Assembly (NCBI GenBank): GCA_903903985.1
Contig: CAIVAT010000178.1
Span: 1-64,000 of the forward strand
Direction of reading: 5' to 3'
Source of the DNA: an uncultured Bacteroidales bacterium
GTDB taxonomy: Bacteria > Bacteroidota > Bacteroidia > Bacteroidales > FEN-979
Length of the DNA: 64,000 nucleotides
Shown: positions 1 through 64,000 of the stretch, one piece after another
Position numbering within the stretch: the stretch's first letter is position 1
How the letters are laid out: each line of letters begins with the position of its first letter
The notes under the pieces: generated by a model
Seen by the model: the letters and a program-made list of their open reading frames with translations, nothing else
Told to the model about the DNA's origin: nothing
Databases searched by the model: none
Position numbers and translations under genes: made by a program

Positions 1-48
1 ATCCGGTTTGAAGTTGTCAAATCAGAACAGCTGGCATTATTTTACTAA
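1..48 (+). CDS. Possible C-terminal tail of a gene cut by the window start
   Basis: Frame 1 is open from the first base to a TAA at 46-48 and would encode the last 15 residues of a protein (IRFEVVKSEQLALFY). The following 116 bases up to the ligA stop are AT-rich with no clear frame, as expected for a region between convergent genes. An open stretch this short also arises by chance, so this is only a possibility. Confidence 0.25.
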   Translation: MRFEVVKSEQLALFY

Positions 49-164
49 CCTTACATCGAACTCACGTTAATTTTAATATTATGTATAAATATATTGCAAA
101 TATAAATAAGTTTATAATATAAACCAAAAAATAATGAAAAAACTTATTAACATCTTCATTCAAT

Positions 165-2225
<2,061 letters not shown>

Positions 2226-2254
2226 TTATCTGCTCAGAAACAATGATCGTCCGA

Positions 2255-2290
2255 ATTTCGCCATTTCACTACTTTGCCATTTCGCTAATT
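2255..2290. repeat. TTTCGC(T/C)A-type octamer repeat
   Basis: Degenerate tandem copies of an octamer close to TTTCGCCA/TTTCGCTA fill the gap between ligA and the stress-protein gene. The same unit recurs at 4566-4580, 10927-10966, 34195-34212 and 35366-35395. Function unknown; it looks like a dispersed short tandem repeat family rather than a promoter. Confidence 0.6.
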
Positions 2291-2292
2291 GA

Positions 2293-3174
2293 TCAGGCCA
2301 GCATCGACCATTCATAATATTGATACCCGAATTCAACCGGATTAATGCCCATCACGGGAATCTGAGCTTCATTGAACATCAGCCGCTCATCCCATGCTGA
2401 AAGGCTAAAACCTGGGACATCAATGTTAGGCCGGGTCATGATCATGATTAAATCAGCATGTTGTACGACGCTGTATGCAATTACCTGTTCGGCAAAACCA
2501 GTGGATTTTGGTGCGGAATTGATACAGTAGTCAACATTTTCTTCATCAAAAACAGTAGTGATCTGTTTTGTAATTATTTCAAGGGATGTTCTGCGTGCGG
2601 TTTCTTTTTCCGGTGAAATAAAAATATGAATTTTAGCGTTGAACAATTTGGCCATCAGTTTGGCCCAATGAACAGCCTGACGGGGTTCAAGATCGTTACT
2701 GACAGGGAAAACGATGTTGTTATAACCGGATTTGAATGAACGTTTCTGCACTACAATTACAGGAACAGGCGATTCTTCGACCACTTTCATTGCATAACTG
2801 CCAAAAACGTGCTGTAATCCCTTTTTTCCGTGTGTCCCCATCACCATCAGGTTGGCTTTGATCTCGGTGGCAATGGCGCTGATGGTTGAAAAAATAGAAC
2901 CTTCAACTGCCAGTGTTTCAATTTCGACCCCATATTTTTTTGTATAATATTTTTTATACTCTTTCAGTCTTAAACCGATATAATCAATCCCGACATTTTT
3001 CTTTTTCAACTCCGCTTTGGTCTCTTTATTGATGATGTGCAGAATAAACACCTTGTAACCCAGGAATTTTGCAAGTTTTACGCCATGAGATATGGCATTG
3101 CCGCATGCTTCCGAGAAGTCGGTCGGGACCAGAACGATGTTATTGTACTTTTTTTCCTGTTTTGTTGTTGACAT
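2293..3174 (-). CDS. Tandem-domain universal stress protein (UspA family)
   Basis: A cytoplasmic protein of two UspA folds, about 293 residues from the ATG at 3174 (a TTG three codons upstream is less likely). The first domain (about residues 10-145) ends with the ATP-binding signature MGTHGKKG...GS followed by VPVIVV. The second domain (about 150-290) has the same beta-alpha pattern but lacks the G-2x-G-9x-G(S/T) signature: the equivalent stretch reads TRPNIDVPGFSLSAWDERL. The family is known for stress survival and nucleotide binding, but the specific role here cannot be inferred. The second domain may serve dimerisation rather than ATP binding. Confidence 0.9.
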   Translation of the reverse strand: MSTTKQEKKYNNIVLVPTDFSEACGNAISHGVKLAKFLGYKVFILHIINKETKAELKKKNVGIDYIGLRLKEYKKYYTKKYGVEIETLAVEGSIFSTISAIATEIKANLMVMGTHGKKGLQHVFGSYAMKVVEESPVPVIVVQKRSFKSGYNNIVFPVSNDLEPRQAVHWAKLMAKLFNAKIHIFISPEKETARRTSLEIITKQITTVFDEENVDYCINSAPKSTGFAEQVIAYSVVQHADLIMIMTRPNIDVPGFSLSAWDERLMFNEAQIPVMGINPVEFGYQYYEWSMLA

Positions 3175-3187
3175 GATTAACAATTTT

Positions 3188-3221
3188 CGAATTACGATTT
3201 ACGATTTGCGATTTGCGATTA
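3188..3221. repeat. ACGATTT/GCGATTT heptamer repeat
   Basis: About four tandem copies of a 7-bp unit (ACGATTT, then GCGATTT) fill the gap between the HD-domain gene and the stress-protein gene and touch the stop codon of the former. The same heptamer occurs at 4539-4558, 50714-50740 and inside the polymerase gene at 57562-57595. Confidence 0.7.
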
Positions 3222-3800
3222 TGACAAGAGTTGCCTGATCTCCTCCAGGTGTTGCATTTTTTTAGCATTTCTCAGACGGATGGCAGATTTTGTGAAATAT
3301 TGATGCTCGGAAAGAAATTTAACCTGGATCTCGAACCACTCTTGCAACGTTGTTGTCCTGATCCCGTTGGTTTGCCATTCATGTTTTAATTTGAAGGAGT
3401 TGATAAAAAAATCATCACGGCCAAGGTAATCCAGGTCAGCGTCGCAGATTATCTGTTCAAAATGATTATAGGGACGTTGTGGTAATTTTGTCACCATTAT
3501 TAAACTGGCAATTTCATCCATTTGTGGTTTGGAATACCCAAATCCGGGAAGTGTTTGTTCTGCTAGACCTACAGAAGCAGATTCATGATCTTTGTACTTT
3601 ACGATCATTCCTGCATCATGGAATAATGAAGCAGTCAGTAACAGGATTTGGTCCTGAGGGGAAATATTTTCCAATCCGGAGAGCAGGCGGGTTGCATCAA
3701 GAACGTCAACAGTATGTGAAACACAATGATAACTGAGTTCGGGTTTTAATTCCCGTTCCAGGCGCTGAAGCATGTATCCGCTGGCGGCATTGAAATCCAT
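3219..3800 (-). CDS. HD-domain metal-dependent phosphohydrolase
   Basis: A predicted HD-superfamily phosphohydrolase of about 193 residues. From the ATG at 3800, the metal-binding residues are in SHTVD (H29), SLFHDAGM (H61, D62) and a downstream CDADLDYLG. The substrate is unknown; relatives act on nucleotides or cyclic nucleotides. An upstream start at 3884 would overlap the rpe stop region and add 28 unconserved-looking residues, so 3800 is preferred. It follows rpe and the sigma factor gene on the same strand, though the heptamer and octamer repeats between them argue against a tight operon. No output, GAF or REC domain is attached. Confidence 0.8.
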   Translation of the reverse strand: MDFNAASGYMLQRLERELKPELSYHCVSHTVDVLDATRLLSGLENISPQDQILLLTASLFHDAGMIVKYKDHESASVGLAEQTLPGFGYSKPQMDEIASLIMVTKLPQRPYNHFEQIICDADLDYLGRDDFFINSFKLKHEWQTNGIRTTTLQEWFEIQVKFLSEHQYFTKSAIRLRNAKKMQHLEEIRQLLS

Positions 3801-3877
3801 ACAGTGGATCGTTTTTTGTGTAAAAGTAAAAAAAAATACCGGACTTGTGGCGAATTGGCGAAAAGAAGTCAGGGAAT

Positions 3878-4531
3878 TCAGCAAATGGATTTTAGTTGAT
3901 GGATGGTCAGAGAGGGATCGGTGGATGCAAAAATGGTATTGCCTGCTACCAGGATATCCACTCCTGCATGTACCAGGGATGGTGCATTTTGAAGATCAAT
4001 GCCTCCATCCACTTCCAGCATTACATCGAGTTGGAATGTCCGGATCATATCTTTCACTTCCTCAATCTTTTTTATTGTTCCGGGAATAAATGATTGCCCG
4101 CCAAATCCGGGGTTGACCGACATGAGCAAAACCATGTCAACCTCCCTGATCACATCTGTGAGGAGGTTTACCGGGGTACCGGGATTGATCACGATGCCCG
4201 CTTTTGCCTGGAGTTTCTTGATGGTCCTCAGGGTGTCAACCGGGTTTCTGGAAGCCTCCAGGTGGATGCTGATGATATCTGCACCTGCTTTTTTAAACCG
4301 TTCCAAATACCGTTCGGGTTCTACAATCATTAAATGCACATCCAGTATCTTATGGGTGGCTTTCCTGATCTTTTCGATGATGGGGAATCCAAAAGAAATG
4401 TTGGGCACGAATACGCCGTCCATGACATCAAGATGAAACCAATCGGCTTCACTTTGATTGAGCATTGCGATATCTTTCTCCAGGTTCAGAAAATTGGCTG
4501 AAAGCAAAGACGGCGCAACTAGATGGGGCAT
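3878..4531 (-). CDS. rpe: Ribulose-phosphate 3-epimerase
   Basis: Interconverts D-ribulose 5-phosphate and D-xylulose 5-phosphate in the pentose phosphate pathway. At 217 residues it is a standard single TIM barrel. Metal and catalytic residues are visible: H33 and D35 with D38 in HLDVMDGVFVPNISFG, H66 in VHLMI, the MSVNPGFGGQ loop, and the VDGGI phosphate-binding segment. The N-terminus APSLLSANFLNL is typical, supporting the ATG at 4531. Lies between the sigma factor and the HD protein on the same strand. Confidence 0.97.
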   Translation of the reverse strand: MPHLVAPSLLSANFLNLEKDIAMLNQSEADWFHLDVMDGVFVPNISFGFPIIEKIRKATHKILDVHLMIVEPERYLERFKKAGADIISIHLEASRNPVDTLRTIKKLQAKAGIVINPGTPVNLLTDVIREVDMVLLMSVNPGFGGQSFIPGTIKKIEEVKDMIRTFQLDVMLEVDGGIDLQNAPSLVHAGVDILVAGNTIFASTDPSLTIHQLKSIC

Positions 4532-4538
4532 TATCAGG

Positions 4539-4580
4539 TACGATTTACGATTTACGAATGCGGTTTTCGCTATTTCGCAA
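4539..4580. repeat. Mixed heptamer (ACGATTT) and octamer (TTTCGCTA) repeat
   Basis: The space between rpe and the sigma factor gene contains two to three ACGATTT units followed directly by TTTTCGCTATTTCGC, joining the two repeat types seen separately elsewhere in the window. Confidence 0.65.
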
Positions 4581-4585
4581 AGTAT

Positions 4586-5449
4586 TTATCCGAGATACGT
4601 TTTTAAAATTTTGCTCCTGGAGGTGTGTTTCAAACGGCGGATTGCTTTTTCCTTGATCTGGCGTACACGTTCGCGTGTGAGGTCGAATTTTTCGCCGATC
4701 TCTTCGAGTGTCATCGGATGGCTGCCATTGAGTCCGAAATAGAGGCGAATCACATCAGCTTCACGCTGGGTGAGGGTGGAGACCGCACGTTCAATCTCTT
4801 TTTTCAGGGATTCGTAAAGCAGGCCATTGTCTGGTGTAGTGTTTTCCTCGCTGCGAAGAACGTCGTACATGGTATTGTCTTCGTCCTGGATCAAAGGGGC
4901 ATCCATGGAAACATGCCGGCCTGAGTTTCGCATCGACTCTTTTACTTCATTTTCAGAAACTTCAAGTAAAAGAGCGATTTCACCAGCATTTGGTTCCCGT
5001 TCATATTTCTGTTCCAATTGGGCATATGCCTTGTTGATTTTATTGATCGATCCGATTTTGTTCAGTGGTAACCGAACGATTCTCGATTGTTCGGCCAATG
5101 CCTGGAGGATTGACTGGCGGATCCACCAAACTGCATAGGAGATGAATTTAAAACCACGGGTTTCGTCAAAACGTTGTGCAGCTTTGATCAGTCCAAGGTT
5201 GCCTTCATTGATCAAGTCAGGAAGGCTGAGTCCTTGATTTTGATATTGTTTTGAAACTGAAACAACAAACCGAAGGTTGGCTTTAGTTAGTTTCTCCAAT
5301 GCCGCCATGTCGCCTTGCTTGATACGCTGGGCAAGAGATACTTCCTCATCAGCGGTGATCAGTTCAACTTTCCCGATCTCCTGAAGATATTTATCAAGTG
5401 ATGCGGTTTCCCGGTTTGTAACCTGTTTGGTAATTTTTAACTGCCTCAT
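4586..5449 (-). CDS. rpoD: Primary RNA polymerase sigma factor (RpoD/SigA, short Bacteroidota type)
   Basis: Housekeeping sigma-70. The 287-residue form from the ATG at 5449 begins [14 protein letters not shown], the normal start of the short Bacteroidota primary sigma, which lacks region 1.1. Region 1.2 ([14 protein letters not shown]), region 2 ([44 protein letters not shown]), region 3 and region 4 ([34 protein letters not shown]) are all present. Proteins of this class recognise TAnnTTTG -7 elements, and matching elements are seen elsewhere in the window. The upstream TTG at 5458 is a less likely start. Confidence 0.97.
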
Positions 5450-5518
5450 GCGCACCAATTTATTTTGACCGTTGCAACGGGTCGGTTTACGTAAAAACTA
5501 ACGATAGGTTACATCCGG

Positions 5519-7732
5519 TTACCTTCTGGGGCCGCGATCATGTCCGCGATCATGACCGCGGTCGTTTCCACGATCAGGGCGGTCAGATCTGGGCTCAGGT
5601 TTCCTTTCCACATAGCCTTCCGGCTTAGGGAGCAAAGCCCTGCGTGATAGTTTTAATTTTCCGGTTTTTGGATCGACCTCAATCAGCTTGACCTCAATCT
5701 CATCGCCAACTTTCAGGGCATCCTCCACCTTTTCCAGCCTTTTCCAGTCAATTTCAGAAATGTGGAGCAAGCCATCCTGGTTGGGCAGGATTTCCACGAA
5801 TGCGCCGAATGACTGGATATTCTTTACTTTTCCTTTGTAGATTTCACCAACTTCGGCCACAGATGCGATGCGTTTGATTTTTTCAATAACCTTATCGCGG
5901 GCTTCCATATTGTTGGCGACGATATCAACGATGCCAAATTCACCAACCTCTTCAATTACAATGGTTGTGCCGGTTTCACGCTGCATTTCCTGAATAACTT
6001 TTCCCCCGGGGCCAATGATGGCTCCGATGAATTCTTTAGGAACCTTCATCTGGAAAATACGTGGTACAAATGGTTTGAAATCAGCACGTGGTTCAGAAAT
6101 GGTCTTTTCCATTTCACCGAGGATATGCATCCTGCCTTGGCGGGCCTGGGCCAATGCTTCACGAAGAATATCGAATGATAAGCCATCAACCTTGATGTCC
6201 ATCTGGCAGGCAGTAATTCCATCCCTGGTGCCGCAAACCTTAAAGTCCATGTCGCCAAGGTGATCTTCATCACCAAGGATATCCGATAAAACAACATACC
6301 GCTTGTTGTCGGTTATTAGCCCCATTGCAATACCTGAAACAGGTTTGGTGATTTTAACACCGGCATCCATCAGCGCCATGGTTCCTGCACAAACAGTCGC
6401 CATGGAAGAACTTCCGTTCGATTCGAGAATATCGGAAACGATGCGGATCGTATACAGATTGTCAGCCCCCTGGGGTATCATATTTTTTAAAGCACGAAGT
6501 GCCAGGTTCCCGTGGCCAATTTCGCGTCGTCCAGTGCTTCGGATCGGTTTTACTTCCCCGGTTGCAAAGGAAGGGAAGTTGTAGTGGAGGATGAAATTAA
6601 CTTTTCCTTCGATGATGGCTCCATCAATGGCTTGCTGGTCAAGTTTGGTGCCAAGGGTGACCGTGGTGAGCGATTGTGTTTCGCCGCGGGTAAAAATGGC
6701 CGAACCATGCGCTGCAGGCAGGTAATTGATTTCAGACCAAATCGGACGGATTTCGTCAAGTTTGCGGCCATCAAGCCTTTTCCGGTTATCCAGGGTGGCA
6801 TTACGGATGGCTTCCTTTTCAATATCATGATAATAGCGGCCGATCAGATTCTTGTTGGCATCTTTTTCTTCATCACTCAACGTGGAAACAAAATCTGCTT
6901 TGATCGCTTCAAGGATCTTTTTGCGTTCATGCTTGTTTGCATTTCCGCTGGTAGCCATGTCATAAACTTTCTGATAGGTGGCTGATTTAACCTTTTCCTT
7001 AAATTCAGGGCTATTTGTTTCGTGGCAATAACTCCGCTTCACTTTTGATTTCTCGATCAGAGCGGCGAGTTCAAGCTGGGCGTTGCACTGGACCTTGATG
7101 GCTTCATGGGCAACACGGATCGCTTCCACCATATCCTCTTCGGAAACCTCTTTCATTTCACCTTCCACCATGACGATGTTGTCGATCGAAGCAGCCACGA
7201 TGATGTCGATATCTGCGTCTGCCATGGCCTCGATGGTAGGGTTGACAACGAATGCACCTTTAATCCTGGCAACTCTCACCTCAGATATCGGGCCATTGAA
7301 TGGGATATCGCTGACCGTAAGTGCGGCGGAGGCGGCAAGGCAGGCCAATGCATCGGGCAGCACATTTGTATCGGCAGATATTAACGTAACGATTACCTGG
7401 ACTTCAGCATGGAAATCATCAGGGAAGAGGGGGCGGAGCGCCCGGTCAATCAATCTCGAAATAAGAATCTCGTAATCGGAAGGACGCGCTTCCCGTTTGA
7501 AAAATCCTCCCGGGAACCTGCCGGCAGCAGCATATTTTTCGCGATATTCAACCGATAAGGGCATGAAGTCGACATTTTCTTTAGCTTCCTGCATTGCTAC
7601 AACAGTAGCAAGGATCATGGTATCGCCCATCTTTACAACAACAGACCCATCAGCCTGTTTGGCGAGTTTTCCGGTTTCGATTTCAATTTCCCTGCCATCG
7701 GCCAGGGTAAACGATTTTGTTATTCCATTCAT
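5519..7732 (-). CDS. pnp: Polyribonucleotide nucleotidyltransferase (PNPase)
   Basis: 3'-to-5' phosphorolytic exoribonuclease acting in mRNA decay. It contains two RNase PH-like domains, the second with TRGETQSL and [15 protein letters not shown], a linking helical domain, a KH domain ([16 protein letters not shown]), and an S1 domain ([20 protein letters not shown]). About 737 residues from the ATG at 7732 ([13 protein letters not shown]), preferred over 7765 because it gives the standard N-terminus and leaves the upstream hairpin outside the coding region. The C-terminus carries an Arg/Asp/Gly-rich tail with repeated DRGHDRG units, probably an RNA-binding extension. Follows rpsO on the same strand, the classic rpsO-pnp pair. 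Confidence 0.98.
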
Positions 7733-7751
7733 GTGTTGGTCTCTTTCAGAT

Positions 7752-7783
7752 ATTAAAAGAGGCAATAATCACATTGCCTCTTT
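7752..7783 (-). terminator. Hairpin terminator or attenuator between rpsO and pnp
   Basis: On the minus strand an 11-bp perfect stem (AAAGAGGCAAT / ATTGCCTCTTT, 7756-7766 with 7773-7783, 6-nt loop) is followed by TTAATA. It lies 27 bases past the rpsO stop and 20 bases before the pnp start, so partial read-through could set the rpsO:pnp ratio. It could also be a processing site. Confidence 0.7.
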
Positions 7784-7809
7784 CTTGATTTATAAAGAAA
7801 ATAGTTAAT

Positions 7810-8079
7810 TTATTTACGAATGCCCAGTTTCTTGATGATATCGCGATAACGTTGAATTTCTTTGCTTTTCAGATAATCCAGCAGTTTCCTCCGCTTGCCT
7901 ACCATGATAACGAGCGAGCGCTCAGTCACCATGTCTTTTTTATTAATTTTCAGATGTTCGGTAAGATGCTGGATTTTCATGGTGAACAGTGCAACCTGTG
8001 CTTCGGTTGAGCCGCTGTCAAATTCTGATTTTCCGTGTTCTTTAAATGCTTTCTTTTTTACTTCAGGGGCTAAATTCAT
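7810..8079 (-). CDS. rpsO: 30S ribosomal protein S15
   Basis: Small-subunit protein that binds 16S rRNA early in assembly. At 89 residues it has the normal length, with the family signature GSTEAQVALFTMKIQHLTEHLKIN... and the basic C-terminal region VGKRRKLLDYLK. First gene of the rpsO-pnp pair, with its own consensus promoter just upstream. Confidence 0.98.
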   Translation of the reverse strand: MNLAPEVKKKAFKEHGKSEFDSGSTEAQVALFTMKIQHLTEHLKINKKDMVTERSLVIMVGKRRKLLDYLKSKEIQRYRDIIKKLGIRK

Positions 8080-8129
8080 TGTTGTACGTGTTGTTTCTGA
8101 TTAACTTAATAGGCCTTTTAAACGGGCTG

Positions 8130-8161
8130 CAAAATTATGCATTTCTTTTGATATTACCAAA
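8130..8161 (-). promoter_or_regulatory. Bacteroidota-type promoter for rpsO
   Basis: On the minus strand TTTG (8158-8161), a 20-bp spacer and TAATTTTG (8130-8137) match the Bacteroidota consensus TTTG-N19-21-TAnnTTTG exactly. The -7 element ends 50 bases before the rpsO start codon. Confidence 0.8.
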
Positions 8162-8264
8162 TAATTCTTTATCCCTGGTAATATTTACCGGATTGAAAAA
8201 AAAAGTACTTTTGGGTAATTGCATGCAAAAGTAATGATTTTGACGGAAAAATAAAACCAGGGCG

Positions 8265-8522
8265 ATGGAAAATTTCTCAGAAGAGTTCAGGGTCAAAGGC
8301 GAAGAGTTGGTCGAGAAGGTTAAACAACTCATACACGAAGGAAACGTTCGCCGTTTGATCATTAAGGATGAAGATGGCAAAGTATACCTCGAAATTCCTG
8401 TCACTTTTGGAGTAATCGGTGTTCTATTTGCCCCGGTACTCGCAGCAGTTGGCGCAGTTGCCGCCATGGCAGCCAACCTCAGGATCGAAGTTGTGAGGAA
8501 TGATGAACCTGAAAAGTCATGA
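8265..8522 (+). CDS. DUF4342 family protein
   Basis: An 85-residue protein of a widespread uncharacterised family, recognised by the pattern EEF(R)VKGEELVEKVKQLIHEG-NVRRLIIK. The N-terminal half looks like a helical region plus a short beta sheet; the second half (about residues 45-70, VTFGVIGVLFAPVLAAVGAV) is a hydrophobic Gly/Ala-rich segment consistent with a membrane helix. TACTTTTG at 8206-8213 resembles a -7 element upstream. It converges on the OB-fold protein gene, whose stop is 3 bases away. Function unknown. Confidence 0.85.
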   Translation: MENFSEEFRVKGEELVEKVKQLIHEGNVRRLIIKDEDGKVYLEIPVTFGVIGVLFAPVLAAVGAVAAMAANLRIEVVRNDEPEKS

Positions 8523-8525
8523 TAA

Positions 8526-9254
8526 TTATTTGATATCTGATGCCTTTGCCTGTTCTATAATGACATCATAGGAATATCCTGCACCAAAGTCTTTGTTCAG
8601 TGCAACGATTCCTTTGAAGGTTGCGGTCCTACCAACAACCAGGCTGTCCATGGTGGTGACCGTCAGGTCGAATTTTTCTGAATATTCCGATCCATCCTGG
8701 ATGTGTACCCAGTTTTTGTTCATGATCTGACCGTTATATCTCACCACAACACCACGGATGACAACTGTTTTGCCATTATAGTTTCCCGGATTCTTATAAA
8801 GATCTGCAATGGTAATTCCACCCTTAGGGGTTTCAACTGAAACTTCTGACCAACGTTTTATCTCTGCTCTTTTTGGTGTCAGCGGCTGTTGAACCTGTTT
8901 TTCCGTTCCAGGGAGTTTATTTGCAGGATCCTGCACAAAGAATACTGAAGTGAAGGTGCGTCCAAGTTCTTTGCTGACGAAATTTTTCATTTCATATGCC
9001 TGGCTGTAGTATACTGAATCTCCATTCTTTGCTTCAACTTTAACAACAGCGATCCAGAATTTATTGTTGTTCTCATCCACCTGGAGATACGTGTAATTGC
9101 TTGTCTGAATGACCTCTGTCACACAAACGCCGTGGGTGCCGGGGGGCAGTGCTCGTCCCTTGCTTTTCCCGCCTGTTCTGTAACAGGTTGTTACAACGAA
9201 AAGAATACCCAGAACAAGTAAAACTATTGCAAGGACTATTTTGTTTCTGTTCAT
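8526..9254 (-). CDS. Membrane-anchored protein with C-terminal OB-fold-like domain
   Basis: About 242 residues from the ATG at 9254, which places the hydrophobic anchor (KIVLAIVLLVLGILFVVTT) at the N-terminus; the in-frame start at 9296 would bury it. After a linker, one beta-rich module (about 35-110, GVCVTEVIQTSNYTYLQV) and a second OB-like module (about 140-240, TIADLYKNPGNYNGKTVVIR and WVHIQDGS) follow. The second resembles the NrfJ/OB-fold family found next to cytochrome-related genes, although no cytochrome gene is nearby. Probably periplasmic and tethered to the inner membrane. The exact function is not recognised. Confidence 0.6.
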   Translation of the reverse strand: MNRNKIVLAIVLLVLGILFVVTTCYRTGGKSKGRALPPGTHGVCVTEVIQTSNYTYLQVDENNNKFWIAVVKVEAKNGDSVYYSQAYEMKNFVSKELGRTFTSVFFVQDPANKLPGTEKQVQQPLTPKRAEIKRWSEVSVETPKGGITIADLYKNPGNYNGKTVVIRGVVVRYNGQIMNKNWVHIQDGSEYSEKFDLTVTTMDSLVVGRTATFKGIVALNKDFGAGYSYDVIIEQAKASDIK

Positions 9255-9516
9255 ATGAATCTGTTTTCTTGATTTTGATGATTTTTCAGGCGGCAAAGAT
9301 AGGGAAATTCAGGTAAATGGAGTGGATATCACGCGGCGGGGAAGGAGCTGTTCACTGATTTTGCAAATCTACAGTGTTTAATCAGCTTGAAAATCAATTA
9401 CCTGCGGCAATCAATGATGCAACCTGCGAAAAACAGCATGAAATATTTACTTTTAAACCAGCATGGCAGATGAATCCGGACCACTTTTTATTAAAAGCCG
9501 ATGGACTGGAATCCAA

Positions 9517-10168
9517 TTAAAACCTTTGGGTAATATTTAAATAAACGCGGTTAAACAATGACTGGTTGTCAATGGTGCCTTCAAAATAGACACCACAGGA
9601 GAGTTTTCGTAAGATCCTCCAGGTAAGGTTGACTTCAGCCATATTCTGGACCAATTTCGTTTCACCGCTTGTGAACTTATAACTGACATGGCGGTAATCA
9701 AGCCCACCCCAAAGTTTTCCCGGAACAAGGTCGCGGGAAATCCCCAGCCCGAATATTTGCCCTGACATATAACTTGTTTCCAGGAGCGTTGCAGAAAGCG
9801 TTGCAGCCATGTTAATGCCTGGTATTTTACTGTATGTCACATAACCATAAATGTTTTTGGTTGGCTTTGGGTCATTCTTGCTGCTTCTGTACCCTGCATT
9901 GACACCCAGGGACAATAGCTTAACCGGTTGGCAGTTAACCTGGAACATGAAGCCTGCACCGTTGCAAGTTCAAGCATTCTTTCGACGATATTTTTAGGAT
10001 AAGTTTCATAATAAACAACGTTTTGCAGCGCACTGTATGAGATGCTTAGCGATAACTGCCTGATGGGTCTGTACCTCAGTGATAAATATAAATTGGTTAA
10101 AGCAGGTGTATTGTCCTTTTTATAGGTTGTATCTTTCCGGATCGTATCGACAGGGTATACGATCGTGT
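9517..10168 (-). pseudogene. Frameshifted, 5'-truncated outer-membrane beta-barrel relic
   Basis: The open frame 9517-9948 encodes 143 residues of alternating beta strands ending ...NRVYLNITQRF, a typical barrel C-terminus with a terminal Phe. Immediately upstream, in a different frame, about 70 more residues continue the same style (NLYLSLRYRPIRQLSLSISY, then VVYYETYPKN, then ATVQA). The two join near 9950-9955 as if one base were missing (expected ...VQAGFMFQV...). Upstream, the second frame runs into aroE with no usable start codon and hits a stop inside aroE. The original N-terminus is therefore gone. A sequencing error could explain the frameshift but not the missing 5' end. Confidence 0.65.
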
Positions 10169-10927
10169 TTAAACTTTCCCAAGGAGGATCTGGCGGGATA
10201 ATTCGGCCTGGTTTAAGAGCATTTGTTTGCCATTCATAACCCTTGCCTTCCTGGCCATTCCCCGTTTCATGAATTCAGTTACCTCGGGGTTATAAATGAG
10301 GTCGTACAACAGGTGATCCGTGGTGAGAACTTGATAGGGGATCGGAGGGGCACCGGCAGTGTCGGGATACATTCCTGCAGGGGTTGCATTGATGATAAAC
10401 GGATGATCAAGGATTATTTCAGATGTAAGATCATCATAGGAGATCATGTTTTCACCCTTGGTTTTTCGGGAAACGAAGTGAAACGGGATGTTGATATTTT
10501 TCAGGATGAAGGCCACCGCTTTTGCCGCGCCTCCGGTTCCGAGGATCAGTGCCGGTCCGGTAATTGCAAGGTTCCGGATCGTTTGAAGGAAACCCGGCGC
10601 ATCGGTATTGAATCCTTTAGTATGGATCATTCCATTGGTTCGATCAATCGTGACGGTGTTTACCGCACCAATCGATCGGGCTGTGTCGTCCAGATCATCC
10701 AGGAATGGAATAATTTTTTCTTTATAGGGGATGGTTACATTCAGTCCACACAGTTCCGGGTATTTTGCAAGCAGGCCGGGGAATTCATCGATGCTTATTA
10801 AAGGGAAAAGGCGGTATTCCTTATGAGTGTCACCATCCAGCCTGAATTTTTCATTATAAAAATCCGCCGACCATGAGTGACTTAATGGGAAACCGATCAA
10901 TCCAAGCAATATCTTTCCATGCTTCAT
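10169..10927 (-). CDS. aroE: Shikimate dehydrogenase
   Basis: NADPH-dependent reduction of 3-dehydroshikimate to shikimate in aromatic amino acid biosynthesis. From the ATG at 10927 the protein starts MKHGKILLGLIGFPLSHSWS, with the substrate-binding SxS motif, followed by NVTIPYKEKI (catalytic Lys), AVNTV, the nucleotide-binding loop GTGGAAKAV and the C-terminal YDLIYNP and GKQMLLNQA motifs. An upstream in-frame start at 11023 lies inside the preceding gene and adds unlikely sequence. It follows phosphosulfolactate synthase on the same strand, separated by an octamer repeat. Confidence 0.96.
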   Translation of the reverse strand: MKHGKILLGLIGFPLSHSWSADFYNEKFRLDGDTHKEYRLFPLISIDEFPGLLAKYPELCGLNVTIPYKEKIIPFLDDLDDTARSIGAVNTVTIDRTNGMIHTKGFNTDAPGFLQTIRNLAITGPALILGTGGAAKAVAFILKNINIPFHFVSRKTKGENMISYDDLTSEIILDHPFIINATPAGMYPDTAGAPPIPYQVLTTDHLLYDLIYNPEVTEFMKRGMARKARVMNGKQMLLNQAELSRQILLGKV

Positions 10928-10966
10928 TTCGCTATTTCGCCAGTTCACTAACTTGCTATTTCGGAA
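10928..10966. repeat. TTTCGCTA-type octamer repeat
   Basis: About four degenerate octamers (TTTCGCTA, TTTCGCCA, GTTCACTA, CTTGCTAT) between aroE and comA, overlapping the last codons of comA. Same family as at 2255-2290. Confidence 0.65.
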
Positions 10967-11744
10967 GGTACTTTTTATATTTCGCCGGCAGAAAACTGAA
11001 AAAAGTATCTCCACGTAATCCAAGGCGCAATGTTTCTAGCGGGATCAGTTCATGAGGGGCGATGTTGCCAAGATTAACGTTGGCCCCGAAATTTTTAATA
11101 AACCATACCTGCTGGGGTTTCAGGGGAGCTTCCCAAAGCAGTTTATCGGCCTGAACTTTTGCCAGGATTTTATTGATCAGGGCCACATGGGCTTTTCCGG
11201 TCGCACGGTAAATACCAACATTCCCGCTTTCCCGTGCTTCTCCGATCACCTTGAATGAACCTGCCTGCAGCTCTTTTTGAATCATGTCGATCCATCGGCC
11301 CGGTGAGATCATGATTCCGGATTCTTTTGAGCCAACTTCTGAAAGGACGGTGTAATTTTTCGCAAGCTGATGAATATATTCGCATTTAACATCGTGTTCC
11401 ATGAGCATGGATCCATCGGAGACCTCCACGGTGTCGAGTCCCAATTGATCGATATACTTTAAATATTCCGGATAAAGGTCACGGATCACAAATGCTTCAA
11501 ACAAGGTCCCTCCTGCGTAAACCTTAATATTTGCTTTTTGATATACCTTGACCTTTTCTTTGACTTTATTCCCCACCACCGATGTTCCGAAGCCAAGTTT
11601 TACAAAATCGGCCAGGTGACCGGCGGATTCAACAAAATCTTCAGCCTCGCGCACACTGAGGCCCTTGTCCATGACCATGGCAATCCCATTTAGCCTGGGT
11701 TTGCTTGTCCGGTCGGGTAAAAAAGTAAGATTGGATGTGTTCAC
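10956..11744 (-). CDS. comA: Phosphosulfolactate synthase-like protein (ComA family)
   Basis: The family adds sulfite to phosphoenolpyruvate to give (R)-phosphosulfolactate, the first step of coenzyme M synthesis in methanogens. The 262-residue protein shows the single TIM-barrel pattern and conserved blocks DKGLS, DFVKLGFGTS, KVYAGGTLFE, VEVSDGS, SEVGSKE and GEARESGNVGI. It starts with GTG overlapping the TGA of the upstream TPR gene (GTGA), so the two are translationally coupled. No other coenzyme M genes are in the window, so the product's fate (sulfolactate, another sulfonate or a different reaction) is open. Confidence 0.85.
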   Translation of the reverse strand: MNTSNLTFLPDRTSKPRLNGIAMVMDKGLSVREAEDFVESAGHLADFVKLGFGTSVVGNKVKEKVKVYQKANIKVYAGGTLFEAFVIRDLYPEYLKYIDQLGLDTVEVSDGSMLMEHDVKCEYIHQLAKNYTVLSEVGSKESGIMISPGRWIDMIQKELQAGSFKVIGEARESGNVGIYRATGKAHVALINKILAKVQADKLLWEAPLKPQQVWFIKNFGANVNLGNIAPHELIPLETLRLGLRGDTFFSFLPAKYKKYLPK

Positions 11745-13153
11745 TCTGCCTTCTTTTTATATGATTCGATCACTTCAACTACTTGCGGATGGTTTGATGC
11801 TTCGGGGAATGTGGAAAAAAGTCGTTTATGCCCTTCACGGTCCATTTCAAGGGCTTTGAACATTATTTCATGTCCTTCCTGCGATTTTCCCATCATGATC
11901 AGATAATAGGCTATTCCGAAATAAAAATCGGCATTTGTCTGATGGAATAATAAACCATCCGTAAGAACGGCATACCCCTTTTCATAATCTTTCTGATCGG
12001 CGTAAACTACCGAAAGATCAAGCCAGATGTCGGTATCTTCCGGATCAAGTTCAATAACTTTACGGTAAGAGGCGATTCCCTCTTCTATTTTAGAAAGTTT
12101 AATCTGGATATCACCCAGAATAAACCAATATTCGGGAATAGAGGGAGTCAGTTTGATCGCTTTCAGTACATAGGGTAATGCCGATTGCGGTTTTCCCAGT
12201 TCATCATAGGATATTCCAAGACCCAGCCAGGCATCCGCAAATTCGGGGTCGAGTCCTACCGCCTTGTTATAATACTCGATGGAATCTTCAAACTTTCTCA
12301 GTTTCTCGTAGCACTCTGCAATGTAATAGAAGGTAACCGGCTCCGGATCTTCGTAAAAAATTGTTTCTATATAGGTTTCAATGGCCTTTTCGAATTTGCC
12401 GATGTTTGCGTAACAGTTGGCTTTATTGAAGTAGGCTGATGAAAAGGTGTCGTCGATGGCCAGCACATAATCATATGCATCAATAGCCTTTTCATACAGG
12501 TCAATATTGCTGTATGCGATTCCCAGGTTGAACCATGCTGCCACAGAATAGGGTTGCCGGTTGAGAAATGAAAGCAAAAATTCAATGCCGCGTTCTGTCT
12601 GTTGCGACACCTCACAGCAAAATGCAAATTCATACAGTGCGGAATCATTCTCAGGATTCAAATCAAGCGCTTTTAATAAAAATTCGATGGCCTTGTCATA
12701 TTTCCCTATGTTTTCATATTCAAAGGCGATGCTGGAAAACAGGTCGTCAAGATAATCGGCGCCGTCAATCGCTTTTAAATACTCTTCGATGGCCTTTTCG
12801 GGTTTCTCCAACTGGCTGTAAAGGTTGGCTTTGGCAATATGCAGGTCGCTGTCGGCTGAGTCAATATGCTCAATATCCTTCAGTATCCGCAATGCTTCAC
12901 GGTCCTTTTTTGCATTCACTTGAAATTGAGCCAGTTTGACCAAAATAATGGACGACCCCGGATGTTGCTCCAGGGCCTGGTTAATAGTCAGAAAAGCTTT
13001 CCGCTGCTCGTTCTTGAAAAAATAATACTCGATGATTTCTTCGAATTCATCCACATCAAAAAACAAATGCTGATCCTGTTGGATCATTTTCTCAAAACGT
13101 CCGACCAGAGAGAGCGTTTCCCCGTCAAAATATGATTCAAAAGGTTCTTCCAT
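11741..13153 (-). CDS. Tetratricopeptide repeat protein
   Basis: About 470 residues from the ATG at 13153, made almost entirely of TPR-like helical pairs (at least ten, for example LGISYDELGKPQSALPYVLK and LGIAYSNIDLYEKAIDAYDY). There is no signal peptide or membrane segment, so it is likely a cytoplasmic scaffold. The N-terminal 40 residues are acidic. Its stop overlaps the GTG start of the phosphosulfolactate synthase gene, implying coupled expression, but nothing in the sequence reveals the partner. Confidence 0.88.
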   Translation of the reverse strand: MEEPFESYFDGETLSLVGRFEKMIQQDQHLFFDVDEFEEIIEYYFFKNEQRKAFLTINQALEQHPGSSIILVKLAQFQVNAKKDREALRILKDIEHIDSADSDLHIAKANLYSQLEKPEKAIEEYLKAIDGADYLDDLFSSIAFEYENIGKYDKAIEFLLKALDLNPENDSALYEFAFCCEVSQQTERGIEFLLSFLNRQPYSVAAWFNLGIAYSNIDLYEKAIDAYDYVLAIDDTFSSAYFNKANCYANIGKFEKAIETYIETIFYEDPEPVTFYYIAECYEKLRKFEDSIEYYNKAVGLDPEFADAWLGLGISYDELGKPQSALPYVLKAIKLTPSIPEYWFILGDIQIKLSKIEEGIASYRKVIELDPEDTDIWLDLSVVYADQKDYEKGYAVLTDGLLFHQTNADFYFGIAYYLIMMGKSQEGHEIMFKALEMDREGHKRLFSTFPEASNHPQVVEVIESYKKKAE

Positions 13154-13309
13154 CAGCAATTTAAAGGACCAAAATGCATGTTTGGTGATGGCAGCAAAAT
13201 TACGAAAAAAACCAATGTCAGGCAGCCGGTTGATAACCAGATTTCATTTTTTTTTAACAGTGGTGACCGATCAGTTGGAAATCTTTTACATTTGCCTGAA
13301 AAATAAGAT

Positions 13310-14695
13310 ATGTCACTGATTAAATCGATTTCAGGTATCAGGGGAACCATTGGCGGACAACAGGGAACCGGGTTGACCCCGAGCGATCTTGTTCGTTTTT
13401 CGGCTGCATATGCAACCTATTTGCTCGAATTAAATCCTGGCCAGAAATTGAATGTCGTTGTTGGCCGTGATGCCCGGATCTCAGGTATCATGGTAAACAA
13501 CCTGGTTACAGGAACCTTGATGGGAATGGGAGTCAACGTCGTTGATATCGGATTGACAACAACTCCCACTGCTGAAATTGCTGTTGTTGAGGAACATGCG
13601 CATGGCGGGATTATCCTTACTGCAAGTCATAACCCGGCCCAGTGGAATGCGCTTAAACTGCTCAATGACAGGGGTGAATTTCTTTCAGCAAAGGATGGGG
13701 AGCGGGTTATTGCCCTTTATGACAAGTCAGCGTTTATTTTTGCAGGAGCCGGGGAACTTGGAAATTACAAAACCGATGCCTCCTATATACAGAAGCATAT
13801 CGACAAGGTTGTTGCCCTGCCATTGGTTGATACAGAGGCCATTAAGAAGGCGCACTTTCATGTTGCGATTGATGCGGTTAACAGTACCGGGGGGATTGCC
13901 ATCCCTGCATTGCTGCAGGCCCTGAATGTGCACGTGATTGATCAGCTTTATTGCCAGCCTACCGGTATTTTTCCACACAATCCCGAGCCACTTCCCGAAC
14001 ATCTGGGCGACATCTGTGCTTTGGTGTTGAAAAACAGGGCCAACGTCGGTTTCGTAGTTGATCCAGATGTTGACCGACTTGCAATCATCAATGAAAACGG
14101 AGAACCATTTGGCGAGGAATATACCCTCGTTTCAGTTGCTGACTATGTCCTGCAGCATCAAAAAGGGAATACCGTCTCGAATCTTTCTTCGACACAGGCT
14201 TTGAAAATTGTCACAGAACGCGCTGGTGGTGAATATTTTGCATCTGCTGTTGGGGAAGTGAACGTAGTGGAAATGATGAAGGAAAAAGGAGCTGTAATCG
14301 GCGGTGAAGGCAATGGAGGAATCATCTATCCAGAACTTCACTATGGCCGCGACGCCTTGGTTGGTATTGCACTTTTTTTAACTTCCCTGGCCAAATCAGG
14401 TAAAAAATGTTCTGCTCTTCGGGCACAGTTCCCTGATTTTTACATTTCAAAAAACAAGATCAGTTTTTCCCCTGAAATGGATATCGATAAAATCCTCCAG
14501 GCCATTGTTCAGAAATACGAGTCATTCCCGATTTCCACCGTTGATGGGATAAAAATCCAATTTAACGATGAATGGGTGCATTTGCGTCGGTCAAATACCG
14601 AGCCGATCGTAAGGATCTATGCAGAGAGCGATCTGATGAGCAAAGCTGACAATCTTGCAAGGAAAATAATAAACGACTTCAAGGATATTCAATAA
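13310..14695 (+). CDS. glmM: Phosphoglucosamine mutase
   Basis: Converts glucosamine 6-phosphate to glucosamine 1-phosphate on the route to UDP-GlcNAc. The 461-residue alpha-D-phosphohexomutase has the N-terminal SGIRGTIGG, the phosphoserine loop TASHNP (S106), the metal-binding loop DPDVDRL, the sugar-binding GGEGNGG and the C-terminal phosphate loop RRSNTEPIVRIY. The short RRSNTEP loop and GEGNGG, rather than GEES, favour GlmM over phosphoglucomutase. TACATTTG at 13287-13294 is a possible -7 element just upstream. Confidence 0.93.
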   Translation: MSLIKSISGIRGTIGGQQGTGLTPSDLVRFSAAYATYLLELNPGQKLNVVVGRDARISGIMVNNLVTGTLMGMGVNVVDIGLTTTPTAEIAVVEEHAHGGIILTASHNPAQWNALKLLNDRGEFLSAKDGERVIALYDKSAFIFAGAGELGNYKTDASYIQKHIDKVVALPLVDTEAIKKAHFHVAIDAVNSTGGIAIPALLQALNVHVIDQLYCQPTGIFPHNPEPLPEHLGDICALVLKNRANVGFVVDPDVDRLAIINENGEPFGEEYTLVSVADYVLQHQKGNTVSNLSSTQALKIVTERAGGEYFASAVGEVNVVEMMKEKGAVIGGEGNGGIIYPELHYGRDALVGIALFLTSLAKSGKKCSALRAQFPDFYISKNKISFSPEMDIDKILQAIVQKYESFPISTVDGIKIQFNDEWVHLRRSNTEPIVRIYAESDLMSKADNLARKIINDFKDIQ

Positions 14696-14708
14696 GACTG
14701 CTGAAGAG

Positions 14709-14936
14709 ATGCCTGAAAAAAAAAATAAAAAGGCCCGAAAACCTGTGAAATTCAAAACCATCACCATCAAGGTGACAGCACGTCAGAAAAAGTCATTGTT
14801 GAATTTCAGTAAATCCCGGCGCACAACGCCCAACAAGCTAATTAAGAAGGCTATCCGCCCTTTGCTTCAAAATTATGCCGATATGGAATTGAACAGTCAT
14901 CTGCCCGCCAAAGTCAATCAACTTGAACTTTTCTGA
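14709..14936 (+). CDS. Small basic protein, unknown
   Basis: A 75-residue protein starting 13 bases after the glmM stop, so probably cotranscribed. The first 20 residues are very Lys-rich (MPEKKNKKARKPVKFKTITI). The middle, VTARQKKSLLNFSKSRRTT, followed by NKLIKKAI, has the beta strand-helix-helix look of ribbon-helix-helix or nucleic-acid-binding proteins, but no family was recognised with certainty. It converges on recR, whose stop is 9 bases away. The frame continues the GC and codon style of glmM, supporting a real gene. Confidence 0.65.
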   Translation: MPEKKNKKARKPVKFKTITIKVTARQKKSLLNFSKSRRTTPNKLIKKAIRPLLQNYADMELNSHLPAKVNQLELF

Positions 14937-14945
14937 AGATTGAAC

Positions 14946-15569
14946 CTATTTCCTGGCAAGCCCTGATTCATAAGGCGTGCGGTTGAGGATGGAACGGCCC
15001 AGGGTGACTTCATCGGTGTGTTCCAATTCATCTCCGATTGAAACCCCACGGGCAATGGTTGTAAGCCGGAGATTGAATTCTGCGAGTTTTCTGAAAAGAT
15101 AAAAGTTTGTAGTGTCCCCTTCAATGGTCGTTGGAAGCGCAAGTATGATTTCCCCGATGTTTCCGGAGGCCACTCTCTGGATGAGTCCCTCAATATGCAG
15201 ATCCTGGGGGCCGATACCTTCCATCGGGGAGATGATTCCACCAAGGACATGGTAAACTCCGCTGAACTGGCCTGTGTTTTCAATGGCCATCACATCGCGG
15301 ATGTCCTCCACAACACAAATCAGGGAGTGATCCCGTTTTGGACTTTCACAAATGGTACAAAGATCCTGGTCGGAAATATTCCTGCACTCCCTGCAATAAA
15401 TAAGGTCATTCCGCATTTTAATTATGGCTGTTCCGAGCGACTCAACCTCAGCCGGGTTGCGTTTCAACAGGTGCAAAGCCATACGCAGTGCGGTCTTACG
15501 TCCGATTCCGGGGAGCCGGGCAAGTTCGTTAACCGCATGTTCCAGAAGTTTTGAAGGATAGGATTGCAC
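14946..15569 (-). CDS. recR: Recombination protein RecR
   Basis: Partner of RecO and RecF in loading RecA at gaps. At 207 residues it has the helix-hairpin-helix segment [13 protein letters not shown], a four-cysteine zinc motif ([19 protein letters not shown]), and a TOPRIM domain ([41 protein letters not shown]). It starts with GTG at 15569. TACTTTTG on the minus strand at 15590-15597 may be its -7 element. The start region is divergent from the MORN-type gene. Confidence 0.97.
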
Positions 15570-15611
15570 CTGAAATATTTATTACTTTGCAAAAGTAATT
15601 TTTTAAGGATT

Positions 15612-16313
15612 ATGTTGCGAATTTCAATCTTCACCCTGGTTACTTTTTTTTCTTTGGTTCTGCCTGCACAGGATACGATGAACATGATCAACAGCAGGGG
15701 CAACAAGCATGGGTTTTGGCGTAAAGTCGATTCTGCCGGCAAGGTCATCTACGAAGGCAGGTTTAAAGATGGAATTCCATTCGGAGAGTTCAGATATTAT
15801 TACAATGATGGAAAACTGAAAACAGTTTCCATTGTTTCCGGAAACGGAAAACGGGCTGTAACCGTTTCATATTTCCGCAATGGCATGAAGATGGCAGCCG
15901 GCAACTACCTGGATGAAAAGAAAGACAGTACCTGGCAGTTCTTCAGCGAATCGAACGGGACAATTGTTTCCCAGGAAATATATAAGTCAGGAAGGATCGA
16001 TGGCCTTTCCAAAGTGTTTTATCCGGAAGGCGGATTGTCGGAATTGCATTTTTATAAAAATGGGGTCAAAGATGGACTCTGGGAACAGTATTACCTTGAT
16101 GGCAAGCTGAAACTTCGTGCAGCTTATAAAGCAGGGGAGAAGCATGGGCTCTTCAAAACCTTTTACAATTCAGGAAAACCGATGATTGAAGGTCAGTATG
16201 TTCAGGGTCACCAGGATGGAACCTGGGTCTATTTCACCGAACAGGGAAAAGTCTCTAAAACAGAGGTGTACGAAAGGGGAGCCCTTGTAAAAGACGACCA
16301 GCAGGGAAAGTAA
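15612..16313 (+). CDS. Secreted MORN/YwqK-type repeat protein
   Basis: About 233 residues from the ATG at 15612, giving a clear signal peptide (MLRISIFTLVTFFSLVLPAQ) cleaved before DTMNMINS. The mature part has six to seven repeats of the pattern (Y-E)G-x-F-K-D/N-G-x-P-x-G...YY-x-DG-K-L (for example YEGRFKDGIPFGEF, FYKNGVKDGLWEQYYLDGKL), as in MORN variants and the YwqK 'antitoxin' family. No toxin gene is adjacent, and the exported form argues against a toxin-antitoxin role. An in-frame start at 15564 would overlap recR. Function unknown. Confidence 0.8.
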   Translation: MLRISIFTLVTFFSLVLPAQDTMNMINSRGNKHGFWRKVDSAGKVIYEGRFKDGIPFGEFRYYYNDGKLKTVSIVSGNGKRAVTVSYFRNGMKMAAGNYLDEKKDSTWQFFSESNGTIVSQEIYKSGRIDGLSKVFYPEGGLSELHFYKNGVKDGLWEQYYLDGKLKLRAAYKAGEKHGLFKTFYNSGKPMIEGQYVQGHQDGTWVYFTEQGKVSKTEVYERGALVKDDQQGK

Positions 16314-16316
16314 TCC

Positions 16317-18908
16317 TTACTTGTTGCTGAAGGTGAGCTGTCCATCTCTTACATCGATTTCAATGGTTGCCTCACGATCGACCTTTCCTTCAAGAATCAT
16401 TTTCGACAGCGTATTCAGCAACGCTCTCTGAATCACCCTTTTGATAGGCCTTGCCCCGTATTGCGGATCAAATCCAAGCTTGGCGATATGCGCGATGGCT
16501 TTTGGTGTTGCCTGGAGGGCAATGCTGTTTTTTTCAAGCATTTGTTTAACCGCATCCAGTTGAATTTCAACAACATGAATGATTTCATCCAGGGTCAGTG
16601 GTTTGAACATGATGATCTCATCAATCCGGTTCAGGAATTCCGGACGGATGTTCTTTTTCAGCAGTTCAAAAACCTCCTCTCGGGTTTTACTGAAAATTTC
16701 GTCCCTGTTTGTATCAGTCACATGCTCCATGTTTTCCTGGATGATATGTGACCCTATGTTTGAAGTCATGATGATGATCGTATTCCTGAAATCGACGGTT
16801 CGGCCTTTATTGTCTGTCAACCGGCCATCATCAAGCACCTGAAGCAGGATGTTGAAGACATCGGGATGAGCTTTTTCAATTTCATCAAGCAGCACGACGG
16901 CATAGGGCTTTCTTCTGACAGCTTCTGTAAGTTGCCCGCTTTCTTCATAGCCCACATAACCCGGCGGAGCCCCGATGAGGCGCGAAACGGTGTGTCGTTC
17001 CTGGTATTCAGACATGTCGATGCGCACCATGTTGTTTTCATTGTTGAAAAGGAATTCGGCAAGCGCTTTGGCCAGTTCGGTCTTGCCAACACCGGTCGTG
17101 CCCAGGAAGATAAAGGAACCGATCGGACGGCTGCGATCCTGGAGCCCTGCGCGGCTGCGGCGGATGGCATCGGCAATTGCGGCAATTGCCTCATCCTGGC
17201 CAACGACCCGCATGTGAAGTTCTGTTTCCAGTTCCATTAGTTTCTGGCGTTCCCCCTGCAGCATCCGGTTCACCGGGATCCCCGTCCATCTTGACACGAT
17301 CGCGGCGATTTCTTCGGCTCCGACCTCCTCATTTACCAAAGGTGAATCTTTCTGAATTTCGGATAGATTTTCCTTTAACCTTTCAATCTCTTTTTCGGCC
17401 TGCGGAATTCTCCCATACCTTATTTCAGCAACCTTCCCTAGGTTTCCACTCCGGTTTGCCTGATCAGCTTCAATTTTATAGGTTTCAATTTCATTCTTGT
17501 GCATTTGTATCTGATCCACCAGCCCCTTCTCATTCTTCCAGCGGGCGCGCAAAACCTGCTGTTCATCCTTGAGATTGGCAATTTCAGCACTCAGGGGTTT
17601 TAACCGGTCCTCATCATTTTCACGTTTTATTGCCTCTCGCTCAATCTCCATCTGACGAATTTTCCGGTCAATTTTCTCCAGGTCCTCCGGCACCGAATTG
17701 ATTTCAAGACGCAGTTTTGAAGCGGCTTCGTCGATCAGGTCGATGGCCTTGTCAGGCAGAAACCGGTCTGTGATATAACGCTGCGAAAGTTCAACAGCAG
17801 CAATGATGGCTTCATCCTTGATCCGCACATGGTGATGTGATTCATATCGCTCCTTCAAACCGCGTAAGATAGAGATCGCATCCATTGCGTCGGGTTCATT
17901 CACCATCACCGGCTGAAACCTGCGTTCGAGCGCTTTGTCTTTCTCAAAATATTTCTGAAACTCTTTCAGGGTGGTGGCACCAATCGCACGCAAATCACCT
18001 CGTGCAAGCGCTGGTTTCAGAATGTTCGCCGCATCCATTGCCCCTTCCCCGGCGCCGGCTCCAACCAGGGTATGTATCTCGTCAATGAATAAAATGATTT
18101 CACCGTCAGCTGAAATCACCTCTTTGACAACACTCTTCAATCGTTCCTCGAATTCGCCTTTGTATTTGGCACCTGCTATCAAAGCCCCCATATCGAGGGA
18201 ATAGATTTGCTTTGACTTGAGATTTTCGGGAACATCCCCGTCAATGATACGGTGGGCAAGTCCTTCTGCAATGGCTGTTTTTCCCACCCCCGGTTCGCCA
18301 ATCAGGATCGGGTTGTTTTTTGTACGCCGCGACAGGATTTGCAGGATCCTTCTTATTTCTTCGTCCCGGCCGATAACCGGGTCGAGTTTTCCATCCCTGG
18401 CCAGGTCATTCAGGTTTTTTGCGTATTTATTCAAAGCATGGTAGGTTTCCTCAGCTGTAGGGCTGTTCACGCTGCTTCCCTGCCGAAGCTGCCTGATTGC
18501 TGCCATCAGGTCATGTTCCGTTACCCCATGATCTTTCAGCAGCCGGGCTGCGGGATCATTCGAGGCAATAATTCCAAGCAATATATGTTCAACAGAGACG
18601 AAATCATCTTTCATTTCCCTGGAAACAGCAACAGCTTTATTCAAGGCATTGGTGGCATCGGATGAAAGAAAGGGTTCGCCGCCATTTACTTTAGGCAATG
18701 ATGCGGCCATTTTATCCAATGCCTTCCCGATGAGCACTGTATTGACATTCAGTTTTTTCAGCAGGTATGGAACAACGTGTTCATCCACGGAAAGGATCCC
18801 CTTGAGCAGATGAATGTTTTCAATTGCCTGATTCTCATATGCAGCAGCCAGTTCACTGGCTTTTTGAATGGTCTCCTGCGACTTGATTGTGAAATTATTT
18901 AAATTCAT
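16317..18908 (-). CDS. clpB: Chaperone ClpB disaggregase
   Basis: AAA+ disaggregase working with DnaK/DnaJ on aggregated protein. At 863 residues, it shows the double Clp N-domain (about 1-145), AAA1 with Walker A GEPGVGKT (204-211) and Walker [10 protein letters not shown], the coiled-coil middle domain (about 400-520; its presence separates ClpB from ClpA and ClpC), AAA2 with [16 protein letters not shown] and [20 protein letters not shown], and the C-terminal D2 small domain. There is no ClpP-binding loop of the IGF type. No typical sigma-32 or CIRCE site was seen upstream. Confidence 0.98.
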
Positions 18909-19066
18909 ACGGATTCAATTTTCTTTTTCAAACTGGTTCTCCGCAAAAATGCAACCAAACCTGCTGATTGGTGTTTTTAATGAAATAGTGTCAGATTGTT
19001 TTCAAATTTCCCGACGTTTTGTCCGTTTTTATCTACTTTTGTCAAGTCCTGTGAATTGATTAACAC

Positions 19067-19429
19067 GTGAAGAAAAAGACATTGGTACTTGGTGCAAGCA
19101 CGAATCCGGAGCGGTTTTCATACATGGCCGTCAGGAAACTCAGATATGGCGATATACCTGTCGTTGCGGTAGGACTCAGGGAGGGAGAAATCGGCGGTGT
19201 AAGAATTGAAAAGCCATTTCCGAAATTTGAAGATATACATACGATCACCATTTATATCGGGCCAAAGAACCTGACTGCCTATTATGGCTATATACTCAGC
19301 CTGAATCCCAAACGGGTGATTTTCAACCCGGGCACTGAAACCAGGGAATTTTCGGAAATCCTCTCCGCAGCAGGAATTGAAGTCGTTAATGCCTGTACCC
19401 TGATCATGATTTCCAACAATCTTTATTGA
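19067..19429 (+). CDS. CoA-binding domain protein
   Basis: A 120-residue single-domain Rossmann fold of the CoA_binding_2 type. The N-terminal loop reads LVLGASTNPERFSYMAVRKL, with later GLREGEIGGVRIEKPFP and FNPGTETREF. Starts with GTG at 19067. Family members bind CoA or nucleotides, and their physiological role is mostly undefined. It stands alone between clpB (divergent) and the PKD-like T9SS gene. Confidence 0.85.
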   Translation: MKKKTLVLGASTNPERFSYMAVRKLRYGDIPVVAVGLREGEIGGVRIEKPFPKFEDIHTITIYIGPKNLTAYYGYILSLNPKRVIFNPGTETREFSEILSAAGIEVVNACTLIMISNNLY

Positions 19430-19538
19430 TGAAAATGAGTTTCATGATCGTATACTAAGTTTGATATAAGGAGCGTTATCTGATTAAGTGGCCGGAATCA
19501 AAGAAATTCTTATTTTTGCTGCAGTATTGAAATTCCAG

Positions 19539-20663
19539 ATGAAACATTTCCTGTCTGTATTATTTTTTTTCTGCAGCATTTTTGGCATGAGCCAGGTAAA
19601 CGTTGTGGTGATTCCCGCGGATACCATTGTTTGCTTTCGCGACAGTGTTGCATTTACGACCATCATCACCGGCACGGGTAATGCTGCAATTTCCTATCGC
19701 TGGCAAAAAAACTACATTGACATTACCGGCCAGGGCGCTGCCGATTCAATTTTTGCAATTTCGCATGTTATTAGCAGTTCTCCCGGGATTTACCGTTGTA
19801 TTATCTCGGTGGAAGGCCTGGGTTCGGACACAAGCAATGACGTAATACTGCGCATGCATCCCCGGATGTACATCGATACCCTGTACCGTTATAACCCGCT
19901 TGGTTGTGCTGGTGAATGCAAAGGACAATTCAAGACTAGCGTTTCCGGAGGTACCCCATTTAAAATTGATCCGCCATATATTTATGAATGGCATGGTGGT
20001 CATTCCCAGGATACGATTGTTTTTGGTCTTTGTCCCGGGCATTTTACTTTTACTGTGACAGATTCTTTAGGTTGTTCTATCGATAGTGCATATTTAGTCG
20101 ATTTTTTAAAGTCGCCCAAAGTGACATTTCTGATCAAACCCGATTCGGTGGTCTATCTGACAAATCCCAACATCCAGGTTGTTTTCCCCGATTCAATGAA
20201 GCAGTATATCACAAACTGGACATGGGATTTTGGGGATTCAGCAAAGATCCCTAACCAAAATCCGGCATTGCACACCTACCAGAAAACCGGAAAATTTTTC
20301 ATCCAGCTCAGTTTTACAGATCTGAATGGTTGCGATACGACCATTACCAGCGAAGTGAATGTAAAAGTGGCAGAGCTTGATATCCCCAACCTGTTTACGC
20401 CAAATGGAGATTTTATAAATGATAAGTTTGCAGTTCAGTTAATGGATGATGCCAAGCGTGATTACCGTGAAGCTTATCTGGGGAGTGAGTTGCTGGTCTT
20501 CGACCGTTGGGGTAAAAAGGTTTATAACCAGTCGAACTACAAAAGTGAAGATTGGGATGGTGAGCGGCTTTCGGATGGGACCTATTTTTACATTTTGAAA
20601 TTGACCGGACAATTCGGGGATGAAGTTTCCAAAGGTTCGGTGACCATCCTACGCGGAAAGTAA
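19539..20663 (+). CDS. Secreted protein with PKD-like region and gliding-motility-type (CHU_C) C-terminal domain
   Basis: About 374 residues from the ATG at 19539: signal peptide MKHFLSVLFFFCSIFGMSQ, then Ig-like/PKD-like repeats (YRWQKN near residue 50; WDFGDS with NPALHTYQKTGKFFIQLSF near residue 230), and a C-terminal domain of the type B T9SS signal: LFTPNGDFINDKF, LLVFDRWGKKVY, WDGERLSDGTYFYIL. Expected to be exported through the Sec and T9SS systems and to stay surface-associated or be released. Adhesion or matrix function is possible. The GTG at 19488 would place extra sequence before the signal peptide, so it is less likely. Confidence 0.88.
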   Translation: MKHFLSVLFFFCSIFGMSQVNVVVIPADTIVCFRDSVAFTTIITGTGNAAISYRWQKNYIDITGQGAADSIFAISHVISSSPGIYRCIISVEGLGSDTSNDVILRMHPRMYIDTLYRYNPLGCAGECKGQFKTSVSGGTPFKIDPPYIYEWHGGHSQDTIVFGLCPGHFTFTVTDSLGCSIDSAYLVDFLKSPKVTFLIKPDSVVYLTNPNIQVVFPDSMKQYITNWTWDFGDSAKIPNQNPALHTYQKTGKFFIQLSFTDLNGCDTTITSEVNVKVAELDIPNLFTPNGDFINDKFAVQLMDDAKRDYREAYLGSELLVFDRWGKKVYNQSNYKSEDWDGERLSDGTYFYILKLTGQFGDEVSKGSVTILRGK

Positions 20664-20683
20664 TTCGTTCTCTCTTTATTGTC

Positions 20684-21904
20684 CTATCTGAAAAGCAACC
20701 GTGCGTAAAATCCCGGTCGTGTCAGTTTTTCCCTGACGTCATCATTGGTAAACATGGCCGTTAACAATTCCCGGAGGTCTTTGTTTTTACGGGCTTTGTC
20801 CACCACGAGGTTGAACAACCAGGCCGAACCAGCCAGCCGCTGCATGACCGACATGGTTTTAAATTCCTGCGAAAACCTTCGCTGAAGCCTCCTGTCATAG
20901 GTTTTTAACCCTTCAGCGGAAAAGTCATTCGTTTGAAAGCTGTTTGCCAGGATCGCGGCAGCAATTTCACCACTGGCCATGGCATTTCCAATGCCTTCTC
21001 CGCTGAATGGGTCAACCAGGAATGCTGCATCTCCAAGCAACAGAAAGCGGTTGCCCGACCTGTTGAAATTGTATGTCCCCAGCGGTAATGTGTGCGCTTC
21101 CTGCTTTCCAACCAGTTTAGCACCGCTAAACCGGGGTGCAATTACCGGATCGTTAACAATAATCTCATCCAGAATGTGGTTCAGGTGTTCCCTGCCGCTG
21201 ATTACCTTTTTTTGCATCATTCCAAATCCGGCGTTAACAACATTCCCGGTTGAAGGGAAAATCCAGAAATACCCCGGAAGCAGGCGCTTTAAGAAAATAA
21301 GTTCAATGAAATTCTCCGGATGAAGTCCGGTGACATTTTCGTAATAGCCACGGATGCCGAGGCATATATGTTCCTTGTCTGCCCTGGCAATCTGAAGAGA
21401 TTGTCTTACTTTTGAGTGAACCCCATCGGCACCGGCAATCACCTTTCCACAGAAAACGTGGTTTTGGGTTTTTGCCATGATGCAATCCGGATAGGTGATA
21501 ACCTGTGTCACCTGCTCACCCTGGAAGATATGAATGTTCGGGTATTCCTTCAGTCGTTCAAAAAGGAAATTATCGAAATCGTTTCGTCTGCATACATACC
21601 CCGGAGCTGTCTGACCATCTGCCCTGTTCAGCAAAAAGGGTATATCCACCGCATGATGGTTCGGGGCCAGGAAGCGGATGCCCCAGGATGGGACTTTATC
21701 AACCTGTTTAAGAAAATCTTCGTAAATACCTCCGGGGATCCGTTTCAGGACATTCAACACTTTGCCGCTCAAGGCATCCCCGCATATTTTGTTTCTGGGA
21801 AAAACATCCTTTTCGATAATTGCGATCTGAAACCCTTTGGCTGCCAGGTTTAATGCAAGTGTGCAACCGGCAGGTCCGGCTCCCACAATCAGTAAATCAA
21901 ACAT
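20684..21904 (-). CDS. Geranylgeranyl reductase-family FAD-dependent oxidoreductase
   Basis: About 406 residues with the FAD-binding fingerprint FDLLIVGAGPAGCTLALNLA at the N-terminus, the DG fingerprint (GADGVHSKVR) around residue 160, and the second FAD motif GDAAFLVDPFSGEGIGNAM near residue 285. The family saturates isoprenoid chains or works as other class A flavin enzymes; in Bacteroidota it may modify menaquinone or other lipids, but no substrate gene is adjacent. An in-frame ATG at 21916 adds only four residues and cannot be excluded. Confidence 0.88.
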   Translation of the reverse strand: MFDLLIVGAGPAGCTLALNLAAKGFQIAIIEKDVFPRNKICGDALSGKVLNVLKRIPGGIYEDFLKQVDKVPSWGIRFLAPNHHAVDIPFLLNRADGQTAPGYVCRRNDFDNFLFERLKEYPNIHIFQGEQVTQVITYPDCIMAKTQNHVFCGKVIAGADGVHSKVRQSLQIARADKEHICLGIRGYYENVTGLHPENFIELIFLKRLLPGYFWIFPSTGNVVNAGFGMMQKKVISGREHLNHILDEIIVNDPVIAPRFSGAKLVGKQEAHTLPLGTYNFNRSGNRFLLLGDAAFLVDPFSGEGIGNAMASGEIAAAILANSFQTNDFSAEGLKTYDRRLQRRFSQEFKTMSVMQRLAGSAWLFNLVVDKARKNKDLRELLTAMFTNDDVREKLTRPGFYARLLFR

Positions 21905-22065
21905 AAAATTGCCCATGGGTTTAGGTGTTACTACCTTCCATTCACTCTCTCCTTGAAGTGAAGAGGTCAGGGGATGAGGTAATTCAAAGATTTAATTCAG
22001 AACAATGAGTACAAACATACTTGAATAATCGCTGATTTTTCGCATTTTTGCTCAAACTTTTTCCA

Positions 22066-22719
22066 ATGCGAAAAGAAGAACGCTTCAGGCTTGTATTGAA
22101 CTATTTTCTTAAGAATCACCCCATAGCCGAAACGGAGCTCCTTTATACAGATCCATACGAACTTGTGGTCGCGGTTATTCTTTCGGCTCAGTGCACCGAC
22201 AAGCGCGTAAATATCATCACTCCTCCTTTTTTTCGTGCATTTCCTGATGTCCGGTCGTTGGCAAATGCCAATCCATCAGAGGTTTTTGAGCTGATCAGGA
22301 GCTGTTCTTATCCCAATAACAAAACTAAAAACCTCATCGCCATGGCAAAAGTCCTTGTTGAAAATTATAACGGGATTTTACCGTCAGATGTTGATGAGCT
22401 GCAGCAAATCCCTGGAATTGGAAGAAAGACTGCCAATGTGCTGGCATCAGTGATTTATAACAAGCCTGCCCTGGCAGTCGATACGCATGTTTTCAGGGTT
22501 TCTGCACGCATCGGTTTGTCTCACAATGCCAAAAGTCCAATCCAGACCGAGCAGCAACTTGTTAAATATATACCTGAGGACCTGCGTTCCATTGCCCATC
22601 ATTGGCTGATCCTGCATGGAAGGTACATATGCCAGGCCCGCAAGCCTAAGTGTATGGACTGCGGGTTAAAAGATTTCTGTAAATATTATCTGACGGATAA
22701 AACCACAAAAAGTTGTTGA
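22066..22719 (+). CDS. nth: Endonuclease III
   Basis: DNA glycosylase/AP lyase removing oxidised pyrimidines. At 217 residues from the ATG at 22066 (a TTG at 22048 would add six), it has the helix-hairpin-helix [15 protein letters not shown] with catalytic Lys in the earlier LSAQCTDKRVN segment, the Asp in VDTHVFRVS, and a C-terminal [4Fe-4S] cluster loop C-x6-C-x2-C-x5-C (CQARKPKCMDCGLKDFC). Next gene bcp is codirectional after about 90 bases. Confidence 0.97.
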   Translation: MRKEERFRLVLNYFLKNHPIAETELLYTDPYELVVAVILSAQCTDKRVNIITPPFFRAFPDVRSLANANPSEVFELIRSCSYPNNKTKNLIAMAKVLVENYNGILPSDVDELQQIPGIGRKTANVLASVIYNKPALAVDTHVFRVSARIGLSHNAKSPIQTEQQLVKYIPEDLRSIAHHWLILHGRYICQARKPKCMDCGLKDFCKYYLTDKTTKSC

Positions 22720-22812
22720 TAACTCCATTTTCAATCCGATTTTTTTCCATTCATAATTTCTAATTTTGAAGGTAGATATTCTTGCGATAAACTGACTGCT
22801 ATTTGATTGAAT

Positions 22813-23277
22813 ATGATAAAATTAGCTACTGGCTCTCCGGCTCCTGATATACGAGCTTATGATCAGCATGGCAATCCTGTTGAACTGGATGCCTTTAAAG
22901 GTAAAAAGGTAATCCTGTATTTCTATCCGAAAGACAACACGCCCGGATGTACAGCGGAGGCATGCAATTTAAGGGATAATTATCAGGTTCTCAGGGATAA
23001 AGGATTTGAAATCCTGGGTGTTAGTGCCGATGATGAAAAGGCGCATAAAAATTTTTCTGAAAAATATGTATTACCTTTTACCCTTATTCCTGATAAAGCA
23101 AAAAAGATCATCATGGATTATGGCGTTTGGGGCAAAAAGAAACTTTACGGTAAAGAATATGAAGGGATCAACCGGACGACATTCATCATCGATGAAACGG
23201 GCAAGATCGCTCATATCTTTACGAAGGTTGATACAAAGAACCATACCTACCAGATCCTGAAAGCAATGGGGTACTGA
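22813..23277 (+). CDS. bcp: Thioredoxin-dependent peroxiredoxin (Bcp/PrxQ)
   Basis: Reduces hydroperoxides with thioredoxin as electron donor. At 154 residues from the ATG at 22813 (a TTG lies two codons earlier), it contains the thioredoxin fold with peroxidatic Cys in DNTPGCTAEACN and a second Cys five residues on, the PrxQ arrangement. TAATTTTG at 22761-22768 looks like a -7 element. Upstream of recA and codirectional with it. Confidence 0.95.
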   Translation: MIKLATGSPAPDIRAYDQHGNPVELDAFKGKKVILYFYPKDNTPGCTAEACNLRDNYQVLRDKGFEILGVSADDEKAHKNFSEKYVLPFTLIPDKAKKIIMDYGVWGKKKLYGKEYEGINRTTFIIDETGKIAHIFTKVDTKNHTYQILKAMGY

Positions 23278-23283
23278 TACTGT

Positions 23284-23343
23284 AAAGACGCACCACAGTG
23301 CGTCTCCATAATCACTAGAAAAGACGCACCGTGGTGCGTCTCC
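23284..23343. repeat. Two REP-like palindromes (AGACGCAC...GTGCGTCT)
   Basis: Two hairpins 36 bases apart: AGACGCAC-CACA-GTGCGTCT (23286-23305) and AGACGCACC-GT-GGTGCGTCT (23322-23341), each flanked by TAAA/GAAA and CTCC. The spacing and shared flanks suggest a REP-type dispersed element. They lie between bcp and recA and could also act as an attenuator or terminator for bcp, although neither has a T-run. Confidence 0.7.
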
Positions 23344-23350
23344 AAAACAA

Positions 23351-23357
23351 AGGAGGG
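23351..23357 (+). promoter_or_regulatory. Strong Shine-Dalgarno for recA
   Basis: AGGAGGG sits 7 bases before the recA ATG at 23365. Such a clear Shine-Dalgarno is uncommon in Bacteroidota genes and fixes the recA start. Confidence 0.75.
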
Positions 23358-23364
23358 AAAAAAA

Positions 23365-24369
23365 ATGTCAAACGAAGTAAATAAGGAAAAAATGAAAGCC
23401 TTGCAGCTTACCTTGGATAAGCTGGAAAAGGCCTATGGGAAAGGAACCATCATGCGACTTGGCGATAATGTAGTTGAAGCGGTGGATGTAATATCAACCG
23501 GTTCAATTGGATTAGATGCTGCATTGGGGATCGGCGGGCTGCCGAAGGGACGTGTAATTGAAATTTATGGCCCTGAGTCATCCGGAAAGACAACCCTTGC
23601 CTTGCATGCCATTGCCGAATCGCAAAAAACAGGCGGAATTGCCGCATTCATTGATGCAGAGCATGCATTTGACAGGTTTTATGCACAGAAACTCGGAGTT
23701 GACGTTGAAAATCTTCTGGTATCTCAGCCTGATAACGGAGAACAGGCATTGGAAATTACTGAAAACCTGATCCGTTCAGGAGCCATCGACATCATCGTCA
23801 TCGATTCGGTTGCCGCATTAACACCCAAAAGCGAAATTGAAGGGGAGATGGGGGACTCTAAAATGGGTTTGCAGGCACGACTTATGTCGCAGGCATTGAG
23901 GAAATTAACAGCCACTATCAGCAAAACTGCGACATGCTGCATATTTATCAACCAGCTTCGGGAAAAAATCGGCGTTATGTTTGGCAATCCTGAAACAACA
24001 ACCGGTGGCAATGCCTTGAAATTTTATGCTTCGGTTCGGCTTGATATACGTAGGCAAACTCAGCTGAAGGAGGGTGATGACGTTGTTGGAAATCATGTGA
24101 AAGTCAAAGTTGTTAAAAATAAAGTAGCCCCGCCTTTCCGCAAAGCCGAATTTGATATAATTTTCGGGGAAGGCATCTCCAGGGCTTTTGAAATTATTGA
24201 CCTGGCCACAGAGATGAATATTATCAAAAAAAGCGGTTCATGGTTCAGTTACGGCGATACTAAATTGGGCCAGGGACGGGACGCCGTAAAGAAAATTCTT
24301 CAGGATAACCCTGAACTTGCCGATGAACTGGAAGGGAAAATTCGTGAAGCCTTACGCAATCATGTTTAA
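23365..24369 (+). CDS. recA: Recombinase RecA
   Basis: Strand-exchange ATPase, also the co-protease for LexA-like repressors. At 334 residues it has the full-length core: Walker [14 protein letters not shown], Walker [11 protein letters not shown], the L1/L2 DNA loops ([40 protein letters not shown]), and SGSWFSYGD in the C-terminal part. The usual acidic tail is short. No copy of the operator-like repeat seen near dinB was found upstream, so the recA link to that system would be functional rather than transcriptional. Confidence 0.99.
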
Positions 24370-25393
24370 ATTCGGGAACCACCTGATCAGTTTTATACTG
24401 ATTTTACTGCCTGGAATCTTCTCCTGCAACAACCGCGGAGATACTTCCGGCAGTCAAAACCAATCCAGTGATACAACACGCATCAAACTGGAAATACTGA
24501 ACCAGAAGATTGATGCGGATGTTTCCAATCCGGATCTGTATAACCTGCGGGCGAAATTCTATCTGCTTGATCATCAGTTCGATAAAGCCCTGAAAGATAT
24601 TCACCAGGCGATCTCCATTGACAATAGCAAATCGGTATATTACATCACGCTTTCTGACATTTACCTGCTCATGGGTAAACCCGAAGACAGCCGAGACGCG
24701 CTTAACAAAGCCGTCAGTAAAAATCCCGGGGATGTTGACGCATTGTTGAAACTGGCAAAACTTTACCTGATCATAAAAGATTATAAAAACTGCTATGCAA
24801 CAGTCAAACAGCTTTTGGTTGTCGATAACGGGAATGCATCAGCCCATTATACCAGGGCCATCGGTTTGCTTGAACAGGGAGATACCATCCATGCAGTGGA
24901 TGACCTGAAACAGGCAGTGGATAAGAACCAGGATTATTATGAAGCCTATGTTCAACTTGGCGAACTCTATGCGGTCAAAAAAGACCCGATGGCTGAATTA
25001 TATTTCAAAAACGCGCTGAAACTGAGACCGAAAAGCAGGGAAGCTCTCTATATGCTGGGATTACATTATCAGGAGACGGGTAAATATGACAAGGCCATTG
25101 CAACTTATGAAATCCTCTCCAAAGCAGACACGGCATTCAGGGATGCATCCTATAACACAGGATATATCTACCTTGTTTATCTGAAAGATTTTAAAAAAGC
25201 CATTGAGTATTTCAGTGAATCAATTAAAAAGGATCCCGGGTATTTTGAAGCCTACTTTAACCGGGGATATGCCAATGAACTGGCAGGAAACTATCAGAAA
25301 GCCTACGAAGACTATCAGAAATCGCTGAAGATAAAGGTGAACTATGATAAAGCCATTGAAGGACTCAACCGGCTTGACCATTCTAAAAAATAA
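24362..25393 (+). CDS. TPR lipoprotein
   Basis: About 343 residues from the ATG at 24362, which overlaps the end of recA by 8 bases. The N-terminus is a lipoprotein signal ([14 protein letters not shown], lipobox cysteine at residue 22), followed by a short Ser/Gln-rich linker and roughly eight TPR units (for example [40 protein letters not shown]). Likely attached to a membrane and facing the periplasm or surface. Its overlap with recA suggests cotranscription but no functional link is evident. An in-frame start 45 bases upstream would lose the signal. Confidence 0.85.
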
Positions 25394-25928
25394 TCCCGTT
25401 CTCTTCAGGATATTGAATGCAATGGATGGCTGACTGGGCATTGATCAGGCGGTAACCATACCGGGTTTCAAACAACCGTTTGCACTCGTTTACGGCATTT
25501 TCTTTAAAAGCTTTCAGCGGTTTTTGGTAAAGCAGCAGGAAGTCTTTCAAATCCTGATAAATATCTGTGAACGATTCAGCCAGGCTGCCTTTTACAGGGT
25601 CATGGTGGCTCCTTTCGTGGTGATCGACAAAAAAGAAAAGGTCTTTTTCCCCGAATTTATTGTATAAAATGTTGAACATCCCTTCCCATTGTTCCTCACT
25701 GACATAATGTTCAACCGCATCCTCATCCTCCACTTCAATATCGGGAAGCAGCGCGCTTTTTAAATAAATCAGCGGGGAAATTTTTTGAAGAAAATTTAAT
25801 AATTCTTCCAGTGAATAATCTTCCGCCTTCTCAAGAAAAAGACAGAATTCGTTAGCGACAGTGATCATTTCAAGAACCTTCCGTGAATACACCAGATCAT
25901 CATTGCCAATTATACCTTTGCCTTCCAT
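25383..25928 (-). CDS. DUF5063 family protein
   Basis: A 181-residue acidic, largely helical cytoplasmic protein. The spacing of VANEFCLFLEKAEDYS, LEELLNFLQKISPLIYLKSA and the C-terminal DVYQDLKDFLLLYQ-like segment fits the Bacteroidota DUF5063 family. No catalytic motif is apparent. It converges with the TPR lipoprotein gene and shares 11 bases with it at the 3' end. Upstream of the POTRA/barrel gene but on its own, with a gap. Confidence 0.75.
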   Translation of the reverse strand: MEGKGIIGNDDLVYSRKVLEMITVANEFCLFLEKAEDYSLEELLNFLQKISPLIYLKSALLPDIEVEDEDAVEHYVSEEQWEGMFNILYNKFGEKDLFFFVDHHERSHHDPVKGSLAESFTDIYQDLKDFLLLYQKPLKAFKENAVNECKRLFETRYGYRLINAQSAIHCIQYPEENGIIF

Positions 25929-25977
25929 GTTGATTTGTTAATATGAAGCAACAAAACTACGCTTTTTTCGATTTATC

Positions 25978-28005
25978 CTAATTGCCAAGATTTTCTTCAT
26001 GGGGCGCATTCACATTGAAATCGTAATACTGAACATTCAAATTTGAACCGATCATGAATTGTAATTGCCTGAAACTATCCTGGACTGAAGGATAATAAAA
26101 CCCTGAAAGAAGAAAGGCAGGGAAAATCAGGTTGCTGTTCTTGATAATGATGCTGCACCCGACACTGCTGAAAAATGAAGCATGATAAAATGGTTCATTC
26201 CTTTGACCGACCATCCCGGACTGGAAGGCCATCATGAGCGCGAAACGGAAACCATAAAAATACCACGGCGTAAAACAAATCGTTGCAAGTCGGCCTGAAA
26301 TAATGTTAACGCCGTTGAAATAATCCGGATCACTGACCTTGTTTATTTTAAAGTCAAGGTTTGCATCATAATAATCACGGCTATTTGAACGAGAATTAAA
26401 CGCATACCGGTAATCGGCACTTAAAAATGCCCTGAACCTGTATCTTTTATCCCTGGTCTTCATCAGCGGGGTAAAATAGTGCAGGTTAAACTTAACAACA
26501 GCGTCCTCAAACGAGTCATGGTTGAAAAATCCCCCAAGTTTGACATAGGTGGATATGTAACCAAATCCGTTAAAAAAATTACCTGCAGAAAGGTGGATGC
26601 CTGTGTACAAACGGGTGTAAAAATCACCCTGGTCAGCACCAATAGTTAATTGCAGCAAATGACCATAAGGCAGGTTTTCTGTTTTCCCAAAATCCATGAC
26701 ATAATCGGTCAGGTAGTAATTATTTCTTGAAATGGAAAACTCGGTCAGAACCTGTAATTGATTATAAAATGCAACATTTGAATCAATTGTAACGATTGGA
26801 CGGGAGGTATAATGTTTCCGGTAGAGAGCCGCTGATAATACTGCGCGGGAAGTCTCCTTTCTCCCTTTCAGCAGATAGGCACGGCCAAGCCACAGTCCCT
26901 CATTGAAGAAGTAGGATGTAATTCCGGGATGGCCATTGTATTCACTGACGAAAGTCTCATAGGAGATATAGGCACTGCCGGCCCATTTCGTTATGTTTGT
27001 GAGGAAGGACCTGTCAAACCGAATGATCATGTTTTTATTCCCATGATCATCTGCGGCATAGGCAACTGTTGCGTTTATCTGCGAACTTGCAATATTGTTA
27101 TAGGTATATGAAAACCCTTCAAATAAGCAAAATGGCATCCGGTTAATGTGGAATGAAAAACTTGTAGTGAACTGGTCGCCCAATCCAAGGAAATTTGCGT
27201 CATAGATGCGTATTCTGGTCTGCTGGGGTGTGATGAGCGGAACGTCGAGGCCGATGGACCAAACATCTTTTGCTACAATGACGAGATCGACGGAATCACT
27301 ACCCGCAGCTGATGGAACCACGATGATACGCGCATTATCGATCGCATTCATGTTTCTCAGCAACCTTTCATTGTCGGCAAGGATTGCCGGATTCACCCGG
27401 TCTCCGGGCTTAAATAGCAAATTCCGTTTAATTACATATTTCCGGGTATTGATATGTACGCTGTTCAGGGCCTTGCCAATTCCCGTCGTGGCATGTTTCG
27501 CGGTATCGTATATACTGGCGCCGAATGGTGGTAGAATAGTTATTGTGACTTTCCGGATTATCTTTCCATGATATGCTTCAAAAGGACTGACACTCTTCAA
27601 TACCTGCAATGAATCGGGTAAATCGGATTGTTTTGGTACTACAAATGCAAGGTTGTAAAGCAGTTGCGTTATTTTTGTCCGGGAGAATTTTTTATATACG
27701 GTATCATAAAAAAAATGAGAATCCTGGTCAGGATCAACTTTCCTCCTGGTCGTTTTTTCGTGCGGCATAAGATAAAACGTGTCGCATGGTATCGTGATAG
27801 AGGTGCTTTTAAAGATAAAGTACCGCCCTTTCGGAAGGAAGACTGTATCCCGATCGCGGGATCCTCGAACAGGTCCTGAACCCAGGCAGGGATTGTTTGC
27901 TGCGGAGGAATAAACGGAAATTCCTAAAAACAAAATAGGCGTGAATCTGAAAAAAATCAGGTTTGGATGAATAAAAAGAGCAATGACAAACCTTTTTGCA
28001 AGCAT
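25978..28005 (-). CDS. Outer-membrane POTRA/beta-barrel protein (Omp85/TamA-like)
   Basis: A 675-residue exported protein: N-terminal hydrophobic signal region, an extended stretch with DTVYKKFSRTKITQLLYNLAF, a POTRA-like module (about 190-260; KYVIKRNLLFKPGDRVNPAI, NERLLRNM then ARIIVVPS), and about 400 residues of beta strands. The start codon directly follows the stop of the phosphohexomutase gene, so it is probably cotranscribed. It belongs with the BamA/TamA/ShlB superfamily by architecture but is not the essential BamA, since only one POTRA is visible. It lacks the usual terminal Phe (ends ENLGN). Confidence 0.7.
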   Translation of the reverse strand: MLAKRFVIALFIHPNLIFFRFTPILFLGISVYSSAANNPCLGSGPVRGSRDRDTVFLPKGRYFIFKSTSITIPCDTFYLMPHEKTTRRKVDPDQDSHFFYDTVYKKFSRTKITQLLYNLAFVVPKQSDLPDSLQVLKSVSPFEAYHGKIIRKVTITILPPFGASIYDTAKHATTGIGKALNSVHINTRKYVIKRNLLFKPGDRVNPAILADNERLLRNMNAIDNARIIVVPSAAGSDSVDLVIVAKDVWSIGLDVPLITPQQTRIRIYDANFLGLGDQFTTSFSFHINRMPFCLFEGFSYTYNNIASSQINATVAYAADDHGNKNMIIRFDRSFLTNITKWAGSAYISYETFVSEYNGHPGITSYFFNEGLWLGRAYLLKGRKETSRAVLSAALYRKHYTSRPIVTIDSNVAFYNQLQVLTEFSISRNNYYLTDYVMDFGKTENLPYGHLLQLTIGADQGDFYTRLYTGIHLSAGNFFNGFGYISTYVKLGGFFNHDSFEDAVVKFNLHYFTPLMKTRDKRYRFRAFLSADYRYAFNSRSNSRDYYDANLDFKINKVSDPDYFNGVNIISGRLATICFTPWYFYGFRFALMMAFQSGMVGQRNEPFYHASFFSSVGCSIIIKNSNLIFPAFLLSGFYYPSVQDSFRQLQFMIGSNLNVQYYDFNVNAPHEENLGN

Positions 28006-29742
28006 TTATTTTAGCTTCATTGAAGCGATAATACCAGCAATTTTTTCATCCAGACGTTGTTCGGTTTTTTCAAATTCGCTCAGGTCAGACAGCTTTTCGA
28101 GCACTCCAAAATAGAATTTAATTTTCGGTTCTGTCCCCGAAGGCCTTACGCTGATAATGCTCCCGTCTTCCAGTATAAATTGCAACACGTTCGACTTAGG
28201 CAGTTTGATTGGTTTTTCATGGCCGGTTGCAACCTCCGTTTCTTTGAGCAAAAGGTAATCTTTGATGATGATAACCCTGGAATTGTTGATGATTGCAGGC
28301 GGGGTCTTCCGGTAATTCATCATCATCTGCTGAATTTCCTCAGCACCGCTCTTTCCCTTACGGATGACAGAGATCAGTCCTTCCTTGTAAAAACCATATT
28401 TTTGATAGATCTCTACCAGCAGGTCGAACAGGGAATTTCCCTTATCAGCCATCCATGCGGCCGCTTCGGCAATCAATGCACAAGCGCTCACCGCATCTTT
28501 GTCACGAACAAAATTGCCAATCAGATAACCATAACTTTCCTCGCCGCCAACGATGTAATTCTTTTTGCTTTCATTTTGCCTGATCACATCAGCAATGAAT
28601 TTAAAGCCGGTGAGGCATTCAAAATATTCAACACCGAAAGACCTGGCAATTGCAGAGAGTAATTTGGTGGTGACAATGGTTGAAACAATGAACTCATTCC
28701 CACGGAGTTTTCCGAGTTCTTTCCAGCGGTTCAGGATATAGTAAAAGAGCAGGGCCGCTGTTTGGTTTCCATTGAGGAGGATCATTGTGTTTTTATGATT
28801 TCTAACGGCAATACCAACACGGTCGGCATCAGGATCCGTTGCCATCACAAGGTCTGCATGAAGATCCTCCGCCAATTTTATGGCCATGTCGAGTGCATCG
28901 TGTTCTTCAGGGTTTGGGGAGTGAACTGTTGGAAAGTTTCCATCTGCAATCGCCTGTTCTTTCACCATGTGGATGTTTTCAAATCCAAAATCTGAAAGAA
29001 TGTCGGGCACCAGTTTCCGCCCGCAGCCATGCAACGGGGTATAAACTATTTTAAGCATTTTCTGGCGGCTGATGGCTTCGGGCGAGAGTGAAAGGGCTTT
29101 CACGCGGCTAAGGTATTTCCTGTCAATCTCAGCACCGATGCTGATGATATTCTCCTTTTTCCCGGACCATTTTACATCATCGATGGAGGTTATCTTCTGG
29201 ACCTCTTTTATAACATTTTCATCATGAGGTGCGATCATCTGGGCACCATCATCCCAGTATGCCTTATAGCCGTTGTATTCCTTGGGGTTGTGTGAAGCGG
29301 TCACCATGACTCCGCTCTGGCAACCAAGTTCTCTGATGGCAAACGATAATTCAGGGGTTGGGCGAAGGTCGTCGAACAGGAAAACTTTGAATCCATTGGC
29401 TGAAAATACTTCAGCAACGATGCCGGCAAAATACTTACTATTGTTCCTGCTGTCGTATGAAATCGCCATTTTAATGGGATTCAGGGAGGGAAACATCATG
29501 ATCAGGTAGTTTGCCAGGCCCTGTGTTGCCATTCCAACCGTATATTTGTTCATGCGGTTGGTGCCCACACCCATAATTCCACGAAGGCCTCCCGTCCCAA
29601 ATTCAAGATCCCTGTAAAATGAATCCGTAAGCTCTGCCGGGTTGGTTTCAATTAATTTTTTTACAGCCTCTTTTGTAGCATCATCAAAGCTGCCACTCAG
29701 CCATAGCTGTGCGCGTTCCAGAACCGTGCTTTCTTTCTCCAT
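28006..29742 (-). CDS. Phospho-sugar mutase (phosphoglucomutase/phosphomannomutase, PgcA-type)
   Basis: Interconverts hexose 1- and 6-phosphates, supplying nucleotide-sugar synthesis. At 578 residues it is the long alpha-D-phosphohexomutase class: FGTGGLRGIMGVG at the N-terminus, phosphoserine loop TASHNPKEYNGYKAYW, metal loop DPDADRVGIA, sugar loop GGEESYGYL and C-terminal RPSGTEPKIKFY. GEES favours glucose/mannose specificity. Lies just upstream of the barrel gene and downstream of rfbD, uxs and ugd, consistent with a nucleotide-sugar cluster. Confidence 0.93.
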   Translation of the reverse strand: MEKESTVLERAQLWLSGSFDDATKEAVKKLIETNPAELTDSFYRDLEFGTGGLRGIMGVGTNRMNKYTVGMATQGLANYLIMMFPSLNPIKMAISYDSRNNSKYFAGIVAEVFSANGFKVFLFDDLRPTPELSFAIRELGCQSGVMVTASHNPKEYNGYKAYWDDGAQMIAPHDENVIKEVQKITSIDDVKWSGKKENIISIGAEIDRKYLSRVKALSLSPEAISRQKMLKIVYTPLHGCGRKLVPDILSDFGFENIHMVKEQAIADGNFPTVHSPNPEEHDALDMAIKLAEDLHADLVMATDPDADRVGIAVRNHKNTMILLNGNQTAALLFYYILNRWKELGKLRGNEFIVSTIVTTKLLSAIARSFGVEYFECLTGFKFIADVIRQNESKKNYIVGGEESYGYLIGNFVRDKDAVSACALIAEAAAWMADKGNSLFDLLVEIYQKYGFYKEGLISVIRKGKSGAEEIQQMMMNYRKTPPAIINNSRVIIIKDYLLLKETEVATGHEKPIKLPKSNVLQFILEDGSIISVRPSGTEPKIKFYFGVLEKLSDLSEFEKTEQRLDEKIAGIIASMKLK

Positions 29743-29780
29743 TTATTTGATTTTAAGTATGTTTGTAACGAAATCGTAAA

Positions 29781-30641
29781 TTATTCTTTCATCTTTTCAA
29801 TACAATCCCTCAAACTATCTCGCCAGTATGGAATTTTCACCTGGAACCTTTGTTTTATTTTTGATTTGTTGAAGACACTGTAGAATGGTCTTATGGCAGG
29901 CAAGGGATAATCTTTGGTCTCGATCGGGTTGATTTTACAGTCAACCCCGCTGAATTCCATAATTGTTTTTGCGAAATCGTACCAGCTTGTAACTCCTTCA
30001 TTCGAAAAATGGAAAACCTCCACTCCTTCATAATCAGGATTGTTATGAATGATGTCCAGGATGATTTGTGCAAGGTCGCGGGCATAGGTTGGGGTACCGG
30101 TCTGATCAAAAACAACATTCAGTGACCGTCGTTCCTTCCCGTATTTCATCATGGTCTTGATAAAATTATTACCGAACGTGGAGTATAACCAGGAGGTGCG
30201 GATGATCAGGGCCTTGCTGGAATAGGATTGAACCTGTTGCTCACCTGCGTGTTTACTCCGGGCGTAGAGTGAGACGGGGTTGGTAGGATCATCTTCGACA
30301 TAAGGTTTGTAACCTTTGCCATCGAAAACGTAATCAGTTGAAATGTGTATCAGCAAGGAAGCATATCTGGTGGCCACCCTTGCGAGGTTTCCAACAGCGG
30401 CTGCATTGATCAGGAATGCAAGGTTATCTTCCTGCTCGGCTTTATCCACAGCAGTATAAGCGGCACAGTTGATGATTACCCCGGGTTTTTCTTCTTTGAC
30501 AAGGGCTTCAATATCCTGCTCATTGGTAATATCTAATTCGGCAACATCGGTAAAAATAAATCTGAATGCGGGGAAAGCGGGTGCAAGTAATCTTACTTCA
30601 TTGCCAAGCTGACCATTTGAACCGGTAACAAGGATTTTCAT
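29781..30641 (-). CDS. rfbD: dTDP-4-dehydrorhamnose reductase
   Basis: Reduces dTDP-4-keto-L-rhamnose to dTDP-L-rhamnose with NAD(P)H. At 286 residues it has the N-terminal Rossmann loop GSNGQLGNE, the INCAAYTAVDKAE signature, HISTDYVFDG, catalytic YxxxK context (YARSKHAGEQ), and RTSWLYS. The rfbA, rfbB and rfbC genes are not in the window, so rhamnose synthesis would depend on genes elsewhere. Confidence 0.95.
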   Translation of the reverse strand: MKILVTGSNGQLGNEVRLLAPAFPAFRFIFTDVAELDITNEQDIEALVKEEKPGVIINCAAYTAVDKAEQEDNLAFLINAAAVGNLARVATRYASLLIHISTDYVFDGKGYKPYVEDDPTNPVSLYARSKHAGEQQVQSYSSKALIIRTSWLYSTFGNNFIKTMMKYGKERRSLNVVFDQTGTPTYARDLAQIILDIIHNNPDYEGVEVFHFSNEGVTSWYDFAKTIMEFSGVDCKINPIETKDYPLPAIRPFYSVFNKSKIKQRFQVKIPYWRDSLRDCIEKMKE

Positions 30642-30662
30642 GGGGGAAAATTAAAGATTTTA

Positions 30663-31601
30663 TCAGATGATTGACTTGAAATAATCAATGGTTTTAACCA
30701 AGCCTTCATCAAGCATGATCTTGGGTTCCCAGCCAAGCTCCTTTTTCGCAAGCGAGATATCGGGCTGCCGTTGTGTGGGATCGTCTGCCGGAAGAGGCAT
30801 GAAAACAATTTTCGATTTTGAACCTGTCAGGTTGATTACCTTTTCAGCCAATTCCAGCATGGTGAATTCATTCGGATTGCCGATATTCACCGGGCCGGTG
30901 AATTCTTCTCTTGAATTCATTAACCTCACCATTCCTTCGAGCAGGTCATCTACATAGCAAAAACTTCTGGATTGTAATCCATCGCCATACATGGTTATAT
31001 CCTGACCTTTAAGCGCCTGAACAATAAAATTAGAAACGACACGGCCATCATTCGGATGCATGCGTGGCCCGTATGTATTGAAAATCCGCATGATCTTGAT
31101 CCGGACGTTGTTTTGCTGATGGTAGTTGACGAAAAGGGTTTCTGCAATACGTTTACCCTCGTCGTAACAGGATCTGATCCCGATAGGATTGACATGTCCC
31201 CAATAGGATTCAACCTGCGGATGCACCTCTGGATCCCCATAAACCTCGCTCGTGGAAGCCTGCAGGATCCGGGCTTTGGTACGTTTGGCCAGCCCTAGCA
31301 TATTGATGGCTCCCATGACTGAAGTTTTCACCGTTTTAATTGCATTATACTGGTAATGGATCGGAGAAGCAGGACAGGCCAGGTTGTAAATCTCATCAAC
31401 TTCGATAAAGAAAGGCATTGTTACATCGTGACGGATCAACTCGAAAAACGGATTATCGAGCAGGTGAACCACATTTTGTTTCTGACCGGTAAAATAGTTG
31501 TCAAGGCATACAACTTCATTCCCTTCATGGAGCAATCGTTCGCAAAGATGGGATCCAAGAAAACCCGCACCACCGGTAACTAAAATTTTTTTCTTTATCA
31601 T
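30663..31601 (-). CDS. UDP-glucuronate decarboxylase (UDP-xylose synthase)
   Basis: An extended SDR that converts UDP-glucuronate to UDP-xylose. At 312 residues: [41 protein letters not shown], the catalytic Y-x3-K in [11 protein letters not shown], and [10 protein letters not shown]. The pattern CPASP and the DEGK signature are typical of the UXS group. It follows ugd, which makes UDP-glucuronate, so the two likely form a pathway. The intervening terminator suggests separate transcripts. Confidence 0.92.
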
Positions 31602-31620
31602 GGATTTAATATTAACAACA

Positions 31621-31680
31621 AAAGTATAAAACCTGTGGCTGAATAAAAAGGGCAGGAGGCAATTTTTATTCAGCCACAGG
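31621..31680 (-). terminator. Terminator after ugd
   Basis: An 18-bp perfect stem (31632-31649 with 31663-31680, 13-nt loop) followed on the minus strand by TTTTATACTTTTG. It lies 23 bases past the ugd stop and 20 bases before the UDP-glucuronate decarboxylase start, so it is likely a factor-independent terminator of ugd. Confidence 0.85.
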
Positions 31681-31702
31681 CCGATAAATAATGATCTCGG
31701 AA

Positions 31703-33028
31703 TTATTTTGAAGTATCTACGCCGATGCAGTAATAAGCAAATCCTTTACGCTTCATTTCAGCGATTTCGTATATGTTCCTTCCATCAAAAACAACCAGGT
31801 CTTTCAATAATTTCTTGACGATATTGAAATTAGGGAACTTGAATTCCGGCCATTCGGTGACAAGCATCAGGCAGTCGGCATCAATGAGTGCATCATACTG
31901 ATCGGGAGCATAATAAATTTTATCCCCCAGGATCCTTTGGGTTTCATGTATTGCTACCGGATCGTACGCTTTAACTTTTACACCGGCGTCAAGCAGCTTT
32001 TTAATGATCACGAGAGACGGTGCTTCACGCATGTCATCAGTATGTGGTTTAAACGACAATCCCCACATAGCGACGGTCTTGCCTTCCAGGTTTCCGCCAT
32101 AGTGTTTTTTCATTTTGTTGAATAAAACCGACTTCTGGTCATCATTAACGGCTTCAACGGCTTTTAAAACACGAAGGCTGTAATTATAATCTTCTGCAGT
32201 ATGAATGAGGGCTTTCACATCCTTTGGGAAACATGATCCCCCATATCCTACACCGGGGTATATAAATTTATTGCCAATACGGGAATCCGAACCGATTCCT
32301 TTTCTAACCATATTTATATCGGCACCCACAATTTCGCAAAAGTTGGCAACATCATTCATAAAACTGATCTTGGTGGCAAGCATCGAGTTTGCAGCATATT
32401 TAGTCATCTCTGCAGAAATGATATCCATGAAAATCACTGGATGTCCGTTTAAGGTGAAGGGTTTATAAAGCGTTTTCATCAGCTCTTCGGCGCGGGCGGA
32501 ATCGCAGCCAACAACGATGCGGTCGGGTTTCAGGAAGTCATCGATGGCAGCTCCTTCCTTCAGAAATTCGGGGTTTGAGGCAACATCAAATTCAATGCTT
32601 ACACCGCGTTTATCCAACTCTTCCTGAACGGCTTTCCGGACTTTTTCGGCGGTGCCAACGGGGACGGTGCTTTTTGTTACAATCAGCAAATAATCTTTCA
32701 TGTTTTTGCCACAATCGCGTGCCACGCTGATGACATATTGAAGGTCGGCACTTCCGTCTTCATCAGGCGGAGTTCCGACTGCACTGAAAATTACCTCGCA
32801 ATCCTCAAGCGCTTCCGCGATGTTGGTGGTGAATTGAAGACGGTCTTTTTTCATGTTCCGATGAACCATGTCTTCGAGTCCAGGCTCATAAATAGGAATA
32901 ATCCCGTTTTTAAGATTTTCGATTTTTTTCTGGTCAATGTCAACACAGGTGACTTCAATCCCCACTTCTGCGAAGCAGGTGCCGGTAACTAGGCCGACAT
33001 ACCCCGACCCTACAATGGAAACTTTCAT
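31703..33028 (-). CDS. ugd: UDP-glucose 6-dehydrogenase
   Basis: Oxidises UDP-glucose to UDP-glucuronate with two NAD+. At 441 residues: N-terminal [17 protein letters not shown], the family Glu in [35 protein letters not shown], and the catalytic Cys in [22 protein letters not shown] on the minus strand at 33064-33071 may be the -7 element, though no good -33 box is at the right distance. Confidence 0.97.
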
Positions 33029-33303
33029 GGCGTTGTGGTTTTGGTTTTTATTAAATAATGAAACAAAGATATGGAATGTATGTTCAGACTGTTCTTATTT
33101 TTATTTGTCTGATACAAATCAGATGGCAAAGTAAAAATGGCATTGATAATAATTGACTTGTGCAAGGCAAATATAATTCATTCAATAATTTTTTTTGTAG
33201 GGGGAGATGAAAATGAAAATAATCATAATGACTTGCCTGATTTTCATGTAAGTGATTGCCCTACATTTCAGGAAACAATCTCAGGGTATTTGTGATCATC
33301 TGA
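33029..33303. other. Intergenic region between ugd and the S24 regulator gene
   Basis: This 275-base stretch contains the probable ugd -7 element (33064-33071) and a 14-codon plus-strand mini-ORF (33207-33251, MKMKIIIMTCLIFM then stop) after GGGGGAGATGAAA. The latter looks like the start of a signal peptide without a gene. No RNA gene or longer frame was seen. Confidence 0.4.
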
Positions 33304-34107
33304 TCAGATATTCAGCCGGGTTTGGATGACCTGGATATCATTGCGCAACTGCTTGACGGTTTCGACGAGATGATAGTTTTCTGAATTGAGGTTTTCAGGT
33401 ATTTTCGGACTGATATAATGGACAAATTGCCATATTTCACGAATATCCTGCATATTGATATCGTATGGTTCATATAGTGGGTTCAATGAATGCAGCAGCA
33501 GTTTCCCTTCGGTTTTAATCCTGTTCTCCACGACCTTGAATACAATTCCCTCTTCCATGGTCAGGATGATGTATGCATCCCGGTCGCGGAGTGTTGTCCA
33601 ATCCTGGATAAATACCCCGGTAACCCATGATCCATGGGGAATTGGCAGCATCGAGTCGCCGTTAACCTGGAATGTCCGGTATTTTTTTTGCCTGGATAAA
33701 AATGGCAGTCTGAAGGTTGGCAGAATGCTGATGTACTCAGGATCGGCAAATCCTCCGGTGTATCCGGCTTTTGCTTTTTCCGAAACAAGTTCGATGTTGT
33801 CTTCATTATCTGCCCCTACCGTTGTCGTGAGTATGCGGAGGTTCGAACCTTTGATGAAGACATCGTAGCCCCGCTCCAGTTGCCGGAGCTGGCTTTCCGG
33901 AATCTTCACCAGGTCAACCCTGATCAGGGTATCAATGGCTACATTATAATATTTAGAGAAGGCAATCAGGGTTTCAAAGCCCGGCTGGGCAATGTTGTTC
34001 TCGTATCCGCTTAGCGTTGAGCGTTTCATGTTAAGCGCAACAGCGATGTCGTCCTGGGTGCGTCCACGCCGTTTACGTAAAAATTTTATGTTGCTGCTGA
34101 AAAACAT
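33304..34107 (-). CDS. XRE/S24 LexA-like autoproteolytic repressor
   Basis: A 267-residue regulator: HTH_3 domain (about 5-62; RRGRTQDDIAVALNMKRSTL) and a C-terminal S24 peptidase domain with nucleophile S152 in NGDSMLPI and general-base K191 in IVFKVV. A likely self-cleavage bond is A114-G115 (KAKAGYTGG), 38 residues before the serine, close to the spacing in LexA and UmuD. A coiled C-terminal tail follows. Divergent from dinB with a paired operator-like repeat between them, indicating control of itself and dinB. Phage CI-type repressors look similar, but no phage genes are nearby. Confidence 0.9.
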   Translation of the reverse strand: MFFSSNIKFLRKRRGRTQDDIAVALNMKRSTLSGYENNIAQPGFETLIAFSKYYNVAIDTLIRVDLVKIPESQLRQLERGYDVFIKGSNLRILTTTVGADNEDNIELVSEKAKAGYTGGFADPEYISILPTFRLPFLSRQKKYRTFQVNGDSMLPIPHGSWVTGVFIQDWTTLRDRDAYIILTMEEGIVFKVVENRIKTEGKLLLHSLNPLYEPYDINMQDIREIWQFVHYISPKIPENLNSENYHLVETVKQLRNDIQVIQTRLNI

Positions 34108-34127
34108 TTTTTTGGTTTTTGAAAAAA

Positions 34128-34167
34128 ATGATTATATTATCGTCGGAAAAATGATTAAAATATCGTC
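34128..34167. promoter_or_regulatory. Paired 17-bp operator-like element (regulator/dinB)
   Basis: Two direct copies, ATGATTATATTATCGTC (34128-34144) and ATGATTAAAATATCGTC (34151-34167), 15 of 17 bases identical and with a 23-bp period (about two helical turns). Each contains GAT-N6-ATC dyad symmetry. It lies between the divergent S24 regulator and dinB. The same arrangement occurs upstream of the DnaE2-like gene at 55128-55167. Confidence 0.75.
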
Positions 34168-34194
34168 AAATATAATACAAAAAATTTAAATACC

Positions 34195-34212
34195 TCGCCA
34201 TTTCGCTATTTT
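34195..34212. repeat. TTTCGCTA-type octamer repeat
   Basis: CTCGCCATTTCGCTATTTTT just before the dinB start, another copy of the octamer family found at 2255-2290. Confidence 0.55.
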
Positions 34213-34216
34213 TCAT

Positions 34217-35386
34217 ATGCTAACCCTTAAACGCAACATAGTACATTTCGATCTGGATACCTTCTTCGTCTCCGTTGAGCGGTTGCTCCGCCCCGAATTG
34301 ATTGGAAAGCCGGTAATCATCGGGGGTACCTCCGACCGGGGAGTGGTGGCAAGCTGCAGCTATGAGGCACGGAAGTTCGGCATACATTCAGCCATGCCGA
34401 TGAAGATGGCCCGGGCGCTGTGCGGCGATGCCATCCTTGTGCGGGGCGATATGGAGCTCTATTCGAAGTATTCGCACACCGTTACGGAGATTATAGCAGA
34501 AAAGGCGCCGGTGTATGAAAAGGCCTCCATAGATGAGCATTACCTTGATGTTACCGGGATGGACCGCTTCTTCGGGTTGCAGAAATGGACCCATGAATTG
34601 CGTGAGGGGATCATCAAAAACACCGGACTACCCATCTCTTTTGGCTTATCGGTGAATAAAACGGTATCAAAGATTGCCACGGGCGAGGCCAAGCCCAACG
34701 GAGAGTTGTACGTGGGGCGCGATGCAGTGCAGCCCTTCCTGGCGCCACTGTCGATCCGCAAGATCCCGATGATCGGGGAGAAGACCTACCGGCTGCTGCG
34801 TTCCATGGGGGTGGTGACGATCGATACCCTGAGCCACATTCCGATCAACATGATGGAACAGGTAATGGGCAAAAACGGCATTGCGATTTGGGAGAAGGCC
34901 AACGGCATCGACAGCACACCGGTTTATCCTTATCACGAGGCAAAATCGGTGAGCACCGAAACAACTTTTGAGCAGGACAGCATCGATATTACCCGGATGA
35001 AAGAGATCCTGGTGAAGATGGTGGAAAAAATCTCATTTGAGTTACGCGACAAGCAGAAACTCACATCCTGTGTCACGGTGAAGATCCGTTACTCGAACTT
35101 CGACACCCATACACTGCAAAAGCAAGTGCCCTACACCGCTTTCGACCACCAGCTTATTCCGGAGGTAAAAGAACTCTTCGACCGCATCTACCAGCGCCGC
35201 ATGCTGATCCGCCTCATCGGTGTACGTTTCAGTGGTCTCGTTTCCGGTAATCCGCAGCTCAACATGTTCGACGACAACATCGGGATGGTCAACCTGTACC
35301 AGGCCCTCGACCGGATCCGCAGAAAGTACGGACAGCAGATTATCCGGAGGGGGGTGGCCATAAAAAATGGAGAAATGGCGAAGTAG
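34217..35386 (+). CDS. dinB: DNA polymerase IV (DinB)
   Basis: Y-family translesion polymerase. At 389 residues: catalytic carboxylates in HFDLDTFFVSVE and the SIDEHYLDVT motif, the YSKYSHTV helix, the fingers (SCSYEARKFGIHSAMP), a helix-hairpin-helix in the thumb (IRKIPMIGEKTYRLLRSMG), and the little-finger domain with a C-terminal part including LNMFDD, which may bind the sliding clamp. The last residues (KNGEMAK) are encoded by an octamer repeat. Expression is probably controlled by the paired element upstream. Confidence 0.96.
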   Translation: MLTLKRNIVHFDLDTFFVSVERLLRPELIGKPVIIGGTSDRGVVASCSYEARKFGIHSAMPMKMARALCGDAILVRGDMELYSKYSHTVTEIIAEKAPVYEKASIDEHYLDVTGMDRFFGLQKWTHELREGIIKNTGLPISFGLSVNKTVSKIATGEAKPNGELYVGRDAVQPFLAPLSIRKIPMIGEKTYRLLRSMGVVTIDTLSHIPINMMEQVMGKNGIAIWEKANGIDSTPVYPYHEAKSVSTETTFEQDSIDITRMKEILVKMVEKISFELRDKQKLTSCVTVKIRYSNFDTHTLQKQVPYTAFDHQLIPEVKELFDRIYQRRMLIRLIGVRFSGLVSGNPQLNMFDDNIGMVNLYQALDRIRRKYGQQIIRRGVAIKNGEMAK

Positions 35387-35395
35387 CGAAATGGT
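35366..35395. repeat. Octamer repeat overlapping the dinB 3' end
   Basis: AAATGGAGAAATGGCGAAGT then AGCGAAATGG, reverse-complement octamer units of the TTTCGCTA family. The final codons and stop of dinB lie inside it. Confidence 0.6.
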
Positions 35396-35541
35396 GGGAT
35401 TACTGCCTCCCGTTCTGGGTGATTTGATTCCGCCTGCGATGATCAAGGAAAATGAACAAAGAGGCAGTTACCAAAAGAAAATTGCTCAATCCCATCAATC
35501 CCGAATGCAAGATCTGATGGGAAAGTTCCCGGCCCAGCAGG

Positions 35542-36612
35542 TCATCGGAATTTAATCCGAAAAAAAAAGAGGAGGATGACCAGTACGGGTATCCACCAGT
35601 ATTGTTTCCGGAAGGAAATGTAAAAGATCATGAAAGTAATTACCGGTGCACTGAACAGCAGCAGGACCCAATCAGTTTTTATAAGGTTTGGGAGCAGGGC
35701 AATAAGTAAAAACCATTCGAAAGCAAAGTTCATTTCAGGGGTGCCGGCCAATTTTCTTTCTTTTTTTTCCCGTTGAATGTTGTTCAGGATGAAAAGGGTG
35801 ACAAAGGAAAGGATCAAAAAAAGAATGACAAGAATTCCCCATGCAGGCCAGGACGGCATGAAAATCCTGAACAGGTAGTCGATCGAAGTCATCCCGGGGA
35901 ACCCTTCACTGTGCATCCGGATTGATTTTATCCAGTCATGATAAAGACCTGCCCCCTTGAATGGTCCCGGGAAAATGAAGGGAAGAACCAGCCCAATACC
36001 AGCCGTTATGGCCATCCAGGCCATGGCTTTCCATTTCTTTCGCAGAACCATTGGAAACAACAGGATCAGCAGATAAGGTTTTGTGAGGATCACCATACCC
36101 AGCAGGATGCCGCCCTGCCAGTCTTTCCCTTTGAGAAAATCACCGATTGAAAGGCAACAAAGCAGCAGCAGGATAATATTGATGTTGCCAACATATAATT
36201 CCCGTGCAAAATGGATCAGAATACATCCAAACGAGAGGGAGAGCAGCCAAACTTCATGCCTGATATTTTCCAGGCTAAAGTAGTGCATGATCAATCGGCT
36301 GATGAGGATCATGGTATACCAGTAAGCACACCCAAGGATGAAAAAGTGAATTACGGCCGCTGTTCTGAAACTGAAAATAGTGTATGGAAGAAAAAAATAG
36401 AGGGATGCCGGACTGTATTTGTAAAAACCGCTGCCACTATAAAAGGAAACAAGGTAGACGGGCCCACCGGTCACAAGATTGACTGCCGCCGAATAATAAA
36501 CCCGGAAGTCACCAAGCTGGAACCGGCCATTGTATATGTTCAGTGTAAATGTTAAGATACATGCGATGGCCACGAAAATTGTGAACCCATTGAAAAGGTT
36601 CTTTTTATTCAT
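35542..36612 (-). CDS. Membrane glycosyltransferase-like protein (DUF2029/GT87 type)
   Basis: A 356-residue protein with about nine to ten hydrophobic segments. The loop after the first helix, GRFQLGDFRVYYSAAVNLVT followed by SPASLYFFLP, resembles GT87 (DUF2029) mannosyltransferases, which use polyprenyl-phosphate sugars. Its start overlaps the stop of the C45-like hydrolase gene by 4 bases, so it ends the transporter/hydrolase/GT operon. Why a glycosyltransferase sits in a putative peptide-uptake operon is unclear. Some of the assignment rests on topology alone. Confidence 0.7.
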   Translation of the reverse strand: MNKKNLFNGFTIFVAIACILTFTLNIYNGRFQLGDFRVYYSAAVNLVTGGPVYLVSFYSGSGFYKYSPASLYFFLPYTIFSFRTAAVIHFFILGCAYWYTMILISRLIMHYFSLENIRHEVWLLSLSFGCILIHFARELYVGNINIILLLLCCLSIGDFLKGKDWQGGILLGMVILTKPYLLILLFPMVLRKKWKAMAWMAITAGIGLVLPFIFPGPFKGAGLYHDWIKSIRMHSEGFPGMTSIDYLFRIFMPSWPAWGILVILFLILSFVTLFILNNIQREKKERKLAGTPEMNFAFEWFLLIALLPNLIKTDWVLLLFSAPVITFMIFYISFRKQYWWIPVLVILLFFFRIKFR

Positions 36613-37829
36613 GGTCCGAACAAATGAAGATAAGCCTCAACAATTTTATTGTCCAGCGTTTTGTAGAAATCCTTAATCTCGCTGACATCAGGAGGTGATT
36701 TCCGCCAGTCTTCCAGCCTTGCTTCAGCATCAGCAAATATTTGATTCTCCACAAGGGATAGTTTCTGCAGGAATCCAGTTCCGCTGGTGTTATACAATAC
36801 AGGAAGGTTGAGATAATCCTCTCCATGTCCGCGTTTGATGGGAAAACAAAGTTCCTTTAATTTTAATGCCTTGCTACACAGGGGCGCGTTGCCACTTTTA
36901 TCTGCCGTCAGCAACCCTGGCAACACATGTTCCGCATTAAACCAGACAGGGTATACCACTGAACATAACGGGAAGCCAAGGACCGTCCACATGGTCATGT
37001 TTAAAGGGTTTTCATTTTTCATTATTCCCCGGATAACCACAGAAGCGGATGAGGAAAACCGCGGAATGAAATCGGTAAACCAAACAAATTTATCCTTTTC
37101 CGTGGTGGGTAACTGTTTAAGGTTGGTTTCTGTAAGGGAGTGGTACAGGCACCTGGCCGCATCCCGGAGGATAAACTCGGGGGTAAGATTGTTTGTTGCG
37201 GAAGCCTGGTAAAATAATTTCTCTGCGGTCATATAGCGGATATACCCCTGCCCCTCATCGGGCTTGCCGGTAAAGGAGTAGTTGGTCCTGATGAGATAGC
37301 CCATGGGCGCTGCAACGGGATCATTCACATCGATTTTGAAATAACCGTTGTTTGAAGTTTCAAAATAAGCCCCGTTTCCCATTGCGTCAATTACCCCGAA
37401 ATTGGCTTCAAGTCCGTGTGGTTTTGGCAGCTTCTTTAAAAGGTTTTCGAAATCATCCACGGTTGCACATTGTTTTAACGCCTGCCGCATCACCCTCCCT
37501 TCATTTTCGGCAGCAGTGGTATCATCGCTGTTGTTGAGGTTGTAAGAAGCAGAGTTCATGATGGCAAAACCGGCTGTATTCATGCCAATCCATACTTCCG
37601 ATCCTGTTGTGTCTTTTGAGTTGACCAGGCCGATTGTGTTATATTTTCCATCAGTAAAGTACATCACTTTGTTATCAAGGTCGCCGGTATCACGGTTCTT
37701 CCAGAGCAAGGGCCGGCCATCCGGGGTAAATTTACCCGAGATAATGGCCGTGGTGCAGGCAAGTGTTGGTTGAATTACAGCAATAAGTAGTAAACTACTA
37801 AAAAACAGTCGTTTTCTCATGGTTAACAT
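36609..37829 (-). CDS. Exported Ntn-hydrolase of the C45/acyltransferase type
   Basis: A 406-residue exported amidohydrolase. The signal peptide ends at LA, leaving Cys25 (LACTTAIIS) as the likely N-terminal nucleophile, and the following FTPDGRPLLWKNRDTGD matches the C45 peptidase/choloylglycine-type Ntn-hydrolases, which cleave linear amide bonds (penicillins, acyl-amino acids, bile salt amides). A second ATG at 37820 would also keep the signal. Preceded by the YfcC-like transporter gene with a 13-bp gap and overlapping the GT87-like gene. A role in releasing N-acyl amino acids or peptides for uptake is inferred from this context. Confidence 0.75.
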   Translation of the reverse strand: MLTMRKRLFFSSLLLIAVIQPTLACTTAIISGKFTPDGRPLLWKNRDTGDLDNKVMYFTDGKYNTIGLVNSKDTTGSEVWIGMNTAGFAIMNSASYNLNNSDDTTAAENEGRVMRQALKQCATVDDFENLLKKLPKPHGLEANFGVIDAMGNGAYFETSNNGYFKIDVNDPVAAPMGYLIRTNYSFTGKPDEGQGYIRYMTAEKLFYQASATNNLTPEFILRDAARCLYHSLTETNLKQLPTTEKDKFVWFTDFIPRFSSSASVVIRGIMKNENPLNMTMWTVLGFPLCSVVYPVWFNAEHVLPGLLTADKSGNAPLCSKALKLKELCFPIKRGHGEDYLNLPVLYNTSGTGFLQKLSLVENQIFADAEARLEDWRKSPPDVSEIKDFYKTLDNKIVEAYLHLFGP

Positions 37830-37842
37830 GTTTCGGTGCCTA

Positions 37843-39234
37843 TTAATGATATATAAAAAGCAGAACAGGCGGGATCAACAGAAGGCAGCCAAGGATCAGG
37901 AAAATAACAGACAACGGGATCATGAACCTCACCCATTTATCATAGGGAATGTTAGCAATGGCCAAAACTCCCATGGTAACACCGCTGGTAGGGAATATGT
38001 TGGTAAATAGCCCATCCCCAAGCTGGAAAGCCAACACTGCTGTCTGGCGCGTTATTCCGATCAGATCAGCGAGGGGGGCCATGAGGGGCATCGTCAGTGC
38101 TGCCTGTCCGGAACCTGAAGGAACAAAGAAGTTCATAAAGCCCTGGAATACAAACATCATTTGAACCGATACCACCTTGGGAAAATGGCCCATGGTTCCG
38201 GCTATCCCGGCAAGAATGGTATCAATGATCTTCCCGTCGGTGGCTATAATCAGCATTCCGCGCGTAAGCCCGATGACGAAAGCAGCAGTCATCATGTCAC
38301 GGGCGCCCTCCAGAAAAGCTCCGATGGCTATATTGGAGTTAAGCCGGTAAACCAGTGCTGTGAGCAGCGCCATGGCTAAAAACAATCCTGCAATTTCGTT
38401 AATATACCAGTCCCAAACATTCACCCCAACAATGAGCATGATGATGGACACGAAAAAGATAACCAGTACTATTTTTCTTTTAAGGGTCAGGGCAAGATCT
38501 TCAGCAGAATGGTATGCAGTAAGATCCCTTTTGCGGTCAATCTCATAAACAAGGCTGCGCTCGGGGTTCTTTTCGATCCTTCTGGCATAAAACATGACGA
38601 ACAGAATGGCGGCAGTCATGAGCACAAGCCAAATGACAATCCGGTATTCCCAACCGCTGAATATCGGGATCTCAGAGATCCCCTGGGCGATACCGATGGT
38701 GAACGGATTGCTGAAGGCGCCTGCAAAACCTGATGCAGCCCCGATAAACGGCATGGCAACCCCGGTAAGCGAATCGTACCCCATGGCGATGGCAAGCGGG
38801 ATGGTAATCAGAATAAAAACCATCACTTCCTCTGCCATGCCGAATGAAGCGCCTGCCAGGGAGAACAGGAACATGATAATGGGAATGATGAATCTCTTGA
38901 TTGCCGGATTCTTGCGGGTAGTTGCAAGGACCCCTGCCAACCCGGCATTGATTGCCCCTGTTTTGGTGACAATCCCAAAAGCGCCGCCAATAAGCAAAAC
39001 AAGAGCGATGATCTGGGATGCCGACATCATGCCCTTGATGGGTGCTGTAAACAACTCCATTAATCCCTGTGGTTTCGGGGCCACATGGTGGTATGTTCCC
39101 GGAACTACGACCTGGCGGCCATTGAACAAGTTACGATCAAACTCCCCTGCCGGGATAAGCCAGGTAAGAATAATAAAGGTGATCAGGATGAAGGAGACAA
39201 TAATCAGGGTATGCGGCATCTTTTTCTTTTCCAT
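37843..39234 (-). CDS. YfcC-family inner-membrane transporter
   Basis: A 463-residue integral membrane protein with about 12 hydrophobic segments. Conserved features of the YfcC/DcuC-like family are SLAGASFGMAEEVMVFI, GAASGFAGAFSNPFTIGIAQ, and NFFVPSGSGQAALTMPLMAP near the C-terminal half. E. coli YfcC is annotated as a putative basic amino acid transporter, and related members carry C4-dicarboxylates. Either would fit import of arginine or aspartate. First gene of the operon with the C45-like hydrolase and GT87-like protein. Confidence 0.82.
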   Translation of the reverse strand: MEKKKMPHTLIIVSFILITFIILTWLIPAGEFDRNLFNGRQVVVPGTYHHVAPKPQGLMELFTAPIKGMMSASQIIALVLLIGGAFGIVTKTGAINAGLAGVLATTRKNPAIKRFIIPIIMFLFSLAGASFGMAEEVMVFILITIPLAIAMGYDSLTGVAMPFIGAASGFAGAFSNPFTIGIAQGISEIPIFSGWEYRIVIWLVLMTAAILFVMFYARRIEKNPERSLVYEIDRKRDLTAYHSAEDLALTLKRKIVLVIFFVSIIMLIVGVNVWDWYINEIAGLFLAMALLTALVYRLNSNIAIGAFLEGARDMMTAAFVIGLTRGMLIIATDGKIIDTILAGIAGTMGHFPKVVSVQMMFVFQGFMNFFVPSGSGQAALTMPLMAPLADLIGITRQTAVLAFQLGDGLFTNIFPTSGVTMGVLAIANIPYDKWVRFMIPLSVIFLILGCLLLIPPVLLFIYH

Positions 39235-39311
39235 GACCTGCTTGCTATAAGTGTGGAGTGAGAATGTGCAAATTTATCTTTTTTTTTTATTCTGCCATTT
39301 TTTACCATTAC

Positions 39312-39344
39312 TTTCATAATTTACATCTTTATTATGTAAGTTTG
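39312..39344 (+). promoter_or_regulatory. Probable Bacteroidota promoter for the T9SS secreted protein
   Basis: TTTC (39312-39315), a 21-bp spacer, and TAAGTTTG (39337-39344) match the Bacteroidota consensus with one mismatch in the -33 box. The -7 element lies 35 bases before the ATG. Confidence 0.65.
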
Positions 39345-39378
39345 CATAACATAAGTCAAACCCCAAAACTTCAATCCT

Positions 39379-40476
39379 ATGAAAAAAACTTTACTTTTTC
39401 TTGCGGTAATGCTGCTCATCTTTGCAGATGGCTACTCCCAGGCAACTTTTACAACTGGTGCTTTGGAGGTAGGTGTAAGCCAATATGGCAGAATCCGGCT
39501 TTTTACCCCCGATGGTACGAGGCATCTGCAACGCGCTTCGATCCTGGTGGGAACCAGACCAACGAGCGTATTTGACTACAATGCTGATGCGGAGGCTCTT
39601 GAACCAGCAGCATTGGTGACGAATCCCGCATTAAGTGATTTTGAAATCTATGGTTCAATTGACAACTCTTATTCATCATTACCCCCGGCTGTGATTGTAA
39701 AATTGAATGCCTACGGGTGGAACAATGGCAGTTACACCATCGTTAAATTCAAGGTAATCAATAATGAATCGGATAACATTGATGCAATAATCGGCCTTGA
39801 CATTATACCGGAGTTAAACCAGACTTATGGATTCGACACCGTTACGTACAATAATGCCCAGGGAGTGATACGGTTTCACAGAGGCGGTCAGGTGAATATG
39901 GGCATGAAACTGCTTTCAACATCACTGTCATCCCTCTATTCTTTCGAATGGTACGATGGTTATAATGCAGATACCAGTTATTGGAATTGGATGAATTATG
40001 GATCGTTGCAACCTCAATATGTTTCAACTACGCTTGACGGACCGGTTACCATTACGGCACAGAACTTTGTTAACCTGGCCCCGGCGCACTCTGTGGATGT
40101 ATATTATGCCCTTGCGTTAGGAGCTGATGAGCAAACCATGTTATCCAACATCGCTGCAGCGGTAGTCAAGTACCAGGCATTGATCACCTCTGTTAATAAT
40201 CATCCTTCTGCCACTGAATTCAACCTCGGGCAAAATACACCCAATCCATTTAGAAATTCCACTACGATCAGTTACCAGTTGCCTGAAAATGGTCAGGTAA
40301 GTTTAAAGGTTTATAATGTTGTGGGAAATGAAGTGGCGACTTTGGTAGATTCAAAGCAAAGAAGCGGTATACACACTGTTGATTTCAATGCAAAAAATTT
40401 ACCCGGCGGCGTATATTATTATACACTCAGGTGTAATGACCAGGTAAAATCAAATAAAATGTTACTGATCAAATAA
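39379..40476 (+). CDS. Secreted protein with type A T9SS C-terminal sorting domain
   Basis: A 365-residue protein with a signal peptide (MKKTLLFLAVMLLIFADGYS), about 270 residues of beta-rich sequence of unrecognised function (for example FDYNADAEALEPAALV and DIIPELNQTYGFDTVTY), and a C-terminal T9SS signal (LGQNTPNPFRNSTTISYQLP, VYNVVGNEVATLVD, GGVYYYTL). Expected to be secreted and often attached to the cell surface. Lies next to the SusCD operon in convergent orientation, with the 40496-40542 inverted repeat between them. Confidence 0.85.
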   Translation: MKKTLLFLAVMLLIFADGYSQATFTTGALEVGVSQYGRIRLFTPDGTRHLQRASILVGTRPTSVFDYNADAEALEPAALVTNPALSDFEIYGSIDNSYSSLPPAVIVKLNAYGWNNGSYTIVKFKVINNESDNIDAIIGLDIIPELNQTYGFDTVTYNNAQGVIRFHRGGQVNMGMKLLSTSLSSLYSFEWYDGYNADTSYWNWMNYGSLQPQYVSTTLDGPVTITAQNFVNLAPAHSVDVYYALALGADEQTMLSNIAAAVVKYQALITSVNNHPSATEFNLGQNTPNPFRNSTTISYQLPENGQVSLKVYNVVGNEVATLVDSKQRSGIHTVDFNAKNLPGGVYYYTLRCNDQVKSNKMLLIK

Positions 40477-40490
40477 AAGGGAAAGATCGC

Positions 40491-40562
40491 GACGTGTGAC
40501 GCGTGACAAGTGACAAGTGATGAGTCATTTGTCACGCGTCACGCGTTTCGCGTTTCCTGTCA
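40491..40562. repeat. GTCACGC heptamer cluster with a 14-bp perfect inverted repeat
   Basis: GTGACGCGTGACAA (40496-40509) and TTGTCACGCGTCAC (40529-40542) form a perfect 14-bp stem around a 19-nt loop that itself has GTGACAA units. It lies between convergent genes and may end transcription of both. The GTCACGC heptamer is also found inside the DnaE2-like gene at 55613-55638. Confidence 0.7.
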
Positions 40563-41783
40563 CAGTTTAATCCATGCCACGGTCATGGCATGCGGGCTTA
40601 CGCCGGTCAGCCAATCCTCTTGAGCCGACCCGTCGAGATTGGCCCTGATTATTTTACCATCCGGAGCTGAGTTGGAATTTTTAACTCCCCAGAAGAGTTT
40701 ATTACGTGTTTGGTCTAAGGTGATGCCCCAGGTGGCCTTTGTTCCATATTCACCGATTTTTGTGAGGCTGGTGCCATTGAGATTACACATGTAAACTCCA
40801 TTTTCGGGGGCAACAGTCCCTGTTGAACCATAAAGGACCAGGTAGGCTTTCCCGTTCCTGAAATCCATCTCCAGGGCTGTCCCGTCAACATCGGGGGTGC
40901 CCGGAACATCGAAAGTAATTTGAGTGAAATTCGTGCCATCAAAATTCACAGACCAGAAACCGCCCAGGTAGTCGGTTTTATCATTGACAAGATAAATCTT
41001 ATTGGACACTGGATCGTATTGCATGTCGATCGGGTATTGAGGTTCAGATGCTCCACCATTCATTGCGATGAATACTTCGGGATTGGTGCCATCCAGGTTG
41101 GCACGATAGATGCCCCCGGTGCGGCCCCAATAAATTTTATCCCCGTATACGAAGATGGCCTCCGCATCACCGACGAGTTCCTGCCCCGGAACACTGGCAT
41201 CCAGGATTTTCTGGGGCAAGGAACCATCTGCATTAAACCGGTAAATTGCCTGATTCGAATAATCGGTGATATAAATTTTCTGGTGGGCGGTATCAACGGC
41301 TATCCCATAGGGCCTTGACATGTCGGCTTCGACGAAATCCTGGCTGAGCGGCGGGGCATCATTCAGGATGACCATATGTCCATTCCCAATTGTTCCCCTG
41401 GTGGTATAGTAAAAGACCTGTGACAATCCTGCAAGCGGATCCTTGATATTCACCACCAGGGATTTAGACTCCTGACTATAATAGACAGAATTTACCGGGG
41501 TACATGTAAGTTTGACGCTGTACAATCCGGGTGTTTCAAATGTGGCCGTCGGGTTGATTTCTGTTGACGTCTGGCCATTTCCGAAATCCCACAGATAACC
41601 CGTAGCATTTAAGGATAAATTGGTGAATACGACTTCACAAGGCGCATATCCACCGTTTTTGACAACATAACTGAAATTGGCCTGAGTACTTGCAGCGGGG
41701 GTCCCCATGTCCTTCTCTTTGCATCCTGTTCCTAAAGTCAGGATGAAGAGGAACGTGATAAGATATAAAAGATTTCTTTTCAT
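40560..41783 (-). CDS. Surface lipoprotein with PKD domain and YWTD-like beta-propeller
   Basis: A 407-residue lipoprotein (lipobox LGTGC, Cys21). A PKD domain is at about 33-115 (GYLWDFGNGQTSTEINP), followed by five to six LDLR/YWTD-like propeller blades (KIYITDYSNQAIYRFNADG, KIYWGRTGGIYRANLDG, KLFWGVKNSNSAPDGKIIRA). It follows susD after 31 bases on the same strand, the position where SusE/F-like surface binding proteins are found. It probably binds the same ligand as SusD, but no ligand specificity can be read from the sequence. Confidence 0.85.
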   Translation of the reverse strand: MKRNLLYLITFLFILTLGTGCKEKDMGTPAASTQANFSYVVKNGGYAPCEVVFTNLSLNATGYLWDFGNGQTSTEINPTATFETPGLYSVKLTCTPVNSVYYSQESKSLVVNIKDPLAGLSQVFYYTTRGTIGNGHMVILNDAPPLSQDFVEADMSRPYGIAVDTAHQKIYITDYSNQAIYRFNADGSLPQKILDASVPGQELVGDAEAIFVYGDKIYWGRTGGIYRANLDGTNPEVFIAMNGGASEPQYPIDMQYDPVSNKIYLVNDKTDYLGGFWSVNFDGTNFTQITFDVPGTPDVDGTALEMDFRNGKAYLVLYGSTGTVAPENGVYMCNLNGTSLTKIGEYGTKATWGITLDQTRNKLFWGVKNSNSAPDGKIIRANLDGSAQEDWLTGVSPHAMTVAWIKL

Positions 41784-41814
41784 AATTTTCTACTTTAAAA
41801 AGGTTGAAAAATGA

Positions 41815-43149
41815 TCAATAGCCAGGGTTTTGCTTCATTAGTGTATTTGTTTGCAGTTCGCTGAGCGGTATCGGAAAAAGGGTGTATTTCTGATCGATTC
41901 CAAGCACGGTTGTTGCTCTTTTTGTCCTGACAAGGTCAGACCACCTCTGGCTTTCAAAAGCAAACTCATGCCTGCGTTCGTTTTCAATGGCAAGTTGCAA
42001 CTCAGCATACGTGGTAGCTGTTGTGGGAGCAAGACCTGACCGCAATCTCAGGGTATTGATATCATTTCGGATATCATCTATGTTTCCGCTGGTATATGCC
42101 AACGCCTCGGCGCGAATCATGTACATTTCAGCCAGGCGCAGCACATATACCCGGTCGGTACCCGAGGTAACGTCGGTATACTTGATTCCGTATGGCAGAT
42201 TCTTTGCATCAAATGTAATGGAAGCGTTAAACCTGACTGTGTCGGTGGCTTGGAAACTCTGGACGAATACTGCCGGTGGTGAAACTTCATACCGGCCAGT
42301 GAGGCTGACAGGAAAGAAATATTGGGCCAGACGGTTATAATTCTGGGCATCAAAAATCACTTCGAAAATGGATTCGGTCGTATTCCCGTTGAAAAGGTCG
42401 GCATAGGCCGGGGCCAGGATATATCCGCCATTATTGATCACCTCATCCGCCCTGGCTTTGGCCTGGGCTGCGATGGACGCATCGCCGGTAAATTGGAATT
42501 GCGACAGATAGACCCTTGCCAGTAACGCAGTGGCACTGTAGGAGCTGGCCCATCCCAGTGGCCTGGAGGCAGGCAGGATTTTTTCAGCCTCCACTAAATC
42601 AGCGATAACCTGTTTATATACATCCGCCACAGTGTTACGAGCCTGGTTTATGCTGGACAAGTCGAGGGTAGGCCTGGTTTTGATAGGGATACCACCGAAG
42701 TAACCGAGGAGGTTGAAATGGGATAAAGCACGGAGAAAAAGTGCATCCCCGGTATACATGTTCCGTTTGTCAGTACTCATTTCAATGCCGCCAATACGTT
42801 CGAGCACATTGTTGACCCTGTTGATGCAATCGTAATTGGAAGTCCAGATTCCGTCAATGATGCCATTGTCGGAAGCAATCAGGTTGTCGTCAATTTGGAG
42901 ATAGTCACGGGTCGTTCCGGTCCATGCGAGATTATCGGCCGCAAGATCCTCAACGATGACATGGTTGCGTCCGTAATTGCCGACGTCATGCAGGGAATAA
43001 TAAGCCCCTGTGATGGCTTTGTTTATACCGGTTTCATCCTTGATAGCCTGATCCGTCGAAATGGAAGCAGTCGGTTGAACATCCAGCATCTTGGTGCAGG
43101 ACATGGCTGTAAGGGCCAGGATAATGAATATATATGATATTTTTTTCAT
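41815..43149 (-). CDS. SusD/RagB-family nutrient-binding lipoprotein
   Basis: A 444-residue outer-membrane lipoprotein (lipobox AMSC, Cys18), with the N-terminal KMLDVQPTASISTDQAI, TPR-like LFLRALSHFNLLGYFGGIPI and the C-terminal NERRHEFAFESQRWSDLVRT typical of SusD. It caps the SusC channel and delivers substrate. Gene order susC-susD with 18 bases between them supports a functional pair. Neighbouring cyanophycinases suggest a peptide or polymer ligand. Confidence 0.95.
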   Translation of the reverse strand: MKKISYIFIILALTAMSCTKMLDVQPTASISTDQAIKDETGINKAITGAYYSLHDVGNYGRNHVIVEDLAADNLAWTGTTRDYLQIDDNLIASDNGIIDGIWTSNYDCINRVNNVLERIGGIEMSTDKRNMYTGDALFLRALSHFNLLGYFGGIPIKTRPTLDLSSINQARNTVADVYKQVIADLVEAEKILPASRPLGWASSYSATALLARVYLSQFQFTGDASIAAQAKARADEVINNGGYILAPAYADLFNGNTTESIFEVIFDAQNYNRLAQYFFPVSLTGRYEVSPPAVFVQSFQATDTVRFNASITFDAKNLPYGIKYTDVTSGTDRVYVLRLAEMYMIRAEALAYTSGNIDDIRNDINTLRLRSGLAPTTATTYAELQLAIENERRHEFAFESQRWSDLVRTKRATTVLGIDQKYTLFPIPLSELQTNTLMKQNPGY

Positions 43150-43167
43150 CTTTTTCAGAATTAAATG

Positions 43168-46077
43168 TTAAAAAACAAAGCTCAGACCAACCAGGAGTGT
43201 GCGCGATTGCGGGTAGGTAAAGAAGTCAGTCCCGATGATGATATTGCTGGAACCGCCATAATAGTTAACCTCCGGGTCCATCCCGAAATAATTCGTGAAG
43301 GTGTACAGGTTTTGGATTGTCGTATATATTTTTGCAGACTTCATCCCGATTTTCTTAATCCAGGATTTATTAAAATTATAACTCAGCGTTATATTTTTGA
43401 CCCGCAGGAACGAACCATCTTCAATGAACCTCGAGGATTTATACGAATCACCTTCTTTTGGAAACTGGGTAATATCGCCTGGTTTTTTCCACCGCCCGTT
43501 CATACGGGTAGTCTGGTTGTCTTCGCCGGTGCCCGATTCCAGGTAAACCAGCGTTCCATCGTAAACATCATTGCCATATACGGCCTGGAGAAAAATGGAG
43601 AGCTCAAAAGATTTGTAGCTAAGCACATTGGTAAATCCAGCGGTAAAATCGGGATTCGGATCTCCGGTCTTTACACGGTCGGTCGAAGTGATGATGCCGT
43701 CATGATTGACATCCTCATACACAAGGTTCCCGGTTGTAGGGTCTACACCGAGACAATTATACCCAAAGAAGATTCCAATGGGTTGGCCCACCTCAACGCG
43801 GTTCCCCCCACGCCCCATGTCGTCAATCGGCTGGTTCTCATAAAGGCTCAGTACCTTGTTGCGGTTCATGGCAAAATTGAGAGAGGAAGTCCAGGTGAAT
43901 GCCTTATCGATATTGACCGTATTCAGCACAACCTCAAGCCCTTTATTTTCAAGTTGCCCGATGTTGGATGAGATGTAGTAGAATCCTGAGGAAGCGGGGA
44001 TTGGTCTGTCCAGAAGAAGATCCTTGGTATGATTGTAGTACACATCAAAATTGAGACTGATCCTTTTCTTGAACAACGACAGATCAAAACCCAGCCCGGT
44101 TTGTGTAGTTGATTCCCATTTCAGGTCAGGATTAGGTAACTGTGTGGGTGCAATGCCTGACCCACCTCCATAATTGTATCCGGCACCGTAAAGTCCAAGG
44201 GAAGCAAAATCACCGATGCCGTCATTGCCGGTAAGCCCGTAAATAGCCCTGATTTTCAGTTCGTCGATCCATTTTACACTTTTCATGAATGGTTCTTCCG
44301 ACATACGCCATGCAACAGAACCAGCCGGGAAATAACCATATTTGTTATTGGTGCCGAATTTAGAGGATCCATCGGCCCGTGCAGTCAGTGTAAAGATATA
44401 TTTATATTTATAGTTGTATTTGAACTGCCCGAAGTAAGAATTCATTACCCGGTCGAGGGCAGTTGCGGAAGCAGCACGGATGGTGCCCGCTGAAGTCATA
44501 TATTGCAAATTATCGTTTGGGAAATTGATGCCTTCGATATAGGTCGTCCGGTTGGAATATTTCTCAAAACTTTGACCGATCAGGATGTCAATATTGTGCT
44601 TTTCCTTGATCTCCCTGATGTATTGCAAAACATTGTTGGTGGTAAGGTTGCTTGCATAGCTGGTCCCTTCGATACCCAGTCCATTGTACTTTCTTCCCTG
44701 GCGTGTTGTTGTGGGATCATAGCTGTGCTCCCGGAGATTGTATATATCGACCCCGAATTTTGAAGTGAAGGTAAAACCATCCAGAAACTTATACTCGACG
44801 TAAACATTGCCCCCGGTGCGGTTGGTATAGGCATTGTTGATCGAATTGTTGGCAATGGCTACGGGGTTGGCATAAAACATGGATTCGTCGTAGGCACCGT
44901 TGGCATCATAAACCGGGTAAATGGCAGGTATTGACATGGCATTCGGCAAAGGCCCGTTCAGGGTTGCATCGCCTTCCACCCTGGCATTTTTCGAATAGGT
45001 AATCCCCACGCCGCCCCCGATGGTCAGGTTGGGAAGGATCTTATAATCTGCATTGATGCGTCCGCTGTAACGCTGGTAGGATGTTCCCTTGACTACGCCA
45101 TCCTGGTCGTAATAGTTTCCTGAAATGAAGAGCCTGAATTTATCGCTTCCGCTGCTGACAGAAAGTTCGGTATTTGCTGTGGGTGCCGTTATCAGGATCT
45201 CATCCATCCAGTCGGTGTTGATTCCCTGTACGTTTGTCCCTTTGTAAGAATTCCAATCCGACGCACTCATCATTGGGATGATGCGTTCTTTTGGTAATGT
45301 CTGCCATCCATAGCTAACGTTCAGCGATACATCCGTCTTGTCCCTGCTTCCTTTCTTGGTCGTGATCAGGATTACCCCGTTGGAGGCACGTGCACCATAT
45401 ACTGAAGTGGCAGAGGCATCTTTCAGGACTGTCATTGATTCAATATCGTTTGGGTTGAGGTCACTCATGGCATTTATCTCCTGCCCGCTCATGCCTACTT
45501 GCGAATATTCTCCTGTAATGGCAGGAATCCCATCGACGACGATCAGGGGCTGGTTGCTTGCATTGATGGAACTCCCCCCCCTGAGTTTGATCATGTTCTG
45601 ACCCCCGGGTGTTCCCGATTGTGTATTGACGGTGAGCCCGGCTGTTTGGCCCTGCAGCACACCATCCAGGGTACGGACAGGCATGTTTTTGATCTCATCC
45701 TGATTTAGCACTTCGACTGATCCCGAGATCAGCTTTTTACTCGTCGTGCTGTACCCGACTACAACCAATTCGCCGAGTGCAATGTCCTGGTCGCTCATCT
45801 TGACATTGATCACTTTGTGGTTGTTCACCTGAATTTCCTGGGTCTGCATGCCGACGAAGGAATATACCAGCATCCCTTTGGCAGGAGCCAGGAGCGAATA
45901 CTTTCCGTTGATGTCGGATGTTGTTCCCTGGGTTGTCCCTTTGATCAGAATGGTAACTCCCGGAATCGGTGAGTTATCGTCAACGGAGATGATTGTTCCG
46001 CTGACAGGAATGTCCTGTGCCACCAGTGTTTTGATGAGCAGCGCAAACAATAATAGAAGAAGGTAGTGTTTTTTCAT
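43168..46077 (-). CDS. SusC/RagA-family TonB-linked outer-membrane transporter
   Basis: A 969-residue TonB-dependent transporter. The signal peptide is followed by a carboxypeptidase-regulatory-like domain (about 22-100; VSGTIISVDDNSPIPGVTIL), a TonB box-like GELVVVGY, the plug (VRTLDGVLQGQTAGL, KDASATSVYGARASNGV) and a large barrel ending in VGLSFVF. Imports large or bulky substrate bound by SusD. It is the third gene of the five-gene operon starting with the two cyanophycinase-family genes. Confidence 0.95.
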   Translation of the reverse strand: MKKHYLLLLLFALLIKTLVAQDIPVSGTIISVDDNSPIPGVTILIKGTTQGTTSDINGKYSLLAPAKGMLVYSFVGMQTQEIQVNNHKVINVKMSDQDIALGELVVVGYSTTSKKLISGSVEVLNQDEIKNMPVRTLDGVLQGQTAGLTVNTQSGTPGGQNMIKLRGGSSINASNQPLIVVDGIPAITGEYSQVGMSGQEINAMSDLNPNDIESMTVLKDASATSVYGARASNGVILITTKKGSRDKTDVSLNVSYGWQTLPKERIIPMMSASDWNSYKGTNVQGINTDWMDEILITAPTANTELSVSSGSDKFRLFISGNYYDQDGVVKGTSYQRYSGRINADYKILPNLTIGGGVGITYSKNARVEGDATLNGPLPNAMSIPAIYPVYDANGAYDESMFYANPVAIANNSINNAYTNRTGGNVYVEYKFLDGFTFTSKFGVDIYNLREHSYDPTTTRQGRKYNGLGIEGTSYASNLTTNNVLQYIREIKEKHNIDILIGQSFEKYSNRTTYIEGINFPNDNLQYMTSAGTIRAASATALDRVMNSYFGQFKYNYKYKYIFTLTARADGSSKFGTNNKYGYFPAGSVAWRMSEEPFMKSVKWIDELKIRAIYGLTGNDGIGDFASLGLYGAGYNYGGGSGIAPTQLPNPDLKWESTTQTGLGFDLSLFKKRISLNFDVYYNHTKDLLLDRPIPASSGFYYISSNIGQLENKGLEVVLNTVNIDKAFTWTSSLNFAMNRNKVLSLYENQPIDDMGRGGNRVEVGQPIGIFFGYNCLGVDPTTGNLVYEDVNHDGIITSTDRVKTGDPNPDFTAGFTNVLSYKSFELSIFLQAVYGNDVYDGTLVYLESGTGEDNQTTRMNGRWKKPGDITQFPKEGDSYKSSRFIEDGSFLRVKNITLSYNFNKSWIKKIGMKSAKIYTTIQNLYTFTNYFGMDPEVNYYGGSSNIIIGTDFFTYPQSRTLLVGLSFVF

Positions 46078-46102
46078 ATGCTTGGTGTTTGGTTAGGGTT
46101 CG

Positions 46103-47377
46103 TTATTTTAACGGGGTAACAGATATTTTTACAGGCTCAATATCCATTCTCACGTTGGTTATTGTGTAGTGGTGGCCATCAGCCGGCCGGTCAATATAAA
46201 ACCCTTCACTGGAAGGTGTTTTGGACAAGGTGACCTGAAACGCGGAATGCTGTTCGTTAAAGCTTACATTGTGAATGGTATCTGCGCCCTTGTTATTCAT
46301 TAAATTTACTGTCAGTAAATCACGAAAACTGCTGGAATATTGCGTCAGTATACCGGCTTGTCCGGGATTTTGCACATTATGGGATTCTTTTCCCCTGATC
46401 GGTTTTTTATCACTGGCCGGTGAAATTATTCCGGTTGAAACATTGTAAGAATCACCTTCATCAAGGTAGCTCACCGACAGGTTTGTAATGCTGATTAACT
46501 TTTGAACATGTGAAATACTGGCATTGGCTGTATTCATCATTACAACCCCTGATGCACCCGCAACTTTCACGAGGTTCAGTTTCCCCACATAAATCAGTGC
46601 GGTGTTTTCATCAATTCCAAAACCGATGTTGAATCTTGGCTTTTCATTCATGAGGGCCACCGCAAGCCGTCCGATCCTGGCTCTGACAAGAAAATGCTGA
46701 TCAACAATTCCAAGAGGGAAAAAGCCCAAACCTTTGGTCATAAGTACCCCATCATCTTCGGGAAAATCCTCACCGGCATAGTCAGTTATAACACCATGGG
46801 TGAGGGCTGCAAGACTATTGCCTGCGCCGATCATGGCTTCACTCATGATGGCAGCACCGGCACTGGTACCGCCTACGACCCCCCCGGAACGGAATACATC
46901 CCACACTGCTTCAAGAACGGGAGTATGGCTGCCATCGGGACGAACCAGTGCTTTCATAATTCTGAGCTGGTCGCCGCCCGAAAACCAGACAGCTGAGCAT
47001 TTCCTGACAAGTTCTGCCAGGCGGGGGTCATTGCCATTGTCTTTCCACGTTGATTCGTTCACATCCAGGGTACTGTCATCGTCCATGGTCGCCACATTGA
47101 CTAAATGAATGTTGTCGGGTTTAATGCCATAAGAGATTAATATATTCCTGAAATAGATATATGATTGCACAGGGGTTGCACTGGCAGAAGGGATTATTGC
47201 AAAAGCAGCTTTTTCAGTTCCCCCGGCAAATTCGATCAACTGGTTGAAGATACTTTTATTGTTATATTCCAATCCTCCTCCAACAATCACGAGGTTTCCC
47301 CGGGACAGTGGCTGACTGCTCAAACTGATTGAAAAAATCAGTGCACATGCGATCAACAGTATACGTAGTTTGGTCAT
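46103..47377 (-). CDS. Cyanophycinase-family peptidase S51 (exported)
   Basis: A 424-residue exported protein with signal peptide (MTKLRILLIACALIFSISLSSQ). The S51 core (about 28-300) has RGNLVIVGGG, WFSGGDQ, the nucleophile elbow GTSAGA (S172), and the family motif DQHFLVRARIGRL (H228). The known reaction is release of beta-aspartyl-arginine dipeptides from cyanophycin. The C-terminal 120 residues look beta-rich and are not from the standard enzyme, perhaps a surface-binding module. It lies 25 bases before susC. Plain peptidase E-type alpha-aspartyl dipeptidase activity is less likely because of the length and the DQHF motif. Confidence 0.85.
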   Translation of the reverse strand: MTKLRILLIACALIFSISLSSQPLSRGNLVIVGGGLEYNNKSIFNQLIEFAGGTEKAAFAIIPSASATPVQSYIYFRNILISYGIKPDNIHLVNVATMDDDSTLDVNESTWKDNGNDPRLAELVRKCSAVWFSGGDQLRIMKALVRPDGSHTPVLEAVWDVFRSGGVVGGTSAGAAIMSEAMIGAGNSLAALTHGVITDYAGEDFPEDDGVLMTKGLGFFPLGIVDQHFLVRARIGRLAVALMNEKPRFNIGFGIDENTALIYVGKLNLVKVAGASGVVMMNTANASISHVQKLISITNLSVSYLDEGDSYNVSTGIISPASDKKPIRGKESHNVQNPGQAGILTQYSSSFRDLLTVNLMNNKGADTIHNVSFNEQHSAFQVTLSKTPSSEGFYIDRPADGHHYTITNVRMDIEPVKISVTPLK

Positions 47378-47448
47378 TTTGCTTTAATTAAGTTTCCACA
47401 GCCCCTCCCTCTCCTGAGTGAGACGGGGAGGAGATGAGGTTTTGGAAT

Positions 47449-49416
47449 TTATTGTTTAACAAATTTAACAGCGGTCACAGGGTTTTGTTGTTTGTTATTT
47501 ACCATTATAATATAGACCCCTGATGTAAATGCTGAAACATCAATTTGTTCCGTTTCATTGCTGGAATCGCCCTGCATCATCAGGTTACCTGGCAAGTCAT
47601 AGATTTTCCACTCATGTCTTTTGGAATCCCATTTCAATGACAGTTTATTATGAACCGGGTTAGGCGATAATACCAAAGGTTTCGTGCTTTTATCGTCCCG
47701 GATTCCGGTAGAATGAACAGTTCCCATGATATAGGGGGTGGTGTAATCAATCAGGGCGAGTTTCAGATGTTCAAATCCTGCAATCATCCGGGGCAATGTG
47801 CTGGTGCTACCTGATGCGGTATGGGTTGAAAACCCTGCAACGCTTCCGGCATTGGCAATTACCATAACAGGAGCGGAGCCATAGCCTGTAAGTGTTGTTT
47901 TCCCAGCCACGGGAGTGAATTTCATATAATTGTGGTTGGTAAGCCAGATGCCGTATTTCAGGGAGTCTCTGGCCATAGCATATGGAACAGCCGTTATCGT
48001 GTTTTCGTAAATATAATCGTTCAGGAACGTATTGGGCATAATTACCGTATGACTGAGCAAAGACAGCCCTTTCGTGAAAGTGAGTTCGGCGTAGTAAGAA
48101 GCATATTCGGTTAAATAATTATCAACAACCGTTTTACCTGCAAACCGGGAATCGTCACCTGCAAAGGCTGTGATCATACTGTCGCTTGTTATTTTTTTCA
48201 GAAGCAAATCTCCATTGATGGTTCCAAGAAATGAAGATAGTGCAGGGAAACTGTTTTTCAGGAACAGGATCTTCGTCACAGTATTGATTCGGTTGCCAAG
48301 TTCAGCATCGGTCCCCGATTGTAGGTTCGGGGTGTAGAGGTACACCTGGGCGGCCCCCAACTCGAGCAACCTGGTTTTAAATGTGGCTGCCAGAGACTGA
48401 TCTCCGGATAATATGACGATATCTGCCGCTTTTTCCCCGGTACTGTTCACCAGGTCGTTCAACATGGCCTGATTATCAAAAAGCACATTACTGCCGCTGG
48501 CCAGAATGGTATAATTACCTGATTCTTCAAGCCCTGCGGTATTCATTTCACGATCAAGGCCCGCGAATCCTATCTGTCCGGTCGAGAAATTGTAAGTGCT
48601 TCCCTGCAGCAGCTGAAAAACATGAACAGGGTCGGCGAGCAGTTTGTTACCATTGAGTGCGTAGGTGCTTCCGGCTGGATATATGTTTGCACATCCGGTT
48701 CCGTAAACTGTCCCGAGTCCGTTCTCATCCACTGTCATGCAGGTCATGTCATCCATTCCCAAACCATTGATGGACAATCCCTGGTTCAGGCTGAGGTTGG
48801 CCAGGAACCCGACAAGCCTCCCAAACCGGCCGCGCTCGGCAAAGTGGGTGTCAAAAAGAAAACCCGGAACGAGGTTCATGAAATCACTTGCAAGAGTAAC
48901 AAATTGATTGTTGGGGTTCTCGATGCATTCATACGGGTAAACCGTTCCGTTTTCTGCAGTGAACACCACGGATGACAATATATGCATTCCTGCCGAAGTA
49001 CCGCCTATCGTGCCACCTTGCGTGTACACATGGTTAACTGCATCCTGAAGTTTCGTATTGCGGTACAAGCTATAATAATCATACTGGTCGCCACCCCTGA
49101 AAAAGATCACATCGTAACTGGTCAGGGTATCATACGTTGCCTGGCTGTTTGCACTGTCGCGACTGGCAATGGCGAACTCTTTGGCCCTGGTGGCATGGCA
49201 TTGCTGCATGAAATAGGGGGCGAGGCTCCCTGTGGAGTACCCAACAATGGCGACTTTTTTGCCTGCGCCGGCCCAACTGTAAGCCGGGGTGCTCCAGCTT
49301 GAGATGCCGTTTTTTTCGGCGCCACCTCCCACCAAAAGCAACCTCCCGGTTTGTGAGGAAGCGTAATTGAATACTAAGATGAAGGTGATAAACAAAAAAC
49401 CTTTTAAATACGTCAT
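47449..49416 (-). CDS. T9SS-secreted cyanophycinase-like protein with a degenerate second S51 domain
   Basis: About 655 residues from the ATG at 49416, with signal MTYLKGFLFITFILVFNYAS. Domain 1 (about 24-280) is S51-like with RLLLVGGGAE, FFRGGDQ, nucleophile loop GTSAGM (S141), and DTHFAERGRFGRL (H191). Domain 2 (about 325-570) mirrors its layout (ADIVILSGDQSLAATFKTRL, ILFLKNSFPALSSFL) but has AGDDSR where the nucleophile loop should be, and NTF in place of the DTHF motif. The end has a T9SS signal (LSPNPVHNKLSLKWDS, GVYIIMV). It heads the operon with the other S51 enzyme, SusC and SusD. Confidence 0.85.
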   Translation of the reverse strand: MTYLKGFLFITFILVFNYASSQTGRLLLVGGGAEKNGISSWSTPAYSWAGAGKKVAIVGYSTGSLAPYFMQQCHATRAKEFAIASRDSANSQATYDTLTSYDVIFFRGGDQYDYYSLYRNTKLQDAVNHVYTQGGTIGGTSAGMHILSSVVFTAENGTVYPYECIENPNNQFVTLASDFMNLVPGFLFDTHFAERGRFGRLVGFLANLSLNQGLSINGLGMDDMTCMTVDENGLGTVYGTGCANIYPAGSTYALNGNKLLADPVHVFQLLQGSTYNFSTGQIGFAGLDREMNTAGLEESGNYTILASGSNVLFDNQAMLNDLVNSTGEKAADIVILSGDQSLAATFKTRLLELGAAQVYLYTPNLQSGTDAELGNRINTVTKILFLKNSFPALSSFLGTINGDLLLKKITSDSMITAFAGDDSRFAGKTVVDNYLTEYASYYAELTFTKGLSLLSHTVIMPNTFLNDYIYENTITAVPYAMARDSLKYGIWLTNHNYMKFTPVAGKTTLTGYGSAPVMVIANAGSVAGFSTHTASGSTSTLPRMIAGFEHLKLALIDYTTPYIMGTVHSTGIRDDKSTKPLVLSPNPVHNKLSLKWDSKRHEWKIYDLPGNLMMQGDSSNETEQIDVSAFTSGVYIIMVNNKQQNPVTAVKFVKQ

Positions 49417-49554
49417 TTTTGAGTAAAGATAGTCAACAGTGTATCTTGGTTTGTAGAGGTGCATTAATTATATAGCGAAAATATAAAATAAGGGAGCACA
49501 AAAAATGATTGTAATGATTTTTTTTACCAAATTTGCTCAATAAAACCTGAAAAG

Positions 49555-50685
49555 ATGTTAACACTGTTTAAAAATGCGCAGATATATGCTCCGCAAAATA
49601 TTGGAATAAAAGACATACTGACCGGTGGAAAAAGCATTCTTGCAATTGCAGACTGCATTGACCCTCCTGCCGGAATTGAGGTGGAAACGATTGACTGTAC
49701 CGGGCTGCGGCTTATGCCCGGGTTGATTGATTCTCATGTTCATATTACAGGCGGTGGGGGTGAAGGCGGCCCGGCCAGCCGGATGCCCGAGCTTCAACTT
49801 GCAATGATGCTGGAAGCCGGGGTAACCACAGTAATCGGGTGCCTCGGAACCGATGGCATTACCCGGACTGTGGAAAGTGTGCTGATGAAAGTAAAAACTT
49901 TGCGGGCACAGGGCGTTTCAGCATGGATGTATACTGGTTCTTACCAGGTTCCTACTCCATCCATCACCGGTGATATTTCGAAAGATATTGCCCTTTTTGA
50001 AGAAATTATCGGTGTTGGGGAGGTCGCTATTTCTGACCATCGTTCTTCTTTACCTTCCATTGCTGAGCTTGCCCGGATTACTGCCCAGGCGCGGGTGGCA
50101 GGCATGATTGGAGGGAAAGCCGGTATTGTTAACATGCACATGGGAGATGCACTGGATCCATTCCGTCCGATACATGAAGTTGTGGCATGCACCGAAATGG
50201 GTTACAAGCAATTTGTGCCTACCCATTGCAACAGGAACAGTTACATTTTTGAAGATGCCAAGGAATATGGAAAGAATGGCTACCTTGACATCACCACCAG
50301 CTCCTATCCCTATTATGTTGATGAAGAGATCAAGCCATCCATTGCATTGAAGGAGCTTCTTGCCTGTGGTGTTCCGCTGGAAAATATCACATTTACTTCC
50401 GACGGATGTGGCTCCTTGCCGGGTTTCGATCCGGTGACCGGGAAACTGATAAAGATGGAGATGGGCCTTCCGTCTTCCATCCTGCGGGAACTGAAAGAGG
50501 CCGTTTTGGTGGATGGAATTCCTCTGGAACAGGTTTTGCAGGTTGTCACCTCAAACCCGGCCAATATTCTGAAACTGACTGGAAAAGGGTACATCAGGGA
50601 AGGGCATGACGCTGATATTTTAATACTTGATCCGGAATTCAATATTGTTCATCTGATGGCCATGGGAAAGATCATGAACCGGTGA
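49555..50685 (+). CDS. iadA: Isoaspartyl (beta-aspartyl) dipeptidase
   Basis: Amidohydrolase that splits beta-Asp dipeptides, including beta-Asp-Arg from cyanophycin. At 376 residues it has the metal ligands H61 and H63 (DSHVHITG), H195 (VNMHMGD), H224 (PTHCNRN) and D283 (TSDGCGS), plus TGSYQVP. The position of the carboxylated lysine of E. coli IadA is E156 (GVGEVAISDHRS), so the bridging ligand may differ. No signal peptide, so cytoplasmic. Divergent from the cyanophycinase-SusCD operon and just ahead of the M28 peptidase gene. Confidence 0.92.
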   Translation: MLTLFKNAQIYAPQNIGIKDILTGGKSILAIADCIDPPAGIEVETIDCTGLRLMPGLIDSHVHITGGGGEGGPASRMPELQLAMMLEAGVTTVIGCLGTDGITRTVESVLMKVKTLRAQGVSAWMYTGSYQVPTPSITGDISKDIALFEEIIGVGEVAISDHRSSLPSIAELARITAQARVAGMIGGKAGIVNMHMGDALDPFRPIHEVVACTEMGYKQFVPTHCNRNSYIFEDAKEYGKNGYLDITTSSYPYYVDEEIKPSIALKELLACGVPLENITFTSDGCGSLPGFDPVTGKLIKMEMGLPSSILRELKEAVLVDGIPLEQVLQVVTSNPANILKLTGKGYIREGHDADILILDPEFNIVHLMAMGKIMNR

Positions 50686-50713
50686 CCTCGGAATATAAAG
50701 GCGAATTAAAATC

Positions 50714-50740
50714 AATGATTTACAATTTACGATTTATGAT
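50714..50740. repeat. ACGATTT heptamer repeat at the M28 peptidase start
   Basis: ATGATTTACAATTTACGATT then TATGATT, three to four degenerate heptamers between the iadA stop and the likely start of the M28 peptidase. Confidence 0.5.
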
Positions 50741-52334
50741 TAAAATTATAAACAGACCTTGCATCCTGGTATTGCTGCTGTCTTTATACACGTTGGTGCT
50801 GCATGCACAAACAACCTCCCGTCCTGTTCCACCTCCTTTGAAAAATGATTTCAAAGGCATCCTGGAATTCCTCTCTTCCGATTGGATGGAGGGACGTGAA
50901 GCCGGGACCCGAGGTGGATCCATGGCGGCAGCGTACATCGCCTCCATGATGCAACTGAATGGATTGCTGCCTTATGGTGATCCGGATAACAACCATGAAC
51001 CAGGTTCCCCTCTTCACCATCAAAGATCCTATTTTCAAAATTTTCAAATGATCCGGTGCAGTGTTGAAAAATCTTACCTTGCTGTAATCCATCATGCTGC
51101 GGAAGGGGAATCTGCCATTGTGTTAGACCCCGGCATCGACTATCAGGTCGACGCGGTTCCTTTCGGCAGGGAAGCCGAGGCGCAGATTGTTTTTCTTGGT
51201 TATGGAATTGAAGCACCCGCAAAAGGTTATGATGATTACATGGGAATGTCAGTCAACAACCGGATTGTTGTTGTTTTGGACGGATATCCGGGTCAAACTG
51301 ATACTACTTCCGCTGCATGGAAAAAATTGGGAAAATCCTTTGAAGATGAATATGCAACGTTAAAAAAGAAACTTCGCTACGCTGAACAAAATGGTGCAGT
51401 GGCAATGGTTATTCTGGACCCGGCAGTGCTGAACAATACTGTTAACACTGCCTTGCCGGAAGACCCTGATGATGATCACTTCAGGCACTTTTTACCAGGA
51501 GATACCGGAAACGTAAAGATCCCCTGCTTCCGGCTTGGAGCCGATGCTGCCCGGCTACTTTTCAAAGATGCCGGGATCGACCTGCACGGCTTTGAAAAAA
51601 AGGCAGCCCGCGATCTGTCGCCTGCCTCCCGGTTGGTTCAGGAGAAAAAAATCAGGTTCTCAATTGCCGTTAAATCAGAATCATTGACCATCTGTAATGT
51701 GCTGGGAATGATCCAGGGAGACGATACGACCCGGAATATCATTGTCGGGGGTCATTATGACCACCTGGGTATCAGGAAAGGATTGATTTACAACGGGGCC
51801 GATGACAATGCTTCGGGAACCTCCGGGATGCTGGCCCTGGCCAAATGCTGGGCCGGTTACCCTCAGAAACCTCCCTGCAACATTATTTTTGCTGCCTGGA
51901 TGGGAGAGGAAAAAGGGAAACTTGGAAGCAATTTTTTTGCCCGGCATTCATCGATTGTTCCCAACCGGTTGTCGCTTGTCATAAACCTCGATATGATTTC
52001 CCGGAGCGATCCTGGGGATTCTGCTGCAAGACAGCTCAGCATCGGGACAATGACCGGAAATACGGATTTGAGAAACCTTGCAAAAAAGTGCAATTCCAAT
52101 TTGGAGTGTCCATTTGTACTCGACCTATGGGATGTGACTGGGGCAACGGGGAGTGATTACAGGCCCTTTGCCGACCGGAAAGTTCCTATTCTTACCTTCC
52201 ATGCCGGATTTCCGGAAGAATACCACACTCCACAGGATGATTTTTCCAGGGTTAATTTAACAAAGATGGAGCGGATTCTGAAGTTAGCCAATGAATGTCT
52301 TCGTGAATCGTTGGAAAATCAGCCAACAAGATAA
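50736..52334 (+). CDS. Exported M28 zinc aminopeptidase-like protein
   Basis: About 532 residues from the ATG at 50736, which gives the signal MIKIINRPCILVLLLSLYTL. A GTG at 50682 overlapping iadA would encode residues from a heptamer repeat and hide the signal. PA-like inserted region (about 100-270), then the M28 catalytic part: GGHYDHLGI (H340, D342), NGADDNASGT, WMGEEKG, NLDMIS and FPEEYHTPQDD. Cocatalytic zinc ligands are present. Acts outside the cytoplasm, probably trimming N-terminal residues of peptides for uptake. Downstream of iadA in the same direction. Confidence 0.9.
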   Translation: MIKIINRPCILVLLLSLYTLVLHAQTTSRPVPPPLKNDFKGILEFLSSDWMEGREAGTRGGSMAAAYIASMMQLNGLLPYGDPDNNHEPGSPLHHQRSYFQNFQMIRCSVEKSYLAVIHHAAEGESAIVLDPGIDYQVDAVPFGREAEAQIVFLGYGIEAPAKGYDDYMGMSVNNRIVVVLDGYPGQTDTTSAAWKKLGKSFEDEYATLKKKLRYAEQNGAVAMVILDPAVLNNTVNTALPEDPDDDHFRHFLPGDTGNVKIPCFRLGADAARLLFKDAGIDLHGFEKKAARDLSPASRLVQEKKIRFSIAVKSESLTICNVLGMIQGDDTTRNIIVGGHYDHLGIRKGLIYNGADDNASGTSGMLALAKCWAGYPQKPPCNIIFAAWMGEEKGKLGSNFFARHSSIVPNRLSLVINLDMISRSDPGDSAARQLSIGTMTGNTDLRNLAKKCNSNLECPFVLDLWDVTGATGSDYRPFADRKVPILTFHAGFPEEYHTPQDDFSRVNLTKMERILKLANECLRESLENQPTR

Positions 52335-52339
52335 TTTTG

Positions 52340-53449
52340 TCAGATCTTCTGTGCGACGCTTCTTACAGTTACCTTGTCAAGTTCCCGCATGTTCACTTCT
52401 ACCCCGATCCCGGGTTTGACAGGCACATCCATGGTCCCGTCCGGATTTACAACAAATTCCGGTATTACAATATCCGTCTTGTAATATCTTTTACTCGCTG
52501 AAATGTCTCCGGGCAAGGTAAAATTGGGAAGTGAAGCCAGCGCAACATTCCCGGCGCGGCCAATCCCTGATTCAAGCATCCCGCCGCACCAGACCGGAAT
52601 GTTCATGGAGGCACAATAGTTGTGAATAAGTTTTGATTCGGTAAACCCGCCGACACGCCCTGGCTTTATATTGATGATGCGGCAACTGTCCAGTTCAATG
52701 GCAGCCCTGGTATCATCAAGTGAATGGATGCTTTCATCGAGGCAGATGGGCGTTTTCAGTTCACGCTGGAGTTTTGAATGGTCGTATATATCTTCATAAC
52801 CGAGTGGCTGTTCTATCAATGAAAGATTATAATTGTCCATCTTTTTAAAGATGTCGATGTCATTCAATGTATAGGCAGAGTTTGCATCAACCTGTAACAG
52901 CATGCCAGGAAATTCCCTCCGGAGTGCTTCAACAAACTGCAGGTCAAGTCCCGGGGCGATCTTGATCTTGATCCGCTTATACCCCTCCGCCAGATATCCC
53001 TCAACCTTTGTTATGAGTCCTGCCATTGAATCCTGGATTCCGATGCTCACACCAACATCTATCTTTTTACGGGTGCCGCCAATCATCTGCGAGAGGGAGA
53101 TGCCCCTGGTTTTTGCAAAAGCATCCCACAGCGCTGCCTCCAGCCCGGCTTTGGCCATCATGTGACCACGAACCTTGGCATAGCTCGCAATCGCTTCATC
53201 TACACTTGCAATATCTTTTCCAAGGATAGAAGGAATCAGAAAATCCTTCAGGATATGCCAGGCAGTCGGAACGGTCTCATAAGAGTAAAAAGGGGTGCCT
53301 TCTGCTACACTTTCACCCCATCCCGTTACTCCGTCAGCATCAACCCTGACAATGATATGTTCTTCATCATACTCAATCCCCATGGAGGTCACAAAGGGGC
53401 TTACCAGGACTAATTTCACATGGCGAAGTTCAATTCTTTCGATTTTCAT
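52340..53449 (-). CDS. N-succinylamino-acid racemase / o-succinylbenzoate synthase-family enzyme
   Basis: Enolase-superfamily protein of 369 residues: K161-I-K163 (YKRIKIKI), metal ligands D188 (QVDAN), E213 (IEQPL) and D238 (ICLDES), and K262 (NIKPGRVGG). Overall sequence resembles the NSAR/OSBS group (menC-type), with WCGGMLESGIGRA and PNFTLPGDISAS. Because no menaquinone genes are near and peptidases surround it, an N-acylamino-acid racemase or dipeptide epimerase is the likelier role. The assignment to racemase rather than OSBS is inference. Confidence 0.85.
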   Translation of the reverse strand: MKIERIELRHVKLVLVSPFVTSMGIEYDEEHIIVRVDADGVTGWGESVAEGTPFYSYETVPTAWHILKDFLIPSILGKDIASVDEAIASYAKVRGHMMAKAGLEAALWDAFAKTRGISLSQMIGGTRKKIDVGVSIGIQDSMAGLITKVEGYLAEGYKRIKIKIAPGLDLQFVEALRREFPGMLLQVDANSAYTLNDIDIFKKMDNYNLSLIEQPLGYEDIYDHSKLQRELKTPICLDESIHSLDDTRAAIELDSCRIINIKPGRVGGFTESKLIHNYCASMNIPVWCGGMLESGIGRAGNVALASLPNFTLPGDISASKRYYKTDIVIPEFVVNPDGTMDVPVKPGIGVEVNMRELDKVTVRSVAQKI

Positions 53450-53494
53450 AGCGTTTGATTTTAAAATAGAAACCGTAATAAAGGTGGATTATGT

Positions 53495-55018
53495 TTATTT
53501 TTTAACTACCCGTAGTACAGGGAATGATCCCCAACTCGTTAGTAAACCAGCATATTTTGCATAGGTTGCCAACCCCAGCATCGACTTTGGTTCCAATGCC
53601 AGGACAATCATGTTGCCTTTAAGCTGAGCAGTGGAAAGGAAATAACAATCATGCTCTTTGATGGTGATCGGAAATTCCCGGGTGGCAACATCCGGGTTTG
53701 CTACAATGTCGCCTTCAAAATCAATGGAGTCAATGCGGTTGATCATGTATTGTTCAATTTTATATTCCCCTGTGTTTATGAATGGTGTACATTTCAGGGA
53801 TTGTCTGCCCGCCCATTCCAGGAGGGGTTGCCAATCCACCGGAATCAGATATCCAACCGGTTTTTTAACATCACACAAAGATTTTACCACCGGGCGGTAA
53901 TCATTCACGGTAATCACAGAATCGTTGCCTGAGTAATAGGAGAGAAGCGGGATTTTCAGTTTCTTCCCATTCCTGACATGTTCCGACTGAACCGATATAT
54001 TTTCGCCGGATGCGCCAGCAGTTGTTTTTTCCCTTTCGGCAAAAACCAGGTTTTTAATTTTGTCTTTATGAATGTAAACATACTCCAGCAATCCGCGCAT
54101 CCCGGTCATCTGGGCTTCAGCCCGGTGCTGAAGGTTTTCATTCAGGTCATCTGTCCCGTTTCTGCCTTCCTGGATGAAGGAGAAGGTGTTCTGAATGCCA
54201 AGGCTCTGCCGGCCGTCGTTGATGTCGAAAGTACTGTGCCGGATATAATCGATCTCTGGTGGTCCGCCAGGACAATATTCGAAAGAAGAGAACTTGTGTT
54301 CGCCCAGGTATTTAAAAATGAAAGGAAGATAATCTTCCGCAGATATTTTCCTGATCTCGGGCGAGACATTCAGATTGGTTGTGGTACCCATGGTGATGTC
54401 CGAGTTTTTCCGGTACCCGTATTTTTTCCATTCTTCACCGTACGGTGAATACTCATGCACATCCATGCTGACCTCAAAAAGATATTTGTCAAAGAGGGCA
54501 TGCAATGCAATTGTTTCGGGTTCGGTAAGGATCAAATGATTGCGATTCAGATCCATATCGTTTGCATTGCGCCGTTTATTTGCCTCCGAACCATCGGGAT
54601 TCACCTGGGGGATGAGGACAAAATCAATTTTATCAAAAAGATACCTGTTTCCTGGTTTTAGCAATTCTTCTGCGAGCAGCAATGCGCCTTCCTTTCCCGA
54701 TTGCTCATTGCCATGCTGTTGCGCAAAGATGAGCACTTTTATTTTTGATGGATCCTTCCCGAATTCTGTCGAAGAAAATTTAAGTGCATAAAGATTTCTC
54801 CATTCAACGGAATGTCCGATTTTTTCAACTTGCAGTAAATCCGATTTCGAGTCAAGTTGTTGGATGTATTTGGTTAATTCATCATAGGAAGTAACCGTTT
54901 TGTAGTTGTTCTTAACGAGCGGGGGTACCGTTTCCTGCGAAAGAACAAACAGCGGGAGGACAAGAAGGATCAGGAAAGACCATACAGTGTTCATTCCGGA
55001 AAATTTCACCTTTCTCAT
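53495..55018 (-). CDS. Exported M14 metallocarboxypeptidase-like protein
   Basis: About 507 residues from the ATG at 55018, with signal segment NTVWSFLILLVLPLFVLSQ. The M14 zinc motif is QQHGNEQSGKEGA (H102, E105), with a third ligand in SMDVHEYSPYG, substrate-binding NPDGSEANKRRNANDMDLNR, and a probable catalytic Glu in FIQEGRNG. The C-terminal half (about 330-507) is an extra domain of beta type. Codirectional with the racemase gene. Cleavage of C-terminal residues from peptides in the periplasm or outside is likely. The adjacent dnaE2 operator is on its upstream side. Confidence 0.88.
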   Translation of the reverse strand: MRKVKFSGMNTVWSFLILLVLPLFVLSQETVPPLVKNNYKTVTSYDELTKYIQQLDSKSDLLQVEKIGHSVEWRNLYALKFSSTEFGKDPSKIKVLIFAQQHGNEQSGKEGALLLAEELLKPGNRYLFDKIDFVLIPQVNPDGSEANKRRNANDMDLNRNHLILTEPETIALHALFDKYLFEVSMDVHEYSPYGEEWKKYGYRKNSDITMGTTTNLNVSPEIRKISAEDYLPFIFKYLGEHKFSSFEYCPGGPPEIDYIRHSTFDINDGRQSLGIQNTFSFIQEGRNGTDDLNENLQHRAEAQMTGMRGLLEYVYIHKDKIKNLVFAEREKTTAGASGENISVQSEHVRNGKKLKIPLLSYYSGNDSVITVNDYRPVVKSLCDVKKPVGYLIPVDWQPLLEWAGRQSLKCTPFINTGEYKIEQYMINRIDSIDFEGDIVANPDVATREFPITIKEHDCYFLSTAQLKGNMIVLALEPKSMLGLATYAKYAGLLTSWGSFPVLRVVKK

Positions 55019-55127
55019 AAAGTCTCGATTGAATACGATACAAATGTAAAGGATTCTCCAGAACAAAAATAATTAGTAAATTTTCGTATTAAAGATAAAT
55101 ATATTTTTTTTCAGTTTTCACGACAAA

Positions 55128-55167
55128 ATGATTAAATTATTGCCGCTACAATGATTAAAAATTAATC
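55128..55167. promoter_or_regulatory. Paired 17-bp operator-like element (dnaE2-like)
   Basis: ATGATTAAATTATTGCC (55128-55144) and ATGATTAAAAATTAATC (55151-55167), again 17 bp each with a 6-bp spacer and 23-bp period. They match the dinB copies in 14 and 13 of 17 positions, respectively. The second is GATTAA-AAA-TTAATC, a perfect dyad. It ends 21 bases before the dnaE2-like start. Confidence 0.7.
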
Positions 55168-55188
55168 ACCCGATTTCCCAATTCCGCC

Positions 55189-58100
55189 ATGTACCTCAAC
55201 TGCCACTCCTATTATTCCCTTCGCTATGGCACAATCTCCATGGAAAACCTCGTAGAAGAGGCAGCAAAAGCTTATGTCGTGGAAGAAAAAGGAAGCAGTA
55301 ATGCCCCGCAAATTGCTCCTGCAATGGCGCTCACCGACATCAACAACTCCTCAGGGATGATGGAGTTCGTGGCGGTTTGCAGGGAGAAAGGCATCAGGCC
55401 CATCGCCGGGATCGAATTCCGGCGCGAAGATCAGTTGCTGTACACGTGTCTGGCGAAAAACAATGAAGGTTTCCGGGAACTGAATGAATTCCTGAGTGAC
55501 CATAATTTAAACAATAAGCCATTGCCTGACAGGGCACCGGAGTTTGAGAGCTGCTTTAATATTTATCCTTTTCAAAGTAGCGAAACAGCGAAAATGCGAA
55601 ACAGCGGAATTTGTCACGCGTCACGCGTCACGCGTCACGATTTCATCGGCATTCGCCCTTCTGAACTTAGTCCGCTCATGCTTTCCCGCCATCGCGATCT
55701 CATTTCCAGGATGGTGCTGATGGCACCGGTCACATTCAGGAATGAGAAAGAGTATGAGCTACACCGAAATTTCCGGGCGGTTGACCACAACATGTTGCTG
55801 AGCAGGCTGGAGCCTCACCAGGTCTCGGCCCCCGATGAGATCATGATTCCAACAGAAGAATTGCTGGAAAAATGTCGTGATTTTCCGGAGATCATCCGTA
55901 ACACGGAGCAGATCATGGAAGCGTGTTCCATCGATTTTGACTTTAAAGCCTGTAAAAATAAGAAAACCTTTACCGGCGACCGCTATGATGATCTTGTCCT
56001 TTTGGAGAAACTGGCCATGGACGGGCTTCAGTACAGGTACGGGAAAGGCCATGGCGAAGCAAGGCGCCGTATCCGGCATGAGCTGGACCTTATAGGAAAG
56101 ATGGGATTTGCCGCCTATTTTCTCATTACATGGGACATCATCCGTTACTCGATGTCACGTGGTTTTTATCATGTTGGTCGGGGCAGCGGTGCCAACAGCA
56201 TCGTGGCATACTGCCTCCGCATCACCGACGTGGATCCCATCGAACTCGACCTCTACTTTGAACGCTTCATCAATCCCAAACGGACCTCGCCCCCCGATTT
56301 CGACATCGACTACTCCTGGAAGGAACGCGATGAAGTATTCGATTATATCTTCAAGCGCTACGGACGGGAACATACCGCCCTGCTGGGCGCCATGTCGACC
56401 TTCAGGGATAAATCCATTTACCGTGAACTGGGAAAGGTGCATGGACTGCCGAAAGGGGAGATCGATGCATTTCTGAAAAATCCCGAGGATGCGATCAATA
56501 AGAATCACATCATCCGGAAGATCAATGAACTGGGGGAAATGATGGCTGATTTTCCCAACCTGCGCAGTATCCATGCCGGAGGGGTGTTGATTTCTGAGGA
56601 GCCAATTACCTGCTATACGGCGCTTGACCTTCCTCCCAAGGGATTCCCCACCACGCAGTTCGACATGTATGTTGCGGAGGATATCGGCTTTGAAAAATTA
56701 GATATCCTGAGCCAGCGCGGCATCGGCCACATCTATGAAGCAGCGGAACTCGTGAAGAAAAACCAGGGGATCAGCGTAGATGTGCACCAGGTAAGTGCCT
56801 TCAAACAGGATGAAAAGGTGAAGGAGCAGTTGCGCAATGCCCGTACAATCGGCTGCTTTTACGTGGAAAGTCCTGCCATGCGGGGTTTGCTGAAAAAACT
56901 GCATTGTGATAACTACCGTACACTCGTGGCAGCCAGTTCGATCATCCGTCCGGGTGTGGCTCGCTCGGGAATGATGAAAGAGTACATCTTCCGTTTTCAT
57001 AATCCTGACAAGTTCAAATATCTCCACCCGGTGATGGAGGAACAACTGAAGGAAACTTTTGGAGTAATGGTCTACCAGGAGGATGTGCTGAAGATCTGCC
57101 ACCACTTTGCCAGCCTCGATCTGGCCGATGCCGACGTGATCCGCAGGGCTATGAGCGGGAAATACCGGTCGAAGAAAGAGTTGCAGCGCATCATTGATAA
57201 GTTTTTTGAAAATTGCAGGAAATCCGGCTATCCCGAAGAGATTACGAAAGAGGTGTGGAGGCAAATCGAGTCCTTTGCCGGCTACTCCTTCTCAAAGGCT
57301 CATTCGGCTTCCTATGCCGTGGAGAGCTACCAGAGCCTTTATCTCAAGGCTCATTACCCGCTGGAGTTTATCACCGGGGTGATCAACAACTTCGGCGGAT
57401 TTTATGCATCATGGGTGTATTTCAATGAAGCAAAGATTTCGGGTGCCAGTTTGCATGTGCCTTGCGTCAACCGGAGTGAGTACAAGTCCTGCATCCGCGG
57501 AAAGGATATTTTCCTGGGATTTATCCATGTGAACAACCTTGAGTCAGGAATTGGGAAATTAATTTATGATTCACGATTTACGATTTACGATTTACAAAAA
57601 AAAGAGATGCCGTTTAAAGATCTGGAGGACTTTATTCAACGTGTTCCTGTTACACTTGACCAGTTGATCATTCTCATCAGGGTGGGGGCGTTCCGGTTCA
57701 CCGGAAAACCAAAGGCATCACTCCTTTGGGAAGCACATATGTTGCTTGGGAAAAACCAGGCATCGGTAAAAAGCAACAAAATAGCGAAATCGGAAATCGA
57801 AAATCGTCCGATCGAAAATCAAGTTTTGTTCCAGCCACAAGCTCAGAAATTTGAGATGCCTTTATTGGAACAAAACTTTCTTGCCGATGTATACGACGAG
57901 ATCGAACTGCTTGGCTTTCCGGTATCATACAGCTATTTCGACTTGCTGGAGACGAAGTTCCGAGGAGATATCCTCGCGCACGAAATGTCCTCCCATGTAG
58001 GGAAGACCATTCGCATGCTCGGCTTGCTGGTTACCATTAAATATGTACGTACCATCAAAAGGGAGTGGATGCATTTCGGCACCTTCATTGATGTCAACGG

Positions 58101-58266
58101 GCGTTTCTTCGACACCGTCCATTTTCCGAAAGCAGTCACAGAGTTCCCTTTCCGTGGCGACGGCGTTTATCTCGTCAAAGGGAAGATCGCAGAGGAGTTT
58201 GGTTTCCCGAGCATGAATGTGGAAAAGATGGCAAAAATGCCGCTGAAAGGGGATCCGAGGGGGTAA
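55189..58266 (+). CDS. DNA polymerase III alpha, DnaE2-like (error-prone type)
   Basis: C-family polymerase of 1025 residues, shorter than replicative DnaE. PHP domain at the N-terminus has NCHSYYSLRYG, with Asn in place of the first His of the metal-binding HxH. The polymerase core has HVGRGSGANSIVAYC and the catalytic PDFDID (369-374), GVMVYQEDVL, and KAHSASYAVESYQSLYLK. An OB-like region lies near the end. Compared with DnaE2 relatives it carries extra stretches at about 129-150, 792-804 and 864-878 that correspond to intergenic repeat sequence. It is preceded by the same operator-like pair as dinB, so damage-inducible translesion synthesis is likely. Confidence 0.9.
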   Translation: MYLNCHSYYSLRYGTISMENLVEEAAKAYVVEEKGSSNAPQIAPAMALTDINNSSGMMEFVAVCREKGIRPIAGIEFRREDQLLYTCLAKNNEGFRELNEFLSDHNLNNKPLPDRAPEFESCFNIYPFQSSETAKMRNSGICHASRVTRHDFIGIRPSELSPLMLSRHRDLISRMVLMAPVTFRNEKEYELHRNFRAVDHNMLLSRLEPHQVSAPDEIMIPTEELLEKCRDFPEIIRNTEQIMEACSIDFDFKACKNKKTFTGDRYDDLVLLEKLAMDGLQYRYGKGHGEARRRIRHELDLIGKMGFAAYFLITWDIIRYSMSRGFYHVGRGSGANSIVAYCLRITDVDPIELDLYFERFINPKRTSPPDFDIDYSWKERDEVFDYIFKRYGREHTALLGAMSTFRDKSIYRELGKVHGLPKGEIDAFLKNPEDAINKNHIIRKINELGEMMADFPNLRSIHAGGVLISEEPITCYTALDLPPKGFPTTQFDMYVAEDIGFEKLDILSQRGIGHIYEAAELVKKNQGISVDVHQVSAFKQDEKVKEQLRNARTIGCFYVESPAMRGLLKKLHCDNYRTLVAASSIIRPGVARSGMMKEYIFRFHNPDKFKYLHPVMEEQLKETFGVMVYQEDVLKICHHFASLDLADADVIRRAMSGKYRSKKELQRIIDKFFENCRKSGYPEEITKEVWRQIESFAGYSFSKAHSASYAVESYQSLYLKAHYPLEFITGVINNFGGFYASWVYFNEAKISGASLHVPCVNRSEYKSCIRGKDIFLGFIHVNNLESGIGKLIYDSRFTIYDLQKKEMPFKDLEDFIQRVPVTLDQLIILIRVGAFRFTGKPKASLLWEAHMLLGKNQASVKSNKIAKSEIENRPIENQVLFQPQAQKFEMPLLEQNFLADVYDEIELLGFPVSYSYFDLLETKFRGDILAHEMSSHVGKTIRMLGLLVTIKYVRTIKREWMHFGTFIDVNGRFFDTVHFPKAVTEFPFRGDGVYLVKGKIAEEFGFPSMNVEKMAKMPLKGDPRG
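55576..55640. repeat. Octamer and GTCACGC heptamer repeat inside the polymerase gene
   Basis: GTAGCGAAACAGCGAAAATG then (GTCACGC)3-GTCACG, in frame, encoding residues 129-150 (QSSETAKMRNSG then ICHASRVTRH). Same units as at 35366-35395 and 40491-40562. Confidence 0.7.
57562..57595. repeat. ACGATTT heptamer repeat inside the polymerase gene
   Basis: ATTTATGATTCACGATTTAC followed by GATTTACGATTTAC, in frame, encoding LIYDSRFTIYDL (about residues 792-803). Identical unit to the 3188-3221 and 4539-4558 repeats. Confidence 0.7.
57779..57822. repeat. AAATCG-type repeat inside the polymerase gene
   Basis: AAATAGCGAAATCGGAAATC then GAAAATCGTCCGATCGAAAATC, in frame, encoding KIAKSEIENRPIENQ (about residues 864-878). 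A looser tandem of AAATCGn units. Confidence 0.55.
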
Positions 58267-58296
58267 ACCTTCCAGGATTTTAAAACCTGGAAGGTT
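58266..58296. repeat. 11-bp inverted repeat between convergent genes
   Basis: AACCTTCCAGG-ATTTTAAAA-CCTGGAAGGTT (58266-58276 with 58286-58296). No T-run follows on either strand, so it may be a REP-like element, but its place between the stops of convergent genes fits a bidirectional terminator. Confidence 0.65.
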
Positions 58297-58301
58297 AATG
58301 A

Positions 58302-59438
58302 TTAATTTATCGCAAAAGGGTGTGATGTGACCACATCAATATTCCGGTGGATCAGTTTATGAATATTCTTCAGATAGGGTTTTTCATCCGACGAACAAAA
58401 CGACAAAGCAGCACCGGTTTCACCCGCTCTGCCAGTCCTTCCGATCCGGTGAACATAGGTCTCAGCCTGCTCAGGAATTTCATAATTGATCACGTGGCTT
58501 AGTTTATCCACATCAATGCCCCTGGAAGCCACATCGGTGGCGACCAAAACCCGGATGCTCCTGTTTTTAAAATCACTCAGGGCCTTGTCGCGTGCACTCT
58601 GCGATTTATTCCCATGAATGGCCTGGGCTTTGATGCCATTGCGCATCAAATCCTTGACAACCTTATCGGCCCCATGCTTGGTGCGGGTGAATACAAGTAC
58701 ATTTTTAACAGCCTCATTCTGAAGGACATGTGTTAATAGTAACTTTTTATTCTCTTTTTTAACATGGTACACCGATTGGGAAACCAGAATGGGGGGCATT
58801 GTATCCGGTGAAAGGTTCAACTGAACTGGATTGTGAAGAAGTGATGCGGCAAGTTTCCTGATTTCTTCAGGAGCGGTTGCTGAAAATAGAAGTGTTTGCC
58901 TTTTTGCTGGCAGTTTTGCCGTTATCTTCCTGATATCATTGATAAATCCCATGTCGAGCATGCGGTCAGCTTCATCAAGAACTAAAAATTCCACCTTATC
59001 GAGGTGAACAAATCCCTGGTTCATCAGGTCGAGCAGCCTGCCAGGAGCAGCCACAATAATATCTACTCCTTTTTGCAACGCCTGGGTCTGGGCTTTTTGT
59101 GATATGCCGCCATAGATGGTCACAAGGCGTATGTCCATTCCTAAGCTGTATGTGTTAATTTCCTGGCTGATCTGGGCAACCAGTTCACGGGTGGGAGCCA
59201 GGATCAGCGCCTTAACCGCCCTTCTTTGATTGCGGTCTTTTTCGGTTTCAAGCAGTTGGAGAATGGGAAGGGCGAAAGCAGCGGTCTTGCCGGTGCCTGT
59301 TTGTGCGCATCCGAAAATGTCCTTTCCCTGGAGAATTACAGGGATCGCTTTTTCCTGAATTGGTGTCGGGCTCAGGTACCCTTTCTTGTTTACAGCATTC
59401 AATAAAGGCTGGATAAGATTCAAACTTTCAAAAGTCAT
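58302..59438 (-). CDS. DEAD-box RNA helicase (RhlE-like)
   Basis: ATP-dependent RNA helicase of 378 residues. Motifs in order: Q motif region (PTPIQEKAIPVIL), Walker A AQTGTGKTAAF, PTRELVAQI, DEAD in LVLDEADRMLDMGF, SAT (FSATAPEEI), and HRIGRTGRAGETG. No basic or RGG C-terminal extension, so a minimal core. The 155 bases before the start appear untranslated. Likely function in ribosome assembly or RNA turnover. Confidence 0.93.
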   Translation of the reverse strand: MTFESLNLIQPLLNAVNKKGYLSPTPIQEKAIPVILQGKDIFGCAQTGTGKTAAFALPILQLLETEKDRNQRRAVKALILAPTRELVAQISQEINTYSLGMDIRLVTIYGGISQKAQTQALQKGVDIIVAAPGRLLDLMNQGFVHLDKVEFLVLDEADRMLDMGFINDIRKITAKLPAKRQTLLFSATAPEEIRKLAASLLHNPVQLNLSPDTMPPILVSQSVYHVKKENKKLLLTHVLQNEAVKNVLVFTRTKHGADKVVKDLMRNGIKAQAIHGNKSQSARDKALSDFKNRSIRVLVATDVASRGIDVDKLSHVINYEIPEQAETYVHRIGRTGRAGETGAALSFCSSDEKPYLKNIHKLIHRNIDVVTSHPFAIN

Positions 59439-59592
59439 TTAATAGGTATTAAATTGATAAAAATGATTATTTCCGGCTGCAAAACTGAAGAACAGTTCTG
59501 TCCGGAGCGCATTAAAAAAGTGTATGGTAGGCTGAATTGTAAAAGTGGGAGGATTACATACAGATTGAAATACAATCTTTCAAATGAGACTG

Positions 59593-59626
59593 CAAAGATA
59601 CAAACAAATGTTGGATTGATATAAAA
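59593..59626 (-). promoter_or_regulatory. Candidate promoter for the helicase gene
   Basis: On the minus strand TATCTTTG (59593-59600) matches the -7 consensus, and a TTTT (59623-59626) lies 22 bases upstream, a poor -33 match. If used, the leader of the helicase mRNA would be about 150 nt, a length seen for some cold-regulated helicases. Confidence 0.45.
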
Positions 59627-59650
59627 TATTCAATTAAATCTGCCTTTCGT

Positions 59651-59728
59651 GAACCACAATAGTCACAATAGTTCACATAGGAGCATGAATCACAGTGTTA
59701 TGTGAATACCTATTGTGTACTATGTTGT
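59651..59728. repeat. CACAATAG(T) direct and inverted repeats in the 59.4-59.8 kb gap
   Basis: The 332-base gap between the helicase start and the STAS stop contains two direct CACAATAG units (59655-59662, 59664-59671), a TTCACATAG, and the inverse CTATTGTG (59710-59717) with TTATGTGAA. These make an imperfect inverted repeat. No gene was seen in this gap. Confidence 0.55.
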
Positions 59729-59770
59729 AATTTTTACACCACACCAGGGGAAAACGCAACACTTGCGATC

Positions 59771-60082
59771 CTATGTCACATTCAGAATATCGTCAAGCCC
59801 GGAAATCTTAAAGGTTTTCTTAACAAACGGTTGACAATGAACGATGGAGAATTGCCCTTGTCCGGCTTGTTTTGCAATGCTGACACAAATCCGGATGAAA
59901 GAGGAGGAGATATATTCGACATCGCGAAGGTCAAAGATGATTTTATCTTTGGATTTACCTTCGGATAAAGGGATGTTCACCGACATCACCTCATTCATCT
60001 TCTCGACGGCGAGGGTATCCATACGTCCGACAAAAGTGGCCGTAAATGTTTTATTTTCAGGATTGTAATTAAAATTCACCAT
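59771..60082 (-). CDS. STAS-domain protein (anti-sigma factor antagonist type)
   Basis: A 103-residue single STAS domain. The segment IIFDLRDVEYISSSFIRICV holds the conserved Asp and the serine (SSSF) that is phosphorylated in SpoIIAA-like proteins. No kinase, phosphatase or anti-sigma gene is adjacent. Its start is 11 bases after the stop of the aldehyde dehydrogenase gene, so they are likely cotranscribed, which gives no clue to a shared function. Confidence 0.8.
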   Translation of the reverse strand: MVNFNYNPENKTFTATFVGRMDTLAVEKMNEVMSVNIPLSEGKSKDKIIFDLRDVEYISSSFIRICVSIAKQAGQGQFSIVHCQPFVKKTFKISGLDDILNVT

Positions 60083-60093
60083 GGGGCTGTTGT

Positions 60094-61527
60094 TTAATGA
60101 TTTTTATAATATTCTTTCATGATGTCATCGGTGCTCAGCGATTCATCATAATAAGCGCTTTGATCATGGCTGAACCACAATTCATTGGGCTTTCGGCGGC
60201 TGACCCGCTGAATATTGATCAGGTTTTTTGCCGTAATATTTTCAGTAGTTATGTTTTTACCCCCTGTTCCGCAACCCAGGGTGAGCGAGGGTGCAAGGAG
60301 ATTATAAAAATAGCCGACTGCACCCTGTGAAGTGGGAGTGTTGACAAGAATACGTCCGGCATTCAGCAACCCGGCATACTCCATGATCCGTTTTTCATCA
60401 TTGGCATAAATACATGCGCTGTGACCGATCCCTCCCAGGTAATTCAGATCGATGCACATATTCACTGCGGTATGGTAATCATCTGCAGAATAAAAAGCAA
60501 GGATTGGAGCAAGTACTTCAATGGAAAGCGGAAATTCCTTTCCAATCCCTCCCAGTTTGGCCAGGAGTATTTTGGTGCCATCCGGAACGTCGATTCCCGC
60601 TTTTTGTGCGATGACCGCGACCGGTTGGCCGACAATGCCCGGACTCATGCTCATGCTTTCCTCAGCAATGGCAATCTTCTCCACTTTTTTAATTTCTTCG
60701 GGATCCAGGAAATAACAATGCTGTTTTTCAAATTCATCCCTGACTTTCTGTTCAATCGTTTTCATGACAACAATTGCCTGTTCACTTGCGCATATCGTGC
60801 CGTTGTCAAATGTTTTGGATGAGATAATATTTTTAACTGCAAATGGAATATCGGCGCTTTCATCGATGAATACCGGAACATTGCCAGGGCCTACCCCGAT
60901 GGCCGGGTTTCCTGAACTATAAGCCGCCTTGACAAGGCCTGTTCCACCGGTTGCAAGGATCAGTGCGATTTTCGGATGGCCCATGATCAATTGTGTAAAC
61001 TCCCTGCTGCCGGAGGAGATCATCTGGATGCAATCTTCCGGGGCACCAGCTTCAAGAGCAGCCTCATAACAAATCCGTACTGTTTCAGCACACGATTTTG
61101 CGGCACCACGGTGAGCGCTGATGATAATGGGATTGCGCGATTTGAGACAGATCAGGATTTTGAACATCGATGTCGATGTTGGGTTTGTAACCGGGATCAC
61201 GGCCAGGATCGGGCCTAAAGGCTGGGCAATTTCCGTAATCCCGGTTCTGGGATCGGAGGAAATTACCCCGACCGTCTTTTCGTTCCGGATACTTTCGTAG
61301 ACCAGCTGGGTGCCGAGGACGTTTTTAATCACTTTATGCTCCCAAATACCCATTCCGGTCTCTTCCTGAGCCATTTTTGCAAGTTTCACCCGGTTTTTAA
61401 AACCAGCTTTGAAAACCGCTTCCACAATCCGGTCGGTTTCTTCCTGGTTATACTGATGAAATTCGGCGGCAGCCAGTTGCGCCTTATCAAGAATTTCATT
61501 GGCCTTTTCGAGCAGATTATCTGACAT
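60094..61527 (-). CDS. CoA-acylating aldehyde dehydrogenase (AdhE N-terminal type)
   Basis: Converts acetaldehyde or another aldehyde, CoA and NAD+ to acyl-CoA. At 477 residues it matches the N-terminal half of AdhE, without the iron-alcohol dehydrogenase half. Visible motifs are PVTNPTSTSMFKILICLKSR, ATGGTGLVKAAYSSG, GVGPGNVPVFID, and the catalytic Cys in FDNGTICASEQ. No microcompartment shell genes or alcohol dehydrogenase are adjacent. Useful in fermentative metabolism. Confidence 0.92.
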   Translation of the reverse strand: MSDNLLEKANEILDKAQLAAAEFHQYNQEETDRIVEAVFKAGFKNRVKLAKMAQEETGMGIWEHKVIKNVLGTQLVYESIRNEKTVGVISSDPRTGITEIAQPLGPILAVIPVTNPTSTSMFKILICLKSRNPIIISAHRGAAKSCAETVRICYEAALEAGAPEDCIQMISSGSREFTQLIMGHPKIALILATGGTGLVKAAYSSGNPAIGVGPGNVPVFIDESADIPFAVKNIISSKTFDNGTICASEQAIVVMKTIEQKVRDEFEKQHCYFLDPEEIKKVEKIAIAEESMSMSPGIVGQPVAVIAQKAGIDVPDGTKILLAKLGGIGKEFPLSIEVLAPILAFYSADDYHTAVNMCIDLNYLGGIGHSACIYANDEKRIMEYAGLLNAGRILVNTPTSQGAVGYFYNLLAPSLTLGCGTGGKNITTENITAKNLINIQRVSRRKPNELWFSHDQSAYYDESLSTDDIMKEYYKNH

Positions 61528-61563
61528 GACGATAAAATAAAATGGTTAAAAATAATTTAAATG

Positions 61564-63219
61564 CTACAATCCCAATACTGCAGTCCCCTGATCATATAAA
61601 ATATCCAGGGGAATTTTTGCTGTCTTAAGCCGTTCAATATCTGATTGCAAAGTTTCCCTTATCTTCCCGTTGGTTTCAAGGTATGCCGAAGCACCCGTGT
61701 AGTCGCCGTCACCTTCAAATTTGATCACATTTGCCGCCCATTTGTTCATGGCATCACGGGTTTTCTCAAAGTTAACTAAATAGGTCCCATTGTTGCTGCG
61801 TTCAAATGCTCCATGGTCGGCAAAGAAATTGAAGCACATCATGTTTGCCTTGCCATGGGCACTGGCCGCGCCAAAGCGCACCGAGCGTATCAACCCGGCC
61901 ATATATGTAACAAAGCAATCCTCTTGTGTTATGCCTGTGACTTCTCCTTTTGCGATCAGCTGGGTGGCCATAAAAAGGCCAAGAATATCCGCTTTGGCTT
62001 CCTCAAAGGATGAATACTTTTCCTTCAATGCCTCCCTGACGGTTCCTTTGCCGTTGACGGTGTTTTTTATACCGAGGCCATGGGCAACCTCATGAAACAT
62101 TACATTCGAGAAGAATGCATCGAATTTGATATTGGCTTTCTGGGCAGGATCGATCAGCAGTTCCGAAATTGGGACCAGGATGTGGTCAAATTTAGCATGC
62201 ATCGCATTTTTAAGCTGAAGCCGGCGCGAACCCTTTGCCATTTGTACTTTCTCATCGTTGGGCAAATTGATGGCGATGGTCTTGCTGACGTTATTTGAAT
62301 TTCCTGAAACGAAAATAACATCATAGGCATTCAGGTCAGAATCGGTCCCTGGTTTTTCTTTTTTATATTTGGCTTCAACGGGTAAATTTTGCTGCAACCC
62401 GGGTAGAAAGGAAGCAAACTTTGCCAGTTTCACACTCCATTCCTTATCCTTGACCAACACGGCACCTTCGTATGCTGTTTTATAGCCGTAAAGGGCATCT
62501 TCATAATTTTCGATCGGGCCGATAACGAAATCAACCGTATTGTTTTTCATTTCCATCCAGGCCATATCACTGGCAAAATAATCATCGGTGAGGAAGGCCT
62601 GTGCCCGTAAGTCAAGGTATTTCTTTAATCCCGGGTCTTCGGCCAGTTTGGCAGCCTGCCTGAGCAAATCGGCTGCCCGGGTGATCTGCTGCTGATATGC
62701 ATCGTGATACCAGATTGTTTTCAGTGATTTATCCTCATTTCGTCTGACCAATGTATACTGGCTGTTTTTATCCTTATTGTCCCATTTTTCGAATTCCTCC
62801 CTGGTCATGTCGGAAGGATAAAAATTAGCGCCGCCGGGTTTATTGCCGAATCCGGGTATAAACGGAGCATTGCCATTCAACCTTTCCCAGGGGCCGTAAT
62901 TGATTTCAGCAAAATGTTTCATCAACGTATCCTGGATCGCAGCGATGAATGTTTTTTTATCTCCGATCACTTGCTGCCAGTACAATTCATCAATGATTCC
63001 AGCCACTTCGATGAGTATGGGGATCATCTGTTTTTCTTTAGCACTCAGTTTGGTCAGGTCGGTAGTAAGTTTGACAGTCACATATTCATTGATTTTTACC
63101 TTCATCAGCGAATCTTCGGTACTGAGTACTGCCGCTGTTTTACCGGCAGGGTTTTTGCAGCTGATCATCATTGTCAATGAAACGACGCCAGCCATCAGCA
63201 TAATCATTTTCTTTACCAT
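61564..63219 (-). CDS. M49-like zinc metallopeptidase lipoprotein
   Basis: A 551-residue lipoprotein (signal with lipobox MMISC, Cys21). The zinc motif is HEVAHGLG (H376, E377, H380), with a likely third ligand in SSFEEAKADI (E406-D411). The motif and the following GKGTVREALKEKYS resemble bacterial dipeptidyl peptidase III relatives, but the spacing is HExxH rather than the HExxxH of classic M49. The long N-terminal domain has AAK-rich helices. Role: peptide trimming at the membrane is a reasonable guess. Lies 36 bases upstream of the aldehyde dehydrogenase gene on the same strand. Confidence 0.75.
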   Translation of the reverse strand: MVKKMIMLMAGVVSLTMMISCKNPAGKTAAVLSTEDSLMKVKINEYVTVKLTTDLTKLSAKEKQMIPILIEVAGIIDELYWQQVIGDKKTFIAAIQDTLMKHFAEINYGPWERLNGNAPFIPGFGNKPGGANFYPSDMTREEFEKWDNKDKNSQYTLVRRNEDKSLKTIWYHDAYQQQITRAADLLRQAAKLAEDPGLKKYLDLRAQAFLTDDYFASDMAWMEMKNNTVDFVIGPIENYEDALYGYKTAYEGAVLVKDKEWSVKLAKFASFLPGLQQNLPVEAKYKKEKPGTDSDLNAYDVIFVSGNSNNVSKTIAINLPNDEKVQMAKGSRRLQLKNAMHAKFDHILVPISELLIDPAQKANIKFDAFFSNVMFHEVAHGLGIKNTVNGKGTVREALKEKYSSFEEAKADILGLFMATQLIAKGEVTGITQEDCFVTYMAGLIRSVRFGAASAHGKANMMCFNFFADHGAFERSNNGTYLVNFEKTRDAMNKWAANVIKFEGDGDYTGASAYLETNGKIRETLQSDIERLKTAKIPLDILYDQGTAVLGL

Positions 63220-63286
63220 GATATTTCCAGTTTATTTATTTAAACAAAAATAAGAAAAAATGAAATGCAACTTTAATGGTCACAAA

Positions 63287-63319
63287 TTTGATTTTGTTAT
63301 GAAATATTCAGTAAGTTTG
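63287..63319 (+). promoter_or_regulatory. Bacteroidota-type promoter for the SPFH gene
   Basis: TTTG (63287-63290), a 21-bp spacer and TAAGTTTG (63312-63319) match the consensus exactly. The -7 element lies 38 bases before the ATG at 63358. Confidence 0.8.
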
Positions 63320-63357
63320 TTCGAAATATTTCGCATTTAACTTAAAACCAATTCGCC

Positions 63358-64000
63358 ATGAACAATGTCATTATTCTGATTATTGCAGGAGCAGTCGGGT
63401 TGCTCTTTTTTTCCGGAGTACGGATCGTTCGCCCTACGCATCGTGGCCTGATCGAACGTTTTGGAAAATACAACCGATTTGCCAATCCTGGATTCCATTG
63501 GATTATTCCTGGTATCGACCTGATGTATCAGGTCAATATTACGGAGAAAATGATCAATGCCGAACCGCAAGAGATCATTACCAATGACAATCTCAATGCA
63601 AAGGTGGATGCCCAGGTCTATTTTAAAATAAACAACGATGAGGAGAGTGTAAAAAACTCACAATATAATGTGAATAATATTGAATACCAGATTGTTAACC
63701 TTGCCCGGACAACACTTCGGAACATCATTGGCACCATGACCCTGAAATCAGCCAACAGCGAACGGGGTAAGATTAACAAAGAGCTTCATGGAACCTTGCT
63801 TGATGAGACCAGGAGTTGGGGAATTCAGATTATCCGTACAGAATTAAAGGAAATAGACCCACCCAAGGATGTTCAGGAAACGATGAACAAAATTGTGAAG
63901 GCGGAAAATGAAAAAATTGCTGCCGTCGATTATGCAACCGCTGCCGAAACAAAGGCAGACGGGGAAAAGCGTGCGGAGATCAGGCGTGCTGAAGGTGTCA
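63358..64000 (+). CDS. SPFH/band 7 (stomatin-like) membrane protein, cut by the window end
   Basis: The first 214 residues are visible. An N-terminal membrane segment (MNNVIILIIAGAVGLLFFSG) is followed by the band 7 domain: RIVRPTHRGLIERFGKYNRF, GFHWIIPG, and then VDAQVYFKINN, TLRNIIGTMTL, GIQIIRTELKEIDPP. The visible end enters the Glu/Ala-rich coiled coil (AETKADGEKRAEIRRAEGV). Family members scaffold membrane microdomains and often partner with NfeD or proteases, but the partner would lie outside the window. Open at the right edge. Confidence 0.9.
   Translation, partial: MNNVIILIIAGAVGLLFFSGVRIVRPTHRGLIERFGKYNRFANPGFHWIIPGIDLMYQVNITEKMINAEPQEIITNDNLNAKVDAQVYFKINNDEESVKNSQYNVNNIEYQIVNLARTTLRNIIGTMTLKSANSERGKINKELHGTLLDETRSWGIQIIRTELKEIDPPKDVQETMNKIVKAENEKIAAVDYATAAETKADGEKRAEIRRAEGV

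Follow-up and report, generated by a model that had tools for sequence, protein, structure and literature searches.

The window, a 64,000-nucleotide stretch of DNA from an uncultured Bacteroidales bacterium, contains a gene cluster that probably serves the scavenging of cyanophycin, a nitrogen-storage polymer in cyanobacterial biomass. The original prediction of cyanophycin or isoaspartyl-peptide uptake and degradation built on SusCD found support in family scores, in catalytic and pocket residues, and in the conservation of S51 genes with SusCD (and IadA) among relatives, with the substrate itself as a prediction. As a concept it is not new, because Ben Hania described a cyanophycin utilisation locus from Bacteroidetes in 2017, as cited in passages of PMC10206079. 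Although such loci are already known, it is less expected that a homologue of N-succinylamino acid racemase (NSAR) and an M14 enzyme track the exported cyanophycinase S51B, and both appear to be tied to the pathway. The conserved SusCD-based locus would provide a marker for uncultured Bacteroidota able to harvest cyanophycin.

The genes for S51A, S51B, SusC, SusD and the PKD/propeller lipoprotein all lie on the minus strand (Table 1), with ORFs at the positions originally given and gaps of 71, 25, 18 and 31 bp in turn. These short gaps between five co-oriented genes make the predicted single operon plausible, and the family assignments agreed. The adjacent susC and susD genes accompany degradative enzymes, as in SusCD-type utilisation loci, and the clustering of cyanophycinase, iadA and transporter is that of a cyanophycin utilisation locus. 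IadA is divergent from S51A, 90 bp away, and shares 4 bp with M28; ORF positions and family scores bore out the divergent IadA with M28, a racemase homologue and M14 nearby. The genome has six SusD-family matches in 5.2 Mb, from which we estimate a chance of about 2.5% for one match in a random 22 kb. Since SusD is this rare and the arrangement recurs in relatives, the grouping goes beyond chance.

Table 1. Genes of the proposed locus and two neighbours placed outside it (positions in the window)
Feature	Position	Strand	Basis
GT87 glycosyltransferase, outside the feature	35542-36612		
C45/AAT Ntn-hydrolase, outside the feature	36609-37829		weak match
YfcC/DcuC-family inner-membrane carrier	37843-39234	-	Pfam DcuC
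Small secreted protein with T9SS tail	39379-40476	+	PF18962
PKD + beta-propeller lipoprotein	40560-41783	-	PKD_4
SusD-type surface lipoprotein	41815-43149	-	SusD-like_3 + SusD_RagB; lipobox by eye
SusC-type TonB-dependent outer-membrane transporter	43168-46077	-	Plug + carboxypeptidase-regulatory-like domains
S51B, exported cyanophycinase	46103-47377	-	TIGR02069
S51A, secreted cyanophycinase-like serine peptidase	47449-49464	-	Pfam PF03575 + PF18962
IadA isoaspartyl dipeptidase	49555-50685	+	TIGR01975
M28 metallopeptidase, accessory	50682-52334	+	PF04389; signal peptide by eye
NSAR/OSBS-family enolase-superfamily enzyme	52340-53449	-	TIGR01928
M14 zinc carboxypeptidase-like enzyme	53495-55066, or start at the ATG at 55018	-	PF00246; signal peptide by eye

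The S51 peptidases and IadA

S51B scored 174.4 bits against the cyanophycinase equivalog model TIGR02069 (cut-off 126.6) and carries the nucleophile Ser, the His and the Gln, Asp and Arg pocket residues, which places it among the cyanophycinases. Its best PDB matches were 7UQV and 3EN0, and Q137, S172, D226, Q227, H228, R232, R234, R237 and E257 were invariant in nine aligned rows, that of the window included. With a signal peptide by eye and no T9SS tail found, S51B is probably periplasmic. S51A, at 92.8 bits, fell under the same cut-off and is cyanophycinase-like rather than a member by equivalog score. It comprises an S51 catalytic domain (approximately residues 39-300), a second domain (approximately 315-585) and a T9SS tail. 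Its PDB sequence matches were cyanophycinases, Q127, S157, H207, R211, R213 and R216 were conserved in 58 of 58 rows, and a fold search with its model gave a TMt of 0.80 to 7UQV, an entry titled pseudo-CphB, and of 0.74-0.78 to CphB 3EN0, with PepE entries behind. Aligned with Synechocystis CphB, both S51A and S51B retain its Ser and His together with its Gln and Arg pocket positions. The Gln173 position is Thr or Ser in S51A, and likewise in the cphA1-linked S51 proteins of loci L050 and L054.

The second domain of S51A may be a degenerate S51-like copy. A comparison of the two domain profiles gave a collinear alignment with a probability of only 2% (E 0.024), so that this duplication reading leans mainly on the predicted order of elements; the column paired with the nucleophile holds Ser in 5 of 58 rows. 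The S51A and S51B of the window fell into separate groups of an S51 tree in which 12 of 36 inner branches stayed open and two rows were very long. We considered the S51 genes as PepE-type aspartyl dipeptidases and rejected this assignment; a separate PepE-like S51 gene lies on contig C116 of the same genome.

IadA scored 438.8 bits against TIGR01975 (cut-off 331.25). Its metal and substrate residues, among them H61, H63, H195, H224 and the bridging Glu, align with those described for LmIadA (8DQN), and both the score and these zinc and substrate residues mark it as an isoaspartyl dipeptidase. The protein has no signal peptide by eye and is probably cytoplasmic. Nineteen of 61 genomes encode both IadA and an S51 protein that exceeds the TIGR02069 cut-off; in 17 they lay no more than about 20 kb apart, including one genome (G024) whose pair is cphA1-linked, and in the other two they were on different contigs.

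Conservation of the gene neighbourhood

Among 80 named loci, the best 80 of 303 relatives, 57 pass 450 bits for a two-domain S51A, a few of them with short or cut ORFs. The main count covered the 38 loci flanked by 8 kb or more in both directions, the remaining 19 of the 57 having less than 8 kb on one side. Profile matches below 60 bits or 120 aa were ignored, and two of the counted ones were weak (SusC, 79 bits, L118; M14, 105 bits, L091). A second S51 gene, S51B, was found in 30 of the 38 loci with a profile that also captured Bacillus and Peribacillus S51 proteins of 840-854 aa. SusC and SusD were found in 28, together with S51B in 26 and with IadA in 20, by profiles built from genes of the same loci, so that a SusC or SusD score shows family and not orthology. 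The propeller lipoprotein (29 of 38), IadA (20), YfcC (17), M28 (10) and the small T9SS protein (10) followed. The proposed search of other genomes for S51 genes next to susCD and iadA thus revealed a conserved neighbourhood. Over all 57 loci the counts were 38 for S51B, 42 for SusC, 36 for SusD, 34 for the propeller protein, 32 for IadA, 22 for YfcC, 15 for M28, 13 each for M14 and the small T9SS protein, and 10 for NSAR.

SusC matches of 80-90% identity occurred in 13 loci of the same family, but among the 14 family genomes that carry S51B, S51A was found in only 9, and in G008 it sits on a different contig. SusC or SusD had no profile match in 10 of the 38 loci, and L094 carries a SusD-like_2 gene in place of the modelled SusD. 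The seven loci that come from named isolates, Chryseolinea through Mangrovivirga, showed no IadA within the flanks examined. L098 encodes two propeller-lipoprotein homologues with PKD and Ldl_recept_b repeats.

The exported Ntn-hydrolase, originally counted among the flanking members, did not keep that place. Its C45/AAT match is weak (32.4 in Pfam, above the 23.2 cut-off, and 52.3 in NCBIfam, below that of 85), and no C45 match was counted across the 100 loci L042-L141. In L145 and L146, which lack the locus, C45 and GT87 occupy the dinB-dnaE interval; in L148 they adjoin dnaE on a contig that stops short of any dinB. We therefore rejected both as members of the locus.

Proposed route and competing explanations

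S51A would be secreted via T9SS and attack extracellular cyanophycin. The resulting (beta-Asp-Arg)n oligomers or dipeptides would pass the outer membrane through SusCD, helped by the propeller lipoprotein, a candidate surface binding protein, and S51B would complete the cleavage to beta-Asp-Arg in the periplasm. The YfcC-type carrier would move the dipeptide or Arg into the cytoplasm, and IadA would there split beta-Asp-Arg into Asp and Arg. M28, M14, NSAR and the small T9SS protein may have roles in the same pathway. The cyanophycin synthetase CphA1 had no match over the cut-off in the genome (best 98.6 against 850 bits), an absence that is not final because the assembly is 87% complete.

A chance neighbourhood, in which SusCD would serve an unrelated substrate with the peptidases merely adjacent, could draw on the dinB-dnaE interval, whose cargo differs among relatives, so that unrelated genes meet there, as C45 and GT87 show. 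We find it scarcely credible in view of two recurrent one-strand orders, S51A-S51B-SusC-SusD (19 of 57 loci) and S51A-SusC-SusD...S51B (7 of 57), and of the joint presence and absence of NSAR, M14 and S51B over 37 family genomes (kinship ignored). Cultured carriers of the second order include Chryseolinea serpens (L099) and Marivirga sericea (L111). General scavenging of isoaspartyl peptides or aged protein is somewhat less far-fetched but still unlikely. The S51, M28, M14 and IadA enzymes would then act on Asp/isoAsp-rich peptides, with SusCD as a RagAB-like oligopeptide importer, a type of SusCD system that is on record. The M28 and M14 peptidases of the locus would fit, and IadA enzymes from cyanophycin clusters are described as promiscuous in passages of Sharon & Schmeing (2023; PMC10206079), so that the presence of IadA does not settle the substrate. 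However, S51B exceeds the cyanophycinase cut-off, both S51 proteins share the CphB pocket residues, the PepE-like S51 gene is a separate one elsewhere in the genome, and S51A, S51B and SusCD stay together even in loci where IadA, M14 and M28 were not found nearby (L098-L100, L107, L111, L113 and L114). Cyanophycin is the substrate that we favour; the S51A score below the cut-off, its Thr or Ser at Gln173, its patchy occurrence among S51B carriers and the loci in which SusC, SusD or IadA had no match speak against this reading.

Polysaccharide utilisation loci combine a surface enzyme, a SusCD pair, a surface lipoprotein, inner enzymes and an inner-membrane carrier. The locus here has the same layout, with peptidases instead of carbohydrate-active enzymes. 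The abstract of Ben Hania et al. 2017 (Environ Microbiol 19:1134) reportedly presents the transport complex as akin or homologous to that of polysaccharide utilisation loci. According to passages of PMC10206079 and PMC6243061, the locus of Salinivirga cyanobacteriivorans L21-Spi-D4 is alike in being a Bacteroidetes locus with cyanophycinase genes, iadA, a transporter and a pair of S51 proteins, of which one bears a Por secretion domain, a likeness by description and not gene by gene. Cyanophycinase and isoaspartyl dipeptidase were clustered in 45 of 52 cphA1-less genomes in Table 4 of Sharon & Schmeing (2023; PMC10206079); the present genome agrees with its clustered S51 and IadA and no CphA1 over the cut-off, and the amino-acid transporters often near those clusters have a counterpart in this locus. 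SusCD, NSAR and the small T9SS protein, present here, are not mentioned for those clusters in the passages of that paper. The passages of two papers that name both cyanophycin and SusD describe no such locus.

Citromicrobium is not a Bacteroidetes. Passages of PMC3400609 place a TonB-dependent transporter beside its cyanophycinase, as here, and predict cyanophycin uptake from gene context, but mention no SusD.

Co-inherited enzymes and accessory genes

The enzyme predicted as an enolase-superfamily racemase does belong to this superfamily, but it is more than a flanking gene, being an NSAR/OSBS-family member co-inherited with the locus. It scored 364.6 bits against TIGR01928 (cut-off 200.65), its KxK and metal-ligand positions align with 1SJA, and it holds both the Lys/Lys acid-base pair and the metal ligands of the family. 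K160, K162, D187, E212, D237 and K261 were invariant in seven rows, and we take the aligned Lys pair and metal ligands to act in catalysis. The Lys/Lys pair of NSAR/OSBS enzymes is stated in a passage of PMC8142540. NSAR, the only MR_MLE_C match of its own genome, was carried by 14 of 61 genomes and, within the family, by exactly the 14 of 37 that have the locus S51B (kinship ignored). M14 occurred in the same 14 genomes and in G049 and G056 (kinship ignored).

NSAR might instead be the o-succinylbenzoate synthase of menaquinone synthesis, beside the locus by chance. The NCBIfam model that fits it best is menC_lowGC_arch, the name NSAR/OSBS given to several characterised members denotes both activities, and menD could be missing from the incomplete assembly. 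Even in this incomplete genome, the lack of a MenD match over the cut-off (best 28.2 against 244.2 bits) makes a menaquinone role unlikely. At E 1e-60, moreover, NSAR was present in 14 of 14 S51B carriers and in none of the 23 other family genomes, and it recurs, at 81% identity, in a locus of Ignavibacteria, where it follows S51A and M14. We rejected this assignment as very improbable.

Co-inheritance of NSAR and M14 points to two testable enzyme functions. As a tentative and rather doubtful proposal, NSAR could be a beta-Asp-Arg epimerase and, at the same time, the exported M14 a beta-Asp-Arg hydrolase of Bacteroidota and Ignavibacteria. The epimerase idea arises from the chemical resemblance of beta-Asp-Arg, which is N-(3-aminosuccinyl)-arginine, to the N-succinyl-amino acids racemised by the family; our guess is that NSAR would turn a pool of dipeptides with D-Arg, or epimerised in some other way, into the L form ahead of IadA, or the reverse. 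In the M14 alignment, 12 or more of 13 rows keep HGNE, DLNRN and a His further on, and none of the 15 PDB matches of M14 at E 0.01 is titled cyanophycin dipeptide hydrolase. An M14/AstE-type cyanophycin dipeptide hydrolase family of other bacteria is described in passages of PMC10206079. M14 would then be a candidate for the isoaspartyl dipeptidase that passages of Sharon & Schmeing (PMC10206079) call undiscovered in Bacteroidota, and one of the two functions may supply the beta-Asp-Arg-splitting enzyme that this paper asks for in those Bacteroidota with no known isoaspartyl dipeptidase.

The YfcC-type carrier is a candidate importer of beta-Asp-Arg or Arg with a less firm linkage to the locus. 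It scored 374 bits with Pfam DcuC and 387.4 with the NCBIfam YfcC model, under its cut-off of 500. It also adjoins IadA and S51 in Peribacillus (L132, L133 and L138), but in L150, where the locus is absent, the dinB-dnaE interval contains a 40% homologue. The AF2 model of the small T9SS protein is a beta-sandwich (pLDDT 75.8); a PDB fold search with Foldseek matched it only in part, to sandwich domains from sugar enzymes, with a TM to query of about 0.5 at best among the 50 matches listed.

Recurrence of the locus in other genomes

Our first comparison covered 20 stretches from relatives, including two loci of the cyanophycin synthetase gene cphA1 (L050 and L054) and one stretch with S51A alone (L045). 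Within the same family the block was found again, sometimes between dinB and dnaE and sometimes in another place. Four further families of the order have a core made up of the isoaspartyl dipeptidase IadA and two S51 genes; two of these families add both SusC and SusD, the remaining two just one of them. We also scanned the S51A alignment against a collection of 84,980 species and kept the best 80 of 303 relatives; 57 of these had the two-domain S51A, and 38 of the 57 loci had 8 kb or more of flanking sequence at each end.

The original prediction had proposed a search for S51 genes next to susCD and iadA, and this neighbourhood indeed recurred: among the 38 well-flanked loci (from the best 80 of 303), SusC was present in 33, SusD in 28 and both in 28, and IadA in 20, always with SusCD. 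S51B was present in 30 of the 38 and the propeller protein in 29; less frequent were the YfcC/DcuC-family carrier (17), the M28 peptidase and the small T9SS protein (10 each), and the N-succinylamino-acid-racemase homologue (NSAR) and the M14 peptidase (9 each). By the models used, SusC or SusD was missing in 10 of the 38. A SusD-like_2 gene adjoins SusC in L094, similar genes in L096 and L097 cluster with it, and the loci among the ten other than these SusD-like_2 cases stay exceptions. For comparison with these counts, the whole source genome holds six SusD matches. The order S51A-S51B-SusC-SusD occurred in 19 of the 57 two-domain loci from the best 80, and S51A-SusC-SusD...S51B in 7, all in named isolates of Chryseolinea (2), Fulvivirga, Marivirga (2), Marinigracilibium and Mangrovivirga, which we take to be Cytophagales.

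The 2017 abstract of Ben Hania et al. reportedly drew a parallel between polysaccharide utilisation loci and the transport complex. The window holds a well-supported further instance of an already described locus type. Sharon and Schmeing (2023; PMC10206079) credit a Bacteroidetes cyanophycin utilisation locus to Ben Hania et al.; they also report cyanophycinase clustered with IadA/IaaA in 45 of 52 genomes without cphA1. Just as the window encodes S51B and a T9SS-tailed S51A, Salinivirga has two S51 proteins, one bearing a Por secretion domain, and the gene context in that paper's own strain is unlike that of Salinivirga (PMC6243061, available passages).

Layout and limits of the locus

The window belongs to contig CAIVAT010000178.1; the assembly comprises 195 contigs, totals 5.2 Mb and is 87% complete. 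Five minus-strand genes follow one another with gaps of 71, 25, 18 and 31 bp, in the order S51A, S51B, SusC, SusD and PKD/propeller lipoprotein. Divergent from them, the plus strand carries IadA and M28. The far side is occupied by NSAR and M14, the near side by the small T9SS-tail protein and the YfcC carrier, and the outermost neighbours are dinB with a LexA-type repressor at one end and a dnaE-type polymerase at the other. By eye, we read signal peptides in S51A, S51B, M14, M28 and the small T9SS protein, lipoboxes in SusD and the propeller protein, and neither in IadA and NSAR.

In relatives without the locus, the dinB-dnaE interval is short or filled with other cargo: the glycosyltransferase GT87, an Alg9-type mannosyltransferase, a T9SS-tail protein and the Ntn-hydrolase C45 in L145; C45 and GT87 in L146; GT87, an Alg9-type gene and a YfcC homologue (40%) in L150. 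This cargo sets the limits of the locus. C45, which the original prediction had counted among its flanking components, and GT87 belong to other cargo, and YfcC is tied to the locus less strongly than the remaining genes. In genome G010, 6 bp separate dinB from dnaE (L157), and the locus sits on another contig.

Since its cargo differs from relative to relative (L145-L157), the interval behaves like an insertion hotspot inside an apparent SOS cassette. Depending on the relative, it contains the locus described here, C45 together with glycosyltransferases, a Na/H exchanger (L155) or almost nothing (L157).

Coordinates of the features discussed
Feature	Stretch	Positions
Locus proper	window	about 37843-55066
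Two sides of the dinB-dnaE interval	window	34217-35386 and 55189-58266
Small T9SS-tail protein	window	39379-40476
S51A (second domain at residues ~315-585)	window	47449-49464
Genes preceding S51A, Ignavibacteria	L116	1787-5567
Genes preceding S51A, Ignavibacteria	L117	259-4028
Genes preceding S51A, Ignavibacteria	L118	6212-9959

Predicted competence of the enzymes

Judged from their sequences, S51A, S51B, IadA, NSAR and M14 look capable of working. S51B scored above the NCBIfam cyanophycinase cut-off and, aligned with 3EN0 and 7UQV, retained its GTSAG nucleophile, its acidic residue and the DQHF...R.R..RL block, all invariant in nine aligned rows including the window. S51A scored under this cut-off; all 58 of its rows retained Gln, Ser, His and three Arg, with Thr or Ser at what we take to be the Gln173 position, where the S51 proteins adjoining cphA1 in L050 and L054 likewise carry Thr. 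The top fold matches of the S51A model (pLDDT 80.7) were cyanophycinase entries, namely 7UQV (TMt 0.80; called pseudo-CphB in its entry title) and 3EN0 (TMt 0.74-0.78), and the model also matched a T9SS sorting domain. In the second domain the elements follow one another as in S51, and the column paired with the nucleophile holds Asp in the window protein and Ser in 5 of 58 rows; our guess is that this domain may be a degenerate S51 copy, possibly a polymer binder. Locus carriers have extra S51 proteins of ~440 aa on other contigs (G015:C68, G025:C11, G030:C22, G035:C82), with low cyanophycinase scores of 48-62 bits.

The zinc ligands were retained in IadA, together with the Glu found in LmIadA in place of the carboxylated Lys. 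The alignment with 1SJA spanned nearly the full length of NSAR, and at least 12 of the 13 M14 rows had HGNE, DLNRN and a His further on.

Co-inheritance and possible roles of NSAR and M14

Window-like S51B occurred in 14 of the 37 family genomes, and NSAR (E 1e-60) in exactly these 14 and in 0 of the other 23 (Fisher p 1.6e-10, a statistic that ignores kinship). M14 (E 1e-40) was found in the same 14, and also in G049 and G056, which carry the core and have M14 on other contigs at 36-37% identity. Three genera contain genomes both with and without the NSAR/M14/S51B set; gain or loss therefore occurred more than once. S51B is the steadier locus member, as S51A was found in only 9 of the 14 carriers. 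CphA1 passed the cut-off in 2 of 61 genomes (G014, G024), each time with a separate S51 gene adjoining it; no contig of the 87%-complete source assembly gave a CphA1 match over the cut-off.

In chemical terms, beta-Asp-Arg is an aminosuccinyl-arginine: the arginine is N-acylated, and a carboxylate is left free. Because of this chemistry, the tie of NSAR to the locus and the lack of any MenD over the cut-off in the 87%-complete source assembly, an NSAR-type enzyme may act on beta-Asp-Arg. L104 and L116-L118, stretches lacking IadA, have M14 close to S51A, and the exported M14 is a candidate for the Bacteroidota isoaspartyl dipeptidase that PMC10206079 describes as undiscovered. Gene association and chemistry make the two proposals jointly conceivable, if rather unlikely; if true, they are what could be new here.

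In the Ignavibacteria loci L116-L118, S51A is followed by M14 and, in L118, by NSAR as well. L118 shares 81% identity with the window in NSAR, 61% in M14, and 60 and 40% in two small T9SS proteins, as against 27% in S51A, so that an exchange between phyla probably involved NSAR, M14 and the small T9SS protein, and S51A was probably not part of the same event. The small T9SS-tail protein travels with the locus, with two copies in L118; its model is a predicted beta-sandwich partly similar to sandwich domains of sugar enzymes. A gene of 912-924 aa and one of ~330 aa precede S51A in all three Ignavibacteria loci; in L118 the former is without a Pfam match and the latter is PorV-like. In Bacillus/Peribacillus (L131-L133, L138), a ~341-aa S51 protein adjoins one of 840-854 aa, with YfcC and IadA ahead of the two in L132, L133 and L138; this arrangement seems to be a Gram-positive equivalent of the locus.
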